A stretch of 64,000 nucleotides of DNA from Winogradskyella helgolandensis (GTDB taxonomy: Bacteria > Bacteroidota > Bacteroidia > Flavobacteriales > Flavobacteriaceae). The stretch's first letter is position 1, and each line of letters opens with the position of its first letter. A program made the position numbers and the translations under genes. Shown in pieces: positions 1 to 64,000 of this stretch. Below the pieces are notes generated by a model. It did no database searches. It had not been told where the DNA came from and was given only the letters and a program-made list of their open reading frames with translations. Where the stretch lies: contig NZ_JABFHO010000001.1 of NCBI RefSeq assembly GCF_013404085.1, forward strand, positions 3,235,001 to 3,299,000. The letters are read 5' to 3'.

Positions 1-1012
1 TTTTATAGGCATTACTGCGTTCTAATTTTTCGAGATATATTTCAACACTCATTACCTGCTTTCTGGCCTTGATGTCTATTTTGTTTAAGTAACTCTTGAA
101 TAACACTTTATCATTCAAAATGGCTGCAATTGGATGTTCAGTTTCTTTTAAAAACTGTGCTAATTCATACTTTTTAACGCGATCGTAGTTTGGTGTTTTT
201 ATTATCTGCTCTAAATCGCACTCAATAATGATATGATCTTTTAACTTATCGATGAGTTCTGGTTGCTCAATATGATAAATCAAAACATCGTGAATCGTAT
301 CTTTTATAGCTTCCTTATAATGTTCTCTACTTTCAAAAATGACAATTGGTTTTATGAAATCGCGAAGCAAATACACACCATCAAACGCTCTTGTATAAAA
401 TGAATCTGTTGCAAATTGTAAGGGATGCAAGCTTAGATCCCGATCTCTTAAATCCCCATAAGTTTTTGCTGAATCTAGTAATTGTTGATGAATACCTTCA
501 TCTATAAAATTATTGCCTGTATTAAATTTATCAACCAGTCTTAATTGCTCTTTTTGAACCTGTTCTAAGTTATCAATAAGCTTGAATGTGATATTAACTT
601 TATCATATTTTAAAACATCTAAAGGCTCATAAAAGACATCTATATCTTGATCAAAATCGATACAAATAGCAGAATCTCTGGTAATATCATTAATTTTTTG
701 ACCATGGGTTCTAAATACATATTGCATCATTTCTCTATCAAAAGAATGAAACGGTAAATACACAGGCTTTCCTTTTTGTAACGGAGTAATAATAATGCCA
801 TTTGGATTTGCATCTCCATGATTAAGGTAATGCATATTGTTCTTTTCTTCTGCAATATCTGGACTCCACCCAATGCCATCAATAAAAAACGACGTCAACT
901 TGGTTTCTGAAAAACCTAAGGTTTTTAAGCACTTGTTATAACGCTCAACGAGTTTTCCGCTTATGGGAATAAGATCACTTCTATATAGGTTGGCTTGCTT
1001 TAATTTTTGCAT
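1..1012 (-). CDS. DUF6638-like protein, 3' end cut by window edge
   Basis: An open frame starts at the ATG whose complement is at 1010-1012 (MQKLKQANLYRSDLIPISG) and runs without a stop to base 1, so about 337 residues are visible and the C-terminus is missing. No signal peptide or membrane segment is apparent; the protein is soluble and rich in charged residues. The N-terminal half contains GIGWSPDIAEE and LNHGDANPNGIIITP. From memory it resembles the flavobacterial family DUF6638, which has no known function. It begins one base after the stop of the Nudix gene, so the two are almost certainly co-transcribed as the end of the run that begins near 7677. The reading frame is solid; the family name is from recall. 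Confidence 0.75.
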   Translation of the reverse strand, partial: MQKLKQANLYRSDLIPISGKLVERYNKCLKTLGFSETKLTSFFIDGIGWSPDIAEEKNNMHYLNHGDANPNGIIITPLQKGKPVYLPFHSFDREMMQYVFRTHGQKINDITRDSAICIDFDQDIDVFYEPLDVLKYDKVNITFKLIDNLEQVQKEQLRLVDKFNTGNNFIDEGIHQQLLDSAKTYGDLRDRDLSLHPLQFATDSFYTRAFDGVYLLRDFIKPIVIFESREHYKEAIKDTIHDVLIYHIEQPELIDKLKDHIIIECDLEQIIKTPNYDRVKKYELAQFLKETEHPIAAILNDKVLFKSYLNKIDIKARKQVMSVEIYLEKLERSNAYK

Positions 1013-1013
1013 C

Positions 1014-1595
1014 TTAATCTAACAAATTATTTATATGTGCATACTGCAACAACATAATTGTTTTTGCATCAATAATGGTTTCGTTATTCATCATTTCTAT
1101 AGCTTTAGAAAATGACAACTCTAAAACTTCTATTTCTTCATCTTCACTTTCTAAGCCACCACCATCATTAATTTTTTGTGCATCGTTATATTCTGCTACA
1201 AACAAAAACATTTTCTCTGTCAACGCTCCTGGTGATGTATAAGCTGTGAGTACTTGTTTTGCATTACTTATTTTGTAACCTACTTCTTCTTCCGTTTCTC
1301 TAATTATTGTTTCTAAAGGCTCATCGTTATTATCAATGGCTCCAGCACAAGCTTCAATAGACATACCTTCTTCTGGATTATTCTCATAAGATGGCATTCG
1401 GAATTGTTTGGTTAAAATTACCGTTTGTTTTTCAGGATTATATAACAATATGGCTGCACCATTCCCACGATTATAACATTCGCGTGATAAACGTTTCCAT
1501 TTTCCATTACTGAATTGATAATCGTAATCTATGCGATCTAATTTTGCCCAATCGTGAGAAAGAGTTGTTTTTGTTATGTTTTTTAGGTTGTTCAT
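1014..1595 (-). CDS. Nudix hydrolase, NudK-like
   Basis: A 193-residue Nudix protein that probably hydrolyses a nucleoside diphosphate linked to another moiety, such as a nucleotide sugar. The Nudix box reads GAIDNNDEPLETIIRETEEE followed by VGY, preceded by QFRMPSYENN, an arrangement typical of GDP-mannose hydrolase NudK and ADP-ribose pyrophosphatases. The substrate cannot be fixed from sequence. The frame is open to 1646, but I prefer the start at 1595 (MNNLKNITKTT). The extra 17 codons are encoded by a stretch that looks like a dispersed repeat (1594-1640) and are not like a Nudix N-terminus. It sits between the AAA+ ATPase and the DUF6638-like gene, all on the minus strand. Confidence 0.88.
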   Translation of the reverse strand: MNNLKNITKTTLSHDWAKLDRIDYDYQFSNGKWKRLSRECYNRGNGAAILLYNPEKQTVILTKQFRMPSYENNPEEGMSIEACAGAIDNNDEPLETIIRETEEEVGYKISNAKQVLTAYTSPGALTEKMFLFVAEYNDAQKINDGGGLESEDEEIEVLELSFSKAIEMMNNETIIDAKTIMLLQYAHINNLLD

Positions 1596-1640
1596 GAGAT
1601 TCCTCGTCGCTATTGCCTCGCTCTGTCGAAATGACAAACA
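1594..1640. repeat. possible dispersed flavobacterial repeat at Nudix start
   Basis: On the minus strand this reads GTCATTTCGACAGAGCGAGG, then a short spacer and GACGAGGAATCTCAT. It is GC-richer than its surroundings and resembles a short dispersed sequence (GTCATTTCGA...GAGGAATCTC) that I recall from many flavobacterial genomes. Only this copy is visible in the window, so its repetitive nature is recall, not observation. It overlaps the Nudix start codon. Confidence 0.4.
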
Positions 1641-1678
1641 CGACACACGTTTTACTTTACACTGTTTAACTTTTAAAT

Positions 1679-3634
1679 TTATTTCCCAAATTGCTCTCGC
1701 GCCTCTGTTTCAATATTCATCTGATTCACTCTAGAATCTACTTTTCGTTTAAAGTCTGTATCAGCTATCGTTGCTACATTATCCAAATAACGAATCACTT
1801 CTTGTCGTCTTATATCTGAAAAGTTTAAACCTTTCATATTCGATTTCATTAACTCTTGAAGCATATTAAACTTCGTGTCATAATCCTTTTTAAAATACGT
1901 TTCAGGATTGTCAAACCAATCTTTTTCTAAATCAAAATCGGTTAATCGTAATGAAATGGCAGATTGAATATTTCGTACATCTCTTGAAGAGAAAAACGGA
2001 AATATTTTCTGAATCTCTTTATACAATGCAGCATAGAACATGTGATCGTTATTCTGATGTAGTTTTTCAACCTTCTCAAATGTATCGTGAACACGTGCTT
2101 CACTTGGTTTTTCTATAGTATTTAGAATATCACCCATTGTCTTTGCTAAACCTTGATCTGATAAATATTTATAGACTTCAGGATCATTCATGTTTACAAA
2201 ATCTGGCATGGTGTCTTGCAACTTTTTCCACCAAATATAATCTTGATCCACAAAATCGTGCTCGGAGCGTGCTCCATCAATTTTAAATCGACCTTGAACT
2301 CTAGAGATTACGGCCTTATCTAACATTTCAGGTAAATTGGTAAATAAACCAATAGAACTGTTACCGTAATTTACAGCATAAGCTCCTTCTGTATATCTTA
2401 AAAATACACCAATCACTTCTTTTACACCTGCAGAAACACCTTGTGCGGTACGTTCTTGTAAATTATTTTCGGCATCATCAATTGGTGCAAAAATCAATTT
2501 AGTAGGGTCTTGTAAAGGCTTCATCCACTCTACCATTTTTTCGGCAGAACCACCTTGAAAAGTAGATATTAACGTATCTGGCATGGGATGGAATAAAAAC
2601 GGAATATCGAGATTATCGGAATGTTCTTTTAGTCTAGTTGCAATAGCAGCAATAAGCATACTTTTACCTGTTCCTGGAATTCCGTAGCCCATAAATACTG
2701 GCATAAATCCACCTAATTCTTGAAACGGATTCTTCTTGGCTTCAATATCATAACTCAACAAACGCTCTGTTAAACGACGACCAAAATGCTTAGCATCTTT
2801 ATTTCCTACAATTTGTTCGAACTGTATTTTATTGAATTCAATACTTTTTGCACTTCCTGAAAAAGCATTCTCCCAACCTGAAACAGCAAAGTCCGAGTTT
2901 TCTAATTTATAGGTTCTATCTACAATAGATTCTGTATATTCTAAATTGCTTTTACGTAATTGAATTTCATCTATTAAAGCTTCAAAATAAACCACTGTAA
3001 AATCGATAACATCTTTGTCTGATTTAATGATTTCAGGATGCCCTAAATATTTGTCGTAATAAAACAACTGACAAGAAATTCCTTTTAAAGGTGTTAATAA
3101 CGACACTTCCGGAATACCTGCAAACTTTTGCTTCATCACAGATAAATCATCAGAAGCATGTGGTTTTAAATCGTGCAAAATTTTATAAGCCGTCGCAAAT
3201 AACATAAACGCTGTTGATGTGTGCATTTTACTTTCGTACTCGCGTCTTCCTGAATTATCTAGGGCTGATTTATTCTCGCTTAAACTCGATAAACCTGAAG
3301 CATCATAATACGAATCTTTAATCCAGATGCCCAACGTCATTCCTTCTTGAACAGCGTACAACGTCTGATTTAAATAAATAGGCAGAGCTACTGATTCTGG
3401 TAATAAACGCTTTTTTAAAGCCAATATCGTTTTAGAAACGGATGTAACATTAACGTTACTTCCATTATTGGCTCTAGATAAATACAATAAAATGGATTCA
3501 TCTTTAGCATCACTATCTTTGTTTTTAGCACGTTGACTTTGCTCCCATTGGATTGATTTAAGATACGTTGTTGCTTCGTCGCGAAGCATATCTAATTCAT
3601 TTTGTTTTATTGGGAATGTTGAATTGTGTTCCAT
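1679..3634 (-). CDS. AAA+ ATPase of an uncharacterised flavobacterial cluster
   Basis: A 651-residue protein with a central AAA+ module. Walker A is GIPGTGKS at about residue 320, a pore-loop-like TFQGGSAEKM follows, the Walker B region is LIFAPIDDAEN, and a sensor/arginine-finger stretch reads AVISRVQGRFKIDG. The roughly 300-residue N-terminal part and the C-terminal helical part have no motif I recognise. The Walker B second acidic position (APIDDAEN) keeps two Asp residues, so ATP hydrolysis is plausible. The general architecture suggests a protein-remodelling ATPase, but substrate and partners are unknown. The coiled-coil gene at 6331-7677 and the DUF6638-like gene are likely functional neighbours in the same transcript direction. 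Confidence 0.85.
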   Translation of the reverse strand: MEHNSTFPIKQNELDMLRDEATTYLKSIQWEQSQRAKNKDSDAKDESILLYLSRANNGSNVNVTSVSKTILALKKRLLPESVALPIYLNQTLYAVQEGMTLGIWIKDSYYDASGLSSLSENKSALDNSGRREYESKMHTSTAFMLFATAYKILHDLKPHASDDLSVMKQKFAGIPEVSLLTPLKGISCQLFYYDKYLGHPEIIKSDKDVIDFTVVYFEALIDEIQLRKSNLEYTESIVDRTYKLENSDFAVSGWENAFSGSAKSIEFNKIQFEQIVGNKDAKHFGRRLTERLLSYDIEAKKNPFQELGGFMPVFMGYGIPGTGKSMLIAAIATRLKEHSDNLDIPFLFHPMPDTLISTFQGGSAEKMVEWMKPLQDPTKLIFAPIDDAENNLQERTAQGVSAGVKEVIGVFLRYTEGAYAVNYGNSSIGLFTNLPEMLDKAVISRVQGRFKIDGARSEHDFVDQDYIWWKKLQDTMPDFVNMNDPEVYKYLSDQGLAKTMGDILNTIEKPSEARVHDTFEKVEKLHQNNDHMFYAALYKEIQKIFPFFSSRDVRNIQSAISLRLTDFDLEKDWFDNPETYFKKDYDTKFNMLQELMKSNMKGLNFSDIRRQEVIRYLDNVATIADTDFKRKVDSRVNQMNIETEAREQFGK

Positions 3635-3688
3635 AATATTATTTATAATTCAAAATTATACTTGAATCGTATTAAAAATTAAAAGCCA

Positions 3689-4543
3689 TTAGTTAAAGTT
3701 AAAAAACTCAAAGTCCTCTTTATAGATTGAATGTACTTTCTGTTTTATAGTGTCGGTATAAAACATCTTTTTATTTGGGAAAATACCATTGGCTTCATAA
3801 TTTGCAATTAAATCATTATTAGTTATATCATAGACTTCCTTTAAGGCTTCAGAGTTTTTATCTTTAGCATAACTATTAGACTGTCTAGGTTTCGAAAAAT
3901 TTATACTAGTTTCAACCCCTAACTTTTTACTAAGTTCTGGTAATTTGGCGGACAAATCTTTTAAATGAATAACCTCATTAAGTTCAACATCTTTTAAAAT
4001 ATAAGTTTGATGTCTCCAATGTGGATTTGCCTCGCTTAAATCTTTTTTCAGTAAATAATCAACAAATTGAGAAAATGTTATTTGATAATTCCCATCAGAA
4101 TCCTTGGAGTTGAGTTCTTTTAAAACATCTTGTACCCAACCTCTGTGAAGATCTTCTTTGCAAAACTCATCAACAAAGCTACTAACCAAACGATCGTAAG
4201 GGTTTCTTATCACTGCTATTTTATAAAATGAAGAATCTCTAAGGTGATTACTAATTTTATCTTGTGTACATTTCCTATAAATCTTAATAAATTTCCTTAA
4301 GAGTGAATTAGTTGATTTTATTCTATCTAAATCATGATTTAAGAAGCGAGACTTATACCATTTAAAACCAAATTTAAAGCCATAGTTTTTAAGCATTTGG
4401 TTTGTATTAGAAAAGGTATTCTCTAAATCTAAAGAATCAACAAACCAAGTTTTTAAAGTAGTACCACCACATTTTGCATTAGTATAGAGAATAAATTTTT
4501 TATTCACATTAATTAATGGAATTGGTTTTCTTAAAGCGCTCAC
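3689..4543 (-). CDS. sulfotransferase family protein
   Basis: A 284-residue protein with the two PAPS-binding signatures of the sulfotransferase-2 type family: an N-terminal 5'-phosphosulfate loop (YTNAKCGGTTLKTW, residues about 21-34) and a 3'-phosphate-binding segment (AVIRNPYDRLVSSFVDEF, about 109-126). A conserved-looking HWRHQTYI lies further on, as in enzymes that sulfate carbohydrates. It probably transfers sulfate from PAPS to a sugar or surface glycan. It is inserted between genes of the AAA+/coiled-coil run, with 54 bases to the ATPase and 33 bases to the next gene upstream. Nothing links it functionally to those genes, and it may be a passenger. Confidence 0.82.
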   Translation of the reverse strand: MSALRKPIPLINVNKKFILYTNAKCGGTTLKTWFVDSLDLENTFSNTNQMLKNYGFKFGFKWYKSRFLNHDLDRIKSTNSLLRKFIKIYRKCTQDKISNHLRDSSFYKIAVIRNPYDRLVSSFVDEFCKEDLHRGWVQDVLKELNSKDSDGNYQITFSQFVDYLLKKDLSEANPHWRHQTYILKDVELNEVIHLKDLSAKLPELSKKLGVETSINFSKPRQSNSYAKDKNSEALKEVYDITNNDLIANYEANGIFPNKKMFYTDTIKQKVHSIYKEDFEFFNFN

Positions 4544-4576
4544 AGGTAGTTATTTATTTTTTATGAAAAGTTACTT

Positions 4577-5623
4577 TTATGCATTGATTTTTAATTCCGA
4601 AATTTGAATAGGACTTTGGGCCAACTTATTCATAATTTCAGGTGTTTTATTGTATAGCATTTGTATAATTCTATGTGGTGCAAAAATATATCGCTGTCTG
4701 AACATCGCATCCCATCGTTGGTAGGTTTGTTTATTAAAAAAACCACCTTCTTTAAATTCACTTCCGGATTGTAATTCATCTATTTTAAATGAAATAGCAT
4801 AGGATTCTAACGGAATTTCTTTATTTGCTATACTCTGTAAAATCGCATGCGTCACTTTATTTTCGTCTTTAGCAAACACATTATGAATTGGACCTAAATC
4901 CACACGTTTAATAAGCTTTGGTAATAGTTTTGGCAATCGTTTATCAATGCCATAAGCCATGGTGTCTAATGACATTTCTCTATCTGCAATAGTTTTTAAA
5001 GCGCTATAAATTTCACTTCGATCTTTTAACGGATCTTTTCCGTCGTAATCAAAATACATGTAGCATATAAATGGCCTATTATGAGATACATCATAAAAGC
5101 TCCAACTTACCAGATACTCCGCCACAGAACCTTCTGGTGCTGCTATAATTTTACCTTGAACAAAACGATTAAAGATATATTCTTTCTTTGCTGAAGTGTA
5201 ATATACTATTGATGCTGCTTGAAAAAGCTTACGCTTAGTAATAGGTTCTTTCTTTCGCATTAATGTATCTAGAAATTCTTCTTTTAGAGTATCTACATCT
5301 GTGAGTTTACCTAAATAATCTTCACGTAAGGCAAGATCATTAAATAAATAGCGGAATTCTAAATAATTAGGAAAACTAGAATCGGTTAAATCCACCTTCA
5401 TGTTTTCTTCATCGTCATACATATATTTTACACGCATGGCTTCAATAGAATACAATAATAAATCACTGTATTGTTTAAATAGAAGCACTTCTTGTTGGCT
5501 CAGAATTTGTTTTTGTTGAACAGCAACAATAAGTTCTTTTAGAGCGAAGTCTATCATTTTGTGATAGAACACATACTGTTCTTTGGAATCTAATATTGCT
5601 GAGTCTAAAGGTGTAACTATCAT
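4577..5623 (-). CDS. uncharacterised soluble protein
   Basis: A 348-residue protein of unknown function with no signal peptide and no membrane segment. Its sequence is helical and charged, with motifs such as SWSFYDVSHNRPFICYMYFDYDG and a C-terminal FAPHRIIQMLYNK. Its start ATG overlaps the stop of the upstream gene (ATGA overlap at 5620-5623), which indicates translational coupling with the two-helix membrane protein. I do not recognise a family; position suggests it belongs to the same system as the AAA+ ATPase and coiled-coil protein. Confidence 0.75.
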   Translation of the reverse strand: MIVTPLDSAILDSKEQYVFYHKMIDFALKELIVAVQQKQILSQQEVLLFKQYSDLLLYSIEAMRVKYMYDDEENMKVDLTDSSFPNYLEFRYLFNDLALREDYLGKLTDVDTLKEEFLDTLMRKKEPITKRKLFQAASIVYYTSAKKEYIFNRFVQGKIIAAPEGSVAEYLVSWSFYDVSHNRPFICYMYFDYDGKDPLKDRSEIYSALKTIADREMSLDTMAYGIDKRLPKLLPKLIKRVDLGPIHNVFAKDENKVTHAILQSIANKEIPLESYAISFKIDELQSGSEFKEGGFFNKQTYQRWDAMFRQRYIFAPHRIIQMLYNKTPEIMNKLAQSPIQISELKINA

Positions 5624-6174
5624 TTAAGGGAACTAGATTTACTTATTATATAATGAAATTCTCTTTCTAACTCTATTTTCATCATTCTAACACTTTTTTG
5701 CAACACTAAAAATGGGACGACAAATACAAAGAAAGCATGCATTATTATTAACATCATAATAAAAATTCCGAAACCCAAATTGTTCAAAAAACCTTTCCAT
5801 ATTAAAAAAGTAAATAAAGACAAATAGAATATCACCATAAAAGCCATAAGGACATATAAATCATTTCTCCAAGCATTGATTTTGGTGTTAATTACTAAGA
5901 AATCTCCTTCTTCTTTTAGTTCTCCAGATGCGATTGTTCTAAAGTTTCTTTGAAAAGCACGTTTTCTTAATCTAATTCTAAAACTATGATAATCTACAGA
6001 GCCTATATATCGATTTTTACTCGAAGTAAAAGCTTCAAAAGCGCCTGAAAAAACACCGTCTATATCCCCTTCATCTATATTATGACGTAAAGCTGAAATA
6101 AATTCAGACCTAGAAACATTCAAGGTAGTCGAGAAAGTATCAATTAATTTTATTCTTCTTAAAAAGTCTTCCAT
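5620..6174 (-). CDS. two-helix membrane protein of the AAA+ cluster
   Basis: A 184-residue protein. Residues 1-105 are a soluble, basic N-terminal part (RRIKLIDTFS..., SFRIRLRKRAFQRNFRT). Two adjacent membrane helices follow at about 108-129 (LMAFMVIFYLSLFTFLIW) and 134-160 (GFGIFIMMLIIMHAFFVFVV), then a short cytosolic tail. Its stop overlaps the next gene's start by four bases. It could anchor the otherwise soluble products of the run to the membrane. That is inference; no known family was recognised. Confidence 0.75.
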   Translation of the reverse strand: MEDFLRRIKLIDTFSTTLNVSRSEFISALRHNIDEGDIDGVFSGAFEAFTSSKNRYIGSVDYHSFRIRLRKRAFQRNFRTIASGELKEEGDFLVINTKINAWRNDLYVLMAFMVIFYLSLFTFLIWKGFLNNLGFGIFIMMLIIMHAFFVFVVPFLVLQKSVRMMKIELEREFHYIISKSSSLK

Positions 6175-6284
6175 TGAAACACTTAGCTATAACTAAATGA
6201 AAATAAGTAAAAATTGTTTTTTTTGTATTAAGGGTTGAAACGGCATCCTTTTTTTTCTAAAAAAAAATATAGTAGAAAGCCTGA

Positions 6285-6314
6285 CCTACTTTTGTCAATA
6301 AAAGCAAAAGTAGG
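6285..6314. other. perfect inverted repeat between two genes of the AAA+ run
   Basis: CCTACTTTTG at 6285-6294 pairs perfectly with CAAAAGTAGG at 6305-6314 across a 10-base loop. It lies 17 bases after the coiled-coil gene. On the minus strand a T-rich run follows only after about 20 more bases, so it may be an imperfect terminator or an RNA-stability hairpin that attenuates the downstream genes. Confidence 0.55.
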
Positions 6315-6330
6315 ACACGCCATCATTTAA

Positions 6331-7677
6331 TTATCCTAACAAATCATCATCTCCAGCATCTGGCTTTGGTTCACCTGCTGGCTCTCCTCCTCCATCACCA
6401 GTTGGTGCATTTGCATCTGCTGCGTAGTAATCTTCAAAAATTTCTTTCATATCGATACCATAGCGCTCAGCAAAATTCTTTTGAATAGACTTATCCTTTT
6501 CCCGAATCTCACTTAAAGCTTCAGCATAACTTCCGTAAACGCCCTGCATAACTTTTTCGTGCACTGGAATATTATCCATCATTTCTTGACGTGCACGAGC
6601 ACTTGCCGTATGCATTGCCGCTAAAGTTTCTCCAATATGCTCATCGGTTTTAACACCTAAATGTTCTAAGATCGCCGCAAATTCTTGATCTGTACGTGCT
6701 TTTAAAGCCACAACATAACCATCGTAATATTTAAGACGCTCATCAGTATCAGATTTTAATTTGGCACGATGGGTTTGTAAATTACTACGTAAAGAGGTTA
6801 ATACTTTAATCGTAAGGTTATGCTTGTGCACAAAACTATCTTTAGAAGCCGCTAACGTTGTGTACGCATTTTTAAGACCTTCTAATTCTTCAACTTTTTG
6901 TTCTAAAGTGGTTACTTTACTTAAAGCATCAGAATAATCTGTTGATTGCTTATCTGCTACTTCTTCTAAAGCTTGACGTGCTTGTTTTAATAAAGCATAT
7001 TCCGTCTCTAGCTTATCTTCTACTTCTTTTTTCTTTTGAAGTGCTTTTGTATGATTGTTAGAAGCTTCTACAATAGCTGTTTTAAGACTTTCTTCAACTT
7101 CCTTAATCTCAATTTCTCTATCCTTTAAACGTTTGATTGCCGCCTGACTCTTAAATGATAGTTCGTTTAATAAAGTTTGAACATCTGCAGTTTCTATGCG
7201 TTGCTGAAACATCGCTTTTGCTTCATTATCTGCAGCATCACGTGTTTTTTGAGCATTCTTAAGTTCTGCTTCGGCATCTTTAATTTTGCTTTTACGTCCC
7301 CAAAGATTATTCCACCACGTATCTGGTTTATTATTGGCATCTTCGAGTTCAACTTTAGCACGTTCTAAACGTTTAATCGCATCATCAATGATTTTTTGTT
7401 CAGCACCATTTAAGGCAGAAAAACCTTCGAACATAATACCAACTTCATCTTGGTAATCCGTTAAGTCTTTAATGGCATCTAATAGTGTAGATCTGTCTTT
7501 TTCAGCCATATCCACAACATTATCTAACGTTGCGTTTAGTATTTTCTGACGACTTTCTGGGTCATCTTCTTGAGCAAGCTTTGACTTCATTTGGTCAATC
7601 GCTTTTCCCCAATTTACATCGACTTTTTCAGCTTTTTCTTGTGAGTTGGTTTCTAATAAATCAAAATCCTCAGGCAT
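6331..7677 (-). CDS. long coiled-coil protein, first gene of AAA+ cluster
   Basis: A 448-residue cytosolic protein, almost entirely coiled coil between residues about 90 and 330 (heptad-rich segments with runs of E, K, A and L). A C-terminal domain contains YGIDMKEIFEDYYAADA, and the acidic Gly/Pro tail ends in DAGDDDLLG. Similar flavobacterial proteins have, as I recall, been labelled 'microtubule-binding protein' by automatic annotation, which reflects only coiled-coil similarity. It is the first gene of the minus-strand run, 156 bases from the next gene. The AAA+ ATPase further along could act on or assemble this filament-like protein, but that is a guess. Confidence 0.78.
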   Translation of the reverse strand: MPEDFDLLETNSQEKAEKVDVNWGKAIDQMKSKLAQEDDPESRQKILNATLDNVVDMAEKDRSTLLDAIKDLTDYQDEVGIMFEGFSALNGAEQKIIDDAIKRLERAKVELEDANNKPDTWWNNLWGRKSKIKDAEAELKNAQKTRDAADNEAKAMFQQRIETADVQTLLNELSFKSQAAIKRLKDREIEIKEVEESLKTAIVEASNNHTKALQKKKEVEDKLETEYALLKQARQALEEVADKQSTDYSDALSKVTTLEQKVEELEGLKNAYTTLAASKDSFVHKHNLTIKVLTSLRSNLQTHRAKLKSDTDERLKYYDGYVVALKARTDQEFAAILEHLGVKTDEHIGETLAAMHTASARARQEMMDNIPVHEKVMQGVYGSYAEALSEIREKDKSIQKNFAERYGIDMKEIFEDYYAADANAPTGDGGGEPAGEPKPDAGDDDLLG

Positions 7678-7992
7678 ATGGTGTAGTGTTATTAAAGTTG
7701 AACAATATTCTGTTAAGCAATTTCGGTAATTTTTTAGGACTACAAAAACTTTAGTTACTAAAATATATGTAGCATTTTGTTTATAATTGTTACAAGTATT
7801 TATAAAAAAGTGATTTTTTTTAAAGATTTAACAATCGCTTGTTTTCCTTAAAAACACTGTGGTTTAACGGATTTTTAACACAGTTAATCGATAGCATTGT
7901 TCATTAAAAGTTTGTAAATTATTTAATATTAAGCATTTAACATTGCCTTTTTTTATATATTAGCATTATAGAACCCAAATCTAGAACGAAAA
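7678..7992. other. divergent intergenic region
   Basis: 315 bases between the coiled-coil gene (minus) and a small membrane-protein gene (plus). It is very AT-rich and shows no coding potential. A possible plus-strand promoter pairs TTG near 7945 with TATATTAG just upstream of 7970. No palindrome of the 34.8-60.6 kb type was seen. Confidence 0.5.
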
Positions 7993-8220
7993 ATGATGTT
8001 TATTAACCTGTTTTCAAAGGCTATAATTGTGACGACTGCACAACTTACATTGATCTTGATAGCTGTAGCAACTATTTTTCTCGTTTTTATTTTAATTGCA
8101 ATCATTAAGATGTATAAATTAAAGGCTGAAAACAAAAAGTTAATGCAAACAAATGCCTATAAAGATTATGAAGATGCTGGTGAAGATATACACAGTGGTC
8201 ATCTTTATGGTGATAATTAA
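7993..8220 (+). CDS. small single-helix membrane protein
   Basis: A 75-residue protein with one strong N-terminal membrane helix (residues about 15-38, TAQLTLILIAVATIFLVFILIA). A basic juxtamembrane stretch (KMYKLKAENKKL) and an acidic hydrophilic tail follow. The first Met may be residue 1 or 2 (adjacent ATGs at 7993 and 7996). A similarly built but shorter reading frame follows at 8245. No family recognised. The layout of helix followed by basic coiled segment suggests a cytosolic-facing tail. Confidence 0.6.
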   Translation: MMFINLFSKAIIVTTAQLTLILIAVATIFLVFILIAIIKMYKLKAENKKLMQTNAYKDYEDAGEDIHSGHLYGDN

Positions 8221-8244
8221 TTCTTGAATTTAAATTTTACAATA

Positions 8245-8376
8245 TTGACTAACTCAACCGAACAAGTAATTAGTATACTATCCATTGGTTTTATAACAAT
8301 GACCATTTTATGGGTTTTGTTATATTTGAAATCAAGAAAACTAAAAGCGAAAATAAAACGATTAGAAGATAAATAG
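8245..8376 (+). CDS. possible 43-residue membrane peptide, TTG start
   Basis: A reading frame starting with TTG at 8245 (MTNSTEQVISILSIG...) encodes one membrane helix (FITMTILWVLLYL) and a strongly basic tail (KSRKLKAKIKRLEDK). It mirrors the helix-plus-basic-segment build of the gene ending at 8220. It ends just before a strong terminator. An in-frame TTG at 8224 is an alternative start. There is no ATG start, so the gene call rests on composition and position only. Confidence 0.45.
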   Translation: MTNSTEQVISILSIGFITMTILWVLLYLKSRKLKAKIKRLEDK

Positions 8377-8391
8377 TCGAAGCTATATTAC

Positions 8392-8427
8392 AAAAAAAGA
8401 GCCAGCAATTTGCTGGCTCTTTTTTTG
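8392..8427. terminator. bidirectional intrinsic terminator
   Basis: A perfect 10-bp stem, AGAGCCAGCA / TGCTGGCTCT with loop ATT, is flanked by A7 on the left and T7 on the right. It can therefore terminate both the small plus-strand genes and ettA coming from the other side. Confidence 0.9.
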
Positions 8428-8444
8428 TTTAAATGTATTTAAAA

Positions 8445-10136
8445 TTATCTTACTAATTTTCTATACTTAATTCGTTTTGGCATTAAATCTCCACCTAGAC
8501 GTTTCTTCTTATTTTCTTCGTATTCACTAAAGCCACCTTCAAAGAAATAGACTTGTGAGTCTCCTTCAAAAGCTAAAATATGTGTACAGATTCTATCCAA
8601 GAACCATCTATCGTGACTAATCACTACAGCACAACCTGCGAAGTTTTCCAAACCTTCTTCTAATGCTCTTAAGGTGTTAACATCTAAATCATTAGTTGGC
8701 TCATCTAAAAGTAATACATTACCTTCTTCTTTTAATGTCATAGCCAAGTGTAGACGGTTACGTTCACCTCCAGAAAGTAGTTTCACCTTCTTATTTTGCT
8801 CACCACCTGAGAAATTAAATCGACTTAAATAGGCTCTAGAATTAACTTCCTTTCCTCCCATCATAACCAACTCTTGCTCGTCGCTAAAATTTTGCCAAAT
8901 TGTTTTTTCTGGATCAATGTTAGAGTGCTTTTGATCAACGTACGCAATCTTTGCAGTTTCACCAACTTTAAACTCTCCTTTATCAGGTGCTTCCTCACCC
9001 ATTATCATTCTGAATATTGTAGTTTTACCTGCACCATTTGGTCCAATAACACCAACAATACCTGCTTGAGGTAAGTTGAAATTTAAATCATCATATAATA
9101 ATTTATCTTCATAACCTTTGGCAACACCTACAGCTTCAATAACATTAGTTCCTAATCGAGGACCATTAGGAATATAGATTTCAAGCTTTTCATCGAGTTG
9201 CTTTTGATCTTGACTCATTAATTTATCATAATTCTTCAAACGTGCTTTTTGCTTTGTTTGACGACCTTTTGCTCCTTGACGTACCCAATCTAGCTCACGT
9301 TCTAAAGTTTTTTGACGCTTAGAAGCTGTTTTGCTTTCTTGAGCCATACGCGTAGATTTTTGATCTAACCATGACGAGTAGTTTCCTTTCCATGGAATAC
9401 CTTCTCCTCTATCAAGTTCTAAAATCCAACCAGCCACATTATCCAAGAAATATCTATCGTGTGTAACAGCAATAACAGTTCCTTTATATTGTGCTAAATG
9501 ATGCTCTAACCAATGTACAGATTCTGCATCCAAGTGGTTAGTGGGCTCATCTAATAATAATACATCTGGTTCTTGTAATAATAAACGACATAACGCTACA
9601 CGACGACGTTCACCACCAGAAAGGACACCAATTTTCTTATCGCCATCTGGAGTTCTTAAAGCATCCATAGCAATCTCGAGCTTTGTATCTAATTCCCATG
9701 CTCCTGCAGCATCAATTTGATCTTGCAATTCTGCTTGACGGTTCATTAGCTTTTCCATTTTATCGGCATCGCTATAAACTTCCTCTAAACCAAATTGGTC
9801 ATTGATACTATTATATTCATCGAGAATGGCAACAGTTTCTGCAGCTCCTTCTCTCACTATTTCCATTACGGTTTTATCGTCATCTAATTGTGGCTCTTGT
9901 TCTAAATAACCAACCGTATAACCTGGCTGAAAAACCACATCTCCTTGATAGTTTTTATCAACTCCTGCTATGATTTTTAAAAGTGTAGATTTACCAGAAC
10001 CATTGAGACCGAGAATCCCGATTTTAGCTCCATAAAAAAAACTTAAATATATATTTTTTAAAACTGGAGTATTTGCTCCAGGAAAGGTCTTTGTGAGACC
10101 AGACATTGCGAAAATTACTTTTTTATCGTCACTCAT
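8445..10136 (-). CDS. ettA: energy-dependent translational throttle protein EttA (ABC-F)
   Basis: A 563-residue ABC-F ATPase with two nucleotide-binding domains and no membrane segments. Domain 1 has Walker A GLNGSGKS (about 42-49), signature LSGGERRRVAL and Walker B VLLLDEPTNHLD. Domain 2 has GPNGAGKT, LSGGERNRLHLA and VLLLDEPTNDLD. The linker after domain 1 holds the basic P-site tRNA interaction motif region (ELDWVRQGAKGRQTKQKARL). The family binds the ribosomal E site and gates entry into elongation according to the ADP/ATP ratio. Length and motif order match EttA (about 555-565 residues). It is transcribed alone and ends at the terminator at 8392-8427. Confidence 0.95.
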   Translation of the reverse strand: MSDDKKVIFAMSGLTKTFPGANTPVLKNIYLSFFYGAKIGILGLNGSGKSTLLKIIAGVDKNYQGDVVFQPGYTVGYLEQEPQLDDDKTVMEIVREGAAETVAILDEYNSINDQFGLEEVYSDADKMEKLMNRQAELQDQIDAAGAWELDTKLEIAMDALRTPDGDKKIGVLSGGERRRVALCRLLLQEPDVLLLDEPTNHLDAESVHWLEHHLAQYKGTVIAVTHDRYFLDNVAGWILELDRGEGIPWKGNYSSWLDQKSTRMAQESKTASKRQKTLERELDWVRQGAKGRQTKQKARLKNYDKLMSQDQKQLDEKLEIYIPNGPRLGTNVIEAVGVAKGYEDKLLYDDLNFNLPQAGIVGVIGPNGAGKTTIFRMIMGEEAPDKGEFKVGETAKIAYVDQKHSNIDPEKTIWQNFSDEQELVMMGGKEVNSRAYLSRFNFSGGEQNKKVKLLSGGERNRLHLAMTLKEEGNVLLLDEPTNDLDVNTLRALEEGLENFAGCAVVISHDRWFLDRICTHILAFEGDSQVYFFEGGFSEYEENKKKRLGGDLMPKRIKYRKLVR

Positions 10137-10213
10137 TGTTGTTTGTTATTAGTTGTATGTTGTGACGTTATTATCGCAATTCTATAATTGTGAAATTGCG
10201 ACTTATAACGTTT

Positions 10214-10390
10214 TTAAACTCTACCTTTTAAAGCGTTAAATACCCATGCGATACAGAAAAATCCACCACCTACGGCTGCAAATCCCCAACCGGCAACATC
10301 GTCATATCTAAATGCACCGAGGGCAATTAACCCTAGTCCCACAAATATCATAATCCAAGTAGCCCAAGCTAGGACTGTATTTTTATTCAT
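10214..10390 (-). CDS. CAL67264-family small membrane protein
   Basis: A 58-residue protein with two membrane helices (TVLAWATWIMIFVGLGLIALGAF and GWGFAAVGGGFFCIAWVF) linked by RYDDVA, ending in NALKGRV. I recognise it as the small membrane family known as CAL67264 from flavobacteria; the function is unknown. The frame is open to 10402, but MNKNTVLAW at 10390 matches the family start better than MIMAMNKN. Confidence 0.85.
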   Translation of the reverse strand: MNKNTVLAWATWIMIFVGLGLIALGAFRYDDVAGWGFAAVGGGFFCIAWVFNALKGRV

Positions 10391-10477
10391 TGCCATAATC
10401 AATCTTAGTTTTAATAATTAGTTAGTTTACAAATATCGTTAAATAAACCAAAGAATTATCTAAAAACAGTGATGCTT

Positions 10478-10915
10478 TTAGCGCATTTTATCAAGTAAGC
10501 GACTCAATTGCTCTGCTTCGTCTTCATTTAATTTACCCAACACCTTTTCCATAAAGTTATTTGGAATAGATGCTAATAATTGTTTTCCTTCATTTGTAAT
10601 GCTAATTTTTACAACGCGTCTATCATTTTCCGAAGTCAACCGATTAATATACTTTTTTGCAAAAAGCTTATCCATTAACCGTGTGGCATTTGGAGAGCGC
10701 TCTACCATTCTATCTTTAATCGTCTGCACTTTTAAAGGGTGTTCTGCGCCAGTTAAAATTCTAAGAATATTGTATTGTTGAGGAGAAATACCGAAAGGCT
10801 TAAAAAATTCGTTTTGGGCACTTGAAATCCAATTAGCTGTGTACAATACATTTTGCATTGCCTTAATTTGATTATTCTCAAATTTTGAATTGATGTCTTT
10901 TTCTAGATTTCCCAT
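10478..10915 (-). CDS. MarR family transcriptional regulator
   Basis: A 145-residue winged-helix regulator. The recognition-helix region is QTIKDRMVERSPNATRLMDKL and the wing is INRLTSENDRRVVKISITNEG, both typical of MarR. An N-terminal dimerisation helix and the FFKPFGISPQQYNILRIL segment fit the family, whose members are about 140-150 residues long. It is 57 bases from the GNAT gene and probably co-directional with the acetyltransferase and FMN reductase genes. Ligand and targets are unknown. Confidence 0.9.
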   Translation of the reverse strand: MGNLEKDINSKFENNQIKAMQNVLYTANWISSAQNEFFKPFGISPQQYNILRILTGAEHPLKVQTIKDRMVERSPNATRLMDKLFAKKYINRLTSENDRRVVKISITNEGKQLLASIPNNFMEKVLGKLNEDEAEQLSRLLDKMR

Positions 10916-10971
10916 TAATTAGTTCTCCATTTTAATAAGCCCTTTATTAGGATATTAATCTATACATATAG

Positions 10972-11253
10972 TTACGCTTTTACAGCATCATAGTTTTCAT
11001 GTTGCTCTAACATCTTTTTAGCATAAGAACAACTCGCTGAAGCTTTTAGTTTGTTTTTAATTATAAAATCAATAGCAGCTTCAATTAGTTTTAGACCAAG
11101 ATTTTGTCCTCTATAAGCTCCATCAACTTCTGTATGATTAAGGTCAATGATATTGTCTTTAGTATATACATAAGTCATTTCACCTATTTCCTTGCCTTCA
11201 TCTAAAAGGTAAAATCTATTTACTGTTTTAGATTCTTCATGTTTTAATTCCAT
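10972..11253 (-). CDS. small GNAT-type N-acetyltransferase (YidJ-like)
   Basis: A 93-residue short GNAT fold: a beta-rich N-terminus (RFYLLDEGKEIGEMTYVYT), the acetyl-CoA binding turn GAYRGQNLGLKLIEAA, and a C-terminal helix with CSYAKKMLEQHENY. This is the short single-domain GNAT type found widely in bacteria, in which the CoA-binding motif is the main conserved part. It begins three bases after the stop of the FMN reductase gene, so the two are coupled. Substrate unknown. Confidence 0.85.
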   Translation of the reverse strand: MELKHEESKTVNRFYLLDEGKEIGEMTYVYTKDNIIDLNHTEVDGAYRGQNLGLKLIEAAIDFIIKNKLKASASCSYAKKMLEQHENYDAVKA

Positions 11254-11256
11254 AAA

Positions 11257-11787
11257 TCAAAGACTATTTTGAAATTGTTTTACTTCTGTTAAAAGCTGAT
11301 TGTTAAGGTCTTCATTAGTAATCTTTCCGTCCGAAAAATTATCATTAAATAATGGAAAAGAAAATTTCCCTACAATGTTTGCAAAATGTCTAGGAAAACG
11401 ATCCGAAGCCATTTCTAGAACAGATGCACCACCTCTTCCTCCAGGAGACGAAGCCATTAACAACATTGGTTTATCCAAAAATGTTTTAGGCTCTACTCTA
11501 GATGCCCAATCAAACACATTTTTAAACGCTGCAGAATACGCTCCATTATGTTCTGCTAGAGAAATTATAATACCATCTGCATTTTTAATATGAGCTATAA
11601 AGTCTACAGCTTCCTTTGGAAAACCTGTATTACTATCTCTATCAAAACTGTAAATTGGCATTTCAAAATCATTTAAATCTAAAATAGTGACTTTTACATC
11701 ATCTACTAATTGTGATGCGTAGGTTACCAACTGTTTGTTTATTGAAGTACTACTATTACTTCCTGCAAATGCTATTATATGTTTCAT
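11257..11787 (-). CDS. NAD(P)H-dependent FMN reductase-like protein
   Basis: A 176-residue flavodoxin-like protein. The N-terminal phosphate loop AGSNSSTSINKQL binds FMN, LAEHNGAYSAAFKNVFDWAS carries the second FMN contact, and a glycine-rich SSPGGRGG follows. This matches the family of NADPH-dependent FMN reductases and chromate/quinone reductases (about 180 residues). It is probably a cytosolic oxidoreductase for quinones or flavins. It is first in a likely transcript with the GNAT and MarR genes. It is divergent from the carboxylase gene across a 183-base gap. Confidence 0.87.
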   Translation of the reverse strand: MKHIIAFAGSNSSTSINKQLVTYASQLVDDVKVTILDLNDFEMPIYSFDRDSNTGFPKEAVDFIAHIKNADGIIISLAEHNGAYSAAFKNVFDWASRVEPKTFLDKPMLLMASSPGGRGGASVLEMASDRFPRHFANIVGKFSFPLFNDNFSDGKITNEDLNNQLLTEVKQFQNSL

Positions 11788-11970
11788 TCAAGTCGTTTTT
11801 GTGAAGTGTAAACTTACATTAAACCCAAATGTTTTCCAAGGTAAATAATTCCATGTATTCTATTTTAACAAAACATTCACTTTCCAAACATGGATTCGTT
11901 TTGTAAATTCGTGCAGAACAATTATCATATTTTAACTAATCAAAGACACCCACTTTAATGGGCAACATAT

Positions 11971-13599
11971 ATGGACATTAAATTCAATAAAAACGAAGAC
12001 CATAACAAACTTCTTCTTTCCGATTTAAAAAAGCGTTTAGTTAAAGTTAAACTCGGCGGAGGAGAAAAAAGTATTGAAAAACATAAAGCTAAAGGTAAAA
12101 TGACTGCACGTGAGCGTGTAAACTATTTATTAGATCCTAAAGCTAAATCAATAGAGATTGGTGCCTTTGCTGGTGAAGGCATGTATGAGCAATATGGAGG
12201 CTGCCCATCTGGAGGAGTTGTGGTAAAAATGGGTTATGTTAAAGGAAAGCAATGTATTGTTGTTGCCAATGATGCTACTGTGAAAGCCGGAGCTTGGTTT
12301 CCTATTACAGGGAAAAAGAATTTACGAGCTCAGGAAATTGCGATTGAAAATCGTTTACCAATTATTTATTTGGTGGATAGCGCAGGTGTTTTTCTACCTA
12401 TGCAAGATGAAATTTTCCCAGACAAAGAACACTTTGGCCGCATTTTTAGAAACAACGCTGTAATGAGTAGTATGGGTATTACCCAAATTGCTGCAGTTAT
12501 GGGTAGTTGTGTGGCTGGTGGTGCTTATTTACCAATTATGAGTGATGAAGCCTTAATCGTTGATAAAACAGCGAGTATTTTCTTAGCAGGAAGCTATTTG
12601 GTAAAAGCTGCCATAGGCGAAACTATAGATAATGAAACCCTAGGTGGTGCCACAACACATTGCGAAATTTCTGGAGTTACAGATTATAAAGCAAAAGATG
12701 ATAAAGACGCTTTAGATAAAATTAAAAACATCGTAGATAAAATTGGTGATTTTGACAAAGCTGGCTACAATAGAGCTGAATCTAAAAAACCAAAAGAGAA
12801 TCCGGATGACATCTACGGAATTCTTCCAAAAAGTCGCGCTGACCAATATGATATGAAAGACATCATAAAGCGTTTAGTTGACGATTCGGAATTTGAAGAA
12901 TATAAAGAAGATTATGGTAAAACAATTATAACGGCTTATGCTAGAATTGAAGGTTGGGCTGTTGGTATTGTTGCTAACCAAAGAAAATTAGTAAAAAACG
13001 CAAAAGGCGAAATGCAATTTGGTGGTGTTATTTATAACGACTCAGCTGATAAAGCAACACGTTTTATTGCCAATTGTAATCAGAAGAAAATTCCATTGGT
13101 ATTTCTTCAAGATGTTACTGGCTTTATGGTCGGGAGTAAATCGGAACACTCCGGAATCATTAAGGATGGTGCGAAAATGGTAAATGCCGTTAGTAATTCT
13201 GTAGTCCCAAAATTCACTATAATTTTAGGTAATAGTTATGGAGCCGGAAACTATGCCATGTGTGGAAAAGCGTATGACCCAAGATTGATTGCAGCTTGGC
13301 CAAGTGCCGTACTGGCTGTAATGAGTGGTAATTCTGCTGCAAAAGTTTTATTACAAATTGAAACGGCTTCACTTAAGAAAAGAGGTGAAAAAATTACAAA
13401 GGAAAAAGAAGAGGAATTATTTAATAAAATAAAAAACAGATACGACGACCAAGTGTCACCTTATTATGCTGCTTCTCGTATATGGACGGATGGAGTTATT
13501 GATCCTTTAGATACAAGAACTTGGATTTCTATGGGAATTGAAGCTGCTAACCACGCTCCTATTGAGAAACCTTTTAATATGGGTGTTTTACAGGTTTAG
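11971..13599 (+). CDS. acyl-CoA carboxylase beta subunit (methylcrotonyl-CoA carboxylase-like)
   Basis: A 542-residue carboxyltransferase subunit of a biotin-dependent acyl-CoA carboxylase. The N-terminal half has GGGEKSIEKHKAKGKMTARE and the oxyanion region GSCVAGGAYLPIMSDE. The C-terminal half has FLQDVTGFMVG and GNSYGAGNYAMCGKAYDPR, which is closer to methylcrotonyl-CoA carboxylase than to propionyl-CoA carboxylase. It transfers carboxyl from carboxybiotin to an acyl-CoA, probably in leucine breakdown. The biotin-carrying alpha subunit is not in this window. The gene is alone between a FMN reductase and a terminator at 13637. Confidence 0.9.
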   Translation: MDIKFNKNEDHNKLLLSDLKKRLVKVKLGGGEKSIEKHKAKGKMTARERVNYLLDPKAKSIEIGAFAGEGMYEQYGGCPSGGVVVKMGYVKGKQCIVVANDATVKAGAWFPITGKKNLRAQEIAIENRLPIIYLVDSAGVFLPMQDEIFPDKEHFGRIFRNNAVMSSMGITQIAAVMGSCVAGGAYLPIMSDEALIVDKTASIFLAGSYLVKAAIGETIDNETLGGATTHCEISGVTDYKAKDDKDALDKIKNIVDKIGDFDKAGYNRAESKKPKENPDDIYGILPKSRADQYDMKDIIKRLVDDSEFEEYKEDYGKTIITAYARIEGWAVGIVANQRKLVKNAKGEMQFGGVIYNDSADKATRFIANCNQKKIPLVFLQDVTGFMVGSKSEHSGIIKDGAKMVNAVSNSVVPKFTIILGNSYGAGNYAMCGKAYDPRLIAAWPSAVLAVMSGNSAAKVLLQIETASLKKRGEKITKEKEEELFNKIKNRYDDQVSPYYAASRIWTDGVIDPLDTRTWISMGIEAANHAPIEKPFNMGVLQV

Positions 13600-13636
13600 C
13601 AAACTACACATATTAAATTAAACCGATCCATAACAC

Positions 13637-13674
13637 AAAAACAGCATTAATATTGACGATAATGCTGTTTTTTT
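13637..13674 (+). terminator. intrinsic terminator after carboxylase gene
   Basis: The stem ACAGCATTA / TAATGCTGT is followed by T8 (ending near 13676) and lies about 40 bases after the carboxylase stop codon. Confidence 0.85.
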
Positions 13675-13744
13675 TACATTGATTTAATACCGAAAGCATA
13701 AGATTTTTGTTAAATTTGAGTGAACTATATCACCCCATACTTTA

Positions 13745-15643
13745 TTGAAAACTCTTATATTGCTCTTCGCTATTTTTAGTTCTTCTTTTTGTTTCTCTCA
13801 AAATTTAGAAAACTATAAAACCCAATACCCAAAAGATGATGTCATTACCTTATCTCTAAACAACCATATTGATATCACTGAATCTAACGGAAGTTTATCA
13901 ATTAAAGAGACCGTTGTAAAAAAGGATTATTATCTCACCAATCAAAAATTATCTCACGCCAACGAAAGTGTAAGCTTTAATACGTTTAATAGCATAGAAA
14001 GTATTGATGCTTTTACAGAAAATGAAGATTCAAAAAATAATGTCAGCAATTTTGAAAATTTAGATGTGATAAGAAATGGCATTTTCTTCGCTGACCAGAA
14101 AAAGAAAATCTTTTCATTCCCTAATGTTAAAGAAGGCTCAACAACCACTCTGACATATGAAAAATCAATAAGTGACCCACACTTTTTGCCTTCCTTTATA
14201 ATCAGCGACACTACTCCAATAGAAACAGCTGAATTAAGCGTTAGTTTCCCTAATAATGTTGATGTTGCTTACACGACTTTCAATTTGGAAGCTATAGATT
14301 CTAATTTTGAAATTATAAAGGATAAAAACAAAACGACCTATAAATGGACATTAAATTCGGTTCCGAAAATTAATAGCAATTATGATTTTCACCCGTTATA
14401 CTACATTCCTCAAGTCTTTGTTTATATTAAATCTTACACTAATGAAGGTAGTGTTCATCCAATTCTCTCGGATGCTGCAGGTTTATACGCGTGGTACAAA
14501 TCATTAATTCTTAACATTAATAGTACAGACCAAACCGAATTAAAACATACGACGTTAGATTTAATTAAAAATGTGAATTCCGAAGAGGACAAAATAAAAA
14601 AAATCTACTATTATGTACAACGTGTAATTAACTATATCGCTTTTGAAGATGGTCTAAATGGCTTTATCCCAAGAGACGCCTTCAATATTTATTCTAACAA
14701 ATATGGTGACTGTAAGGATATGGCTAATTTGTTGAATGAAATGCTTCATTATGCTGGAATTGATTCTTATTTAACTTGGATTGGCACTCGCGAAAGACCT
14801 TATTCTTACATAGACCTTCCTACACCAATGACAGATAATCATATGATTACAGCGGTTAAAGTAAATAATGAATACCTCTTTTTAGATGCCACTGCAAAAT
14901 ACCTAGGTTATGGATTTCCTTCGCCTTTTATACAAGGTAAAGAAGCATTGATTGGATTGAGTAACACTGATTTTAAAATAATAAAAGTTCCGGAAGTACC
15001 AGCTTCTTTGAACTCTATGAATATTACTTCAGAATTAGAACTTGACAATGAAACTTTAATAGGTCATCACCAAGCGAACTTAACAGGCTATGAAAAATTA
15101 TACATGCACCATAAACTTGAAAGAAAAGACAATGATGATATCGGTTTTTTAGAATCTGCCCTTCAGTTTGGAAAAAAAAGAACGCTTATAAAAGATGTAG
15201 TTTATAAAAATATAGAATTAGAAAAAGACACCCTTTTAATTGATTTTAAAACAGAAACCGAACGCTACATAAAACGCATAGAAAACAATATCTACATCCA
15301 ACCTCATTTAAATTTTAGTTTAAAATCGGAAATTGTAAAAAATGAAAAGAAAGATTTTGATAAAGAAATTAAATATAAATATCAAAAATCTTTTATCACT
15401 ACATTAAGTATTCCTGAGGAATATGAGCTTCAAACTATTCCTCAGAATTCAGAATTTAACCATCCTGATTTCAATTTTCAGATTCGTTACAACGTATCCG
15501 AAGATTCTAAAATACTTCAAATTGAAAAATACATTACAGTTAACACCTTAAAAGTTGAAGTTAAATCGATTAATGACTGGAATAGCTTCATCAAAGCTTT
15601 CAATAAAGCGAGCAAACAATCTATAGTATTATCAAATCAATAA
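13745..15643 (+). CDS. DUF3857 protein with active transglutaminase-like domain, TTG start
   Basis: A 632-residue secreted or periplasmic protein: signal peptide (MKTLILLFAIFSSSFCFSQN), N-terminal DUF3857 domain, and a central transglutaminase-like domain. The likely catalytic triad is Cys in KYGDCKDMANLL, His in DNHMITAV and Asp in FLDATAKY. The start is TTG at 13745; no ATG lies upstream in frame, and the signal peptide begins exactly there. A TAAATTTG -7 element lies at 13711-13718. Two bases separate it from the following DUF3857 gene, so they are an operon. The substrate is unknown; such proteins may crosslink or cleave peptides in the envelope. Confidence 0.85.
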   Translation: MKTLILLFAIFSSSFCFSQNLENYKTQYPKDDVITLSLNNHIDITESNGSLSIKETVVKKDYYLTNQKLSHANESVSFNTFNSIESIDAFTENEDSKNNVSNFENLDVIRNGIFFADQKKKIFSFPNVKEGSTTTLTYEKSISDPHFLPSFIISDTTPIETAELSVSFPNNVDVAYTTFNLEAIDSNFEIIKDKNKTTYKWTLNSVPKINSNYDFHPLYYIPQVFVYIKSYTNEGSVHPILSDAAGLYAWYKSLILNINSTDQTELKHTTLDLIKNVNSEEDKIKKIYYYVQRVINYIAFEDGLNGFIPRDAFNIYSNKYGDCKDMANLLNEMLHYAGIDSYLTWIGTRERPYSYIDLPTPMTDNHMITAVKVNNEYLFLDATAKYLGYGFPSPFIQGKEALIGLSNTDFKIIKVPEVPASLNSMNITSELELDNETLIGHHQANLTGYEKLYMHHKLERKDNDDIGFLESALQFGKKRTLIKDVVYKNIELEKDTLLIDFKTETERYIKRIENNIYIQPHLNFSLKSEIVKNEKKDFDKEIKYKYQKSFITTLSIPEEYELQTIPQNSEFNHPDFNFQIRYNVSEDSKILQIEKYITVNTLKVEVKSINDWNSFIKAFNKASKQSIVLSNQ

Positions 15644-15645
15644 CC

Positions 15646-17577
15646 ATGAGAACATTTCTTAGCACACTCCTACTTATATTTATTAGTTTTTCTGCTTCTG
15701 CACAATTATACAAAAGCCATAATTGGGTAGAAGATCAAGAATTTTATGAACTCACAGCAGCTGAACAAGAAGAATCTTCAATTGCTATTATGGAAAAATA
15801 TTTAATTCAATATTATCAACCGGTTTTAAAAAAGTCATTTAGATTATTTGAAACTAAGCACAGTATTATTAGAATAAATACAGATAAAGGCATAAAAAAT
15901 CATAATAGAGTTTACATCCCAATGCGAAATGTAAAACAAGTTATTGATATCAAAGCCCGTGTAACACAAAGTAATGGTGAAGTAAATTACCTTGATAAAA
16001 ACAATATTAAAGAATTAGAAAATGTTAAAAATGCTGGTGGTTATAAAATATTTGCAATAGAAGGTGTAACCACAAATTCTCAACTAGAAATTATATATAC
16101 TCTAGAAAATAATACTATAAATTTAGGTTCAGTGGTGGTTCAAAAAGATTATCCTGTAAAAGAAGCTATTGTTATTATTAGAAAACCTCGTGTCTTAAAA
16201 TATCGTGTTAAAGGCTATAATGGTTTTCCGTCTATGCAAACAGAAAAAGTTGCTGGTAAAAAAGAAGCTTTAACAGCAACAATAAATAATATTGATGGTA
16301 TGACGGATGAAAAATCTGCTAGTCCTACGGCTAATAGAATGAAAGTTTCATACCAAGTTGCAATGGGTATACCATCCGATGCGGTAATGTGGGCAAGGCT
16401 AGAAGCTAATATAAAAACCAACTATATTGATATTAGACCGAGAAGACATCATGCGCTTATTAACGATTACAAAACGTTTGTAGAAACAAAATCGAAAGAT
16501 AATTCTGCTGAAATAATAAATAATATCTGTGAATATATAACGACTACATATAACGTTGTACGCACACCATCTAAAGAATTATTTCAATTAAAACACATAT
16601 TTGCACAGAAGCAAGCTACGGAACGCGGAATTATTAGATTGTATACCTGCTTGTTAAATTCAGAAAGTATAGATTATGAATTTGTGCTTACATCGGATAG
16701 ATTTAAACATAAATTTGATGCTACATTTTTTTCACAAAGTAATTTACAAACGCCGTTACTATTCTTTAAAGACGAAAATAAATACGTAGAACCGGAAGAT
16801 ATTAATGCAAGACTAAACTTTCCTCCAACTGAAACTATTGGCAATCAAGGACTATTTATTAGTGCTAACGGCAGACGATTTAGTAGAATTGAAACACCAA
16901 ACGTTGAGGACAATGTCATACAACGCGATTATAGTATTTCTGTAGATCCTGAAAATCTAGTTACAATGGTTAACTGCAATCAGATAAACACAGGCTATAG
17001 AGCTACTAGTGCTAGAGGTGCTTATAAATATCTAAAAACAAAAGATATAAATCAATTTAAATCTTTTACTGCTGCAAATGGCATAGAAGATGCCGAATTT
17101 CTCACCTTTAACGTTGAAAATGAGCGGCTATCATTAGCTGCTAACAACACACCTATTCGCTTTGATTATAGTTATGAAGCAGAAAGTTTGATTGATGAAG
17201 TTAACGAAGATATAATGCTAAATTTCGGGAAAGTAGTTGGGACTCAAAATGAGTTGTATCAAGAATCTGAGCGTGTTAATCCTATTGAATTAAATAGTTT
17301 AATAACCTATAAATACACCTTTTCTATTCCTATCCCAGAAGGATATGAAGCCAAAGGTTTAGATGACATTGTAATACATAAGACTGTAGACATAAAAAAT
17401 GAAATAGCTTGTCAATTTATATCCAACTATACTATTTCAAACAATGTAATTACCATAAATGCTATTGAATCTTACGACAGACTTACTATGCCTTTAGACT
17501 ATTACGACACTTATAAAGATGTAGTGAACGCGGCCTATGATTTTAGTAAAAAGAGTATTCTATTCAAAAAGATTTAA
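15646..17577 (+). CDS. DUF3857 protein with degenerate transglutaminase-like domain
   Basis: A 643-residue secreted protein with signal peptide (MRTFLSTLLLIFISFSASAQ) and a DUF3857-type N-terminal region (NHNRVYIPMRNVKQVIDIKARV). It is organised like its upstream partner at 13745. The position that carries YGDC in the partner reads KQATERGIIRLYTCLLN here, so the catalytic Cys and the following Asp/His contexts are not kept. This copy is probably a non-catalytic binding partner. It is translationally adjacent (two bases) to the active-looking paralogue and ends before a strong terminator. Confidence 0.82.
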   Translation: MRTFLSTLLLIFISFSASAQLYKSHNWVEDQEFYELTAAEQEESSIAIMEKYLIQYYQPVLKKSFRLFETKHSIIRINTDKGIKNHNRVYIPMRNVKQVIDIKARVTQSNGEVNYLDKNNIKELENVKNAGGYKIFAIEGVTTNSQLEIIYTLENNTINLGSVVVQKDYPVKEAIVIIRKPRVLKYRVKGYNGFPSMQTEKVAGKKEALTATINNIDGMTDEKSASPTANRMKVSYQVAMGIPSDAVMWARLEANIKTNYIDIRPRRHHALINDYKTFVETKSKDNSAEIINNICEYITTTYNVVRTPSKELFQLKHIFAQKQATERGIIRLYTCLLNSESIDYEFVLTSDRFKHKFDATFFSQSNLQTPLLFFKDENKYVEPEDINARLNFPPTETIGNQGLFISANGRRFSRIETPNVEDNVIQRDYSISVDPENLVTMVNCNQINTGYRATSARGAYKYLKTKDINQFKSFTAANGIEDAEFLTFNVENERLSLAANNTPIRFDYSYEAESLIDEVNEDIMLNFGKVVGTQNELYQESERVNPIELNSLITYKYTFSIPIPEGYEAKGLDDIVIHKTVDIKNEIACQFISNYTISNNVITINAIESYDRLTMPLDYYDTYKDVVNAAYDFSKKSILFKKI

Positions 17578-17630
17578 GTTTATGGATTTTCAATAGAAAA
17601 AGAAGACCTATTTAACTATAGCTATAAAAT

Positions 17631-17665
17631 AAAAAAGAGCGCAAATTTAATTTGCGCTCTTTTTT
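17631..17665. terminator. bidirectional intrinsic terminator
   Basis: The stem GAGCGCAAA / TTTGCGCTC with loop TTTAA is flanked by A6 and T6 runs. It separates the DUF3857 operon (plus) from the small membrane gene at 17685 (minus) and can serve both. Confidence 0.9.
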
Positions 17666-17684
17666 GTTTATATATTAAAGAATA

Positions 17685-17870
17685 CTAATCTAGCGTTAAG
17701 CCTTCACGCTTTGCTTTCTTTTCTTCTCTTTTTTCTTTAAAATGTTCCAGTGAAGCACCAAAAATCCAATAAGGTACTACAAATGTTAAAAGGAAAATCA
17801 TTAACCAAAATCCAATAGTTAATATGGTTAAAAATGCTAAAAATCCTAAATATTGATCAAAGTCGAACAT
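17685..17870 (-). CDS. small membrane protein
   Basis: A 61-residue protein with a long hydrophobic stretch (residues about 8-42, FLAFLTILTIGFWLMIFLLTFVVPYWIFG), enough for one or two helices. A very basic and acidic tail follows (EHFKEKREEKKAKREGLTLD). Codon use and composition look native. It is separated from mgsA by about 100 bases and shares the terminator at 17631. Function unknown. Confidence 0.65.
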   Translation of the reverse strand: MFDFDQYLGFLAFLTILTIGFWLMIFLLTFVVPYWIFGASLEHFKEKREEKKAKREGLTLD

Positions 17871-17968
17871 AATTCTTGTTTCGTTTACGTTTTATTGTTA
17901 CAAAGATATAACCAAAATATAAGTTTTACAACAGGCTTGCCTAGTTTTATCAACAGGTTATTAAAAAA

Positions 17969-18331
17969 TTAAATAGATTTCATTAATAAATTTGCTGTTG
18001 CAGGATTAGTAGCCAAAGGTACATCATGTACATCACACAATCTCATTAACATCAGAATATCGGGTTCGTGTGGATGACGATCTAATGGATCTCTAAAAAA
18101 CAATACCATATCGCATTGACCCTCAGCAACTCTAGCTGCTATTTGAGCATCTCCACCTAAGGGACCAGAAAGTAAAGCATTAACTTCAAAACCTGCTTTG
18201 CTTACTTTTTCACCGGTTGTTCCTGTAGAAATTAATACAATTTTCTTCTGAAGTAAAATATCTCTGTGTTCATTTAAAAATTGTACCATTTCGGCTTTCT
18301 TTCCATCATGAGCAATAATAGCTATTATCAT
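17969..18331 (-). CDS. mgsA: methylglyoxal synthase
   Basis: A 120-residue enzyme that converts dihydroxyacetone phosphate to methylglyoxal and phosphate, a bypass of lower glycolysis. Motifs: IAHDGKK with His8, the phosphate loop STGTTGEK, GPLGGDAQIA with Asp61, and FFRDPLDRHPHEPD carrying Asp81, His88 and Asp91. These correspond in order to the catalytic residues of the E. coli enzyme, offset by about ten. It follows the sugar-kinase-like gene with only one base between, and is near gapA and pfkA, which fits overflow control of triose phosphates. Confidence 0.95.
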   Translation of the reverse strand: MIIAIIAHDGKKAEMVQFLNEHRDILLQKKIVLISTGTTGEKVSKAGFEVNALLSGPLGGDAQIAARVAEGQCDMVLFFRDPLDRHPHEPDILMLMRLCDVHDVPLATNPATANLLMKSI

Positions 18332-18332
18332 A

Positions 18333-19196
18333 TTAAAGATTTTTTACGTGATAATTAACTAAACCTTCAATTGGTCGTCTTACAAAATTACCGACGTTAA
18401 ATCCATATTCTTTAGCGACTTGCTTAATTTCATCTTGACCAAAATACGCTATAGAACCTGCAAAATGAACTGGAACACCATTTTCTAACTCCTCTTTATA
18501 TTGAAGAATCATATTTTCTGTAAACAAGCGAATTCCGTTAGTTATAAGATTGCTAATATATTCTGAATCTTTATTAATAAACATAAATTCCGCATGATCT
18601 GCTAAATAGGCACTTGGATTGGTTTGTTTATAAAGATTATACTTAATAAAATCGGCCTCTAAATTATGCTTATGAGCGAATGCCACACTAATAGTATCTG
18701 GCATTTTTTTAAAGTAGTAATCTCTAATTAATTGTTTACCAAAATAGTTTCCACTGGCATCGTCCATTAATATAAATCCAAGACTATTTACACGTTGGTG
18801 TAAATCTTCACCATCATAATAACTACAATTAGAACCTGTTCCTAGTATACAAACTACTGCAGCTTCATCATTAGAATTAATACATGCTCTAACTGCTGCA
18901 TAGGTATCTTCTCTAACTTCTACTGTTGCGTTAACGAAATACGATTCCAAAATTGATTTTAATAACAGGGTTGGTTTCTCCGTACCGCAGCCTGCACCAT
19001 AAAAATAAATATGTGTAACATCGCTAGCAATTGCCATTAATTCTTTACTCTTACGAATTGTTTTATTCAGTTTTTTTTCTGCTACAATTGCAGGGTTTAA
19101 ACCTTTGGTTCTAATTTTATCAACGGCTTGTTTACCATCAGAGTCGATTGCAATCCAATCGCATTTTGTAGAACCTCCATCTGTAATTAAAATCAT
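18333..19196 (-). CDS. N-acetylglucosamine kinase-like BadF/BadG ATPase
   Basis: A 287-residue protein of the actin-like ATPase superfamily: phosphate-1 motif LITDGGSTKCDW at the N-terminus, the phosphate-2 region CILGTGSNCSYYDG, an adenosine-type motif FAGSIAYFG near the C-terminus, and a conserved LMDDASGNYFGKQLI stretch. The BadF/BadG/N-acetylglucosamine kinase family phosphorylates amino sugars; the exact sugar cannot be read from sequence. It is coupled to mgsA. It lies downstream of gapA but is separated from it by a terminator hairpin at 19214-19256. Confidence 0.88.
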   Translation of the reverse strand: MILITDGGSTKCDWIAIDSDGKQAVDKIRTKGLNPAIVAEKKLNKTIRKSKELMAIASDVTHIYFYGAGCGTEKPTLLLKSILESYFVNATVEVREDTYAAVRACINSNDEAAVVCILGTGSNCSYYDGEDLHQRVNSLGFILMDDASGNYFGKQLIRDYYFKKMPDTISVAFAHKHNLEADFIKYNLYKQTNPSAYLADHAEFMFINKDSEYISNLITNGIRLFTENMILQYKEELENGVPVHFAGSIAYFGQDEIKQVAKEYGFNVGNFVRRPIEGLVNYHVKNL

Positions 19197-19213
19197 GATA
19201 ATGAGTTTATATA

Positions 19214-19256
19214 AAAATTCCGTAGTCTATGACAATACATAATCCTACGGAATTTT
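19214..19256 (-). terminator. terminator after gapA
   Basis: The stem AAAATTCCGTAG / CTACGGAATTTT is perfect over 12 bp with a 19-base loop. On the minus strand it is followed by a T run. It would reduce read-through from gapA into the kinase gene. Confidence 0.75.
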
Positions 19257-19274
19257 CAGAATTAATACTATGTC

Positions 19275-20291
<1,017 letters not shown>

Positions 20292-20308
20292 TTAATTTTT
20301 ATTATTGT

Positions 20309-21301
20309 TTAAATTGACATTATATCAGAAACTCTTAAAAGTTCCTTGTTTATTTTAGATTTTCCTTTTACTGCTTGGTCAAATGGTGTTAATTCTATGA
20401 CATCGTTTTTCATACCAACCATATAATTACTTTTACCTGTAATTAAACTTTCTACAGCTTTTACTCCCATTCTGCTAGCAAAAACTCTATCAAAACATGA
20501 TGGTGGCCCTCCACGTTGCATATGTCCAAGTACGGATACTCTTACGTCGTAATCTTCCATGTTTTGATCAACATAATCCTTAAGTTCAAAAACGCTTTTA
20601 CCTATTTTATCACCTTCAGCTACAACTACGATACTAGATGTTTTTCCAGATTTTTTACTTCGTTTTAAAGACTCAACAAGTCTATCTAATCCTAAATCTT
20701 CCTCAGGAATTAAAATTTCTTCTGCACCACCAGCAATTCCAACGTTCAACGCAATGTGTCCAACATCTCTTCCCATAACTTCAATAAAAAACAATCTGTT
20801 ATGTGAACTGGCTGTATCTCTAATTTTATCTATAACTTCTACAACTGTATTTAAAGCCGTATCGTAACCTAATGTATGTGTTGTACCAAAAATATCATTA
20901 TCTATAGTACCAGGGATTCCCATGACTGGAAAATTGAATTCTTTATTAAAAATCATAGCTCCAGTAAAACTACCATCTCCACCTATAACAACAAAAGCAT
21001 CAATACCAGCTTTTTTTAATTGCTCGTAGGCTGTTTGTCTACCTTCTTTAGTTCTGAACCCTTTAGAACGTGCTGATTTTAAAATTGTGCCTCCTTTATT
21101 AATGATACCTCTTACACTACGAGCATCCATTTCTTCGAAATCTCCATCAATCATTCCCTCATAACCTCTATAAATACCGTAGCATTTTATATCGTGAAAA
21201 GCACAAGTTCTTACTACAGCTCTAATTGCAGCGTTCATTCCTGGCGCATCTCCTCCAGATGTTAAAACACCTATTTTTTTTATTGTTTGTAGCATTTTCA
21301 T
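20309..21301 (-). CDS. pfkA: ATP-dependent 6-phosphofructokinase
   Basis: A 330-residue PfkA-type enzyme that phosphorylates fructose 6-phosphate. Motifs: GVLTSGGDAPGMNAAIR (ATP site), GGDGSFTGA, the catalytic PGTIDNDI, and HMQRGGPPSCFDR. The glycine in GGDGS indicates ATP rather than pyrophosphate use. The start may be residue 1 or the Met at residue 3 (21295). It is first of the likely pfkA-gapA transcript. Confidence 0.97.
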   Translation of the reverse strand: MKMLQTIKKIGVLTSGGDAPGMNAAIRAVVRTCAFHDIKCYGIYRGYEGMIDGDFEEMDARSVRGIINKGGTILKSARSKGFRTKEGRQTAYEQLKKAGIDAFVVIGGDGSFTGAMIFNKEFNFPVMGIPGTIDNDIFGTTHTLGYDTALNTVVEVIDKIRDTASSHNRLFFIEVMGRDVGHIALNVGIAGGAEEILIPEEDLGLDRLVESLKRSKKSGKTSSIVVVAEGDKIGKSVFELKDYVDQNMEDYDVRVSVLGHMQRGGPPSCFDRVFASRMGVKAVESLITGKSNYMVGMKNDVIELTPFDQAVKGKSKINKELLRVSDIMSI

Positions 21302-21431
21302 AAATTATTTACAGTAAAATTAAGAAACAATATATATATAAATGTGACTATTATCATAAAAATTATAGTGACAAATCAATTCAATCGTTTTCGTTAATAA
21401 GTATTTAATAAATATGAAAAAAATAACCTAT

Positions 21432-24400
21432 TTAAGACTTAGTTTTTGACTTTTTATCTTTCATTGTCATATAATCTGGCATCAAATCATCTTCATTTTC
21501 TTCCTTTGCTTTCTCTTTCTTTTCACTTTTATCACTTCTATTCTTTCCTGAAAAGATAATTTGAAGAAATTCTTTAAAAGAATCAAATTCAACATTATAA
21601 GACAAACCTACACCTTGAGTATAGCCAATTTCTTCACCAAAGTTTCTTATACTGTTTTCTCTGTTAAAAACTTTAGCTCTAAGTGTACCGTCTTCATTTA
21701 GCAATAAATCTATTTGCACATCTCCACTTATAACGGTCTGACTAGCGCTTCCAAAAGGTACACCAACTTTACCATTTACCAAGATTTTATCACTTATTTT
21801 GGTTTGAAGTGTTAAACCAAATTTATTATTAGTTTGTAAGTCTGGAGTGTCTTGTCCTAATTCAAGATCGATGCCTATGTCTAAATTTCCATTACTTGTG
21901 CCAAAAAGGTTATTTACAATACCCGTTAAACGTTCTGAAATTGTACCCGTAAAATTTGCACCTCCTAAGCTACTCGAAAAACCTCCTGTTGCTAAAAATA
22001 TTAAAGCTTGATTGTCGCGTTCGTCTTTTGATGACAACCTATATTCCAACTCAGATTTTACTGTAGAACTAACATTAGGAAAATGAAAATCGAATTGAGG
22101 ATCTGGCTGTTCTAATTGACCTGTTAAATGAATTTCGACTTCGACATCAATACTTTGATTAATGGGATTATCTAATAGTACTGACGGATTTGCGTTTCCT
22201 GCATATAGAGCCTTTAGGTTTATTTCCGCTCCCATTGGATCACCTTCCCAAACAATACTACCTCCTTGTTCTACCTTAAACTTCTTTTCAACAAAGCCTC
22301 CATACTTAAAGTTATACGTTCCATCATAAACCACAAAATCTCCCCACATATTAAAAGTTCCGTTGGTATTGATTAAGAAGTTTAACCCTCCCACTCCTCT
22401 TCCTTTTATAGTACTTCCTGCTTCTTTATCTATTACTATTTCTATAACTGCATTTTCATTTACATTTAAATCAAAATCTAACACCAAACCTTTGATTTCA
22501 ATTTGCTCAACAATGTCTCCCTTTAGTCTTGCCGCTTTTTCTTCTGGACTTAAAAAATGAATATAAGTATTGTCTCCAAAACTTTCAGAATCATTTAATG
22601 GAATAAAAAACTCGGTTCCGGCTTCTGTTCTTCCATTTATAACTTTAATAGTTAATTGATCTGTTGGGCCTTTAATCTCTGCTGTTCCTGAAATAAAACC
22701 TGTACCATAATATAGTTCGTCTTCAGATTCTTCCGTGTTTAAAACTAAAAGTCGGTCTGTGTTTAATTCTAATCCTAGTTTCCAATCTGAAAAGTTATTA
22801 TGTGCGATAAACCCATTTAGACTGCCTTTAGAAAAGTATTCAGAATCCGTCATGGCAACATCATTAAAAATAAATTGCTGACCTCTAAGCGATACTTTAG
22901 AATCGAAATCAAAACCATAATCTACATTAAGATATGGAATGGATAAGCCTGCCCTATCTAATAGTAATTCTCCATAAATAGCAGGTTTATTAAGGCTTCC
23001 TGTGACATTAGCATAACCAGACACTAAACCTCGGATATTATTAATAACACCTTCTCCTAATGGGTTTAAGGGATCTAACAGAAACTCTTCAAATTTCACA
23101 TTTAAGTCAATTTCCGGATTTGACTTAGCAACATCTATAGTGCCCTTTGCATCTAATGATTTTAAATTATCATTAACTAAAGTTACATCTACATTGTAAT
23201 TGGTTATAGAATTATTACCTTCAATATTGGCTTTAAGGTTTCCTAAATCATAATCATTTACAAAAAAGCCACTTATTTCTACATTAGATTTTGGTAAATA
23301 GACACCTTCCTTTTGTACCACATCTAATTTACCATTTACAATCCCTCTTAATGCCAAACTATCAATACGAGGAGTAATTTTTACTAATTCAACATCTTTA
23401 AAACCTACATTAAAGTTTTTATTGGTTGAATCTATGACTTTTCCGGATACTAAAATTTCCTCATCATCGTGTGTTATTCTAATAGGAAAAATATCGAATG
23501 ATTTGAAACCCCTATCAAAAGTCACCTTATTTAAGGTGTCCCTTTCTGAATTTAAGAGCCAATCATAACCTTTAAATTTTACTTCAGATTTTTTTAAACC
23601 TATAACAGATTTATTCGTTTTATCTATAGTATAAAACATGCTTAAATTAAAATCATCAGCATTATTTGTACCTCCTTTAAATTCAGACTTAATTAATAAA
23701 GTATCGCGCCTTGTAACGTTAATAAGACTAAATTGAGACGCTTGGTACATACCTGCATTAAGACTATCTATTTCTATGTAAGTATTAAATAACGGATTAC
23801 TATTATCAATATCGATGTTGATATTATTTGCGAAGTAATCATTAAATTTAATTTCTGGTGAATTAAAGGTGAGTTCAAATCCTTTTTCATCGGTTTCAAT
23901 TCGGCCTTCAATAAACGTGTTTTTTCCTAAGATTAAATCTTTAAAGAATACAGTGGCAATTTTTGAATAAATGTTGAATCTAAAATCGATATACTGATCT
24001 TTATCAACCATATTAGGTACAAAATTGGTATAAATACTTCCAACCGAATTTTCTACCAAACCTAATATATCTTTCGTCTTAAACTGTCCTGTTATTTTAC
24101 CATCAATAATATCTGGTGAGTTAATAGCAATCGTACGTTCATTATCGTTAAAGGAAGATACAATATCAAAATCTTCAAAATTGTAATTATTATCTTGATT
24201 CTTATAGGTTGTGTTTTTTATATTGATGGCACCAATGGCATTGTCTAAGGTTGTACCTGTTGCAGACATGGTCACTAAACCTCTAAATTCCGAAATGCTA
24301 TCTCGTTTTACAAAGTTTAAATTACTAAGGTTTGCATAACCAACATTAGCTTTAAAATCGAATTTTTTAAGGTCTTCGGAAAAATCTGCCAATCCGTTAA

Positions 24401-25823
24401 AATCCAGTTGTAAATTAAGGTCTTCAACTTTTACAATTCCGTTAAAAATACTATTCCCTAAATCTCCCGAAAGTGCAATATCTCTGTACGTATACCCATT
24501 GTAATCTAATACAAAAACATCACCCTTTACTTCTGTTTTTAAATTCTTAATGGTAAATCCTTTACCATCAACATCGAGATTTAAAGTGGCAGTTTTCACT
24601 AATGGATCATTGATGAGTTCTCCAATATTAAATTCATCTAGGACAATATTTCCAATATAACTGGCATTATCAATATTATCTAAATTCGTCAATTGTAAAT
24701 TAGATTTAATAAACCCTAAATCTGTATTTATTTCGATATCTGCATCTATTCGCTTTGCCGTAATAAATGATGTTCCTTTTATCTTAAAATTACCAACCTT
24801 TGAAATCACGCTTGGAATAGAATTCCCTAGTAGTCTTGGCAATAAGGCGGTTAAATCTCTATAATTTGAAGCTAAATTTTCAAAATCCCCTCGTAAGGCA
24901 AAACTATCTTCCTCTTTACTAAATAAATTTTTAAACGTAATATCTCCAATAATTCTTGTATTTGAAGTTGTACTTATATTGAGGTTTTTAGCTTCAAGAT
25001 TATTTAGCGTTCCTGTTAAATCTGCATTAAAATCAGCATGCTGATCCGTTCCAAATTCATCGAAAAATACGTTTAATTCTGTCAATGAAATATCAGAATC
25101 TCTAAAACTCGCTTCAACATTTACTTTGTCTGTAAAGTATTTTAAATCTTCACGTTTATAGTTAAATCTTAAATCTCCTTTCAGTTCTGACAATTCAGTT
25201 TTAATGTTTAAATCACCAAATATCATATGATCTAAGGTGTATTCAAAATTTGCCATTAGGTTTTTAACAGCAATACCTCTACTGTCTATAAAACTGAATT
25301 TATTAATTCGAGAACTTACCTCTGGACCATTAATTAGAAAGTTAGTTGTATTAGCATTTAACTCCGTAAATTCAAAGATTTTAGGAGTTTCTAGGTTTTC
25401 ATCGATTAATCTAAAAATTCCGCCTTCAATAGAAACATCACTAGATGAAAAAAGAAACTCACTAGGACCAACTCTTGGGTTATCACTATCAAATTTAGCT
25501 ACAAAAACATCTAAGTTGGTATCCGTTTCACCCTTATAAGTTTTTAAATTAAACATCACATCTTGAAGATCTATATCTCCAAAATTGAGTTTGCTATTCA
25601 TTAAATTCTGAAAGCTAATGATGGAACTATTTAATTCACCAACACTAATAAGGGTGTCTTTTTTGTAATCTCTAATCAGTATTTCTTTCAGTTCAATATC
25701 TCCATTAAGCTGAAGACCAACACGTCCAATATTAATATTAGTTTTAAAGTCGTTATTAATTCTATCGGTTGCGTATCTACCCAACCTAGTTTGTACAGCC
25801 GGAATAGATAGCACCAAAAACAA
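21432..25823 (-). CDS. tamB: TamB-type translocation and assembly module protein, start unclear
   Basis: A very large envelope protein (1463 residues from the TTG at 25823) made of repetitive beta-rich segments typical of TamB/AsmA-like lipid-transfer bridges, with the DUF490-type C-terminus (GSLGGANFTGTISERLTG..., YRLSSKDERDNQALIFLATGG). It probably spans the periplasm and links inner and outer membranes. The start is odd. The frame stays open upstream to a TAA at 25908-25910, and these 28 codons encode a basic segment and a membrane helix (KRILKILGKIVAIILLLFF), as expected for TamB, yet contain no ATG, GTG or TTG. The TTG at 25823 would cut the anchor in half. Confidence 0.85.
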   Translation of the reverse strand: MFLVLSIPAVQTRLGRYATDRINNDFKTNINIGRVGLQLNGDIELKEILIRDYKKDTLISVGELNSSIISFQNLMNSKLNFGDIDLQDVMFNLKTYKGETDTNLDVFVAKFDSDNPRVGPSEFLFSSSDVSIEGGIFRLIDENLETPKIFEFTELNANTTNFLINGPEVSSRINKFSFIDSRGIAVKNLMANFEYTLDHMIFGDLNIKTELSELKGDLRFNYKREDLKYFTDKVNVEASFRDSDISLTELNVFFDEFGTDQHADFNADLTGTLNNLEAKNLNISTTSNTRIIGDITFKNLFSKEEDSFALRGDFENLASNYRDLTALLPRLLGNSIPSVISKVGNFKIKGTSFITAKRIDADIEINTDLGFIKSNLQLTNLDNIDNASYIGNIVLDEFNIGELINDPLVKTATLNLDVDGKGFTIKNLKTEVKGDVFVLDYNGYTYRDIALSGDLGNSIFNGIVKVEDLNLQLDFNGLADFSEDLKKFDFKANVGYANLSNLNFVKRDSISEFRGLVTMSATGTTLDNAIGAINIKNTTYKNQDNNYNFEDFDIVSSFNDNERTIAINSPDIIDGKITGQFKTKDILGLVENSVGSIYTNFVPNMVDKDQYIDFRFNIYSKIATVFFKDLILGKNTFIEGRIETDEKGFELTFNSPEIKFNDYFANNINIDIDNSNPLFNTYIEIDSLNAGMYQASQFSLINVTRRDTLLIKSEFKGGTNNADDFNLSMFYTIDKTNKSVIGLKKSEVKFKGYDWLLNSERDTLNKVTFDRGFKSFDIFPIRITHDDEEILVSGKVIDSTNKNFNVGFKDVELVKITPRIDSLALRGIVNGKLDVVQKEGVYLPKSNVEISGFFVNDYDLGNLKANIEGNNSITNYNVDVTLVNDNLKSLDAKGTIDVAKSNPEIDLNVKFEEFLLDPLNPLGEGVINNIRGLVSGYANVTGSLNKPAIYGELLLDRAGLSIPYLNVDYGFDFDSKVSLRGQQFIFNDVAMTDSEYFSKGSLNGFIAHNNFSDWKLGLELNTDRLLVLNTEESEDELYYGTGFISGTAEIKGPTDQLTIKVINGRTEAGTEFFIPLNDSESFGDNTYIHFLSPEEKAARLKGDIVEQIEIKGLVLDFDLNVNENAVIEIVIDKEAGSTIKGRGVGGLNFLINTNGTFNMWGDFVVYDGTYNFKYGGFVEKKFKVEQGGSIVWEGDPMGAEINLKALYAGNANPSVLLDNPINQSIDVEVEIHLTGQLEQPDPQFDFHFPNVSSTVKSELEYRLSSKDERDNQALIFLATGGFSSSLGGANFTGTISERLTGIVNNLFGTSNGNLDIGIDLELGQDTPDLQTNNKFGLTLQTKISDKILVNGKVGVPFGSASQTVISGDVQIDLLLNEDGTLRAKVFNRENSIRNFGEEIGYTQGVGLSYNVEFDSFKEFLQIIFSGKNRSDKSEKKEKAKEENEDDLMPDYMTMKDKKSKTKS

Positions 25824-25910
25824 AATGAAAAAAAGCAGCAGTATAATTGCTACTATTTTACCTAGTATTTTGAGTATCCGTTTGATAGAATTTATGAAAT
25901 TTATTTTTTA

Positions 25911-26164
25911 CTCCAATTAAACTTCAAAATAATCGATTAAATTAGTTTCTTTTTCCTTTTTATTTCATTCAAAAATAGAACCGTAGCTATGGCTGTGCTA
26001 AGATTTTTTATATTCTAAAAAGAAAAAATAATTCAAATTTATTATCAACCATTTTAAAATTAATTTGGTCTGATTTCTTATTACCTTTGTCCTTACAATA
26101 CGTTGTTAATAAGGTAATGGACTTTAACTGGTAAAATTAACAATTATTGTGCCTAATATCGACT
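25911..26164. other. divergent tamB/tsaD intergenic region
   Basis: About 250 bases of AT-rich DNA without coding potential between tamB (minus) and tsaD (plus). It holds the tsaD promoter at 26064-26089. No terminator or stress palindrome was seen. Confidence 0.6.
26064..26089 (+). promoter_or_regulatory. tsaD promoter of Bacteroidota type
   Basis: TTTG at 26064-26067 and TACCTTTG at 26082-26089 match the -33 TTTG and -7 TAnnTTTG elements of the Bacteroidota primary sigma factor. The expected start is near 26093, about 70 bases before the tsaD ATG. Confidence 0.65.
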
Positions 26165-27187
26165 ATGAAAAAAGAAAATATTTATATCCTCGGAATTGAG
26201 TCGTCTTGCGATGATACATCAGCTGCCATACTATGTAACGACCAAATTCTGAGCAATGTTGTTGCAGATCAAAAAATACATACAGAATATGGTGGTGTTG
26301 TACCAGAACTAGCGTCACGAGCCCATCAACAAAACATTGTTCCTGTCGTACACCAAGCTATTGAAAAAGCGGGAATTAAAAAAGAACAAATAAGCGCTGT
26401 TGCTTTTACAAGAGGCCCTGGTTTAATGGGTTCCTTATTGGTTGGAACTTCTTTTGCTAAATCTCTGGCTTACGGATTAGATATTCCATTGATTGATGTT
26501 AACCACATGCAAGCGCATATTTTAGCACATTTTATAGACGAAGAAAATCATAAAAAACCTCCTTTTCCTTTTTTAGCCATGACTATTTCTGGTGGACACA
26601 CACAGATTGTAAAAGTGAGTAGTCATTTTGAAATGGAAGTTTTAGGGGAAACGATTGATGATGCTGTCGGTGAGGCTTTTGATAAGAGTGGTAAAGTTTT
26701 AGGTTTAGGCTATCCTGCAGGACCAGAAATTGACAGACGTGCACAACTTGGCAATCCGAAAGCGTATCAATTTACAAAACCAAAAGTAGATGGATTAAAT
26801 TTCAGTTTTTCAGGTTTAAAAACGAACATTCTCTATTTTGTACAACGCGAAGTAAAAGCAAATCCGAACTTTATTGAAGAGAATCTTAATGATATCTGTG
26901 CTTCTATTCAATATACAATCATCGGTATTTTAATGGCGAAATTAAAATTAGCAGTTAAGCAAACTGGCATAAATCATATTGCGATTGGTGGCGGAGTTTC
27001 AGCAAATTCAGGTATTAGAAAAGCATTAAAAGACGCTGAACAAAAATTTGGTTGGACAAGCTATATTCCAAAATTTGAATACACTACAGATAATGCTGCA
27101 ATGATTGCCATTGTTGGTTATTTAAAGTATTTAGAAAAGGATTTTTCTGATTTTGATGTGATGGCTACGGCACGATTGAAGATATAA
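26165..27187 (+). CDS. tsaD: tRNA N6-threonylcarbamoyladenosine transferase TsaD
   Basis: A 340-residue enzyme that transfers the threonylcarbamoyl group to A37 of ANN-decoding tRNAs, working with TsaB and TsaE. Motifs: ILGIESSCDDTSAAI, the metal-binding HMQAHILAH, SGGHTQIV, and GGGVSANSGIR near the C-terminus. The start at 26165 (MKKENIYILGIESS) is preferred over the upstream in-frame GTG at 26147. Its stop overlaps the next ATG by one base (TAATG). Confidence 0.96.
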   Translation: MKKENIYILGIESSCDDTSAAILCNDQILSNVVADQKIHTEYGGVVPELASRAHQQNIVPVVHQAIEKAGIKKEQISAVAFTRGPGLMGSLLVGTSFAKSLAYGLDIPLIDVNHMQAHILAHFIDEENHKKPPFPFLAMTISGGHTQIVKVSSHFEMEVLGETIDDAVGEAFDKSGKVLGLGYPAGPEIDRRAQLGNPKAYQFTKPKVDGLNFSFSGLKTNILYFVQREVKANPNFIEENLNDICASIQYTIIGILMAKLKLAVKQTGINHIAIGGGVSANSGIRKALKDAEQKFGWTSYIPKFEYTTDNAAMIAIVGYLKYLEKDFSDFDVMATARLKI

Positions 27188-27654
27188 TGCTTAAATTAAA
27201 ATCTTATAAATATTATATTTTTTTAATAAGCGCTTTAGCAATCTGTTGGGTTATTTTTAAGGTTATAGATTTAAATTTTGTTTTCAATATTTTAGACACC
27301 TATTATGTTGTTCAGTATTCAGATATTATTGTAATATTTATTATTCCTATACTTTTAATAGGCCTAATATATTGGCTATTTTCAAAAAGTAAAATTACCC
27401 TAATTAAAAATTTAGTTAATATTCATAATTTAACAACCATTTTTGGTATTGTTTTATTAGTAATCATATTTCTTTTCAACGAATTTATCAGTCCTTTAGG
27501 TTCCTCATCGCGATTCCCACTTTTTGATGAAAGCGAAAACACAAGTGTAACACTAATAACACTATGTGTCGTAATTTTAGCATCGCAAATATTATTTGTT
27601 ATTAATGTAATAATCAGTCTTATTAGATACTTTTTTTATAAAAATGAGGTGTAA
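27187..27654 (+). CDS. uncharacterised four-helix membrane protein
   Basis: A 155-residue, very hydrophobic protein with about four membrane helices (residues 9-30, 44-66, 81-99 and 125-150). A short polar loop NEFISPLGSSSRFPLFDESE faces one side. It overlaps the tsaD stop by one base, implying co-translation, but nothing suggests a role in tRNA modification. No family recognised. Confidence 0.7.
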   Translation: MLKLKSYKYYIFLISALAICWVIFKVIDLNFVFNILDTYYVVQYSDIIVIFIIPILLIGLIYWLFSKSKITLIKNLVNIHNLTTIFGIVLLVIIFLFNEFISPLGSSSRFPLFDESENTSVTLITLCVVILASQILFVINVIISLIRYFFYKNEV

Positions 27655-27765
27655 ACTTCAAAATTGTTAAAACATCTGTTAACATCCTTACCATCTTTAC
27701 TTCTATAGTGTCTTAAAATTTAGTTGTTTTGCAGTAACCCAAATCAAACCTAAAATAATTTAATT

Positions 27766-28398
27766 ATGAAACATTTATTTACGCTTTTAATTTTAGTGCC
27801 TTTATTCAGCTTTTCTCAAACATCTTTTGAAAAACAACTAGATTCCATTTCAACGCCAGAAGAAGCAACATCATTTTTAAAAGAAAACAAACCTACACAT
27901 GGTAAGCTATTTACTTTTAATAAAGAAAAACATAAAACTAGGTTGGCCGACGACTTGTTTAACCTTTCTAAAGGTGGAAAAAAAGTGTCGAGAACCGATT
28001 TCAAAAAAACCTTTTATAAGGTTATTGATAAGGCGGTAGTGGATTATTATAAATTCAACATCATTGTTTTTGATGCTGCTAAGACTTCTAATGAAGATGC
28101 AAAAACTAAACGCAGTAAAGTACTCGCACAATATGAGTCTGGTTATCGCTTTAAAGATTTAGCAAAACATAATTCAGTAGGACCAACAGCCAAAATGGGA
28201 GGCGATACTGGCTGGATTAAAGCTGGCGAAATGTCTGAGGCTTTTGATAACGAAGCTTTCAATGAAGACCATACGCTAAACGAAATTTTTTCTATTGACG
28301 ATTTAGAAAATAAAAAATATTACCTCGTTATTAAAACCGAAAACAGAACACCTATTGAAGAAATTACAGTTTTAAAATTCACAGAAGATATTGAGTAA
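27766..28398 (+). CDS. secreted parvulin-type peptidylprolyl isomerase
   Basis: A 210-residue protein with signal peptide (MKHLFTLLILVPLFSFSQ), a helical N-terminal part, and one PpiC/rotamase domain at about residues 105-195 (LAQYESGYRFKDLAKHNSVG, MGGDTGWIKAGEMSEAFDNE). It probably assists folding in the periplasm, as SurA and PrsA do. Its stop overlaps the rsmE start by one base, so the two are coupled. Confidence 0.85.
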   Translation: MKHLFTLLILVPLFSFSQTSFEKQLDSISTPEEATSFLKENKPTHGKLFTFNKEKHKTRLADDLFNLSKGGKKVSRTDFKKTFYKVIDKAVVDYYKFNIIVFDAAKTSNEDAKTKRSKVLAQYESGYRFKDLAKHNSVGPTAKMGGDTGWIKAGEMSEAFDNEAFNEDHTLNEIFSIDDLENKKYYLVIKTENRTPIEEITVLKFTEDIE

Positions 28399-29102
28399 TG
28401 CAGTTATTTTACAATCCAAATATTTCTGAAAACGATACAAGCTTTAGTTTTGACAAAGACGAAAGCCGACATATAGCAAAAGTTTTACGCAAAACTATTG
28501 GAGATACTTTACACATTACAAATGGAAACGGTTATTTATTTACAGCAGAAATCACTTTAGCAGATCAAAAGCATTGTACAGTTTCTATAACCTCTAAAAG
28601 TTTACAACCTAAACGCCATTATAATTTACATTTAGCGGTTGCACCAACAAAAATGAACGACAGATACGAGTGGTTTTTAGAAAAAGCAACTGAAATTGGT
28701 ATTGAAACTATTACTCCTATTATTTGCGATCATAGCGAACGAAAAATTGTGAAGACGGAACGTTTTGAGAAAATAATTCAGTCTGCAATGAAACAATCAT
28801 TGCAGTGTTATTTACCAAAACTAAATACTCCAATTGCGTTTAAAGACTTTATGAATCAAGATTTTACTGATCAGATTTTTATTGCGCATTGTGAAGAAAC
28901 AGACAAAAAATCTTTAAAATCACAATTAAAGTTAGCATCGGATTGTACTATTTTAATTGGACCAGAAGGAGACTTTAGCGTTAAAGAAATTGAAATGGCC
29001 TTGCAACACCAGTTTATTCCTGTAACTTTGGGTGAGACACGCTTAAGAACAGAAACAGCTGCCATTGCAGCTTGCCATTCTGTTGCATTTTTAAATGAAT
29101 AG
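28398..29102 (+). CDS. rsmE: 16S rRNA (uracil1498-N3)-methyltransferase
   Basis: A 234-residue SPOUT methyltransferase. The N-terminal PUA-like domain has SRHIAKVLRKTIGDTLHITNG. The C-terminal knotted domain has EKATEIGIETITPI, LIGPEGDFSVKEIE and LGETRLRTETAAIAA, which together define RsmE. It methylates U1498 in the 16S rRNA decoding region with S-adenosylmethionine. It overlaps its upstream neighbour by one base and its downstream neighbour by eight. Confidence 0.95.
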   Translation: MQLFYNPNISENDTSFSFDKDESRHIAKVLRKTIGDTLHITNGNGYLFTAEITLADQKHCTVSITSKSLQPKRHYNLHLAVAPTKMNDRYEWFLEKATEIGIETITPIICDHSERKIVKTERFEKIIQSAMKQSLQCYLPKLNTPIAFKDFMNQDFTDQIFIAHCEETDKKSLKSQLKLASDCTILIGPEGDFSVKEIEMALQHQFIPVTLGETRLRTETAAIAACHSVAFLNE

Positions 29103-29748
29103 ACTAATGAGAATCATTTTTACTTTATACTTTTTACTTTTTACTATTTTCTCGTTTTCTCAAGATGTCGCCATCCTAAAGTATAAAGGCGGAGGTGATT
29201 GGTACAGCAACCCAACGGCTTTGCCGAATTTGGTAAAATATTGTAACGATAATATTGATACAAATATTAACGAAAGTATTCAAACTGTTGAAGCAGGTAG
29301 TATTGATATTTTTCAGTTTCCTTTTTTACATATGACAGGTCATGGTAATGTCTTCTTTAGTGATGATGATGCCGAAAATTTAAGAAATTATCTCGTTTCT
29401 GGTGGTTTTCTTCATATTGACGACAATTACGGATTGGCTCCTTACATTACTAAAGAATTGAAGAAAGTATTTCCAAATAGTGAATTAATTGAAATTCCTA
29501 AAGATCATAAAATATTCAGTTCGGCTTTTGAATTTCCAAATGGTTTACCTAAAATCCATGAACACGACGGAAAAGCACCACAAGCTTTTGGGATTTTTCA
29601 TGATAGTAGATTAGTACTTTTATTCACGTTTGAAAGTGATTTAGGTGATGGCTGGGAAGATCAAGAAGTCCATAATGACCCTGAAGACGTTAGAGAAAAA
29701 GCATTAAAAATGGGAGCTAATATTGTTAAATATGCTTTTGAGAATTGA
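29095..29748 (+). CDS. secreted DUF4159 protein
   Basis: A 217-residue protein with an N-terminal signal peptide (MRIIFTLYFLLFTIFSFSQ) and a DUF4159 domain (YKGGGDWYSNPTALPNLVKY, FLHMTGHGNVFFSDDDAENL, GGFLHIDDNYG). The fold is thought to be related to class I glutamine amidotransferase-like folds; the function is unknown. The frame starts at 29095 inside rsmE; the ATG at 29107, just after the rsmE stop, is equally likely and gives a cleaner signal peptide. It is the last gene of the tsaD-rsmE run. Confidence 0.85.
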   Translation: MNRLMRIIFTLYFLLFTIFSFSQDVAILKYKGGGDWYSNPTALPNLVKYCNDNIDTNINESIQTVEAGSIDIFQFPFLHMTGHGNVFFSDDDAENLRNYLVSGGFLHIDDNYGLAPYITKELKKVFPNSELIEIPKDHKIFSSAFEFPNGLPKIHEHDGKAPQAFGIFHDSRLVLLFTFESDLGDGWEDQEVHNDPEDVREKALKMGANIVKYAFEN

Positions 29749-29799
29749 TTATCTTTTAAAATAAAGACAAAAGAGCTAAGAACAAATACTAAATAGATT

Positions 29800-30003
29800 A
29801 TGAAGAAGCTTTCGATAAAATATAAAATAGCAGCTGTTTTATTAGTTCTGGCTTTTACGTTTCAATCTATGGAGTCTATTAATAGTCATACTTACAAAAT
29901 AGGTGTTGATAGTTATCATTATACCTATTCTTGTTTTGTTGGAAAAATAAGTACTCACTTAGCTATTCATTGCGATGCTAAATTCTGCAACACCTATTTA
30001 TAA
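29800..30003 (+). CDS. possible small secreted protein
   Basis: A 67-residue reading frame with an ATG start and a signal-peptide-like N-terminus (KIAAVLLVLAFTFQSMES). Three cysteines are spread over its C-terminal half. It is placed after a 51-base gap and followed by the TrmH-type methyltransferase. No family was recognised and no good promoter or ribosome site was seen, so it may be a chance frame. Confidence 0.4.
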   Translation: MKKLSIKYKIAAVLLVLAFTFQSMESINSHTYKIGVDSYHYTYSCFVGKISTHLAIHCDAKFCNTYL

Positions 30004-30035
30004 TAGCGTGCAAATTAATTTTGTTTTCAACCTTT

Positions 30036-30539
30036 ATGCAATTAAACCACTACAACTCCAACTTCAAAAAGCAAAAACATCCAATTACAGTACTATGTGA
30101 TAATGTCACTAACGCTCCGAATATTGGAAGTTTATTCAGAATTGCAGATGCTTTTGGTATTGAAAAACTCATTTTTTGTGGTTCAGATATTTCATTAGGT
30201 AAACGCATGACAAAAACGTCGCGCTCTACTGAGAAGTATGTAAACCATCGTGTTGAAAATGATATCGAAACTCAGATCAACATTTTAAAAGCAAATAACT
30301 ATTATTTACTTGCATTGGAAATTTCAGAAAACAGTCAGGCATTAACGGCTTTTAAATTACAAACAAAGCAACCTATTGCGCTTATTTTAGGTGATGAAAA
30401 TTTTGGAGTATCTGAAACTATACTTAAGCAAGTAGATGCCGCTGTTCATATTAACATGTTTGGAAACAATAGCAGCATGAATGTAGTCCAAGCCACGAGT
30501 ATTGCGCTTTATGAAATTACAAAACAACTTAATTCATAA
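30036..30539 (+). CDS. TrmH/SpoU-family RNA methyltransferase
   Basis: A 167-residue SPOUT methyltransferase with the three SpoU motifs in order: NAPNIGSLFRIADAFGIEKL, ALILGDENFGVSE and INMFGNNSSMNVVQATSIAL. It probably 2'-O-methylates a ribose in tRNA or rRNA; the target is not clear. The start at 30036 (MQLNHYNSN) is preferred to the upstream TTG at 30021. Confidence 0.88.
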   Translation: MQLNHYNSNFKKQKHPITVLCDNVTNAPNIGSLFRIADAFGIEKLIFCGSDISLGKRMTKTSRSTEKYVNHRVENDIETQINILKANNYYLLALEISENSQALTAFKLQTKQPIALILGDENFGVSETILKQVDAAVHINMFGNNSSMNVVQATSIALYEITKQLNS

Positions 30540-30588
30540 ATTTGTCCTACTGAATATAATTCAGCATCTTTGATTAAATAATGACGTG

Positions 30589-31677
30589 ATGAATTCAAAA
30601 ACCATAGCAAACGGTATTTTAAGAGCATTAGGAATAATACTGGCTATAATCTTAGTTTTGTATTTTCTTTTTAAAATTCAGTCTGTCATCGTCTACATTG
30701 CGGTTGCAGTTGTTATATCGTTAATCGGGCGACCTATCATTTTGTTTTTAAGAAATAGGTTAAAATTCAACAATACTGTTGCCGTTGTAACTACCATGGT
30801 TGTTTTATTAGGTCTCTTAGTTGGTCTTATAGGACTCTTTATCCCTTTAATTATTGAACAAGGTCAGAATTTAGCATTATTAAATATTGAACAATTACAA
30901 GTTAATATTGAAAATCTATATGATCAAATTATCACCTATTTTCAATTTAATAATATAGATATTGAACAATCTATAGAAGACTCTCACTTACTTTCAAAAC
31001 TCGATTTTGCTATTATACCTAACTTTTTAAATAGTTTTGTTAGCGGTTTAGGTAGTTTTAGTATAGGTTTATTTTCTGTACTATTTATTTCGTTTTTCTT
31101 TTTAAAAGATAGTAAATTGTTTGAAGATGGGTTAATGACATTCATTCCAAACGGAAATGAAGAACGTTCTAAACGCTCAATCAATACCATAAAAGATTTA
31201 TTATCACGCTATTTTGTAGGACTGATTTTTCAAATATTAATCTTATTCATTATTTATACTATCGTTTTATTGGTCTTTGATATTGATAACGCAATTGTTA
31301 TCGCATTTTTATGTGCGCTACTTAATTTAGTGCCTTATGTTGGTCCTTTAGTGAGTGGTTTTTTAATGCTTTTGTTAAGTATGTCTAGTAATTTAGGTGA
31401 AAGTTTTAGTGAGGTTATTTTACCAAAAACAACTTATGTAATGATTGGTTTTATCGTAGCGCAATTGGTAGATAATTTCTTCAGCCAACCGTACATTTTT
31501 TCTAAAAGTGTAAAATCTCATCCACTCGAAATCTTCTTAGTTATCATCATCGCAGGTATTTTATTTGGTGTTGTAGGAATGATTGTAGCCATACCAACTT
31601 ACACGGCTATAAAAGTAATTTTGAAAGAGTTTTTATCAGAGTACAACATCGTTAAGAAGTTTACAAAGAACCTATAG
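30589..31677 (+). CDS. AI-2E family transporter (PerM-like permease)
   Basis: A 362-residue membrane protein of the AI-2E/PerM superfamily with seven to eight helices. Paired N-terminal helices (LGIILAIILVLYFLF, VAVVISLIGRPI) lead into a long soluble loop (about 95-150) and a conserved C-terminal block (LLNLVPYVGPLVSGFLMLLL, VVGMIVAIPTYTAIKVILKEF). Family members export or import small molecules or exchange ions; the substrate is unknown. ATG at 30589 is used rather than the GTG directly before it. Confidence 0.88.
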   Translation: MNSKTIANGILRALGIILAIILVLYFLFKIQSVIVYIAVAVVISLIGRPIILFLRNRLKFNNTVAVVTTMVVLLGLLVGLIGLFIPLIIEQGQNLALLNIEQLQVNIENLYDQIITYFQFNNIDIEQSIEDSHLLSKLDFAIIPNFLNSFVSGLGSFSIGLFSVLFISFFFLKDSKLFEDGLMTFIPNGNEERSKRSINTIKDLLSRYFVGLIFQILILFIIYTIVLLVFDIDNAIVIAFLCALLNLVPYVGPLVSGFLMLLLSMSSNLGESFSEVILPKTTYVMIGFIVAQLVDNFFSQPYIFSKSVKSHPLEIFLVIIIAGILFGVVGMIVAIPTYTAIKVILKEFLSEYNIVKKFTKNL

Positions 31678-31684
31678 TTTTAGT

Positions 31685-32866
31685 TTGAATAGATCATTAT
31701 TAAATATTGAAATTCAAGATTTTATAAATAAACATATAAACTCAGATACTTCTGTTTTATTATTAAAAGGCATTCCGTTTAAATCGGTAGATTCAAAATT
31801 AATCATAGAACAAATTGAAGCAAAAAAACGATGCAAAAAGAAACTGCCAACTTGGTTTACTACTAAAAATATATACTTTCCTAATAGACTAAATATTGAA
31901 CAAACCTCCTCAGAACTAACAGCTGAATTTAAAGCCAATTTAATATCTGGAGAAGCATTAATTGATCTCACAGGAGGCTTTGGTGTTGATGCCTATTATT
32001 TTTCAAAACGTGTAAATTACGTCACGCATTGTGAAATTAATTCTGAATTATCAGAACTCGTAAAACACAATGTTGAAGCGCTCAATAGTTCTAACATTAT
32101 ATGTCTTAACGAAAATGGAATTGATGCTTTAAAACGTATTAATAAACCCTTCGATTGGATTTATGTAGATCCATCGCGTCGTGACAATTCAAAACAAAAA
32201 GTTTTTCTACTTTCAGATTGCGAACCAAACATAAAAACGCATCACGATTTATTTCTAAAATATGCCGAAAATGTGATGATTAAAACCTCTCCGTTATTAG
32301 ATTTAACGGCGACACTTTTGGACCTATCAAACGTAAAGATAATTTATATTGTTGCTGTAAATAATGAGGTTAAGGAGTTACTATGGATTTTGGAACGGAA
32401 TTTTGAAGGAGATGTTGAAGTGCAAACGGTTAACTTACAAAAATCAAACACGCAGCATTTCAATTATATGTTCAGTGACGAATCTGAAGCCATAGCCACA
32501 TACAGTGAACCACTCACCTACTTATATGAGCCTAATGCAGCGGTTTTAAAATCGGGAAGTTTTAATTCTGTAAGTAGTCTTCTAAAGATTGAGAAATTAC
32601 ACAAACACTCGCATCTATATACTTCAGAAGCACTTGTAGATTTTCCTGGAAGACGCTTTAAAATTGAAAAGATATTGCCTTTCAACAAAAAAGTCTTTTC
32701 AAAAGAAAGAATAACTAAAGCCAATGTTACAACGCGTAATTTCCCGATGTCAGTAAGTGATATTCGTAAAAAATTAAAAATAAAAGATGGCGGAAATAGT
32801 TATCTATTTTTCACCACAGATTGTAACGATTCTAGAATTATTATCATTTGTTCTAAAGTAGAATAA
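31685..32866 (+). CDS. class I SAM-dependent methyltransferase with THUMP-like domain
   Basis: A 393-residue protein. The central Rossmann methyltransferase has motif I LIDLTGGFGVDAYYFS and the motif IV-like DWIYVDPSRRD. The C-terminal 100 residues (SSLLKIEKLHKHSHLY..., FPMSVSDIRKKLKIKDGG) fit the THUMP-like domain that accompanies it in Bacteroidota. It is probably an RNA methyltransferase with unknown target. The frame starts at TTG 31685, seven bases after the permease stop; no ATG is available nearby. It is likely co-transcribed with the permease gene. Confidence 0.82.
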   Translation: MNRSLLNIEIQDFINKHINSDTSVLLLKGIPFKSVDSKLIIEQIEAKKRCKKKLPTWFTTKNIYFPNRLNIEQTSSELTAEFKANLISGEALIDLTGGFGVDAYYFSKRVNYVTHCEINSELSELVKHNVEALNSSNIICLNENGIDALKRINKPFDWIYVDPSRRDNSKQKVFLLSDCEPNIKTHHDLFLKYAENVMIKTSPLLDLTATLLDLSNVKIIYIVAVNNEVKELLWILERNFEGDVEVQTVNLQKSNTQHFNYMFSDESEAIATYSEPLTYLYEPNAAVLKSGSFNSVSSLLKIEKLHKHSHLYTSEALVDFPGRRFKIEKILPFNKKVFSKERITKANVTTRNFPMSVSDIRKKLKIKDGGNSYLFFTTDCNDSRIIIICSKVE

Positions 32867-32900
32867 CCCTTTATTTCCCTATTAAATATCATTCAAAAAA

Positions 32901-33494
32901 TCATAGAAATCCTTTCTGAATAACAACCATATCATTTCCCCATAGTTTTACTAAATATGAAATATCTATAGGGAAAAACGATGAAGAACCGTCAGTATTA
33001 TATTTCACAGGGCATTCAATTCTACTTTCATCTACAATTCTACATTTGTTTTCGCCATTATCAGAAATAAAGATGTCACCAGCATCTAATTTTTCATAGA
33101 CTTTTTTCAAATCTATAATAGCATATTTTAGAAATATAGATGATTTACTGATATTATTTTTTGAGCAATCTAAGATACCATAAGTAAAATAGTGTGCCTT
33201 CATTTTAAAATATTCAGATTCCTGCCGATCCTCGTGCTTATTTTCATCGCGTCTATAACGAATTGTAAAATCAGTAAATCCTTTATATTTCTCTTCTCTA
33301 AACCGTTCTTGTACAGTCTTTACTGTATCTCCTTTTATAAAAACGTAATCGATACCCACTGTCATATCAATATATTTAGCATAACTTTTTTTCAACTTAA
33401 CCTCTTGCCAATGCATTAACTTATAAATATTAGGTAATGCTATGTGATTATGCACATAATCCGTGAATGCTCTATCATTTTTATAATTAGACAT
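32901..33494 (-). CDS. uncharacterised protein
   Basis: A 197-residue soluble protein of unknown function with no signal peptide or membrane segment. It is rich in Tyr, Lys and Asp (RYRRDENKHEDRQESEYFKM). It faces the methyltransferase gene tail-to-tail and has the tRNA cluster promoter behind it. The ATG start at 33494 is clear. No family recognised. Confidence 0.65.
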   Translation of the reverse strand: MSNYKNDRAFTDYVHNHIALPNIYKLMHWQEVKLKKSYAKYIDMTVGIDYVFIKGDTVKTVQERFREEKYKGFTDFTIRYRRDENKHEDRQESEYFKMKAHYFTYGILDCSKNNISKSSIFLKYAIIDLKKVYEKLDAGDIFISDNGENKCRIVDESRIECPVKYNTDGSSSFFPIDISYLVKLWGNDMVVIQKGFL

Positions 33495-33653
33495 TTTAAA
33501 ATTTAAAGCTTATTGCTTAATTTTTGGTTTAATGAATCATTAAATAATGGTCATAAAAACGCGTATAATTTCTATACTCCTCTGATAAATATACATTTAA
33601 ATATAGGCTAAAAATTATTCCAAAAAAAATTACAAAAAAACTCAAAAAAATTG

Positions 33654-33684
33654 TTGCGTTCTTTAAAATGTTGCGTTACATTTG
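33654..33684 (+). promoter_or_regulatory. promoter of the tRNA cluster
   Basis: TTG at 33654-33656 and TACATTTG at 33677-33684 are separated by 20 bases and match the Bacteroidota -33/-7 pair. The start would lie near 33688, about 30 bases before tRNA-Ser. Confidence 0.6.
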
Positions 33685-33718
33685 CATCCGCAATTAAGAG
33701 AATGTTCTTTTATATATT

Positions 33719-33807
33719 GGAGAGGTGCCTGAGTGGCCGAAAGGAGCGGTTTGCTAAATCGTCGTCGGTGGAAACACTGACCCAGGGTTCGAATCCCTGT
33801 CTCTCCG
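33719..33807 (+). tRNA. tRNA-Ser (GCU)
   Basis: Acceptor GGAGAGG pairs with TCTCTCC, the long variable arm GTCGTCGGTGGAAACACTGAC marks a class II tRNA, the T-loop is GGTTCGAATCC, and the anticodon is GCT in TTGCTAA. The CCA end is not encoded. First gene of a five-tRNA cluster. Confidence 0.96.
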
Positions 33808-33861
33808 CAAGTTTTTACTGCAGCATATGCGATTCTGTAAGTAATAATAAGATAATCAATT

Positions 33862-33936
33862 CGGGGTGTAGCGTAGCCCGGTTATCGCGCCACGTTTGGG
33901 ACGTGGAGGCCGCAGGTTCGAATCCTGCCACCCCGA
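33862..33936 (+). tRNA. tRNA-Pro (UGG)
   Basis: Acceptor CGGGGTG / CACCCCG, D-arm GTAGCGTAGCCCGG, anticodon loop TTTGGGA with anticodon TGG, T-arm GCAGGTTCGAATCCTGC. CCA not encoded. Confidence 0.96.
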
Positions 33937-33969
33937 CTTTTATTGAATTTTTAGAGTTTTACTCTAAAT

Positions 33970-34043
<74 letters not shown>

Positions 34044-34047
34044 CAAG

Positions 34048-34077
34048 AAGCCTTACTAGAAATAGTGAGGCTTTTTT
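34048..34077 (+). terminator. terminator after tRNA-Arg
   Basis: The stem AAGCCTTACTA / TAGTGAGGCTT with a GAAA tetraloop is followed by T6. Confidence 0.88.
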
Positions 34078-34230
34078 GTGTTTAATTATATGTTATACAA
34101 CACATATTTCAACTCTAAATCTATAGATAATTTCTACGTTCAACCTACGGTAAACTTTATAGCCTAAAAAAAAGAAAAATTAAGGCATTTTTAAAAAATA
34201 TTTATATATTCGCGACCGCTTACCAAAAAT

Positions 34231-34303
34231 GCGAGAGTAGCTCAGTTGGTAGAGCGTCAGCCTTCCAAGCTGAATGTCGCCGGTTCGAACCCGGTCTCTC
34301 GCT
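34231..34303 (+). tRNA. tRNA-Gly (UCC)
   Basis: Acceptor GCGAGAG / CTCTCGC, D-arm GCTCAGTTGGTAGAGC, anticodon loop CTTCCAA with anticodon TCC, T-arm CCGGTTCGAACCCGG. A possible -7 element TATATTCG lies at 34205-34212, so it may have its own promoter after the tRNA-Arg terminator. Confidence 0.96.
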
Positions 34304-34360
34304 CTAAAGACAGCCTGAATAGAGAGGTCTTTTTAGTTTGAAATATTGAATTAAAGTATT

Positions 34361-34442
<82 letters not shown>

Positions 34443-34602
34443 CAAATCATTTTTAAATGCAGATTTACAAAAACTCAATTTTGTAACAATCATTTGGATT
34501 GAGTCACCAATCCAGAATACTGAACGAAACGAAGTAATCTAAAATAAACACAACGATTCTACATATTGGAATACCATTAATTAAAGTAATTTAATTACAA
34601 AA

Positions 34603-34675
34603 TGTGACGGTCCTCAGTTGGTAAAGCGTCAGCCTTACAAGCAGGCGGTTTTAGGTTTTAATCCTAGTGTAATCA
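34603..34675 (+). pseudogene. decayed chimeric tRNA-like sequence
   Basis: A tRNA-length remnant. Its 5' half (CTCAGTTGGTAAAGCGTCAG, CCTTACAAG) follows tRNA-Gly. Its 3' half (GCAGGCGGTTTTAGG..., ATCCTAGTGTAATCACA) follows tRNA-Arg and runs on into a copy of the tRNA-Arg terminator. The acceptor stem no longer pairs (TGTGACG against TGTAATC), and the invariant T-loop TTCGAAT is TTTTAAT. The anticodon position would read TAC (Val). It is almost certainly non-functional. Confidence 0.8.
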
Positions 34676-34678
34676 CAA

Positions 34679-34710
34679 AAAAGCCTTAACATTTATGTTG
34701 AGGCTTTTTT
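34679..34710 (+). terminator. terminator after decayed tRNA
   Basis: AAGCCTTAAC / GTTGAGGCTT with loop ATTTAT and T6 following. The stem sequence is a diverged copy of the terminator after tRNA-Arg (34048-34077). Confidence 0.85.
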
Positions 34711-34711
34711 G

Positions 34712-34739
34712 GTGCAAAATTTGCACATAGTTTGCACAT
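34712..34739. repeat. GTGCAAA/TTTGCAC repeat cluster, possible attachment-site remnant
   Basis: The perfect inverted repeat GTGCAAA-A-TTTGCAC (34712-34726) overlaps the first of two direct copies of TTTGCACAT (34720-34728 and 34731-34739). It directly follows the decayed tRNA and its terminator, the usual place for a tyrosine-recombinase core site. No integrase gene is in the window. Confidence 0.5.
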
Positions 34740-34754
34740 CCTTAACCATACTAA

Positions 34755-34797
34755 TGACCCAGGTCATTTCCAAAACACAAGTTTCATTATAATTTAG
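34755..34797 (+). promoter_or_regulatory. stress-regulon palindrome and promoter of hsp20
   Basis: Palindrome TGACCCAGGTCA (34755-34766), 23 bases, then TAATTTAG (34790-34797) as the -7 element. The Hsp20 ATG follows at 34834. Confidence 0.8.
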
Positions 34798-34833
34798 CCA
34801 TAAATAAATGTTTAACTTTTAAATATTAAAATT

Positions 34834-35271
34834 ATGTCACTAGTAAAATTTAGAAAAAGAAGACCTTGGGGAAATCTTATCTCATCAGATTTTTTTGATA
34901 ATGACGATTTTTTTGATAATCGTTTATGGAACAAAAATTTAAATGAACCTGCATTAAATGTAAAGGAAACTAAAGATGCTTTTGAAGTAGAATTAGCTGC
35001 CCCTGGATTCTCTAAAAAAGATTTTGAAGTAACCATTGATGATGGCTACTTAAATATTTCTGCAGAAAACTCAAGTTCTAATGAAGAAAAAGAAGATAGC
35101 TATACTCGAAAAGAGTTTAGTTATAACTCTTTTGAGAAAAAACTGCAACTTCCAGATTCTGTAAAAGAGGAAAACATTAAGGCAAAATATGAAGATGGAG
35201 TTCTTCGCTTTAATCTTACAAAAAAAGAAGAAGCTAAAACACACAAACCACAGAAAATTGAAATTGCTTAA
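34834..35271 (+). CDS. Hsp20/alpha-crystallin family small heat-shock protein
   Basis: A 145-residue small heat-shock protein. The short N-terminal arm is rich in Asp and Phe (DFFDNDDFFDNRLW). The alpha-crystallin domain spans about residues 40-135 (ALNVKETKDAFEVELAAPGF, VTIDDGYLNISAEN) and contains the conserved A-x-x-x-x-G-V-L motif as AKYEDGVLRFNL. The C-terminal extension ends in PQKIEIA with an I-x-I anchor. It holds unfolding proteins without ATP. It is first in the stress block and has its own regulon-type promoter. Confidence 0.95.
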   Translation: MSLVKFRKRRPWGNLISSDFFDNDDFFDNRLWNKNLNEPALNVKETKDAFEVELAAPGFSKKDFEVTIDDGYLNISAENSSSNEEKEDSYTRKEFSYNSFEKKLQLPDSVKEENIKAKYEDGVLRFNLTKKEEAKTHKPQKIEIA

Positions 35272-35285
35272 TCCTAAATTTCATT

Positions 35286-35326
35286 AAAAGAGAGAGAGAT
35301 ATGAATGGTATTTATATCTCTCTTTT
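35286..35326 (+). terminator. terminator after hsp20
   Basis: AAAAGAGAGAGAGATAT pairs with ATATCTCTCTTTT around a short loop; the T run is within the descending arm. Confidence 0.6.
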
Positions 35327-35526
35327 CTGTTTATTAACTTTTAAATTTAACTAAGTCAGAATGCTCTACACTACCTTAGTACAATTCATTTATAAAAGCT
35401 CACTGAGAGCTAAAATATCCAATAGTTTTAAGCCATATGGAAAGTCTTTTTCAGGAATTAAAATTCTAGAATTAGTATTCGCGTCTAAATTATTTGCTCA
35501 TATTTATTTATAAAAACGCTATCATA
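35327..35526. other. intergenic region before DUF2202 gene
   Basis: About 200 bases of AT-rich DNA with no reading frame worth calling and no tRNA or repeat recognised. It contains a single half-site-like AAGTCA but no paired -7 element. Confidence 0.5.
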
Positions 35527-35569
35527 TGACTAAGGTCATTTCAACTGAAAGCAATAAGAATTAACTTTG
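35527..35569 (+). promoter_or_regulatory. stress-regulon palindrome and promoter of DUF2202 gene
   Basis: Palindrome TGACTAAGGTCA (35527-35538), 23 bases, then a perfect TAACTTTG (35562-35569). The gene starts at 35612. Confidence 0.85.
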
Positions 35570-35611
35570 TTTATTAATTGAAGATATATATAATTTTACA
35601 AATCTATAATT

Positions 35612-36124
35612 ATGAATCAAATCTTTAATAAAAGAATTACAGGTGTTTTCGTTTTAGTAACGGTAAATAAATCTGGACAACAATCGGAAATTTCAGTAGA
35701 AGAAATGAATGCTATGAAATATATGGTTGAAGAAGAAAAAGTAGCTAGAGATGTTTATTACTATTTAGATGGTTTGTGGAATGCTCGTGTTTTTAGTAAC
35801 ATAAAACAAAGTGAAGAACGCCATATGCAAGTTATAAAAAGCCTATTAGACGCATATAATATTACATATAAGTTAAGCGAAAAACAAGGCATCTTTTACA
35901 ACATAGAACTACAAAAACTATACGACGAGCTTATTGAGAAAGGAAAAAAATCGCTATATGATGCTTTTGAAGTGGGCAAACAAATAGAGCTCACTGATAT
36001 TGCAGATTTAGAAGATGCCATAGAAAAAACAGAAGATGATTACATAAAACAAGTTTATAATAATTTATTAGCAGCTTCGCAAAATCACCTCAAAGCTTTT
36101 AATAGACAATTATCTAGATATTGA
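35612..36124 (+). CDS. DUF2202 ferritin-like protein
   Basis: A 170-residue four-helix protein of the DUF2202 family. The conserved acidic and His residues expected for a di-iron ferritin-like centre are present: EEEKVARDVYY (helix 1), QSEERHMQVI (helix 2), ADLEDAIEKT (helix 3) and ASQNHLKAF (helix 4). Most family members are exported, but here the N-terminus (MNQIFNKRITGVFVLVTVNK) is only weakly hydrophobic, so location is uncertain. It may bind iron or handle peroxide. A 75-base gap without a promoter leads into the cardiolipin synthase gene, so the two may share a transcript. Confidence 0.85.
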   Translation: MNQIFNKRITGVFVLVTVNKSGQQSEISVEEMNAMKYMVEEEKVARDVYYYLDGLWNARVFSNIKQSEERHMQVIKSLLDAYNITYKLSEKQGIFYNIELQKLYDELIEKGKKSLYDAFEVGKQIELTDIADLEDAIEKTEDDYIKQVYNNLLAASQNHLKAFNRQLSRY

Positions 36125-36198
36125 TTACATACAGAATTAAAAAAAATAAAGGATTCTTTAAATTAAAATTATAGCTATAAAACAACACTCATATTCTC

Positions 36199-37629
36199 AT
36201 GACGATAGCGCTTATTATATACTTTCTTTTAGCATTCGTTTTAATGGGGAGATTGTTGCTTTATGGAGTTAGACCAACAAAAACCTTAGCTTGGTTATTG
36301 GCAATTTTCACTATTCCTGTTGGCGGAATGTTATTTTATTTTATACTTGGTCGTAATCGAAGAAAGAATAAATTCTACACTTTAAAAAAAACAGAATCAA
36401 TTATTAAATATCTTAATATGGTTGATGCATATTATGAAACCATAGATTCTGATTCTAATATTCCTACTGCCATAAAAGATCATATAAAACTAGTTAAACT
36501 TATTATTAAAGGCTCTAATTTTGTTCCAACTGTTGGTAATGACATAATGCCTCTTAAAAATGGAGCTTCTACTTTCGAAGCTATTTTTAAAGCTTTGGAA
36601 ACAGCTAAAACATTTATTCATATTCAATATTATATTTTTGAAGAAGGTGTTTTGGCCGAAAAGTTTAAATCTATTTTAATTAGAAAAGCCAAAGAAGGAG
36701 TTGAAGTGCGTTTACTTTATGACGCATTAGGAAGTAGAACATTAAGCAAGAAATATATAAACAGTCTTAAAACTGAAGGCATACAAGTCTTCGGTTTTTT
36801 ACCTATGCGATTAGGTAGATTTCTGTCGTCCATAAATTACAGAAATCATAGAAAAATTGTTATCATTGACGGTGTATATGGCTTTACAGGCGGTATTAAT
36901 GTGGCTGATAAATACATCTCTGGAGATCCTAATTTAGGCAATTGGTACGATATGCATTTACAATTAAAAGGAACTATTGTAAATAGTTTACAATCTGTTT
37001 TTGCAATGGATTGGAGCTTTGCAAGTGGCTCGGATAATTTATTAAATACAAAATATTTTATAAAGCCTTCAACGGTTGGAAAATCAGTGGCTCAATTAGT
37101 AGCAGGTGGTCCAGATTCCGATTTTCATTCTATTCAGCAACTTTATTTTTCAATAATTAATAGTTCAAAAAAGTACGTATACATTACCAATCCGTATATC
37201 ATTCCTGGTGAGGCTTTAAAAGAAGCCATGCAAGTTGCAGCCTTAAGTGGTATAGATATCAGATTGCTTCTCTCTAAAAAATCCGATAGTTTATTGGTAA
37301 AATGGACTGTACGATCAATTTTTGAAGATTTGTTAGAATCTGGAGTCAAAATCTACTTATATCCTGAAGGTTTTTTACATAGTAAAATCATTGTTTCAGA
37401 TGATGAACTCACTACTATTGGAACCGCAAATTTAGATATTAGAAGCTTTGAGCAAAATTACGAAGTCAACGTTTTAATTTATGATAAGAAGCTAACAACT
37501 CAACTAAAGCACGACTTTTTAAACGATTGTAAAAAAAGTAAGCCCATAGATTATCTTAACTATATAAAAAGACCAAAAACGGAACGCTTAAAAGAAGGTA
37601 TTGCCAAAGTGTTTAGTCCGGTTTTATGA
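36199..37629 (+). CDS. cls: cardiolipin synthase (phospholipase D type)
   Basis: A 476-residue inner-membrane enzyme. Two N-terminal helices (residues 1-21 and 32-52) form the PLD nuclease N-terminal segment. Two PLD catalytic motifs follow: NHRKIVIIDGVYGFTGG at about 217 and LHSKIIVSDDELTTIGTANL at about 390. Both HxK(x)4D motifs are intact, so it should join two phosphatidylglycerols into cardiolipin. It lies downstream of the DUF2202 gene inside the stress block, consistent with membrane remodelling under stress. Confidence 0.93.
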   Translation: MTIALIIYFLLAFVLMGRLLLYGVRPTKTLAWLLAIFTIPVGGMLFYFILGRNRRKNKFYTLKKTESIIKYLNMVDAYYETIDSDSNIPTAIKDHIKLVKLIIKGSNFVPTVGNDIMPLKNGASTFEAIFKALETAKTFIHIQYYIFEEGVLAEKFKSILIRKAKEGVEVRLLYDALGSRTLSKKYINSLKTEGIQVFGFLPMRLGRFLSSINYRNHRKIVIIDGVYGFTGGINVADKYISGDPNLGNWYDMHLQLKGTIVNSLQSVFAMDWSFASGSDNLLNTKYFIKPSTVGKSVAQLVAGGPDSDFHSIQQLYFSIINSSKKYVYITNPYIIPGEALKEAMQVAALSGIDIRLLLSKKSDSLLVKWTVRSIFEDLLESGVKIYLYPEGFLHSKIIVSDDELTTIGTANLDIRSFEQNYEVNVLIYDKKLTTQLKHDFLNDCKKSKPIDYLNYIKRPKTERLKEGIAKVFSPVL

Positions 37630-37634
37630 ACAAC

Positions 37635-37677
37635 TGATTAAAATCATTATTCATTTAGAATCATCCACATAACTTTG
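37635..37677 (+). promoter_or_regulatory. stress-regulon palindrome and promoter of patatin gene
   Basis: TGATTAAAATCA (37635-37646) keeps the TGA/TCA arms but not the usual core; 23 bases later comes a perfect TAACTTTG (37670-37677). The patatin ATG is at 37701. Confidence 0.75.
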
Positions 37678-37700
37678 TTATTATATACAGATCATAAGAA

Positions 37701-38465
37701 ATGAATTTAGGACTAGTACTTTCTGGTGGAGGCGCTCGTGGCGCTGCTCATATTGGAGTAATAAAAGCATTAGAAGAACACAATGTTTTCCCTACGCATA
37801 TTGCAGGCACCAGTGCTGGTGCTATTGTAGGCGGCTTATATGCAGCAGGTGTGTCATGGTCTGAAATATTAGACTTCTTCAAATCCATAACCATTTTTAG
37901 TACCAATAGATATGCACGAAACAAACCTGGATTTTTAAATTCAGTGAATTTTTATGATGATCTCAAAACCTTTTTTCCGGTTGACAATTTTAATGCTTTA
38001 AAAAAAACGCTATTTGTTACTGCTGCCAACATAATTGACGGCTCATCTAAGATATTTAGCAAAGGCCAAGTTATAAAACCAATTATAGCCTCTGCCTCTT
38101 TTCCTGGCGTTTTTACCCCTACCGAAATCAATGGAAAATATTATGTTGATGGAGGCACACTAAACAATTTCCCTGTTGAACCCTTAAAATCAACCTGTGA
38201 TAAAATTATAGGTGTGTATGTTAATCCCTTAAAAGAAGTCAGCATTAACGATTTAAAGCATTCTTATTCCGTAATTGAGCGCGCCTATAAAATTAAAGTT
38301 GCTGCGGAATCCATGAACAAATTTTTAGATTGTGATTTGATTATAAGCCCTAAAGAATTAGTGGATTACGCGACTTTTGGAATGAATAATATCGATGCTA
38401 TTTTTGACTTAGGTTATAAAACCACTAAAAAGGAACTTGAAAAAAACGTCAATTTATTTATTTAA
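37701..38465 (+). CDS. patatin-like phospholipase (RssA-like)
   Basis: A 254-residue cytosolic lipase. Oxyanion motif LSGGGARGAAHIG, nucleophile elbow GTSAGA with the catalytic Ser, and the DGGTLNNFP motif with the catalytic Asp form the Ser-Asp dyad of patatins. Length fits RssA-like proteins (about 250-300 residues). It probably deacylates phospholipids. It has its own promoter and sits between cardiolipin synthase and an MscS channel, a membrane-lipid theme. Confidence 0.93.
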   Translation: MNLGLVLSGGGARGAAHIGVIKALEEHNVFPTHIAGTSAGAIVGGLYAAGVSWSEILDFFKSITIFSTNRYARNKPGFLNSVNFYDDLKTFFPVDNFNALKKTLFVTAANIIDGSSKIFSKGQVIKPIIASASFPGVFTPTEINGKYYVDGGTLNNFPVEPLKSTCDKIIGVYVNPLKEVSINDLKHSYSVIERAYKIKVAAESMNKFLDCDLIISPKELVDYATFGMNNIDAIFDLGYKTTKKELEKNVNLFI

Positions 38466-38497
38466 TAGAATCTAAAAATTAGATAAAATATTAATTA

Positions 38498-38540
38498 TGA
38501 CTTTTGTTATTTTCAATAGAAAACGGTTTATATATTTTAT
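38498..38540 (+). promoter_or_regulatory. weak stress-regulon site before mechanosensitive channel
   Basis: TGACTTTTGTTA (38498-38509) has a perfect left arm and an imperfect right arm. Exactly 23 bases later lies TATTTTAT (38533-38540). Spacing matches the other sites, but both elements are degenerate. Confidence 0.5.
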
Positions 38541-38545
38541 AAAAA

Positions 38546-39607
38546 ATGAATATTAACTTGTTAAATACGTCAGTTACTTTAGAATCTTGGATTACTTACA
38601 GTTTAGTAATTATAGGTTGCATTTTACTTGGTCTTTTTTTGCAATGGATTATATTTTCACTCATAAAACTTTCTAATAAGAGAAAACCAACAGTTTTAAA
38701 AGTACAACTACTCCAACATATAAAAACACCTACTATATTTCTAATTCCTATCCTCTTTATTTTCAGCTCGCTTAGTTTTCTCAAAATAAACGCTATTTGG
38801 GGCAAGGTGATTGAAAGTCTTATTATAATTAATTTCTCATGGCTATTAATTGCATCCATAAATGCAGTAGAAGAAATTATTAAACAAAAGTTCACAGTTA
38901 ATAACAACACTATAGTAAAAGAAAGAAAAGTATTAACGCAATTGCGATTTATGAAGAGCCTTACTATTGTAATTATTATCACACTTGCCATAGCTACTAT
39001 TTTGTGGAATATTCCTTCTGTTAGAAAATTGGGCACAACCATACTTACATCGGCAGGTGTCATAGGAATTATAGCCGGTGTCGCTGCTCAAAAATCAATT
39101 GCCAACCTAATTACAGGATTTCAAATTGCGTTTACACAACCCATAAAAATTGATGATGAAGTTGTTATCGAAGGTGAGTTTGGTACTGTTGAAGATATCA
39201 CCCTTACTTACGTAGTTATTAAAACTTGGGATTGGAGACGTTTAGTATTACCACTCAACTATTTTAACGATCATGCTTTCGTTAATTGGACCTTTAACTC
39301 GCAAGAACTTATTGGAACCGTGTTTTTTCAAGTCGATTATATGTTCCCAATTGAAGAGATGAGAATAAAACTATTAGAAATTTTAAAAAGCGATATCTTA
39401 TGGGATAAAAATATAGCAGAGTTATTAGTAACTAACACTGATGCAAACACTATGGAATTAAGAGCAACTTTTAGTGCCGAAAATGCTTCAAATATATGGA
39501 GCTTGAGATGTAATGTAAGAGAAAAATTAATTGATTTTATTCAAAAAAATCATCCAAATACTTTTCCTAAAACGAGATTTGCAGATTTGAGTAAAACCTT
39601 AAAATAG
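38546..39607 (+). CDS. MscS-family mechanosensitive channel
   Basis: A 353-residue membrane protein. About four N-terminal helices lead to the pore-lining helix (TSAGVIGIIAGVAAQKSIANLITG, about 170-193), then the MscS beta domain (PIKIDDEVVIEGEFGTVEDITL, WDWRRLVLPLNYF) and a C-terminal alpha/beta domain. It would release solutes on hypo-osmotic shock. A 40-base gap without a promoter joins it to the histidine kinase gene, suggesting co-transcription. Confidence 0.92.
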   Translation: MNINLLNTSVTLESWITYSLVIIGCILLGLFLQWIIFSLIKLSNKRKPTVLKVQLLQHIKTPTIFLIPILFIFSSLSFLKINAIWGKVIESLIIINFSWLLIASINAVEEIIKQKFTVNNNTIVKERKVLTQLRFMKSLTIVIIITLAIATILWNIPSVRKLGTTILTSAGVIGIIAGVAAQKSIANLITGFQIAFTQPIKIDDEVVIEGEFGTVEDITLTYVVIKTWDWRRLVLPLNYFNDHAFVNWTFNSQELIGTVFFQVDYMFPIEEMRIKLLEILKSDILWDKNIAELLVTNTDANTMELRATFSAENASNIWSLRCNVREKLIDFIQKNHPNTFPKTRFADLSKTLK

Positions 39608-39647
39608 TTCACCCTGAAGACGAAAAACAACTGATACTACATACCAT

Positions 39648-42380
39648 ATGAAACACATAAAACTTGATACGCTCATCAATAATTTACCAGGTGTTGTTTA
39701 TCGTATAAAAAACGATAAAAATGGGACTGTAGAATTCATAAGTAAAGGTTGCTTTGCTATAACAGGATATACAAAGGAAGAGTTTGTAGAGGGAAAGGTT
39801 TCACTTCCTAAATTAATTTTAGAAGACCATAAAAAAGCTATAATAGACGCTGTACAAAAAGCAATTACCAACAAAACATCATTTCTTTTAGAATATCGAA
39901 TAACTCATAAAAATGGAACAATTAGATATTGTTTGGAACAAGGTAATGGAATATATGATACAAATGGTATTCTAATTGCTTTTGAAGGGTTTGTCCAAGA
40001 CATTACTAAAAAGAAAAAAACCGAACTACAATTACGAGAAGAAAAAGCAAAAAACAGAGCATTATTAGAAGCTATGCCAGATATAATGTTTATTCAAGAT
40101 TTTGAAGGAAATTATACAGATTGTTTTGTGCCAGAGCATGATAAGCTTTTTATGCCTATAGAATCTGTTATTGGTAAGAATATGACTAATGTATTGCCAC
40201 CACACGTTTTTAAAGTTATTAATAAAGCCCATAAACGTGCCATTAAAAGCAGGCAACTTCAGGTGGTTGAATATAGTTTAAAGAATAAAGATGATTTTTT
40301 TGAAGCACGTGTCATTTGTTTAAATCAACACGGTATATTAACCATTGTCAGGGATATTACAGAAAAAAAGGCCGCCGAATTAAAAATTATAAAAAACGAA
40401 GCCCGAACTACTGCTTTGTTACAAACCTTACCAGACGTAATTATAGTTTATGATAAATATGGTAATCATCTTGAAGTTCATGTACCCGATAATCACCCTC
40501 TTGCTGCATCTTATGATGACCATATTGGTAAAAATATAGATGCCATCCTTCCAAAGGATGTTTGTAAAATTATTAGACATGGTTTCGTAAATTGTAAAAA
40601 CACAAAGAAGCCGATAACCGTTGAATATTCACTTACTATTAACGATAGATTAAGACATATTGAATCACGAATTATTCAAACAGTAGAGGGAAATTTTTTA
40701 ACAGTTATACGTAATGTAACCCAAAGTAAAATTACAGAAAGAGAACTTAAAGAAAACGAAGAAAGACTTAGGCTTGCGCTAGAAGCTGGAGAATTTGGTT
40801 CTTGGGACTGGAATTTGCTAACCAATAGAATAATACGAGATGAAAACGAACACTTACTATTTGGGCCAAAATTCAAAAATCAAGCAGCTACATTCCATTC
40901 GTTTTTAGATATGGTACATCCAGACGATAAAGCAAGGGTAAAATTGTCAATCTCTAAAGTATTAAAGAATGAAAAAACGTATACAAGTGAATACAGAATA
41001 GTTTTACCAGATAAATCAATGCGTTGGTTGGAAGCTAAAGGTAAGGTTTATAGAGACAAAAATGGAAAACCTATTCGGATGATTGGTATTACCCACAATA
41101 TTACAAAACAAAAAAAAGCAGAAGAAAAATTTAAACAAAGTGAAGAAAAATTACGCGATTATACTTTAGATTTAGAAAGAGTCATAGCAGAACGCACCAA
41201 AGAACTCACCTCTACAGTTCAAAAATTAATAGAATCTAATCTAAGTCTAGAAGACCAAATTCTATTTACAAAAGCAGCCGAAGATGAAATACTACAAAGT
41301 AAATTTTTACTAGAAAATATTTCACAAAATTTCCCTAAAGGATTCGTAGTTGTTTGTGATTCAAATTTTAATCTCCTTTTGGTGGAAGGCGAAGAAGTAG
41401 AAGAATTAGGTTTTAAAGGTTTAGCAAAAGAAAAAACTTTAATTGATAATGTTGTAGGTGTGCCACAAAACGTAAAGGATAAAGTAAAGCGAAATGTTTT
41501 AAAAACATTTAAAGGCAAGCATTGCTCTTTTGAAGTGGGATATCAAGACCGCATTTTTTTAATTAATTCCACACCATTAAGAGATCTAAATAACAACATT
41601 ACACAGGTTTTGTTAGTCCATCATAATATTACTAAACAAAAACAGATAGAATTAAATATTCAAAAGAGTTTAAAACAAGAAAAACAATTAAGTGAATTAA
41701 AATCACGATTCATCTCAATGGCATCACACGAGTTTAGAACACCTCTAAGTGCTATTTTATCATCAGCTATCTTAATAGAGAAATTAAATGCTCCAGGAAA
41801 AGAAGATAAACGATTAAATCATGTTTCAAAAATCAGATCTAACATAAAAAACTTAGTGATTATACTTAATGATTTTCTATCATTGAGCAAACTTCACGAA
41901 GGTAAAGTTATAGCGCAGCCCTCATTATTTAATATTATTGATTTTTCCAAATCGGTCATTGACGAAATAGAAGGCGTCAAAAAAAATGGTCAAATCATTT
42001 CATTTAAGCACCAACAAGAACATCTAGAAGTGTTTTTAGATTTCAAACTAATGCGTCATATTATTTTCAATTTAATATCAAATGCCATTAAATACTCCGA
42101 CGAGAATAAAGAGATTACTTTGAAAATAGAAGCGAATACTAAGCAATTATTTATAGAAGTTACTGATGAAGGTATTGGTATTCCAAAAGAAGATTTAGAC
42201 AATATGTTTAAACGATTTTATCGCGCCAACAACACAACCAATATACAAGGTACTGGTTTAGGATTAAATATAACCAAACAATATACAGAACTTATGGGTG
42301 GAAAAATCACCTTTAAAAGTAAATTAAATGTAGGAACAACTTTTTATCTAGAGTTTCCTTTAAATAATGGAATGATATGA
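39648..42380 (+). CDS. multi-PAS sensor histidine kinase
   Basis: A 910-residue soluble histidine kinase with no membrane helices. Its array includes PAS at about 5-120 (VEFISKGCFAITGYTKEEF), two related domains at about 135-240 and 255-360 (each opening AL-x-LPD-x), a PAS fold-3 type at about 375-490 (GEFGSWDWNLLTNRI) and another sensor region at about 560-670. A DHp helix carries His694 in MASHEFRTPLS, and an HATPase follows with NLISNAIKYSDEN, DEGIGIPKE and GTGLGLNI. It lacks a receiver of its own. The next gene encodes a receiver-CRP protein and is the obvious partner. Cytosolic PAS domains suggest sensing of redox, oxygen or a small ligand; no cofactor residue can be assigned. Confidence 0.9.
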   Translation: MKHIKLDTLINNLPGVVYRIKNDKNGTVEFISKGCFAITGYTKEEFVEGKVSLPKLILEDHKKAIIDAVQKAITNKTSFLLEYRITHKNGTIRYCLEQGNGIYDTNGILIAFEGFVQDITKKKKTELQLREEKAKNRALLEAMPDIMFIQDFEGNYTDCFVPEHDKLFMPIESVIGKNMTNVLPPHVFKVINKAHKRAIKSRQLQVVEYSLKNKDDFFEARVICLNQHGILTIVRDITEKKAAELKIIKNEARTTALLQTLPDVIIVYDKYGNHLEVHVPDNHPLAASYDDHIGKNIDAILPKDVCKIIRHGFVNCKNTKKPITVEYSLTINDRLRHIESRIIQTVEGNFLTVIRNVTQSKITERELKENEERLRLALEAGEFGSWDWNLLTNRIIRDENEHLLFGPKFKNQAATFHSFLDMVHPDDKARVKLSISKVLKNEKTYTSEYRIVLPDKSMRWLEAKGKVYRDKNGKPIRMIGITHNITKQKKAEEKFKQSEEKLRDYTLDLERVIAERTKELTSTVQKLIESNLSLEDQILFTKAAEDEILQSKFLLENISQNFPKGFVVVCDSNFNLLLVEGEEVEELGFKGLAKEKTLIDNVVGVPQNVKDKVKRNVLKTFKGKHCSFEVGYQDRIFLINSTPLRDLNNNITQVLLVHHNITKQKQIELNIQKSLKQEKQLSELKSRFISMASHEFRTPLSAILSSAILIEKLNAPGKEDKRLNHVSKIRSNIKNLVIILNDFLSLSKLHEGKVIAQPSLFNIIDFSKSVIDEIEGVKKNGQIISFKHQQEHLEVFLDFKLMRHIIFNLISNAIKYSDENKEITLKIEANTKQLFIEVTDEGIGIPKEDLDNMFKRFYRANNTTNIQGTGLGLNITKQYTELMGGKITFKSKLNVGTTFYLEFPLNNGMI

Positions 42381-42479
42381 AACAAGCAAGCTTATATTTT
42401 TAACACTCAGGCAAATGTTTGATTGCAAATATTGCCGATAATTATTGAGATGATCATTGAAAACAATAAATCTAGACAC

Positions 42480-43550
42480 ATGAAAAAAATACTATTAATT
42501 GAAGACAACAAAGATGTTAGAGAAAATACGGCCGAAATTCTTGAATTAGAAAACTACGATGTATCAACTGCAGAAAATGGTAAAATTGGTGTTGAAAAAG
42601 CACTTGAAATTATGCCTGATTTAATTATTTGCGACATTATGATGCCTGTATTAGATGGCTACGGTGTGTTTGAACGCCTAAGTAATAATCTAAAAACGGC
42701 CAGTATTCCATTTGTTTTTTTAACCGCTAAATCTGAAAAAGCAGATTTAAGAAAAGGTATGAATCTTGGTGCTGATGATTACTTAACCAAACCATTTGAA
42801 GAAACGGAATTACTCGATGCCATAGAATGTAGAATAAGAAAAAATACATTTTTAAAGAAAGAGTATGCTAAAAACATTGACGGTATTAATCAATTTTTAA
42901 ATGAAGCATCAGACTATTTAAACCTGGAAGCTTTGTCTAAAGACCGCAGCATTCAATCTTATAAAACTAAAGAAAGAATTTATGATGAAGGCAATGCAGC
43001 ACATCAATTGTTTTATATACAAAGTGGTAATGTAAAAACCTACCGAACAACAGAATCTGGTAAGGAATTTGTAACAGGTTTATATGGTGCAGGCGATTTC
43101 ATTGGGCAATTATCATTATTAGGAGATACCGGAACTTATATAGAAACAGCGAGTGTTTTAGAAGATGCTGAAATTTGTGGTATCCCAAAAGCAGATTTTA
43201 CAAAACTCATACATGTTAATAAAGATGTTTCTAATAAATTTATTGAAATGATTTCTCATAGTCTAATCCATTTACAAGAACAACTCGTGGATATGGCATT
43301 TGCTACAGTGCGTCAAAAAACCGCCAAAGCATTATTAGAATTAGATGCCAAAGGTTTAATAAAAGATAAGCAGCATAAAGGCATAAGCATGCCAAGAGAA
43401 GATTTTGCTGGTCTTATTGGAACCGCAACTGAAACTGCAATTAGAATGTTAACCGAATTTAAAAATGAAGGTTTAATTGGAGTAGAACCTAATAGAAAAC
43501 TTGTTTTGTTAGATAAAGAAGGCTTGAGAGATGTTGCTGAGTTTGGATAA
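42480..43550 (+). CDS. hybrid response regulator with CRP/FNR effector
   Basis: A 356-residue regulator. The receiver (1-120) has acidic E8/D9, phospho-acceptor Asp52 in DLIICDIMMPVLDG, FLTAKSE and LTKPFEE. The cyclic-nucleotide-type beta barrel (about 150-250) has RIYDEGNAAHQLFYIQSGNV. The CRP-type winged helix (about 280-350) has the recognition helix TATETAIRMLTEFK. The Glu and Arg of E-T-x-x-R are those CRP uses to read TGA in half-sites. The start at 42480 (MKKILLIEDN) is preferred; the frame extends upstream to 42423 through a non-receiver segment. It follows the PAS kinase by 99 bases and lies inside a block with 13 TGA-N6-TCA promoters. Confidence 0.92.
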   Translation: MKKILLIEDNKDVRENTAEILELENYDVSTAENGKIGVEKALEIMPDLIICDIMMPVLDGYGVFERLSNNLKTASIPFVFLTAKSEKADLRKGMNLGADDYLTKPFEETELLDAIECRIRKNTFLKKEYAKNIDGINQFLNEASDYLNLEALSKDRSIQSYKTKERIYDEGNAAHQLFYIQSGNVKTYRTTESGKEFVTGLYGAGDFIGQLSLLGDTGTYIETASVLEDAEICGIPKADFTKLIHVNKDVSNKFIEMISHSLIHLQEQLVDMAFATVRQKTAKALLELDAKGLIKDKQHKGISMPREDFAGLIGTATETAIRMLTEFKNEGLIGVEPNRKLVLLDKEGLRDVAEFG

Positions 43551-43563
43551 TAACCTTTTTATT

Positions 43564-43803
43564 TTATTCCGGTTCTTCCACTCTATTCCCTTTCAATTTT
43601 TTAAGTAAATAAGTTCTTAAAATCATTACGAGTCGCTCTTGTAGTAAACCTTTAAACTCATGTTTAATGTTATTAGGTCTTAAACTATTTTTAGAACTTT
43701 TAAAACTCTGTTTTATCTGTTCTTTATAGATCTGTTTTTGCAAGCTCAAAATCTTTAACTGATTATCGATGTCGGCAAACGAATTATATTTATTTGGTAT
43801 CAT
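43564..43803 (-). CDS. DUF6327-like small protein
   Basis: A 79-residue protein, basic, with no membrane helix (YNSFADIDNQLKILSLQKQI, FKGLLQERLVMILRTYLLKKL). From memory it matches a small flavobacterial family, DUF6327, that accompanies YtxH and holin-like genes. Its start overlaps the end of the holin-like gene by 14 bases. It is the last gene of the YtxH operon and converges on the regulator gene with a 13-base gap. Confidence 0.65.
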   Translation of the reverse strand: MIPNKYNSFADIDNQLKILSLQKQIYKEQIKQSFKSSKNSLRPNNIKHEFKGLLQERLVMILRTYLLKKLKGNRVEEPE

Positions 43804-44149
43804 CTTTCGAAAAGTAATAGTTAGAAAATTTACGGATCAAAGGCGCATTAAGTTTAGCTCTAAAAACATAAGTAAGTACAACTACCAAAACATAAAATAA
43901 GCCCACAATTAAAAAACCATAAAATGTATTCTCTAACATTTGAGCTATTTTAAAAGCTACTGCAAATGAAACAATGAGTAAGGCAATAGAACTTAAAGCA
44001 CCTATAATTAGTGCTTTTGTTATAAAAACAATACTAACCATAAGTGCTTTAAAACTTTTTAGCTTAATGTATTCTTCACTACTTTTTACATAGCCATGAA
44101 TATTAACATCAGTTTCTAAAAGGCTTTCTTTTAATGCTTCAAATGACAT
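43790..44149 (-). CDS. holin-like/DUF1469 membrane protein
   Basis: A 119-residue protein with a short N-terminal amphipathic part (SFEALKESLLETDVNIHGYV) and two strong membrane helices (about 33-66 and 74-100). This is the layout of the 'phage holin family' or Actinobacterial holin-X/DUF1469 proteins that often accompany YtxH and are not phage genes. It is two bases downstream of the YtxH gene and overlaps the DUF6327-like gene. Confidence 0.75.
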   Translation of the reverse strand: MSFEALKESLLETDVNIHGYVKSSEEYIKLKSFKALMVSIVFITKALIIGALSSIALLIVSFAVAFKIAQMLENTFYGFLIVGLFYVLVVVLTYVFRAKLNAPLIRKFSNYYFSKDDTK

Positions 44150-44151
44150 AA

Positions 44152-44484
44152 TTAGTTTTTTTGAAGGTGTGCATTTCTTCTTTTAAGTTCTTCCAACTTA
44201 TTTTCTAAAGCAGAAATGATATCATCAGCTTTCCCGCTCATATTAGAAATAGTATCATCTAATTTTTGTTCAAACTCTTCCTTTTTATGATTTACGGTTT
44301 TCGTCAATTCTTCTTTTGCATGAGATACACGTTCAGCAATGTCGTGTTCCATATCTTCAGCTTTTTGCTTAATTCTTCTTCTTGTTTCTGTACCCTTATC
44401 TGGTGCGTATAAAATTCCAATACCTGCACCTATTGCTGCTCCTGTTAATAAAGCTAATAAGGTGTTTTCGCTATTTCTTGTCAT
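44152..44484 (-). CDS. YtxH domain-containing protein
   Basis: A 110-residue protein with an N-terminal glycine-rich membrane helix (LLALLTGAAIGAGIGILYAPDKG), the hallmark of YtxH, followed by TRRRIKQKAEDM and a long amphipathic coil. Related B. subtilis genes are general-stress genes. It is first in a three-gene operon whose promoter at 44546-44588 belongs to the stress regulon. Confidence 0.9.
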   Translation of the reverse strand: MTRNSENTLLALLTGAAIGAGIGILYAPDKGTETRRRIKQKAEDMEHDIAERVSHAKEELTKTVNHKKEEFEQKLDDTISNMSGKADDIISALENKLEELKRRNAHLQKN

Positions 44485-44545
44485 GATTCTATGTTTTTTT
44501 AGACCTGCACATTGGCAGACTGGTTAATAATTAAATTTTACACTT

Positions 44546-44588
44546 CAAAATTAGGACTATTAACCCAAGATTAGAATGACCTACGTCA
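44546..44588 (-). promoter_or_regulatory. stress-regulon palindrome and promoter of YtxH operon
   Basis: Read on the minus strand: TGACGTAGGTCA (44588-44577), 23 bases, then a perfect TAATTTTG (44553-44546). The YtxH ATG is at 44484. Confidence 0.85.
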
Positions 44589-44627
44589 GCCTAGAAAAAA
44601 ATTAAATAATATCATAAATAACTAGAT

Positions 44628-44670
44628 TGATGGAGGTCATTTCTTATAGGCGTTCATTCTTTTATTTTAG
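44628..44670 (+). promoter_or_regulatory. stress-regulon palindrome and promoter of gene at 44711
   Basis: TGATGGAGGTCA (44628-44639), 23 bases, then TATTTTAG (44663-44670). The site shows that the coding start is downstream at 44711 rather than at the ATG at 44630, which lies inside the palindrome. Confidence 0.75.
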
Positions 44671-44710
44671 CATTATAATCGGTAATAATATTGCCAGCAT
44701 AACAAAGAAG

Positions 44711-45199
44711 ATGAATTCTAAAATTGAAGAATTAAAAGAAAAGCACGTATTATTAAAAGCTTTCCCTTCAATTAAGCAAATGAATAATGCTATAAAGCAC
44801 ATTTGCCGATTGAAAATTGATGGTATTCAAATTTCTGTTTTAGGCAAACTAGAAGATGTTGATTTATATACCAATTTCACAAATTATTGGACGGAATTAA
44901 AAGCCGATTATAAGGATGAATTGAAACTTTCTTCAAATTTTGGAATAGTGTCAAACCCTAATATAGGTACTATTTTTATTACAGGATTTTTGACACCTAT
45001 ATTTTTACAAAAAATTAATGGTAAATCAATTGGATCAATGACAACAGGTCTATATGGGATTTTAAGAGGCTTGGGAATTGAGAAAAAAAGCGTCCTCGCT
45101 TATTCAAAAGCGTTAAATAAAGGCAATTATCTACTTGTAATAAGAGGCAATAAAAGTGAATTACAGGAAATAGGCGTTAATTTTAAAGAATCGGCTTAG
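44711..45199 (+). CDS. general-stress-protein-like (DUF1269/YflT-type) protein
   Basis: A 162-residue protein. The N-terminal part (KIEELKEKHVLLKAFPSIKQ) resembles a small alpha/beta domain. The middle has a hydrophobic Gly-rich stretch (NPNIGTIFITGFLTPIFL), and the C-terminal segment (GLYGILRGLGIEKKSVLAYSKALNKGNYLLVIRG) follows the GL-x-GI-x-A-x-Y-x-x-G-x-x-L-V-x-V pattern of YflT/DUF1269 heat-induced proteins. Exact family is uncertain. The frame is open back to 44627, but that part covers the promoter. Confidence 0.65.
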   Translation: MNSKIEELKEKHVLLKAFPSIKQMNNAIKHICRLKIDGIQISVLGKLEDVDLYTNFTNYWTELKADYKDELKLSSNFGIVSNPNIGTIFITGFLTPIFLQKINGKSIGSMTTGLYGILRGLGIEKKSVLAYSKALNKGNYLLVIRGNKSELQEIGVNFKESA

Positions 45200-45333
45200 A
45201 AAATAGCTTTAATGATTTAGGGATGAAAAGCCCAATAACATACGTTTTTTTTTAGAACTCTATCTCTATGCTATAGTTACTATGTCAATTCTACTTAAAA
45301 ATCTTTGGTCAAAAACACCGTTAAATTTTAAAA

Positions 45334-46002
45334 ATGAAAACAGATATTAATATATCAGAATTCCTTAGTTCTCGCACAGAATTTAAAAATAAGTTCAGTT
45401 TGCGGGAAATGTATCGAGCCACGGTTTATATGCCTAGGGCTATTATTAAAATGATTGAAAATAGTAAAAGTCAATTCATCGATATTAATTTTGCAAAACG
45501 TTTACAATTAGCAGTAACTGAAGTAAATGGATGCGCTGTCTGCTCCTATGGACATGCCAAATTGGCTTTGCGTCAAGGTATAAGTGGTAAAGAAATAAGT
45601 AGTTTTCTAAGTGGCAAAGATCATTTTATGAAACCGGTAGAAGCAAAAGCAATTATGTTTGCTCAACATTATGCAGACTCAAGAGGATATCCTAAAAAAT
45701 TCACTTATGATGCAATTGTATCCGAATATGGAAAGAAGCAAGCCCTTATTATTCTTTCTATAATTCAGATCATGACTATTGGTAACATGTTTGGTATTCC
45801 GTTTAGTGCATTTCAATCTCGTCTAAAAGGAAAACCTTATAAAGATAGTTCGTTAGTAGCTGAATTAGGACTACTAATAGCTGGGATATGTTTAATCCCA
45901 ATTGCTATTATTCATGGGGTATTAAGAGGATTAATTGGTCTACCCAATGTAAAACTTGATAAAAGCCTTGCTAAAGAACAAGACGGGTTTCAAGAATCAT
46001 AA
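45334..46002 (+). CDS. AhpD-like carboxymuconolactone decarboxylase family protein
   Basis: A 222-residue protein with the AhpD active-site pattern EVNGCAVCSYGHAKLALRQG (two Cys spaced by two, then His). It is preceded by LQLAVT and followed by a C-terminal extension with a hydrophobic segment (LGLLIAGICLIPIAIIHGVL) that is unusual for the family and could anchor it to the membrane. Members reduce peroxides or transfer thiol equivalents. No clear regulon site precedes it; a degenerate right half (45276-45287) lacks a matching -7 element. It lies 134 bases after the previous gene. Confidence 0.85.
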   Translation: MKTDINISEFLSSRTEFKNKFSLREMYRATVYMPRAIIKMIENSKSQFIDINFAKRLQLAVTEVNGCAVCSYGHAKLALRQGISGKEISSFLSGKDHFMKPVEAKAIMFAQHYADSRGYPKKFTYDAIVSEYGKKQALIILSIIQIMTIGNMFGIPFSAFQSRLKGKPYKDSSLVAELGLLIAGICLIPIAIIHGVLRGLIGLPNVKLDKSLAKEQDGFQES

Positions 46003-46131
46003 AACGGCAGCACTTTTAGACCGTATTACAACAATTTCAAACTCTAGCCACTTCATGAAAAATATATCCAGAAACCAAATGGCTGTGTTGATCCAAACCA
46101 ACGTATAATCATCGACAAATAGTATGGCCAC
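46003..46131. other. intergenic region upstream of the SDR gene
   Basis: About 130 bases between the AhpD-like stop and the SDR promoter palindrome. No open reading frame, hairpin or repeat stood out. Confidence 0.4.
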
Positions 46132-46174
46132 TGACCTACATCATTGTTAACTCCTAAACGTTTTTCTAAATTCA
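46132..46174 (+). promoter_or_regulatory. stress-regulon palindrome and promoter of SDR gene
   Basis: TGACCTACATCA (46132-46143), 23 bases, then TAAATTCA (46167-46174). The SDR ATG is at 46211. Confidence 0.75.
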
Positions 46175-46210
46175 TAGTAGAAATAATTAGTAATATAAAA
46201 TTTAGAAATT

Positions 46211-46969
46211 ATGAAAAGAGTAGAAAACAAAGTTGTGGTTGTAACAGGTGGTGCATTAGGTATCGGACGTGAAACGTGTCTTTTGTTAGCTAAACATGGA
46301 GCAAAAGTTGCCGTAGCGGATATTCTTGATAAAGAAGGTCAGGAGTTGGTTGACGACATAAACAAATCCGGAGGGGTCTCACAATTCTATCATCTAGATG
46401 TAACAAACGAAAAAGAAGTTGAGAGCGTATATACAAATGTTTTTAAAGAGTTTGGCAGACTTGATGCTACTGTAAATAATGCGGGAATTGCGGGCGCAGA
46501 CAAACCATCTCATGAAGTAACCGAAAAAGAATGGGATCTTGTTATGAATATTAATTTAAAAGGGGTTTTCTTTTGTTCCAAGCATGCAATACCTTTTATG
46601 AAAAAATCTGGTGGCGGAAGTATTGTAAACCTGTCGTCAATTTATGGAATTGTAGGCGCTGCAGATTTACCACCATATCACGCTTCTAAAGGTGCGGTTA
46701 GAGTAATGTCTAAAACCGATGCCATACAATACGCAAAAGATAAGATTAGAGTAAATTCTGTGCATCCAGGTTTTATTTGGACACCATTAGTGGAAGCGTT
46801 AGGTAAAGAAAAACCAGGGTTCCGTGAACAACTTGATAGTCTGCACCCAATAGGACAAATTGGTGAAGCTATTGATATTGCCTATGGTATACTGTATTTG
46901 ATCTCTGATGAATCTAAATTTACGACGGGTAGTGAATTAGTTATTGATGGTGGATATACCGCTAGATAA
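46211..46969 (+). CDS. short-chain dehydrogenase/reductase
   Basis: A 252-residue classical SDR. NAD(P) motif TGGALGIGRET, NNAG at about 90, active-site Ser in NLSSIYG, and the YHASK catalytic Tyr-Lys pair. Acidic AVADI after the second strand favours NAD over NADP. The C-terminal GSELVIDGGYTAR is typical of the glucose-1-dehydrogenase and cyclopentanol-type branch. The substrate is not determined. Single-gene transcript under the stress-regulon promoter. Confidence 0.93.
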   Translation: MKRVENKVVVVTGGALGIGRETCLLLAKHGAKVAVADILDKEGQELVDDINKSGGVSQFYHLDVTNEKEVESVYTNVFKEFGRLDATVNNAGIAGADKPSHEVTEKEWDLVMNINLKGVFFCSKHAIPFMKKSGGGSIVNLSSIYGIVGAADLPPYHASKGAVRVMSKTDAIQYAKDKIRVNSVHPGFIWTPLVEALGKEKPGFREQLDSLHPIGQIGEAIDIAYGILYLISDESKFTTGSELVIDGGYTAR

Positions 46970-47119
46970 CTTAGTGATTTTGGGTGTCAAGTAAATATTA
47001 AAGATCAATGCCACTCAGCAGAAACAATAATTAACTGTAAATAATAATATTTTACACCGTTTTTACTGCAGCTGAGTGGAATTTTGATTTGGTTATTATA
47101 GGCTTCAGCGTTATATAAG

Positions 47120-48343
47120 TTAACCCAAATTGGTTTTTAATTCTATCAAGGTTATTTCTGGACGCATTCCAATCCTTGCAGGAAAACCCAACCAACCCAA
47201 ACCTCTGTTAACATAAAGATATTGCGTATTATGTTTGTACAAACCAGCCCAATGTTTAAACTTGTATTTAATAGGACTCCATTGTAAATGTTTATACTGA
47301 AAAGCCGCTTGCATGCCGTGTGTATGTCCTGAAAGCGTTAATGAAATATCCGTTTTATCTATTACTTCTTCCACCCAATGCGTCGGATCATGCGATAATA
47401 GAATCTTAAACGGAATAGCTTTAACAACTTCCATCGCTTTATCTAAATCTCCATATTGCTTAAATGGTGGTTTTCCCCAATTTTCTAATCCTATTATAGC
47501 AATTTGTTCATTGTTTTTTGAAATTATTTCAGCTTCATTCAATAACAATTTAAAATCTATAGTTTTAAAAAAATGCTTTATGGCAACGAAATTTTCTTGC
47601 TTTGCTTCTACTGTTTCCCATTGGCTATAATCCCCATAATCATGATTGCCCAAAATGGCATATTTACCTTTTTTGGCTTTTAATTTATTGAAGATTTTAT
47701 CCCAACCTCGCAATTCCCATGCGTAATTATTTACCAAATCGCCTGTAAAAACAATATAATCTGGTTTTATATTATTTATTATTTCAATAGCAGGCTCTAA
47801 TTTTTGATAGGCATAATTAAAACTACCCAAATGCGCATCTGATAATTGCACTATTCGCAAACCATCAAAAGATTTTGGTAGCTTTTTAGACTTTACAGTA
47901 TGATCATATACTTTAAATCTATATTTCGCTTTAAAAATCCCATAAAGAATAACAAAAAATGGAAGAAACCCAGAGAACAAGCCAACAATAGGAATAACAA
48001 TAATTGATTTACTTTCTGAGAAAATAAAATTTGTAAAATATAGTATTGAGATAACAACAACGAAAATTAACTTAGGTACAAATGATAAAATTGCAAGTCC
48101 ATAAAACTTAGAGATAAGGCGCTGTTTTCTAATTGGACTGATAGCATCTAAAGTGATTTTTAATGTTAAAATAGATCCTATTAAACCAATTGTAAACAAC
48201 CAAAATAGAACGTTAATAATCGTTCTTAAAATTATTGAATCCAATAGAAGTGTTATGGACTGCAACCAATAGAATGCTGTAACATCCACTAAAAATAGGG
48301 CAACACATAATAAGAAAATGGCAAAAAGCGAAAATGATTTCAT
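47120..48343 (-). CDS. membrane-anchored metallophosphoesterase
   Basis: A 407-residue protein. Four N-terminal membrane helices (residues about 1-27, 33-60, 75-105 and 115-137) precede a calcineurin-like phosphoesterase domain with QLSDAHLGSF, FTGDLVNN, LGNHDYGDY, LLSHDPTHW and LSGHTHGMQ, giving the full five-block metal site. Similar proteins act on UDP-diacylglucosamine or other phosphoesters, but the substrate is unknown. The promoter region behind it carries an 88-base tandem duplication that begins at the ATG. Confidence 0.9.
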   Translation of the reverse strand: MKSFSLFAIFLLCVALFLVDVTAFYWLQSITLLLDSIILRTIINVLFWLFTIGLIGSILTLKITLDAISPIRKQRLISKFYGLAILSFVPKLIFVVVISILYFTNFIFSESKSIIVIPIVGLFSGFLPFFVILYGIFKAKYRFKVYDHTVKSKKLPKSFDGLRIVQLSDAHLGSFNYAYQKLEPAIEIINNIKPDYIVFTGDLVNNYAWELRGWDKIFNKLKAKKGKYAILGNHDYGDYSQWETVEAKQENFVAIKHFFKTIDFKLLLNEAEIISKNNEQIAIIGLENWGKPPFKQYGDLDKAMEVVKAIPFKILLSHDPTHWVEEVIDKTDISLTLSGHTHGMQAAFQYKHLQWSPIKYKFKHWAGLYKHNTQYLYVNRGLGWLGFPARIGMRPEITLIELKTNLG

Positions 48344-48520
48344 GTGTTTTTTCTATTGTTTTTTATCTGTCACATGGTACATCCATTTAATCATTCTATT
48401 AGATATAAACAGTTAGTTATGGATGTTTCATGTGTCTTTTCTATTGATTTTATCTGTCACATGGTACATCCATTTAAAGAATCTTTTAGGTATTAAAATC
48501 TAATTATTAATGTGTCATGT
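48341..48520. repeat. imperfect tandem duplication upstream of phosphoesterase gene
   Basis: Two units of about 88 bases (48341-48428 and from 48429). Both open with CATGTGT and share TATCTGTCACATGGTACATC and CATTTA at matching positions. The first unit starts at the CAT that encodes the phosphoesterase ATG. The second halves have diverged. Confidence 0.8.
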
Positions 48521-48621
48521 TTTTATTTTTAAGGTTTAAAAGAACAATTGTATTTGCACTAAAGCAAATCTGCACTCTTAAACCTTAATATATTAAACTA
48601 AATTTGAGTTTTAATCTTGTG

Positions 48622-49272
48622 TTAGATTATTTCCAACTCATTTTTCACATCATAAACACCAGGAGCAGAATATGCCGTCTTTCTAGCTTCATCTTTTTCT
48701 AAAATTGAATTGACTCTACCATGTAATTTTACGGTATGACCTTCAACATCTACATAAATATTTTTCGCATCAATATCTGCCATACGCTCGAATGCTTGTT
48801 TAATTTTATTCTTAATATCTACAGGTTTCGCAATAGGTTTTAAAGTGATTTCATTGGTTACACCATGTACACCAAGCAAATCCTCAACAGCAGTTTTTGC
48901 AGCTATTCTTTGATATTCCCATTCTACATTGCCAGTTAAGTATACCCAACCGTTTTCAACTTTTGCTTCAACTTTTTCTTCAGGTACAGATGAGTTTCTT
49001 TTTAAAGCATCAACCACTGCTTTCGCTATTTCCGTATCAGTAAATTTATTATCTACACCATATTTAACGACGATACCTTCTGCTACAGCTTTTACACCAG
49101 AAACATGTCTTACTGCTTTTTCTGCGTTGCGTTTTTTAGTATAGTTATCTACAATACCACTTAAAGTTACCACACCATTTTTTACAATAACACCAATTTC
49201 AGTTTCATCAATGTTAGGTTGCCAAGACAGTTCTTCTAAAATATCTTCTTTTATACTTTCATCAGTTCTCAT
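48622..49272 (-). CDS. triple BON-domain protein, copy 1
   Basis: A 216-residue protein made of three BON domains (about 1-70, 75-145 and 148-216), each with the V-x-x-G-x-V-x-L-x-G-x-V pattern (GVVTLSGIVDNY, GWVYLTGNVEWE, HTVKLHGRVNSI). There is no signal peptide, so unlike OsmY it is probably cytosolic. It belongs to a set of four paralogues in the window, all starting with MRTD and sharing LSWQPNIDETEIGVIV-type N-termini. Its regulon promoter (49308-49350) is divergent from that of the sigma-like gene. Confidence 0.92.
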   Translation of the reverse strand: MRTDESIKEDILEELSWQPNIDETEIGVIVKNGVVTLSGIVDNYTKKRNAEKAVRHVSGVKAVAEGIVVKYGVDNKFTDTEIAKAVVDALKRNSSVPEEKVEAKVENGWVYLTGNVEWEYQRIAAKTAVEDLLGVHGVTNEITLKPIAKPVDIKNKIKQAFERMADIDAKNIYVDVEGHTVKLHGRVNSILEKDEARKTAYSAPGVYDVKNELEII

Positions 49273-49307
49273 ATCTATACTTTTTTATTAAACATTAAAT
49301 CAGTATT

Positions 49308-49350
49308 CAAAAGTAGCTTAGAGTATTAGGATCTAAAATGATTCAAGTCA
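49308..49350 (-). promoter_or_regulatory. stress-regulon palindrome and promoter of BON copy 1
   Basis: Minus strand: TGACTTGAATCA (49350-49339), 23 bases, then a perfect TACTTTTG (49315-49308). It is back-to-back with the site of the sigma-like gene, 23 bases apart. Confidence 0.85.
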
Positions 49351-49373
49351 GCATGATATGTTTTTTGTTAGAA

Positions 49374-49416
49374 TGACCTAGGTCATTCCCCTAAATCTAT
49401 AGCAGCCGTAAATTTG
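49374..49416 (+). promoter_or_regulatory. stress-regulon palindrome and promoter of sigma-like/dnaJ operon
   Basis: Perfect palindrome TGACCTAGGTCA (49374-49385), 23 bases, then a perfect TAAATTTG (49409-49416). The ATG follows at 49437, leaving a leader of roughly 17 bases. Confidence 0.9.
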
Positions 49417-49436
49417 GGTACTAAATTTTTTCTAAA

Positions 49437-50204
49437 ATGGACAATCTAAAATATTATGAAAGTAAAAAGGAATTTGATGTATTTGTAGCAAGTACATTTT
49501 CCGATTTAAAGACATATAAAAGCGAAAACAAACAAGCAGCTTTCAATAAATTATTATTAACGGACTTATTTGAAGTAAAGCGTTACATCATTAAAAGATT
49601 AAGTACAGCTTTAACTAAAGGAAATTTACCTCAAAACAAATATAAAGCTGACGATTTTATAGACCAATTGTTTATTGAAGTTTATGACCACATTAATGAG
49701 GTTGAAAACGAGAAAAAATTTTATCCTTGGTTATTTAAAAAAGCTAATGACTTATTAGATGATAAAATTGAAGAAGAATCTTTTGATGATTTCTTTCTAA
49801 AAAACATTGACACTTATACGCAACCCGAATGGGATGAAATGCAAGAAAAATTTAGTACCGATGGTGGTGGCGATTTACTGTTGATTGAAGAATTAGATGA
49901 CATGTCTTACAATCATAACGACTACACCCTAAATCATGTATTTATTGAAGATGAAGAGAAAGACTGGATTGAAAAAATTGATAAGGATTTAAGTGCTAAA
50001 GACATTGAAAACCAAATTGCATTAGTGCTACATCACTTACCATTAGAGATGCGAACCGTTTTTCAATTGTCTACTGTTCAGCACTTAGAATTGGGTGATA
50101 TTGCTCAAATACAAAATATAACCATTGAAACGGTAAAACTACATTTAGCAACTGCGAAAAACGCGCTTAAAGTCAGTTTTATGAACAGATATCCTGTGAA
50201 ATAA
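49437..50204 (+). CDS. sigma-70-like protein
   Basis: A 255-residue protein. The C-terminal part (about 195-250) is a sigma region 4-type helix-turn-helix ([40 protein letters not shown]). The N-terminal part has a region 2-like helical stretch ([40 protein letters not shown]). A long acidic insert in the middle (about 115-190) is unusual for an ECF sigma factor. It may be a divergent sigma factor or a sigma-like regulator. It heads a five-gene operon with dnaJ and thioredoxin. Confidence 0.75.
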
Positions 50205-50220
50205 TAAATCATTTTGTAAA

Positions 50221-51177
50221 ATGAACTACAAGGATTATTATAAAATATTAGGAGTTAGCAAAGATGCTTCCGAAAAAGAAATTAAGAAAGCCTATCGGAA
50301 ATTAGCAGCGAAACATCATCCAGATAAAAATCCTGATGATAAAGCGTCTGAAGAAAAATTTAAAGAAATAAACGAGGCTAACGAAGTTTTAAGCGATAAA
50401 GAAAAGCGTGAAAAATATGACACACTAGGCTCTAACTGGGAAGCTTACCAAAATACAGGAGATGACTGGCGAGATTACGCCAATCAAGCCAACCAAAGAC
50501 AAAGCAGAGCAAATGGTTATTCTTATCAAGGAGATCCTTCTAGTTTTTATGGCCAAGGTGCACAAAGTGGCGAAGATTTCTCTAGTTTCTTTGAAACCTT
50601 TTTTGGAGCAGGCGGACGAAATACAAGAGGCCAACGATCAGCACATTCTGGAGGCGACACGCAAGCCGAAATGCCAATTACACTTTTGGAAGCCTACGAA
50701 GGAAGCAAACGTACCTTTGAAATCCACAATGAAACGTTACGCATATCGATTAAAAAAGGAGCATATGACGGTCAGCAATTAAAAATAAAAGGCAAAGGCC
50801 AGAAAGGTGTTCAAGCCGGCAACAGAGGTGATTTGTATATTATTTTAAAAGTACAACAAGATCCTCGATTTCAAAGAAATGGAGATAACCTACTCTACAG
50901 TGCCTCAGTAGATTTATATACCGCCATTTTAGGTGGTAAAATAGAAGTACCAACGCTTACAGGAACTGTAAAGGTTACCGTTCCAAAAGGTAGTGAAACA
51001 GGAAAAATACTCAGATTAAAAGGCAAAGGCATGCCTAAATATAATAAACCAACAACACATGGTGATTTGTTAGTGAAATTAACCGTGAATTTACCTAAAG
51101 CGCTTACAAAGGAAGAAGAAGAATTATTTAAAAAATTACAAGGTTTAAGAACACCTCAAACCGTAGACACAAACTAA
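50221..51177 (+). CDS. CbpA-type DnaJ co-chaperone
   Basis: A 318-residue type II J-protein. The J domain (1-68) has the HPD motif in [10 protein letters not shown], a Gly/Gln-rich linker follows ([20 protein letters not shown]), then two DnaJ C-terminal beta domains ([37 protein letters not shown]). The zinc-finger of canonical DnaJ is absent, as in CbpA. It should stimulate DnaK. It is 16 bases after the sigma-like gene. Confidence 0.94.
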
Positions 51178-51194
51178 AAAAAAAATAGATAATT

Positions 51195-51605
51195 ATGGAC
51201 ACATTAATTTCAAACCCAAAAGCACAATATTTATTAGGTGCAGGACTCGATGTTTTACATTTTGAAAGCAGAGAATGGCTAGATACTATTGACTTGTATA
51301 AAGATGAAGTTCGATTTTTTGAAAATTTATTAAAAGAAAAAGATGGGGCAAAATACAACAAGTCAGACTATGAAAAGATGCTGGATAATTTAAATATGAT
51401 TCACACTGATTTGTTCAACGATTTAGAGCAAAGCATCATTGAACACGAACAGCTTTTATCTAAAATAGAATTGGCTGAAAAAGGATTATCGGATAATGAT
51501 TATAGAGAAAAACATCAACAAATTCGATTAAGAATAAACACTTTTAGTAAAAATTTTAAAACCTTTAAAAGAATTGTATTTGATTATGCAAAAAGTCTTA
51601 ATTAG
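51195..51605 (+). CDS. uncharacterised helical protein in the dnaJ operon
   Basis: A 136-residue soluble, mostly helical and acidic protein (DLYKDEVRFFENLLKEKDG, DLEQSIIEHEQLLSKIELAE) without recognised domain. The position directly after a CbpA-type gene is where CbpM modulators lie in enterobacteria, but the sequence does not look like CbpM. The Asp/Glu-rich paired helices resemble proteins built as helical bundles. It is 17 bases after dnaJ. Confidence 0.65.
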   Translation: MDTLISNPKAQYLLGAGLDVLHFESREWLDTIDLYKDEVRFFENLLKEKDGAKYNKSDYEKMLDNLNMIHTDLFNDLEQSIIEHEQLLSKIELAEKGLSDNDYREKHQQIRLRINTFSKNFKTFKRIVFDYAKSLN

Positions 51606-51651
51606 TAAATTATCTAACTTTTATTAATTCGAATTAAAATTTATAAAAATT

Positions 51652-51963
51652 ATGAAAGGGGATTTCAATAAAATAGTAAATGAAGAAGTACCTGTTCTAG
51701 TAGATTTCTTCGCCGAATGGTGTGGACCTTGTAAAGCGCAATCACCAATTATAAAAGCGTTAGCGCAAGAGGTTAATGGCAAAGTACGCGTTATAAAAAT
51801 AGATATTGATAAAAACCAAGCAGTAGCACAGCGCTACAATGTTAGAGGTGTTCCAACATTGGTTTTGTTTAAAGAGGGACAGATTGTTTGGCGACAATCT
51901 GGTGTACAGAGTAAGGAGCAACTTATAGGTGTTATAAAACAACACACTTCCGTTTTGAGTTAA
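51652..51963 (+). CDS. thioredoxin
   Basis: A 103-residue thioredoxin with the active site WCGPC in FFAEWCGPCKAQSP, the cis-Pro loop GVPTLVLFK and C-terminal QLIGVIKQH. A thiol-disulfide reductase of the cytosol. It is part of the sigma-like/dnaJ operon, so it is probably a stress-specific thioredoxin rather than the housekeeping one. Confidence 0.95.
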   Translation: MKGDFNKIVNEEVPVLVDFFAEWCGPCKAQSPIIKALAQEVNGKVRVIKIDIDKNQAVAQRYNVRGVPTLVLFKEGQIVWRQSGVQSKEQLIGVIKQHTSVLS

Positions 51964-51987
51964 ATATGAATTAAAAAAAAATTAAAT

Positions 51988-52341
51988 ATGGAATTAGCAA
52001 TATACACAGCCACCTATGATATAGCAGATACTGTTCAAAATTTTATGAATATCTATTATGCTACACACATGAAATATTTGGCAAGCGATCTTTTAGATAA
52101 AGGCTTATCTCCTACTCAAATTTCCGATGCTGTTTCTGCTGCCATTAAAGTCGCAAATGCTTCAGGTATTAAAACTCACAAACACTTCTTACCTATTTTT
52201 AGTGGGTTAAATGAAGGCATTATTCAAGACTGTAAACTCTCGGACTTGGGATATGGACTGGTATTGATGAATGCAGACATAAGTTTGCCTGCTGTTAGCG
52301 CGTTTCAAGTTGACGTGTTAATGGGCCTTTTAAAATTTTAA
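51988..52341 (+). CDS. uncharacterised small protein ending the dnaJ operon
   Basis: A 117-residue soluble protein, mostly helical, with no recognised family. Its segments include a helix-turn-helix-like patch (LDKGLSPTQISDAVSAAIKV) and SGIKTHKHFLPIFSGLNEGI. It starts 24 bases after the thioredoxin stop and is the last gene of the operon. Confidence 0.65.
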   Translation: MELAIYTATYDIADTVQNFMNIYYATHMKYLASDLLDKGLSPTQISDAVSAAIKVANASGIKTHKHFLPIFSGLNEGIIQDCKLSDLGYGLVLMNADISLPAVSAFQVDVLMGLLKF

Positions 52342-52539
52342 TTTCAAATTGAAAAGGGCAGTTATCATTATTTTTATAAAATCATTAGTAATAGAAGCAT
52401 GTTTTAAGAGAATGATTAAATTAATCTCTTAGTTAAAGGATAAAAAATCTACACCTATAAATTCTTTGCACGGTCTCCTTTCATCTTCAAAGAATCATGC
52501 TTTCTAAAATTCTGTTTTAAGTGTAATAAGTATTTAGAC
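52342..52539. other. intergenic region before PNPOx gene
   Basis: About 200 bases, AT-rich, without a credible reading frame or strong terminator. It ends in the next regulon palindrome. Confidence 0.4.
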
Positions 52540-52582
52540 TGATTTCGGTCATTTCAGAAACCGTTTTATTGGACTAAATTTA
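52540..52582 (+). promoter_or_regulatory. stress-regulon palindrome and promoter of PNPOx-like gene
   Basis: TGATTTCGGTCA (52540-52551), 23 bases, then TAAATTTA (52575-52582). The ATG at 52616 is about 30 bases after the expected start of transcription. Confidence 0.75.
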
Positions 52583-52615
52583 TGCTTTAAATCATTGATA
52601 ATAAAAATCATCATT

Positions 52616-53065
52616 ATGTTAGGCAACTTAAACAATAGACAGATTGAGCATGTATTACACAGTTTAATTATTGGTAGAATTGGCTGCCATACAGATAATA
52701 AAACCTATATCGTTCCTATAACTTATGCCTATGATGGTAAATATATCTACGGACATACTAACGAAGGTATGAAGATTGACATGATGCGAAAGAATCCAAT
52801 GGTTTGTTTTGAAGCCGATGTTGTAGATAATATGAGTAATTGGAGAAGTGTCATTGCTTGGGGAAAATTTGAAGAATTAAAAACACCTGAGGAACGAATA
52901 GAAGGCATGAAAATAATAACAGATAAAGTTATGCCTTTAATGACTGGAGAGACAACTATGAGTCACTCAATGACTGACTCAGGACAAGAATCCATTGAAG
53001 CTTTGCAAGGAGTTGTGTACAGAATTAAACTGACAGAAAAAACGGGAAGATTCGAAAAAATGTAG
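52616..53065 (+). CDS. pyridoxamine 5'-phosphate oxidase-like flavoprotein
   Basis: A 149-residue split-barrel protein of the PNPOx-like family (HSLIIGRIGCHTDNKTYIVP, YGHTNEGMKIDMMRKNPMVC, WRSVIAWGKFEEL). It may bind FMN or F420-type cofactors and is often a nitroimidazole-type or stress-linked flavoprotein in this family. The start at 52616 (MLGNLNNRQIEHVL) is preferred to the TTG at 52595. It converges on the APC permease gene. Confidence 0.88.
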   Translation: MLGNLNNRQIEHVLHSLIIGRIGCHTDNKTYIVPITYAYDGKYIYGHTNEGMKIDMMRKNPMVCFEADVVDNMSNWRSVIAWGKFEELKTPEERIEGMKIITDKVMPLMTGETTMSHSMTDSGQESIEALQGVVYRIKLTEKTGRFEKM

Positions 53066-53089
53066 CTTTAAATGTTAGATACTATTTTA

Positions 53090-54409
53090 TTATTTCAGTT
53101 TGCGCTGCGCTTCCTTTTTTGAATATATCCAAGCAAAAACAGCCAAAATAACATACAAAATAATAATGGCAATCATCTGTTGCCATTCGTTTGTAAATTC
53201 ATAATATAAAATCAATAGTCCACCCATTCCAAGTCCTAAAATAGAAAGCATTGTAATAAATTTTGAAGAATTTGTTTCTGTTCTTATTTTATAGTTAGCA
53301 ATTGCCATCAGTAAAGACACTAATAAAAAAGTAATACTTCCAAATTCTAGAATTAATTCTAGGCCACCTAACAGAATTAAAATACTTGCCAAAATAGCCA
53401 TTGTAATAATGGCATTTTGTGGACTATTATTTTTTCGAACACACAACCAATGTGGAAAAAATCCATCTTTAGCAATAACTGCCATTTGACGTGATGAACC
53501 AAATACGGTTCCGCTTATGGCACTACTGGTGGCGAGTATAGCACCCAAAATAACAATGTTGGTACCTAAACTTCCCAATACAGTTCCCGCGCCTGCTGCT
53601 AAGGCAAATTCTTTATTCTTTATAATTTCTTCTGTAGGTATGGCGAACAATGCCCCAATGGAAATCACAACATAGATAAGTATCGCCAAGGCTATGGCTG
53701 AATAGATCGCTCTAGGAATATTTTTTTCAGGATTTGTCATTTCATTAACCGCATTAATAACCAATTGAAAACCTTCAAAAGCTACAAACGTTAACGAAGC
53801 CACAATAAGAATGGAAAACAGGTTAGATTTTTCAGCATCCAAGACCATATTATCAATAAACGTGCTAAAATCAGTAGTGCCATGTTGAATGAGTACAATA
53901 GAAATAATAGTGAGCAAAACCAATTTGGTATATACCATAACATCTTCTATTTTTCCCATACCATTAACGCTCCACACATTAATACCTGTAAAAAGAGCAA
54001 TTACACCAATGGCAATGGCTTTTCTAATCCAAATAGTATTGGCAAAATCAGTACTACTAATAGCGTAAGATGAAAATGTATAGGCATACAGTGCTAAGGT
54101 ACTTATGTAACCAAAAATAACAAACCAACCCACAACTGAAGCCGAAAAAGGCGAATTAGGATACGTTCGTTTAAAAAAGGAATATGTTGCGCCTTCATCT
54201 TTATAATAAAGTCCTAGTTTAACATAAGAATAAGCAGCTAAAGTTGCTATACAACCCCCAATAATAATGGCAACAGGTGCCAAATTCCCAATAATGGAAA
54301 CCGCTATGCCTAAAATGGTAAAGATGCCACCACCTACCATTCCTCCCAAGGCTATAGCAATGAGTTCTGGAAGACCGAGACTTTTATTTCTTTTTCTGTG
54401 TATAGTCAT
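53090..54409 (-). CDS. APC family amino-acid permease
   Basis: A 439-residue membrane protein with about 12 helices. The N-terminal LPELIAIALGGMVGGGIFTILG holds the G-x-G-x-x-F unwound helix-1 motif of amino acid-polyamine-organocation transporters. The FVAFEGFQLVINAVNEMTNPEKNIPRAI helix 6 signature fits as well. The substrate is unknown. It is 82 bases downstream of BON copy 2 without a clear promoter and may be co-transcribed with it. Confidence 0.9.
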   Translation of the reverse strand: MTIHRKRNKSLGLPELIAIALGGMVGGGIFTILGIAVSIIGNLAPVAIIIGGCIATLAAYSYVKLGLYYKDEGATYSFFKRTYPNSPFSASVVGWFVIFGYISTLALYAYTFSSYAISSTDFANTIWIRKAIAIGVIALFTGINVWSVNGMGKIEDVMVYTKLVLLTIISIVLIQHGTTDFSTFIDNMVLDAEKSNLFSILIVASLTFVAFEGFQLVINAVNEMTNPEKNIPRAIYSAIALAILIYVVISIGALFAIPTEEIIKNKEFALAAGAGTVLGSLGTNIVILGAILATSSAISGTVFGSSRQMAVIAKDGFFPHWLCVRKNNSPQNAIITMAILASILILLGGLELILEFGSITFLLVSLLMAIANYKIRTETNSSKFITMLSILGLGMGGLLILYYEFTNEWQQMIAIIILYVILAVFAWIYSKKEAQRKLK

Positions 54410-54491
54410 AAGTTTTATCTAAATGTAATACTAATGGAGTAATGCTATTTAATAAAAAATAAAATTCTCTAAATTTTATCACTTTATGCAA

Positions 54492-55145
54492 CTAGTCAAT
54501 TACTTCGATCTCATTGATTACAATATGAACACCTGGTGCTAAATATGCCGCGTTTTCAGCCGCTTTCTTTTCTGCTATTGAATGAACTGTGCCATTAAGT
54601 TTCACTAAACCATCTGTGGCATCAACTGAGATTGCATTGGCTTCTATAGCTGCAGAGCGTTTAAAGGCTTTAGTTATTTTTTCCTTAACATCTAATGGTT
54701 GTAGGCTTTGTTTTATAGTGATGGTATTGTTTATCCACTTTACTCCAATTATGTTTTCTGCAACACGTTTCGCGGCATCCTTTTGGTAGAAGGATTCCAC
54801 TTCTCCTGATAAATTAATCCAACCATCTCGTACTTCAATCGAAATTTTATCTTCAGGCACTGCTGTGTTCCATTCAAAAGCTCTTACAATGGCTTTACTA
54901 ATCTCTAAGTCCGTTTTTTGGTAGTTTGTTCCGTACTTAACTTCAATATCTCCTGCTAATGCCTTTACCCCTTTCACTCGTTTTACAGCTTCTTCTGCAG
55001 CCACTTTTTTATGGTAATCATCTAGGACACCTGTAAGCATAACAGTTCCATTCTCTACGACGACTCCAATTTGAGTTTCGTCTACATTGGGTTGCCATTC
55101 GAGTTCCTCCAATACATCTTTTTTAATATCTAAATCTGTTCTCAT
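54492..55145 (-). CDS. triple BON-domain protein, copy 2
   Basis: A 217-residue protein with three BON repeats (GTVMLTGVLDDY, GWINLSGEVESF, GLVKLNGTVHSI) and no signal peptide. It shares the MRTD start and the LEWQPNVDETQIGVVV opening with the copies at 48622, 58990 and 59821. Its own regulon promoter lies at 55183-55225. Confidence 0.92.
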   Translation of the reverse strand: MRTDLDIKKDVLEELEWQPNVDETQIGVVVENGTVMLTGVLDDYHKKVAAEEAVKRVKGVKALAGDIEVKYGTNYQKTDLEISKAIVRAFEWNTAVPEDKISIEVRDGWINLSGEVESFYQKDAAKRVAENIIGVKWINNTITIKQSLQPLDVKEKITKAFKRSAAIEANAISVDATDGLVKLNGTVHSIAEKKAAENAAYLAPGVHIVINEIEVID

Positions 55146-55182
55146 AATAATTATATTTAAATTATTGGATATATGTTTACTA

Positions 55183-55225
55183 CAAAGTTACTTTAGGAAG
55201 GTTTTAATTGAAATGACTTGTATCA
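55183..55225 (-). promoter_or_regulatory. stress-regulon palindrome and promoter of BON copy 2
   Basis: Minus strand: TGATACAAGTCA (55225-55214), 23 bases, then a perfect TAACTTTG (55190-55183). Confidence 0.85.
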
Positions 55226-55261
55226 GCCCTTTTTGCTTCGTATTTCTAGATTTAAGACAAC

Positions 55262-57766
55262 TTAGTTTCTGTTTTTTTTGCGCTTATTCCATTTTACTAT
55301 TTCATACCAAATTACAGCTATAAAACCTGTTAGTATGCTAATAAATAATTGCGAAAAGCTTAAGGTTTCAAACTTGAAGAATTTTGTGAATGGCGGTATA
55401 AAAAGCAGGGATGCAGTTATAGTAATCGTGATACCAATAATCAATGGCACTAACTTATTTTTATATTTTAAGGTCGTTAGAACCGAATAATAAAAAGACC
55501 GATTTACCAAGGTTAGAAATATATTAGCAGCAATTAATGTCGTAAAAACCATACTTCGCGTAAGTGATTCACTATAATCGTGTTGTATGCCATATTGATA
55601 TACCATCAGCACTCCCAAAGTAATAATAAGACCTTGTACGATACTAGTAGTTAATTCTTTTCCGTTAAAAAAAGTAACTGTAAACGGACGTGGTTTTTGA
55701 AGCATACTGTTTTTTTCTATCGGTTCATTTTCATAAATAATAGAACATGTTGGACCCATTATTAATTCTAAGAAAATAATATGTACAGGATAAAATATAT
55801 TTGGAAATTCCCAACCCAAGGCTAAAGGAATAAAAACGGTTAAAATAATTGGTATGTGGATGGATATAATATACTGAATTGCTTTTTTTAAGTTAGCGTA
55901 AATGCGTCTTCCCATAGCAATAGCATCTACCATTTTTGATAGATCATCTTCCAATAAAATTAAAGTTGCTGCTTGCTTAGCAATTTCAGTTCCTTTTTTA
56001 CCCATCGCAATTCCAATATGTGCTGCTTTTAGAGCTGGACCATCATTAACACCATCACCTGTCATGGCTACAATTTCTTTATTGGCTTTTAAGGCATTAA
56101 TAATTTTCAGTTTAGCCTGCGGAAACATTCTTGTAAATATGGAGGTGTCTTCTACTTTTTGTCGCAATTCCGTGTCATTAAGTTGCATTAATTCGTCCCC
56201 AGACATGCTTTTCTCAAAACCTTTAAACCCTATTTCTTTGGCAATAGCTCTAGTTGTTAATGCATTATCACCAGTGATGATTTTTACTTTTATTCCTGCT
56301 AAACGAAAATCTTCTAATACGGATGCTATATTTTTCTTTGGTGGATCGTAAAAAGCAACAATTCCTTTAAAATTGAATTGAAAATCTTGCTGTGTTTTTG
56401 GATAATTATCACCTTCAAAATTGGTGTCAGCCACACCCAATACACGATATCCTTCTGCTGTTATTGTTTCTATCGCTTTATTTATATGTTCCTTTTCAAT
56501 GGTTGAGAGATTTGAAATTGCCATTAAAGCTTCTGGTGCTCCTTTTGCTGCTATTATTCTTTTGCCTTCAATGTTTTTAAATATATGCGTCATCATAGGC
56601 GGTTTTCCTCCTAGTGGATATTCATGCACCATAGCATATTGTGAACGTTCATCTCTTTGAACACTATTTTTATAAGCATTGTGTAACGCTATTTCCATAG
56701 GGTCAAAAGGAATAGGTTCACTCGCCCACATCGCAATTTTTATCAATTCTTTTTCAGCAGTACTTAAAGTGTCATTTATGTTGAATATTTTGTTAGAAGA
56801 CAGCGTAAAAAGCCTTGCGAGACTCATTCTGTTTTCGGTAATAGTACCTGTTTTATCTGTACAAATAATGGTCGCACTACCTAAAGTTTCCACGGTTTTT
56901 ATTTGCTTAACAATAACTCCTAATTTCATCAGTCGCCAAGCTCCTAAAGCCATAAATGTGGTAAAAGCCACAGGGATTTCTTCTGGTAAAATACTCATAG
57001 CTAATGTTAAGGCTTTGAGTAAACTGTCTAAAATATTGTGAGAATGATAATAGTTAATGGCCCAAACAATTATAAAAATAATAGCTCCAACAATGGCCAT
57101 TTTTTTTACAAAATTGTTAATCTGTAATTCTAATGGTGTTTTTTCTTTTTGTATTTCTTCTATACTTTTACCTATTTTACCTAATTGCGTTTCATTACCA
57201 ATAGCAGTAACCGTAACAATAGCCAATCCTCCTGAAACTAAGGTTCCTTGATACACTTTATGATCTGCTTTTGTTTTGTCTTTATAAACAGATAACGATT
57301 CTCCAGTTAGAATAGATTCGTTTACAGAGAAATCATTGGAATGAACAATAATACCATCTCCTGCAACAGTGCCACCTTCTTCTACGATTAGACTATCTCC
57401 AACAACTAAATTTTCACTTTTTATGTCTTCAGTTTTACCATTGCGAATGACTTTACATTTGGGTTCTGAAAAAGTTTTTAATTTTTCTAAAGCATTACGA
57501 CTTCTAGAGTCTTGGTATAAAGAAATAGCAGCGACGAGGACTGTTGCAGAAGAAAGAAAAATACCATCTCCAATATTTCCACTAATAAAGTAAATAGCAG
57601 ACGCGACCAATAATAAAATAACCATGGGCTCTTTTACCAAACTTCTAATAGCCTCAAAAAAATAATACTCTTTTTTAGCTTCTAGTTTGTTATACCCATA
57701 TTTAGATCGCGCTTGCAGCACTTCTTCATTGGTTAAACCTTTTATATTAAAGTTTTTGGTTTGCAT
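55262..57766 (-). CDS. cation-transporting P-type ATPase (calcium-type)
   Basis: An 834-residue P2-type ATPase. Actuator motif TGESLSVYK, phosphorylation site CTDKTGTIT, nucleotide-binding KGAPEA, hinge MTGDGVNDGPALKAAHIGIAMG, and ten membrane helices. The helix-4 sequence SILPEEIPVAF has the PEE-x-P pattern of the calcium/cation group. It probably exports Ca2+ or another divalent ion. It is preceded by an imperfect regulon-like half-site (57842-57853), not convincing as a promoter. Homologous pumps are members of dormancy regulons in actinobacteria. Confidence 0.92.
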   Translation of the reverse strand: MQTKNFNIKGLTNEEVLQARSKYGYNKLEAKKEYYFFEAIRSLVKEPMVILLLVASAIYFISGNIGDGIFLSSATVLVAAISLYQDSRSRNALEKLKTFSEPKCKVIRNGKTEDIKSENLVVGDSLIVEEGGTVAGDGIIVHSNDFSVNESILTGESLSVYKDKTKADHKVYQGTLVSGGLAIVTVTAIGNETQLGKIGKSIEEIQKEKTPLELQINNFVKKMAIVGAIIFIIVWAINYYHSHNILDSLLKALTLAMSILPEEIPVAFTTFMALGAWRLMKLGVIVKQIKTVETLGSATIICTDKTGTITENRMSLARLFTLSSNKIFNINDTLSTAEKELIKIAMWASEPIPFDPMEIALHNAYKNSVQRDERSQYAMVHEYPLGGKPPMMTHIFKNIEGKRIIAAKGAPEALMAISNLSTIEKEHINKAIETITAEGYRVLGVADTNFEGDNYPKTQQDFQFNFKGIVAFYDPPKKNIASVLEDFRLAGIKVKIITGDNALTTRAIAKEIGFKGFEKSMSGDELMQLNDTELRQKVEDTSIFTRMFPQAKLKIINALKANKEIVAMTGDGVNDGPALKAAHIGIAMGKKGTEIAKQAATLILLEDDLSKMVDAIAMGRRIYANLKKAIQYIISIHIPIILTVFIPLALGWEFPNIFYPVHIIFLELIMGPTCSIIYENEPIEKNSMLQKPRPFTVTFFNGKELTTSIVQGLIITLGVLMVYQYGIQHDYSESLTRSMVFTTLIAANIFLTLVNRSFYYSVLTTLKYKNKLVPLIIGITITITASLLFIPPFTKFFKFETLSFSQLFISILTGFIAVIWYEIVKWNKRKKNRN

Positions 57767-58036
57767 AAAAAGTTTTGAGAAAGTAGTTTTTATAAATGTA
57801 AAACTTTCATTTTCAATATTTTGAAATTTTCACACTATGCCTGACCTCAAATAATTAATCGCACACGTAATTCTTCAATTTTATGAGAAACATAATTTCT
57901 AAGAAAACTCAACTAATATCATTTCTACATATAGTATTCGATGCCTGATTGCATAATTTATTATGCTTTTTATATAAGTACTTTTACATGGATCTACTAT
58001 CCATTATTTTAAGTAGAACTTAAAATGAATTACATT

Positions 58037-58933
58037 TTACTTTAAAAAATCTGAATCTCGAAATGCTGGATTTGGATATTTATAAAACCCTTCGCCTGTA
58101 GAAATGCCCAATTTATTTTTATCTATAAAGTGCTCTTTTAAGTAAGCTACCGTTTTAATTTTTAATGGGTCTTTTGTCTTATCCGCAGCTATTTTATCTA
58201 TATTATAAGCGGTTGTTATACCAACAACATCTAATATAGCAAAAGGACCTAATGGTGCGCCAGTTGCTTTCATCCATGTTTTATCTATGGTTTGCACATC
58301 TGCAACCTCATTTACTAATAAACTCGTAGCTGCGCTTAATAAAGGCACTAATAGTGAATTTAAAATATAGCCTGGTTGCTCTTTATGTAAAGGTAGTGCC
58401 AACATACCAATGGCTTTGGCAAAGGCAACAACATCTTCAAATACTTTTTTGTCAGTAGTTGCATGTCCCATAATTTCTGCTGTATTATGAATCCATATGG
58501 TATTGGCAAAATGCAATGCTAAAAATTTAGAAGATCTTCCTGTCGATTCTGCAAATTGACTAGGCAACATGGTTGAAGAATTGGTAGCAAAAATTGTTTT
58601 TTCTGGAGCAACTTTTGCTAGCTTTTTATAGAAATCAATTTTAATTGCTGGGTTTTCTGGAACGGCTTCAATAAGTAAATCAGCATCTTTTACAGCTTCT
58701 GCTAGATCTGATGTATAATTTAAGTTTAAATGCGTTTTATCTATTTGTTGCTGTGTAGCATTTAAATCTTTTTTATAGGCTTCGCTCAGCGTTTTGAATT
58801 TAGCTTTTGCTTTCTCTAAAACATCATCATTAATATCGAAAACGGTAACATTAAATCCGTGAAATGCGCTTTGAAATGCAATTTGGTAGCCCAAAACTCC
58901 GCTTCCTGCTATGGTTATATTTTTGTAGTTCAT
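58037..58933 (-). CDS. 3-hydroxyacyl-CoA dehydrogenase family protein
   Basis: A 298-residue enzyme. NAD motif ITIAGSGVLGYQIAFQSAFH, catalytic His in FLALHFANTIWIHN, and the family segments ADLLIEAVPENPAIK and EQPGYILNSLLVPLL. It oxidises or reduces 3-hydroxyacyl-CoA, perhaps in butanoate or fatty acid metabolism. It is 56 bases downstream of BON copy 3 with no separate promoter seen, so it may belong to that transcript. Confidence 0.9.
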   Translation of the reverse strand: MNYKNITIAGSGVLGYQIAFQSAFHGFNVTVFDINDDVLEKAKAKFKTLSEAYKKDLNATQQQIDKTHLNLNYTSDLAEAVKDADLLIEAVPENPAIKIDFYKKLAKVAPEKTIFATNSSTMLPSQFAESTGRSSKFLALHFANTIWIHNTAEIMGHATTDKKVFEDVVAFAKAIGMLALPLHKEQPGYILNSLLVPLLSAATSLLVNEVADVQTIDKTWMKATGAPLGPFAILDVVGITTAYNIDKIAADKTKDPLKIKTVAYLKEHFIDKNKLGISTGEGFYKYPNPAFRDSDFLK

Positions 58934-58989
58934 TTTAATCGTTTTTATGCTCTTAATTATTTTATTCTAAAACTCTATATTTCTTGTGT

Positions 58990-59652
58990 TTACATATAAA
59001 CAGCATCGTATTCTACCTTTAATTCATTTTTTACATTAGTGATACCTTCCGCTAAATATGCCGCTATGAGTGCATCGTCTTTTTCTTTAATTGAATTTAC
59101 TTTACCTTGAAGTATTGCTGTATTCCCTTGAATAGTAACAGTAATATTATTGGCATCTATGCTTGCTGAACGCTCAAAAGCTTTATTGATGTTTTTCTCT
59201 ATATCAATTGGTGTCACTTCTTCGATTATACTAATAGTATTAATTATGCTTTTTATACCTTCAATATATTCTAAACTTTTTTCTGCTTCACTTTTTTGAT
59301 AGGCCCACTTTACTTTACCCGTTAAGAAAACATGACCATCTTCAACTTTTACATTAATATTTTCTTGAGGTACGGAAGTATTCCACTCTAAATCAAAACT
59401 GATTTTTTTAGCAAGATCAGTATCACTAACGTTAGCTTTGATTTTAACTTCGATATCATCCACAACAGCTTTAACCCCTATTATTTTTTTTGCCGCATTT
59501 ACAGCGACTAATTTTTCTGCCAAGTTGCTGACGATACCAGAAAGCCTAACAATTCCGTATTTAACTTCTATATTAAAATGTGTTTCATTAACAATTGGTT
59601 GCCAAGCAAATTCATCTAATACGTCCTGTTTTATTTCTATATCTGTTCTCAT
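58990..59652 (-). CDS. triple BON-domain protein, copy 3
   Basis: A 220-residue, three-BON protein (GIVRLSGIVSNL, GHVFLTGKVKWA, NTAILQGKVNSI) with no signal peptide. It is the most diverged of the four copies at the N-terminus (FAWQPIVNETHFNIEV) and has a short C-terminal extension (EYDAVYM). Its promoter at 59690-59732 carries a perfect palindrome. Confidence 0.92.
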   Translation of the reverse strand: MRTDIEIKQDVLDEFAWQPIVNETHFNIEVKYGIVRLSGIVSNLAEKLVAVNAAKKIIGVKAVVDDIEVKIKANVSDTDLAKKISFDLEWNTSVPQENINVKVEDGHVFLTGKVKWAYQKSEAEKSLEYIEGIKSIINTISIIEEVTPIDIEKNINKAFERSASIDANNITVTIQGNTAILQGKVNSIKEKDDALIAAYLAEGITNVKNELKVEYDAVYM

Positions 59653-59689
59653 TATTTCTGAATTTTAAAGCCTTCTAAATTGATCTATA

Positions 59690-59732
59690 CAAAATTAGTC
59701 TAGTTGATTATGTTAAATACTGACCTAGGTCA
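59690..59732 (-). promoter_or_regulatory. stress-regulon palindrome and promoter of BON copy 3
   Basis: Perfect palindrome TGACCTAGGTCA (59721-59732), 23 bases, then a perfect TAATTTTG on the minus strand (59697-59690). Confidence 0.9.
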
Positions 59733-59736
59733 GTGT

Positions 59737-59775
59737 AAAAAAATTGCCCTAATCCAATTAATTGATTTAGGGCAG
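59737..59775 (-). terminator. terminator after BON copy 4
   Basis: TGCCCTAATC pairs with GATTTAGGGCA (one bulge) around a short loop. On the minus strand a run of T's follows. It separates BON copy 4 from the BON copy 3 promoter. Confidence 0.75.
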
Positions 59776-59820
59776 TTTTCTATAAGAAATATCAATTTCT
59801 TATATAGGTATTAAGAAAAA

Positions 59821-60474
59821 CTAGTAAACAACTTCTAATTCGTTATCTACAGCCCAAACACCTGGTGAATAATAAGCTGTTCTCCTAGCATCATCTTTTT
59901 CTTTTAATGAATGTACTCTACCAGATAATGTTACCGTATGTCCTTCTGTTTTTACAGTAATTCCTTTGGAATCAATATCTGCAGAACGCTCAAATGCTTT
60001 TTTTATTTTTGCTTCGATATTACTAGCATCTACGCTATTTTTAAGTGTAATATTATTAACCACATATTTTACACCAGATAGGTTTTCTACTGCTTTTTTT
60101 GCAGCGTTTTGTTCAAAAGCCCACATCACTTCACCTGTAAGATAAATCCAACCATTTTCGACTTTGACTTCAATTTTATTAGATGGCACTGAAATATTCC
60201 ACTTTAAAGCATTAACAGCTGCTAACGCTATTTCTGTATCTGATTTTTTGAAACTTTCACCATATTGTACTTCAATATCTTCTGCGACGGCTTTAACTCC
60301 AAATACACTTTTAGCAGCATTTTCTGCTTCGCGTTTTTTTACGTAACTATCTACGGTTCCTGATAGTGTTACAACACCATTTTTTACAATAACCCCAATT
60401 TGGGTCTCATCTATGTTTGGCTGCCACTGTAGTTCATCCAAAACATCTTCCTTAATACTTAAATCTGTTCTCAT
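59821..60474 (-). CDS. triple BON-domain protein, copy 4
   Basis: A 217-residue protein, closest to copy 1 (LQWQPNIDETQIGVIV, GVVTLSGTVDSY, GWIYLTGEVMWA, HTVTLSGRVHSL). Three BON domains, no signal peptide. It has its own promoter (60511-60553) and terminator, so it is monocistronic. Confidence 0.92.
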   Translation of the reverse strand: MRTDLSIKEDVLDELQWQPNIDETQIGVIVKNGVVTLSGTVDSYVKKREAENAAKSVFGVKAVAEDIEVQYGESFKKSDTEIALAAVNALKWNISVPSNKIEVKVENGWIYLTGEVMWAFEQNAAKKAVENLSGVKYVVNNITLKNSVDASNIEAKIKKAFERSADIDSKGITVKTEGHTVTLSGRVHSLKEKDDARRTAYYSPGVWAVDNELEVVY

Positions 60475-60510
60475 CTCGTTATGATTTTAATTAAACATTA
60501 ATTTATACTT

Positions 60511-60553
60511 CAAAGGTATTGCGGTGTTAACCTATTGACACTGACCTACATCA
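60511..60553 (-). promoter_or_regulatory. stress-regulon palindrome and promoter of BON copy 4
   Basis: Minus strand: TGATGTAGGTCA (60553-60542), 23 bases, then a perfect TACCTTTG (60518-60511). Confidence 0.85.
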
Positions 60554-60614
60554 GCATCGCTTTTTTTTTGAAAATTTTAACAAAACCACTGCTTTTTTTA
60601 ATGACAGCATATAT

Positions 60615-61223
60615 TTAAATGTTAGACTTTGGTTGTTTTGATAGTACACAACGATAATAAATTCCATAAGCAATTACCACACCCAAAAATGCCATAGCCA
60701 TATCTTTTTGTGCATCCCAAACATCGCCTTGCGTGCCTAAATATGAAACACCTTCTTCTACAAAAAAGACATCGGCAACAAGCCATTCTAGAATTTCGTA
60801 AAACGCACTTAAAGAAAATATGGTGCTAATAGGTATAATTGTGGCGATACGATTTGGGAATTTTAACCAGTTTAAATAAAATTCCCTTAAAGGATAATAT
60901 AACAGAAATCCGAAACTAAAATGTACTAATCTATCATATTGATTTCTTGACGTATCAAAAACATCTTGAAGCCAATAGCCAAAAGTATTATCAGCATAGG
61001 TATATTTAGATCCATAAACATGCAGACATAAAAAAACACAGATTAAAAAATAGCTAGAATTGCTGAATCTGTGTTTCTTGTAATTAATAATTAAAAAAAG
61101 CAAAGCTAAAATGGTCAAAGTATTTTCTATAAGCCAATTCTTTATATCTGTGGTGCCAATTAAAGAATTTGTCCAAATGGTAATAAACATCATACCAACC
61201 CAAAAAAGCTTATGTCCCTTCAC
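60615..61223 (-). CDS. DUF2238 membrane protein (YjdF-like)
   Basis: A 202-residue membrane protein with about six helices and the DUF2238 core (SRNQYDRLVHFSFGFLLYYP, EILEWLVADVFFVEEGVSYLGTQGDVWDAQKDM). The Asp/His residues in these segments are conserved in the family, whose function is unknown. It starts 26 bases after the HdeD-like gene, so both lie in the same transcript, which extends back toward 63.5 kb. Confidence 0.9.
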   Translation of the reverse strand: MKGHKLFWVGMMFITIWTNSLIGTTDIKNWLIENTLTILALLFLIINYKKHRFSNSSYFLICVFLCLHVYGSKYTYADNTFGYWLQDVFDTSRNQYDRLVHFSFGFLLYYPLREFYLNWLKFPNRIATIIPISTIFSLSAFYEILEWLVADVFFVEEGVSYLGTQGDVWDAQKDMAMAFLGVVIAYGIYYRCVLSKQPKSNI

Positions 61224-61249
61224 GATTTTAACCTTGCTTTATAATGTTG

Positions 61250-61819
61250 TTAACTGAAGTCGTTCTTAATTTTCCTTAAGCCAAATGCTAGAAATATTCT
61301 AAATATACCTGCACTTACAAATGCCATAGCTGTCATATATACAATGCTTAAACCGGCAAAAACAGGATTTGCTAATAGTAGAAATGCAAACACTAAAGTG
61401 AGAAACCCTAAACATAATAACCATCCCCAATTTGGAACCTCTATGGCTTTAAACTGAAACGATAATCCAATGGCCATAAAAGCTTGAAATAATAACCAAA
61501 AACCAACATAATAAGGTAGAATGGCCATAGTCATTAATGGATGTGATATTAATAATAAGCCTACAATAAGATCTAGAATACCACTTGCGAGATACCAACC
61601 CCAATTATCTATATCCTTTTTATTAGTAATAGAAAATAAAATTTGAGATATACCTGAAACGAATATGAATACACTAAAGACAATACTTAGTGATACATAA
61701 CTTGTTAATGGCGTTTGAAACACCCAAACTCCTGCAATAATATATAAAACTCCAATTACGAGTGATATCCACCAATTTCTCACTGTAGATTGTGCAGAAC
61801 TGAATACTGTATTCGCCAT
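61250..61819 (-). CDS. HdeD/DUF308 family membrane protein
   Basis: A 189-residue protein with six membrane helices arranged in three pairs (LYIIAGVWVFQTPLTSY, LIVGLLLISHPLMTMAIL, LVFAFLLLANPVFAGLS). The repeated L-x-x-x-P unit typifies HdeD, an acid-resistance membrane protein of E. coli. It begins seven bases after the lipoprotein at 61827. Confidence 0.9.
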   Translation of the reverse strand: MANTVFSSAQSTVRNWWISLVIGVLYIIAGVWVFQTPLTSYVSLSIVFSVFIFVSGISQILFSITNKKDIDNWGWYLASGILDLIVGLLLISHPLMTMAILPYYVGFWLLFQAFMAIGLSFQFKAIEVPNWGWLLCLGFLTLVFAFLLLANPVFAGLSIVYMTAMAFVSAGIFRIFLAFGLRKIKNDFS

Positions 61820-61826
61820 GACATTT

Positions 61827-62327
61827 TTAATTTACGTTATTTTTAAAAAGGTCTTTTAGGGCGTTACCAAGCTCTTGCATATCATGATTAAATTCGCGCT
61901 CAAATTTTTTCTCATTCGCTTTTGCTGTATCATTAAAATCAATCATATCTTCATTAAACGCTTTAGCTCTTTGAGCTACTTTTTCTTTTAGCTCATTATT
62001 TTTTTGTTCAAGCTTATCGAGTTCTTCGTTCAATTTTTCTTTTTCAGCATTACTTGCTTCCGCTATCTTATCTCTGAGGTTTTTTATTTCGTTCTCAGTA
62101 TTTTCAATGGCAGTTTCGGATGTGGCTTTAAATTTTTTCCAATCTAGCTCTACTGCATTTTTAATCTCCTTACTACTATCTTCTGCTCCTTGTTTTAAAT
62201 CTTTACTAAGTTCTTTTGCATCTTGTTTAACAGCTTTTGCATCTTGTTTAGATGTTTCTCCGCAGCTTGTTAATACTGTTCCTGTCATAAATACTATTAT
62301 GATAAAGGATAAAATATTTGTTTTCAT
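61827..62327 (-). CDS. coiled-coil lipoprotein, copy A
   Basis: A 166-residue protein with a lipoprotein signal peptide (MKTNILSFIIIVFMTGTVLTSCGE, Cys at about 22) and a long charged coiled coil. The region DWKKFKATSETAIENTENEI and the C-terminal half align with the neighbouring lipoprotein at 62351. The start at 62327 is preferred over the frame start at 62369, because the signal peptide begins there and the longer form would overlap the upstream gene. Function unknown. Confidence 0.8.
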   Translation of the reverse strand: MKTNILSFIIIVFMTGTVLTSCGETSKQDAKAVKQDAKELSKDLKQGAEDSSKEIKNAVELDWKKFKATSETAIENTENEIKNLRDKIAEASNAEKEKLNEELDKLEQKNNELKEKVAQRAKAFNEDMIDFNDTAKANEKKFEREFNHDMQELGNALKDLFKNNVN

Positions 62328-62350
62328 AATTAATTGTTTTAAAATTTGTT

Positions 62351-62800
62351 TTATTTTTTTATTTTCCAAAAATCTCTAAGTCCAGTTAAGAGTTCATTCA
62401 TATCTTTTACAAATGCATTTTCAAAAGCTGTTTTTAAGACTTTATCTGATTCATTAATGCTTTCTAAGGTTGCTTTTATCTTTGTATTAAAATTTGCTAA
62501 ACGCGCTTTTAAACTGTCCTTTTTATGTTCTAATGAATCTAGCGAAGTATTAAGTTTGTGTTGTTCCTTTTTTCTGTTTATTGAAATTTCTTTTCGTAAT
62601 TCTTCAATTTTATATTCTCTTTCTTTTATGGCAACCTGAGCATTATTATAAAACTCTTTCCAATCTACTTTTTCAGTCGCTTTAATTTCTTTTTGAGAAT
62701 CTATTGATGAACTCTTATCTTTTTTTACCACGGAACCACAACTAATAGACATAAGAATCATTAGTGTAACTAAGAATAATATGTTTGACTTTTTTAGCAT
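62351..62800 (-). CDS. coiled-coil lipoprotein, copy B
   Basis: A 149-residue lipoprotein (MLKKSNILFLVTLMILMSISCGS, Cys at about 21) with a coiled coil that matches copy A: DWKEFYNNAQVAIKEREYKI, then NTSLDSLEHKKDSLKARL, and a C-terminal DMNELLTGLRDFWK. The two are tandem paralogues. It is four bases from gpmA. Confidence 0.8.
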   Translation of the reverse strand: MLKKSNILFLVTLMILMSISCGSVVKKDKSSSIDSQKEIKATEKVDWKEFYNNAQVAIKEREYKIEELRKEISINRKKEQHKLNTSLDSLEHKKDSLKARLANFNTKIKATLESINESDKVLKTAFENAFVKDMNELLTGLRDFWKIKK

Positions 62801-62804
62801 TAGT

Positions 62805-63515
62805 TTACATTACTAATTCTCGTTTTTGTTCTAATTTATAATTATCTATTAAAGTCATAGTACGATCAAAATCATAAATATTTAAAACTCCTGTTTGCAC
62901 TTCTACTTTTGAAATTTCAGTAGCTGGAATATTTAAAATCTGTGTCATTAAGGCTCTAATGGAATTTCCGTGGGCAGAAACCAATACGGTTTTACCTTTT
63001 ACCAACTCTGGTACAATAGCTTCAAAATAATACTGAACTGCTCTTTGTTTAGTGTCTTCTAAAGATTCTGTTTGTGGCAAATCTGAGCTATTTAAGAGCT
63101 TATATTTTGAATCAAATCTTGGACATCTCCTATCATCAATGGCTAACGCAGGAGCAGCAAAACTAAAGCCTCGTCTTACATTCCAAAAAAGATCCTCTCC
63201 AACTTCTGCTCTTACCTCATCTTTATTTCGTCCTTGCCAAGCCCCATAATGTCGTTCATTTAGCTTCCAACTTTTAATAAAATCTACATGTGTTATATCT
63301 GCTGTTTCCAGTATAATTGAGGCTGTTTTTATCGCTCTTTTTAAATATGATGAAAAACAAATATCAATATTTATATGTTCATCTCTAATCAGGTTTCCTG
63401 CTACTTTAGCTTCTTCTATACCTTGTCTTGCAAGTTCTATATCTGTCCATCCAGTAAATATGTTTTCGATATTCCAGACGCTTTTTCCGTGTCTTACTAA
63501 CATTAATTTTCCCAT
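62805..63515 (-). CDS. gpmA: 2,3-bisphosphoglycerate-dependent phosphoglycerate mutase
   Basis: A 236-residue enzyme interconverting 3- and 2-phosphoglycerate. LMLVRHGKSVWN carries the phospho-histidine, and LNERHYGAWQGRNKDEV, RRCPRFDSKY and LVSAHGNSIRALM hold the remaining active-site residues. The RHG and SAHGNS motifs and the length fit GpmA. Its position in a stress-type run between coiled-coil genes is unusual for a glycolytic enzyme. Confidence 0.93.
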   Translation of the reverse strand: MGKLMLVRHGKSVWNIENIFTGWTDIELARQGIEEAKVAGNLIRDEHINIDICFSSYLKRAIKTASIILETADITHVDFIKSWKLNERHYGAWQGRNKDEVRAEVGEDLFWNVRRGFSFAAPALAIDDRRCPRFDSKYKLLNSSDLPQTESLEDTKQRAVQYYFEAIVPELVKGKTVLVSAHGNSIRALMTQILNIPATEISKVEVQTGVLNIYDFDRTMTLIDNYKLEQKRELVM

Positions 63516-63553
63516 GATTACTTTATTTATGAGAGGTTATTAATCTTGATTTT

Positions 63554-64000
63554 TTAATCCACAATATCTTCTCCTAATGCATTATGCAATTGATATAATT
63601 TTTCTTCTTGTCTTTTTATTCTCTTTTTTAACCTATTTTTTCTTGCTTTTGTAAAAGAATTAGCTACAGTGTGCTCAAAGCCTTCTAGTTGAGATTCCAT
63701 TTTTTTGATTCGAGAATTGGTCTTATCCTTAATCTCTTTTAATGTGGATTTTCTTTTTTCTTCCAACTCAGCGATTTTAGCTTTGCGTTTCGCTTTTAAA
63801 CTGGTAATTTTATTTTTAATCTTAGTTTTTTCGTCTGCAGTTGCTTTTTTAAGATGTTGACGTTCATCTTCAATTTCTTCTTCTAATTCTTCGATTTGTT
63901 CATCTATATAATCGTCGTATTCTAATTCTGCCTGACTTCGTATAATTTCTGAACTTGTGGATTTAAGCGCTTCATCAATAAACACAGGACTATCTTCTGC
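63554..64000 (-). CDS. coiled-coil protein, N-terminus beyond window
   Basis: A highly charged, helical coiled-coil protein with dense E/K heptads (QIEELEEEIEDERQHLKKAT, KAKIAELEEKRKSTLKEI). The frame is open from 63554 to the window edge and reads AEDSPVFIDEALKS at the end, so the GTG at 63985 is unlikely to be the true start. At least 148 residues are visible. It probably precedes gpmA in the same transcript. Family not recognised. Confidence 0.7.
   Translation of the reverse strand, partial: AEDSPVFIDEALKSTSSEIIRSQAELEYDDYIDEQIEELEEEIEDERQHLKKATADEKTKIKNKITSLKAKRKAKIAELEEKRKSTLKEIKDKTNSRIKKMESQLEGFEHTVANSFTKARKNRLKKRIKRQEEKLYQLHNALGEDIVD

Follow-up and report, generated by a model that had tools for sequence, protein, structure and literature searches.

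Intergenic regions in a 64,000-nucleotide stretch of the Winogradskyella helgolandensis genome (the window) carry a TGA-N6-TCA type palindrome followed, toward the gene, by 23 bases and a TAnnTTTG-like -7 element. The question raised by this locus is whether so regular an arrangement defines a regulon and which protein would act on it. In our judgment the sites are likely to be 13 class II-type operators driven by a receiver-CRP regulator (42423-43550) together with a PAS kinase, activating a stress and survival cluster, within a Bacteroidota-wide family of such pairs whose ancestry was probably in low-oxygen control.

Proposed operator sites and downstream genes

All 13 sites named in a preliminary description of this DNA were recovered at their coordinates and strands, and in every one exactly 23 bases separate the palindrome from a -7-like element:

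34755..34797, plus strand: operator TGACCCAGGTCA, N23, -7 element TAATTTAG; 5' of the Hsp20 gene 34834-35271
35527..35569, plus strand: operator TGACTAAGGTCA, N23, -7 element TAACTTTG; 5' of the DUF2202 gene 35612-36124 (Pfam)
37635..37677, plus strand: operator TGATTAAAATCA, N23, -7 element TAACTTTG; 5' of the patatin-like phospholipase gene 37701-38465
38498..38540, plus strand: weak operator TGACTTTTGTTA, N23, TATTTTAT, 3 mismatches; 5' of the MscS-type channel gene 38546-39607
44546..44588, minus strand: operator TGACGTAGGTCA, N23, -7 element TAATTTTG; 5' of the YtxH/phasin-like gene 44152-44484 (Pfam)
44628..44670, plus strand: operator TGATGGAGGTCA, N23, -7 element TATTTTAG; 5' of ORF 44627-45199
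46132..46174, plus strand: operator TGACCTACATCA, N23, TAAATTCA, 2 mismatches; 5' of the SDR dehydrogenase gene 46211-46969
49308..49350, minus strand: operator TGACTTGAATCA, N23, -7 element TACTTTTG; 5' of the BON/OsmY-type gene 48622-49272
49374..49416, plus strand: perfect operator TGACCTAGGTCA, N23, -7 element TAAATTTG; 5' of the sigma-70-like gene 49437-50204, after which come DnaJ 50221-51177 and thioredoxin 51652-51963
52540..52582, plus strand: operator TGATTTCGGTCA, N23, TAAATTTA; 5' of the NimA-like flavoprotein gene 52595-53065
55183..55225, minus strand: operator TGATACAAGTCA, N23, -7 element TAACTTTG; 5' of the BON/OsmY-type gene 54492-55145
59690..59732, minus strand: perfect operator TGACCTAGGTCA, N23, -7 element TAATTTTG; 5' of the BON/OsmY-type gene 58990-59652
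60511..60553, minus strand: operator TGATGTAGGTCA, N23, -7 element TACCTTTG; 5' of the BON/OsmY-type gene 59821-60474

TGA-N6-TCA had been ascribed to all of them and is exact in 12 of 13; site 38498, with TGA-N6-TTA, is the exception, and its -7 element is poor. The counts of eight exact TAnnTTTG elements and of two perfect palindromes (49374 and 59721, both TGACCTAGGTCA) were reproduced, and both elements are exact at 8/13 sites. The promoter-proximal half is the better kept, as reported earlier: on this RGTCATT side, G or A precedes TCA at 13/13 sites and TT follows it at 11/13, in a comparison that omits sites too near a locus end. The hsp20 product has Hsp20-type matches. For ORF 44627-45199, whose called start coincides with the operator region, the true start must lie downstream, an in-frame ATG further in being the candidate.

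In E. coli, class II activation by CRP/FNR proteins uses a site centered at -41.5. Here the palindrome center is 29 bases upstream of the first TAnnTTTG base and therefore about 41 bases from the predicted start, a placement that fits class II activation, with start positions deduced from the -7 element.

Spacing, conservation and extent of the pattern

The exact spacing is beyond chance, as had been argued. The window holds 8 exact matches against a mean of 0.048 and a maximum of 2 in 500 dinucleotide shuffles, and the 34-61 kb part alone holds 8 against a mean of 0.006 and a maximum of 1. When gaps of 5-45 were searched across the window, gap 23 gave 8 matches and gaps 24 and 35 one each. 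A loose search (up to two mismatches) gave 28 matches in the window against a mean of 17.8, a number reached by 2/100 shuffles. Because this excess is weak, the weakest members (46132 and 38498) cannot stand on sequence alone. A chance origin of the pattern as a whole is rejected by the shuffles and the spacing histogram, weak though the loose scan is.

Scans of the whole genome and of related genomes, which the preliminary description had called for, gave the same picture. The genome has 29 exact matches at spacing 23, other spacings from 8 to 38 averaging 2.4 each; 3/29 fall within ORFs, a point against the operator reading. In 149 genomes of the family there were 1358 matches compared with 133 for the reversed pattern. 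Among 80 loci encoding related receiver-CRP proteins, gap 23 accounts for 102 matches, every other gap from 5 to 44 for at most 6 and gap 45 for 57, and a scrambled half-site control gave 0 at gap 23. Only 3/102 gap-23 matches lie wholly within an ORF of at least 120 aa, although 84% of the sequence does. A further tally of spacers covers the 150 matches listed.

The site is present at 39/52 orthologous promoters of relatives (control 0/52), where the count covers genes of the 16 nearest loci that score at least 60 and have 250 bases of sequence upstream; ORFs shorter than 120 aa, such as ytxH, are outside this set. It is kept at 9/9 hsp20 orthologs, 9/10 orthologs of ORF 44627-45199, 7/9 patatin-like phospholipase orthologs, 4/5 mscS orthologs (the gene downstream of 38498), 2/3 orthologs of BON/OsmY-type gene 59821-60474 and the single ortholog examined of 48622-49272. 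For the sigma-70-like gene, 5/10 orthologs have it with at most one mismatch and 9/10 with at most two. The single orthologs examined of the SDR dehydrogenase and NimA-like flavoprotein genes were without it. A YtxH gene lies 3' of 7/36 single sites in relatives, 11 of 47 single promoters having been omitted for want of an ORF of at least 70 aa starting within 250 bases.

Thus, the reading as a CRP/FNR-type operator at fixed distance has held up: it occurs on both strands, exceeds chance, is conserved in relatives and has a class II-like placement. The proposal of a 13-promoter regulon stands in its architecture and not in its extent, since the genome has 29 exact sites and the gene cluster continues past the window with further sites and there encodes, among others, a universal stress protein and ferritin. 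The same architecture also occurs at promoters which other CRP/FNR-family proteins of this genome probably control, and for that reason architecture alone does not define one regulon. A literature search limited to open-licence papers found no description of a flavobacterial regulon of this kind; in the part of PMC8510549 available, a Flavobacteriales genome bin was scanned with a MalR matrix only.

A candidate regulator and its putative kinase

Two adjacent genes encode the candidate signaling pair:

39648..42380, plus strand: histidine kinase, 910 aa, with several PAS domains, HisKA and HATPase_c
42423-43550, plus strand: response regulator with a receiver domain, a CRP-type cNMP-binding domain and a Crp helix-turn-helix

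The preliminary description gave no regulator; the receiver-CRP gene sits in the middle of the cluster. Its probable start is at residue 20, MKKILLIEDN. The receiver domain (PF00072, E 2.2e-27) has the motifs IICD and FLTAK, with the phospho-acceptor Asp, and the matches to PF00027, PF13545 and PF00325 above cut-offs place the protein in the CRP/FNR superfamily. CRP structures match it over residues 176-355, and the E-x3-R of the CRP recognition helix aligns with an E and an R, positions which we take to be the CRP contacts for TGA/TCA half-sites. The Glu, Arg and Ser of the CRP cAMP pocket, presumably the cAMP phosphate-binding residues of E. coli CRP, align with Q, Y and I. A cAMP-CRP is rejected by these unconserved pocket residues, and a [4Fe-4S]-FNR by a sequence with no N-terminal cysteine cluster. 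A receiver domain and an upstream kinase gene mark the protein as a two-component regulator, phosphotransfer being predicted, and a kinase gene is directly upstream of the regulator at 80/80 related loci.

We infer that a CRP/FNR-family dimer would bind each of the 13 sites and touch RNA polymerase. This dimer is most likely the receiver-CRP regulator, which the PAS kinase would phosphorylate and which is the likely activator of the sites. Its targets in the window would be Hsp20, four BON/OsmY proteins, patatin, the mechanosensitive channel, YtxH, and the sigma-like factor along with DnaJ and thioredoxin; ferritin and the universal stress protein would be targets outside the window. The system would be one member of a Bacteroidota-wide family of kinase and receiver-CRP pairs.

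Which protein acts on the sites

The spacing of 23 is common to probable FNR promoters, therefore it does not single out the receiver-CRP regulator. A canonical FNR-like protein (G000:C1, about 3932461, Cys-x2-Cys near the N-terminus) could drive the window sites as well, leaving the receiver-CRP protein a neighbor with other targets. Its recognition helix is very similar, its gene is divergent from a metal-transport ATPase and adjoins a CcoNO gene with a same-spaced site, TGAT-N4-ATCA type sites number hundreds in the family, and the architecture is present even in family genomes without any receiver-CRP match. Nevertheless, we regard this as unlikely, given that the window sites are rich in GTCATT, whereas TGATAnnTATCA-like sites accompany the cbb3, hemN and cytochrome genes, and that this GTCATT subtype goes with the presence of the receiver-CRP ortholog and with its neighborhood. 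The subtype is found in 7/11 genomes having a regulator of at least 56% identity and in 5/138 others (6/10 versus 5/138 with the genome studied here excluded). The six contain 10 GTCATT sites, all on the regulator's contig and within 20 kb of it. Four of the five genomes with the subtype and no close ortholog have a more distant receiver-CRP protein, and the other yielded none at E 1e-60; 4/11 close-ortholog genomes are without the strict GTCATT form.

Still less probable is co-regulation of the cluster by a second receiver-CRP regulator (G000:C1, about 3689473, 44% identical) or by a mix of all three family members. Genes for universal stress proteins and for a kinase with a FixL-like PAS adjoin it, and neighboring sites share the motif core and spacing. 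The PAS of its kinase matches FixL and DosP, which would give it a direct oxygen input. Against this, its neighboring sites end in ATCAT rather than GTCATT, and the window regulator gene sits inside its own cluster. A repressor of the same fold, occupying these sites and occluding the promoter, is very improbable. The sign of regulation cannot be read from fixed spacing alone, but the palindrome lies wholly upstream of the -33 region with no overlap with the -7 element, and tandem loci have a second site further upstream, as for activators.

Tandem palindromes and a probable ancestral signal

The peak at gap 45 was considered as a conserved coding stretch; this was rejected, the sites being tandem palindromes. 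In relatives outside Flavobacteriaceae the palindrome is doubled at a distance of exactly 22 bp, and the copy closer to the promoter is still N23 from the -7 element. A search without the promoter requirement found 92 pairs at 22 bp in 43/64 loci (next commonest distance 9) and none in the 16 loci of the Flavobacteriaceae set. Genes at tandem sites include COX1 with FixO (6/32), Usp (6/32), DoxX (6/32) and kinases (3/32), 10 of 42 tandem promoters having been omitted by the same ORF rule as above. In the Flavobacteriaceae set, 8/16 kinase genes bear the site themselves.

The best structure matches in the PDB for the PAS of one relative's kinase were FixL and DosP, with the His aligned, and a FixL-type PAS motif, scored by sequence, occurs in 42/56 other kinases versus 5/16 of the Flavobacteriaceae set (kinases of at least 350 aa, shorter ones omitted). 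For the window kinase, the best matches of the PAS part are other PAS domains and not the FixL heme domain; the FixL chain that it does match is matched in residues 14-145 of that chain, outside the heme domain matched by the relative's kinase. No FixL-like heme PAS with a proximal His was found by sequence in the window kinase.

Because tandem sites lie by cbb3 oxidase, Usp and DoxX genes and the kinases are mostly FixL-like PAS kinases, the ancestral signal of these pairs was probably low oxygen; low-oxygen sensing would be least sure for the window's own kinase. We lean slightly towards a fuller scenario, in which a low-oxygen pair typical of Bacteroidota has a FixL-like kinase phosphorylating one receiver-CRP protein. 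Its ancestral tandem operators would have been centered near -41.5 and -63.5, separated by exactly 22 bp or two helical turns, and their targets would have been cbb3 oxidase, universal stress proteins and DoxX. One Flavobacteriaceae clade of such regulators would then have dropped to one operator, swapped sensor domains and acquired control of a dormancy-like stress cluster, an FNR protein taking the cbb3 promoters.

Comparison with known systems

The window system resembles class II CRP/FNR activation in its TGA/TCA half-sites, in a CRP-fold dimer module with E-x3-R and in a palindrome about 41 bases from the predicted start. It differs in its Bacteroidota TAnnTTTG promoter, in a likely activator controlled via a receiver domain and, in relatives, in a second site that lies another 22 bp upstream and looks obligate. 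The FixL-FixJ-FixK cascade of alphaproteobacteria includes FixJ as a separate LuxR-type step. FixL and FixK2 structures were among the matches of our structure comparisons, and the relatives share with that cascade a FixL-like PAS kinase, a CRP-family activator and cbb3 oxidase and universal stress targets. Their pair looks like the cascade compressed, with FixJ and FixK in one protein and no LuxR-type FixJ step, whereas the window kinase is without a FixL-like PAS.

The available portion of PMC6127331 proposes an FNR/FixK-type regulator for the lxa locus of Burkholderia cenocepacia and likens that locus to the DosR dormancy regulon. By gene content, as given there, it resembles our cluster in grouping universal stress proteins with a heat shock protein and a BON-domain phospholipid-binding protein, but phylum and gene order are different and the FixK-like regulator is separate. 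HcpR and FNR-like regulons have TTGAC-N4-GTCAA-type palindromes and CRP/FNR-family regulators, with members in Bacteroides and Porphyromonas; HcpR, however, targets hcp and nitrogen-oxide genes, and the portion of that paper available describes none of the regulators as a receiver fusion (PMC1274295).

Implications

Bacteroidota promoters are unlike the E. coli type, hence the worth of operator rules for their CRP/FNR regulons: a spacing of 23 to TAnnTTTG and a second site at 22 bp. The analysis also puts forward a probable pair of regulator and kinase behind a dormancy-like stress cluster, and the tree of these regulators provides a natural example of change in operator number, from two to one. 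Should the link to oxygen be true, the family would be the equivalent of FixL-FixJ-FixK in a single step, and its stress cluster a functional parallel to the lxa and DosR survival regulons.

Composite sites in the window and the genome

Thirteen promoters had been named in the preliminary description as carrying a TGA-N6-TCA palindrome (the operator) exactly 23 bases upstream of a TAnnTTTG-like -7 element. All thirteen composites are present and all have the spacing of 23; the elements themselves are less uniform, with the palindrome core exact in 12 of the 13, TAnnTTTG exact in eight and both exact in eight. The claim that this arrangement exceeds chance is borne out by the eight exact matches in the window, where 0.05 are expected under dinucleotide shuffling, and by a scan of gaps 5–45 in which gap 23 gave eight matches and gaps 24 and 35 a single match each. 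Counting against it, a two-mismatch scan of the window gave 28 matches vs. 17.8 by chance, which is weakly above expectation. Across the genome (4.6 Mb on two contigs, the window being G000:C1:3235001-3299000), gaps of 8–38 yielded 100 matches, 29 of them at gap 23 vs. a mean of 2.4 across the 30 other gaps (seven at gap 22), and the pattern read backward gave 0 matches. Three of the 29 exact matches (stretches L006, L007 and L008) are contained, wholly or for the most part, in ORFs of at least 100 aa.

The genes downstream encode Hsp20, a DUF2202 protein, a patatin, an MscS-type channel, a YtxH/phasin-like protein, a 190-aa uncharacterised ORF, an SDR dehydrogenase, four BON/OsmY-type proteins and a Nim-like flavoprotein. 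A further target is a sigma-70-like protein gene followed by DnaJ and thioredoxin genes, and this protein may be a second-tier regulator within the same response. The run (window 49437-51963) stands under a perfect operator and includes an uncharacterised gene between DnaJ and thioredoxin. The cluster extends just beyond the window, with sites ahead of genes for a ferritin and a universal stress protein. The listed start of the ORF at 44627-45199 overlaps the operator at 44628, so such an annotated-type start cannot be right and the true start lies further downstream.

The proposed regulator and other CRP/FNR proteins

39648-42380, gene of the PAS histidine kinase adjoining the regulator
42423-43550, ORF of the response regulator, with a receiver domain, a cNMP-binding-type domain and a Crp helix-turn-helix

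When the window regulator is aligned to CRP, the recognition-helix Glu and Arg are matched and the cAMP-pocket residues are not conserved. The protein has no FNR-like cysteine cluster. Five CRP/FNR proteins of the genome score above the Pfam cut-off. One is FNR-like with CxxC. Its gene and a metal-transport ATPase gene are divergent, and CcoNO, which carries a TGATATTTATCA-N23 site, comes next on the opposite strand (L164:4453-10095, a stretch of the same genome, for the whole arrangement). A second receiver-CRP regulator gene has a 4-base overlap with its adjacent kinase gene (L163:3465-6019, about 3689465-3692018 of contig C1), the first PAS of that kinase matches FixL and DosP, and the neighboring universal stress protein genes have N23 sites.

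Conservation and the link between site and regulator

For comparison we used 80 stretches from named relatives with a receiver-CRP gene, the best of 569 that were confirmed; in all 80 the gene immediately upstream of the regulator is that of the kinase. The 16 nearest loci (Flavobacteriaceae plus one Weeksellaceae) form one clade with the window's own (support 100/100). In these 16, counting composites with at most one mismatch and at most 250 bases upstream, 39 of 52 orthologs of window targets have a composite vs. 0/52 in the reversed-sequence control. Orthologs of other cluster genes have one in 14 of 66 cases, and eight of those 14 are the kinase gene, which suggests that this gene is self-regulated. 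Two receiver-CRP loci from genome bins labelled Bacteriovorax and Deltaproteobacteria (L102, L106) group together among Bacteroidota rows and may represent transfer or mis-binned contigs.

The general architecture occurs in 144 of 149 family genomes (1358 matches vs. 133 for the reversed pattern) and thus cannot belong to the window regulator alone. Its strict form, the GTCATT subtype TGAYNYARGTCATT, is found in 12 of the 149. Eleven genomes have a close regulator ortholog (at least 56% identity), and the strict form occurs in seven of these vs. five of the 138 others (Fisher p = 8e-7), or in 6/10 vs. 5/138 with the own genome excluded (p = 7e-6), both p values being optimistic because the genomes are related. 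In the six other genomes, the ten strict sites share a contig with the regulator and are within 20 kb of it. In the five exception genomes, the strict sites are not near receiver-CRP genes, where such genes exist.

A tandem operator in more distant relatives

Pooled over the 80 loci, 102 matches fall at gap 23 and 57 at gap 45, with at most six at each other gap of 5–44; over gaps 0–109 only these two exceed seven. Since 45 is 23 + 22, a second palindrome lies 22 bp away, centre to centre. Counting palindrome pairs with no promoter element required, we found 92 at 22 bp, spread over 43 of the 64 distant loci (next commonest distance, nine), and none in the 16 loci of the Flavobacteriaceae set. 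The 16 loci have 47 complete composites, all single and none tandem; the 64 have 13 single ones and 42 tandem ones, the latter from 26 loci. The 22-bp tandem also occurs at 38 places in 21 of 296 unselected genomes of the phylum, and the reversed control gave 0. When any spacer from 0 to 30 was allowed in 247 genomes of the class, spacer 10 (22 bp) accounts for 118 of the 150 matches listed; spacer 11 (23 bp) appears 12 times among them and spacer 21 (33 bp, three helical turns) five times. The tandem is absent from the own genome; its two pairs listed in that search come from window sites 49339 and 49374, which are divergent. Outside Flavobacteriaceae, the tandems of receiver-CRP loci (L054-L117, e.g., L061:11081, L067:11095 and L087:10577) lie upstream of TAnnTTTG; the proximal copy often ends in CTCATT and the distal one is more FNR-like.

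Usable downstream ORFs were available for 32 of the 42 tandem promoters. By Pfam, these include COX1 with FixO (cbb3 oxidase), Usp and DoxX (six each), the kinase itself (three), and Hsp20 and COX2 (one each). Single-site genes of the Flavobacteriaceae set (n = 36) include YtxH (seven), the kinase (five), BON, patatin and MscS (four each) and, seen once each among others, Hsp20, ferritin, Usp and 3-hydroxyacyl-CoA dehydrogenase.

Proposed mechanism

The individual parts are of known kinds, namely class II CRP/FNR sites, receiver domains, FixL-like PAS domains and survival clusters, of which lxa (PMC6127331) is an example. In the open-licence literature searched we found no description of the regulator family, the operator or the 22-bp tandem, in keeping with the preliminary description, which knew of no flavobacterial regulon of this architecture.

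Oxygen is a candidate signal for the distant group. One short tandem-group kinase has the heme PAS domains of FixL and DosP as its best PDB matches, and a His aligns at the position of the FixL proximal His. Among full-length kinases, a FixL-like PAS motif occurs in 42 of 56 from the distant group and in 5 of 16 from the Flavobacteriaceae set, the PAS subtype being common and heme binding putative. Oxygen is least sure as a signal for the window's kinase, because its PAS domains differ.

Most likely, phosphorylation of the receiver would allow a dimer of the CRP module to bind near -41.5 from the predicted transcription starts, where it would touch RNA polymerase in the class II manner, presumably as an activator. 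At tandem promoters, a second dimer would occupy the same face of the DNA, two helical turns further upstream.
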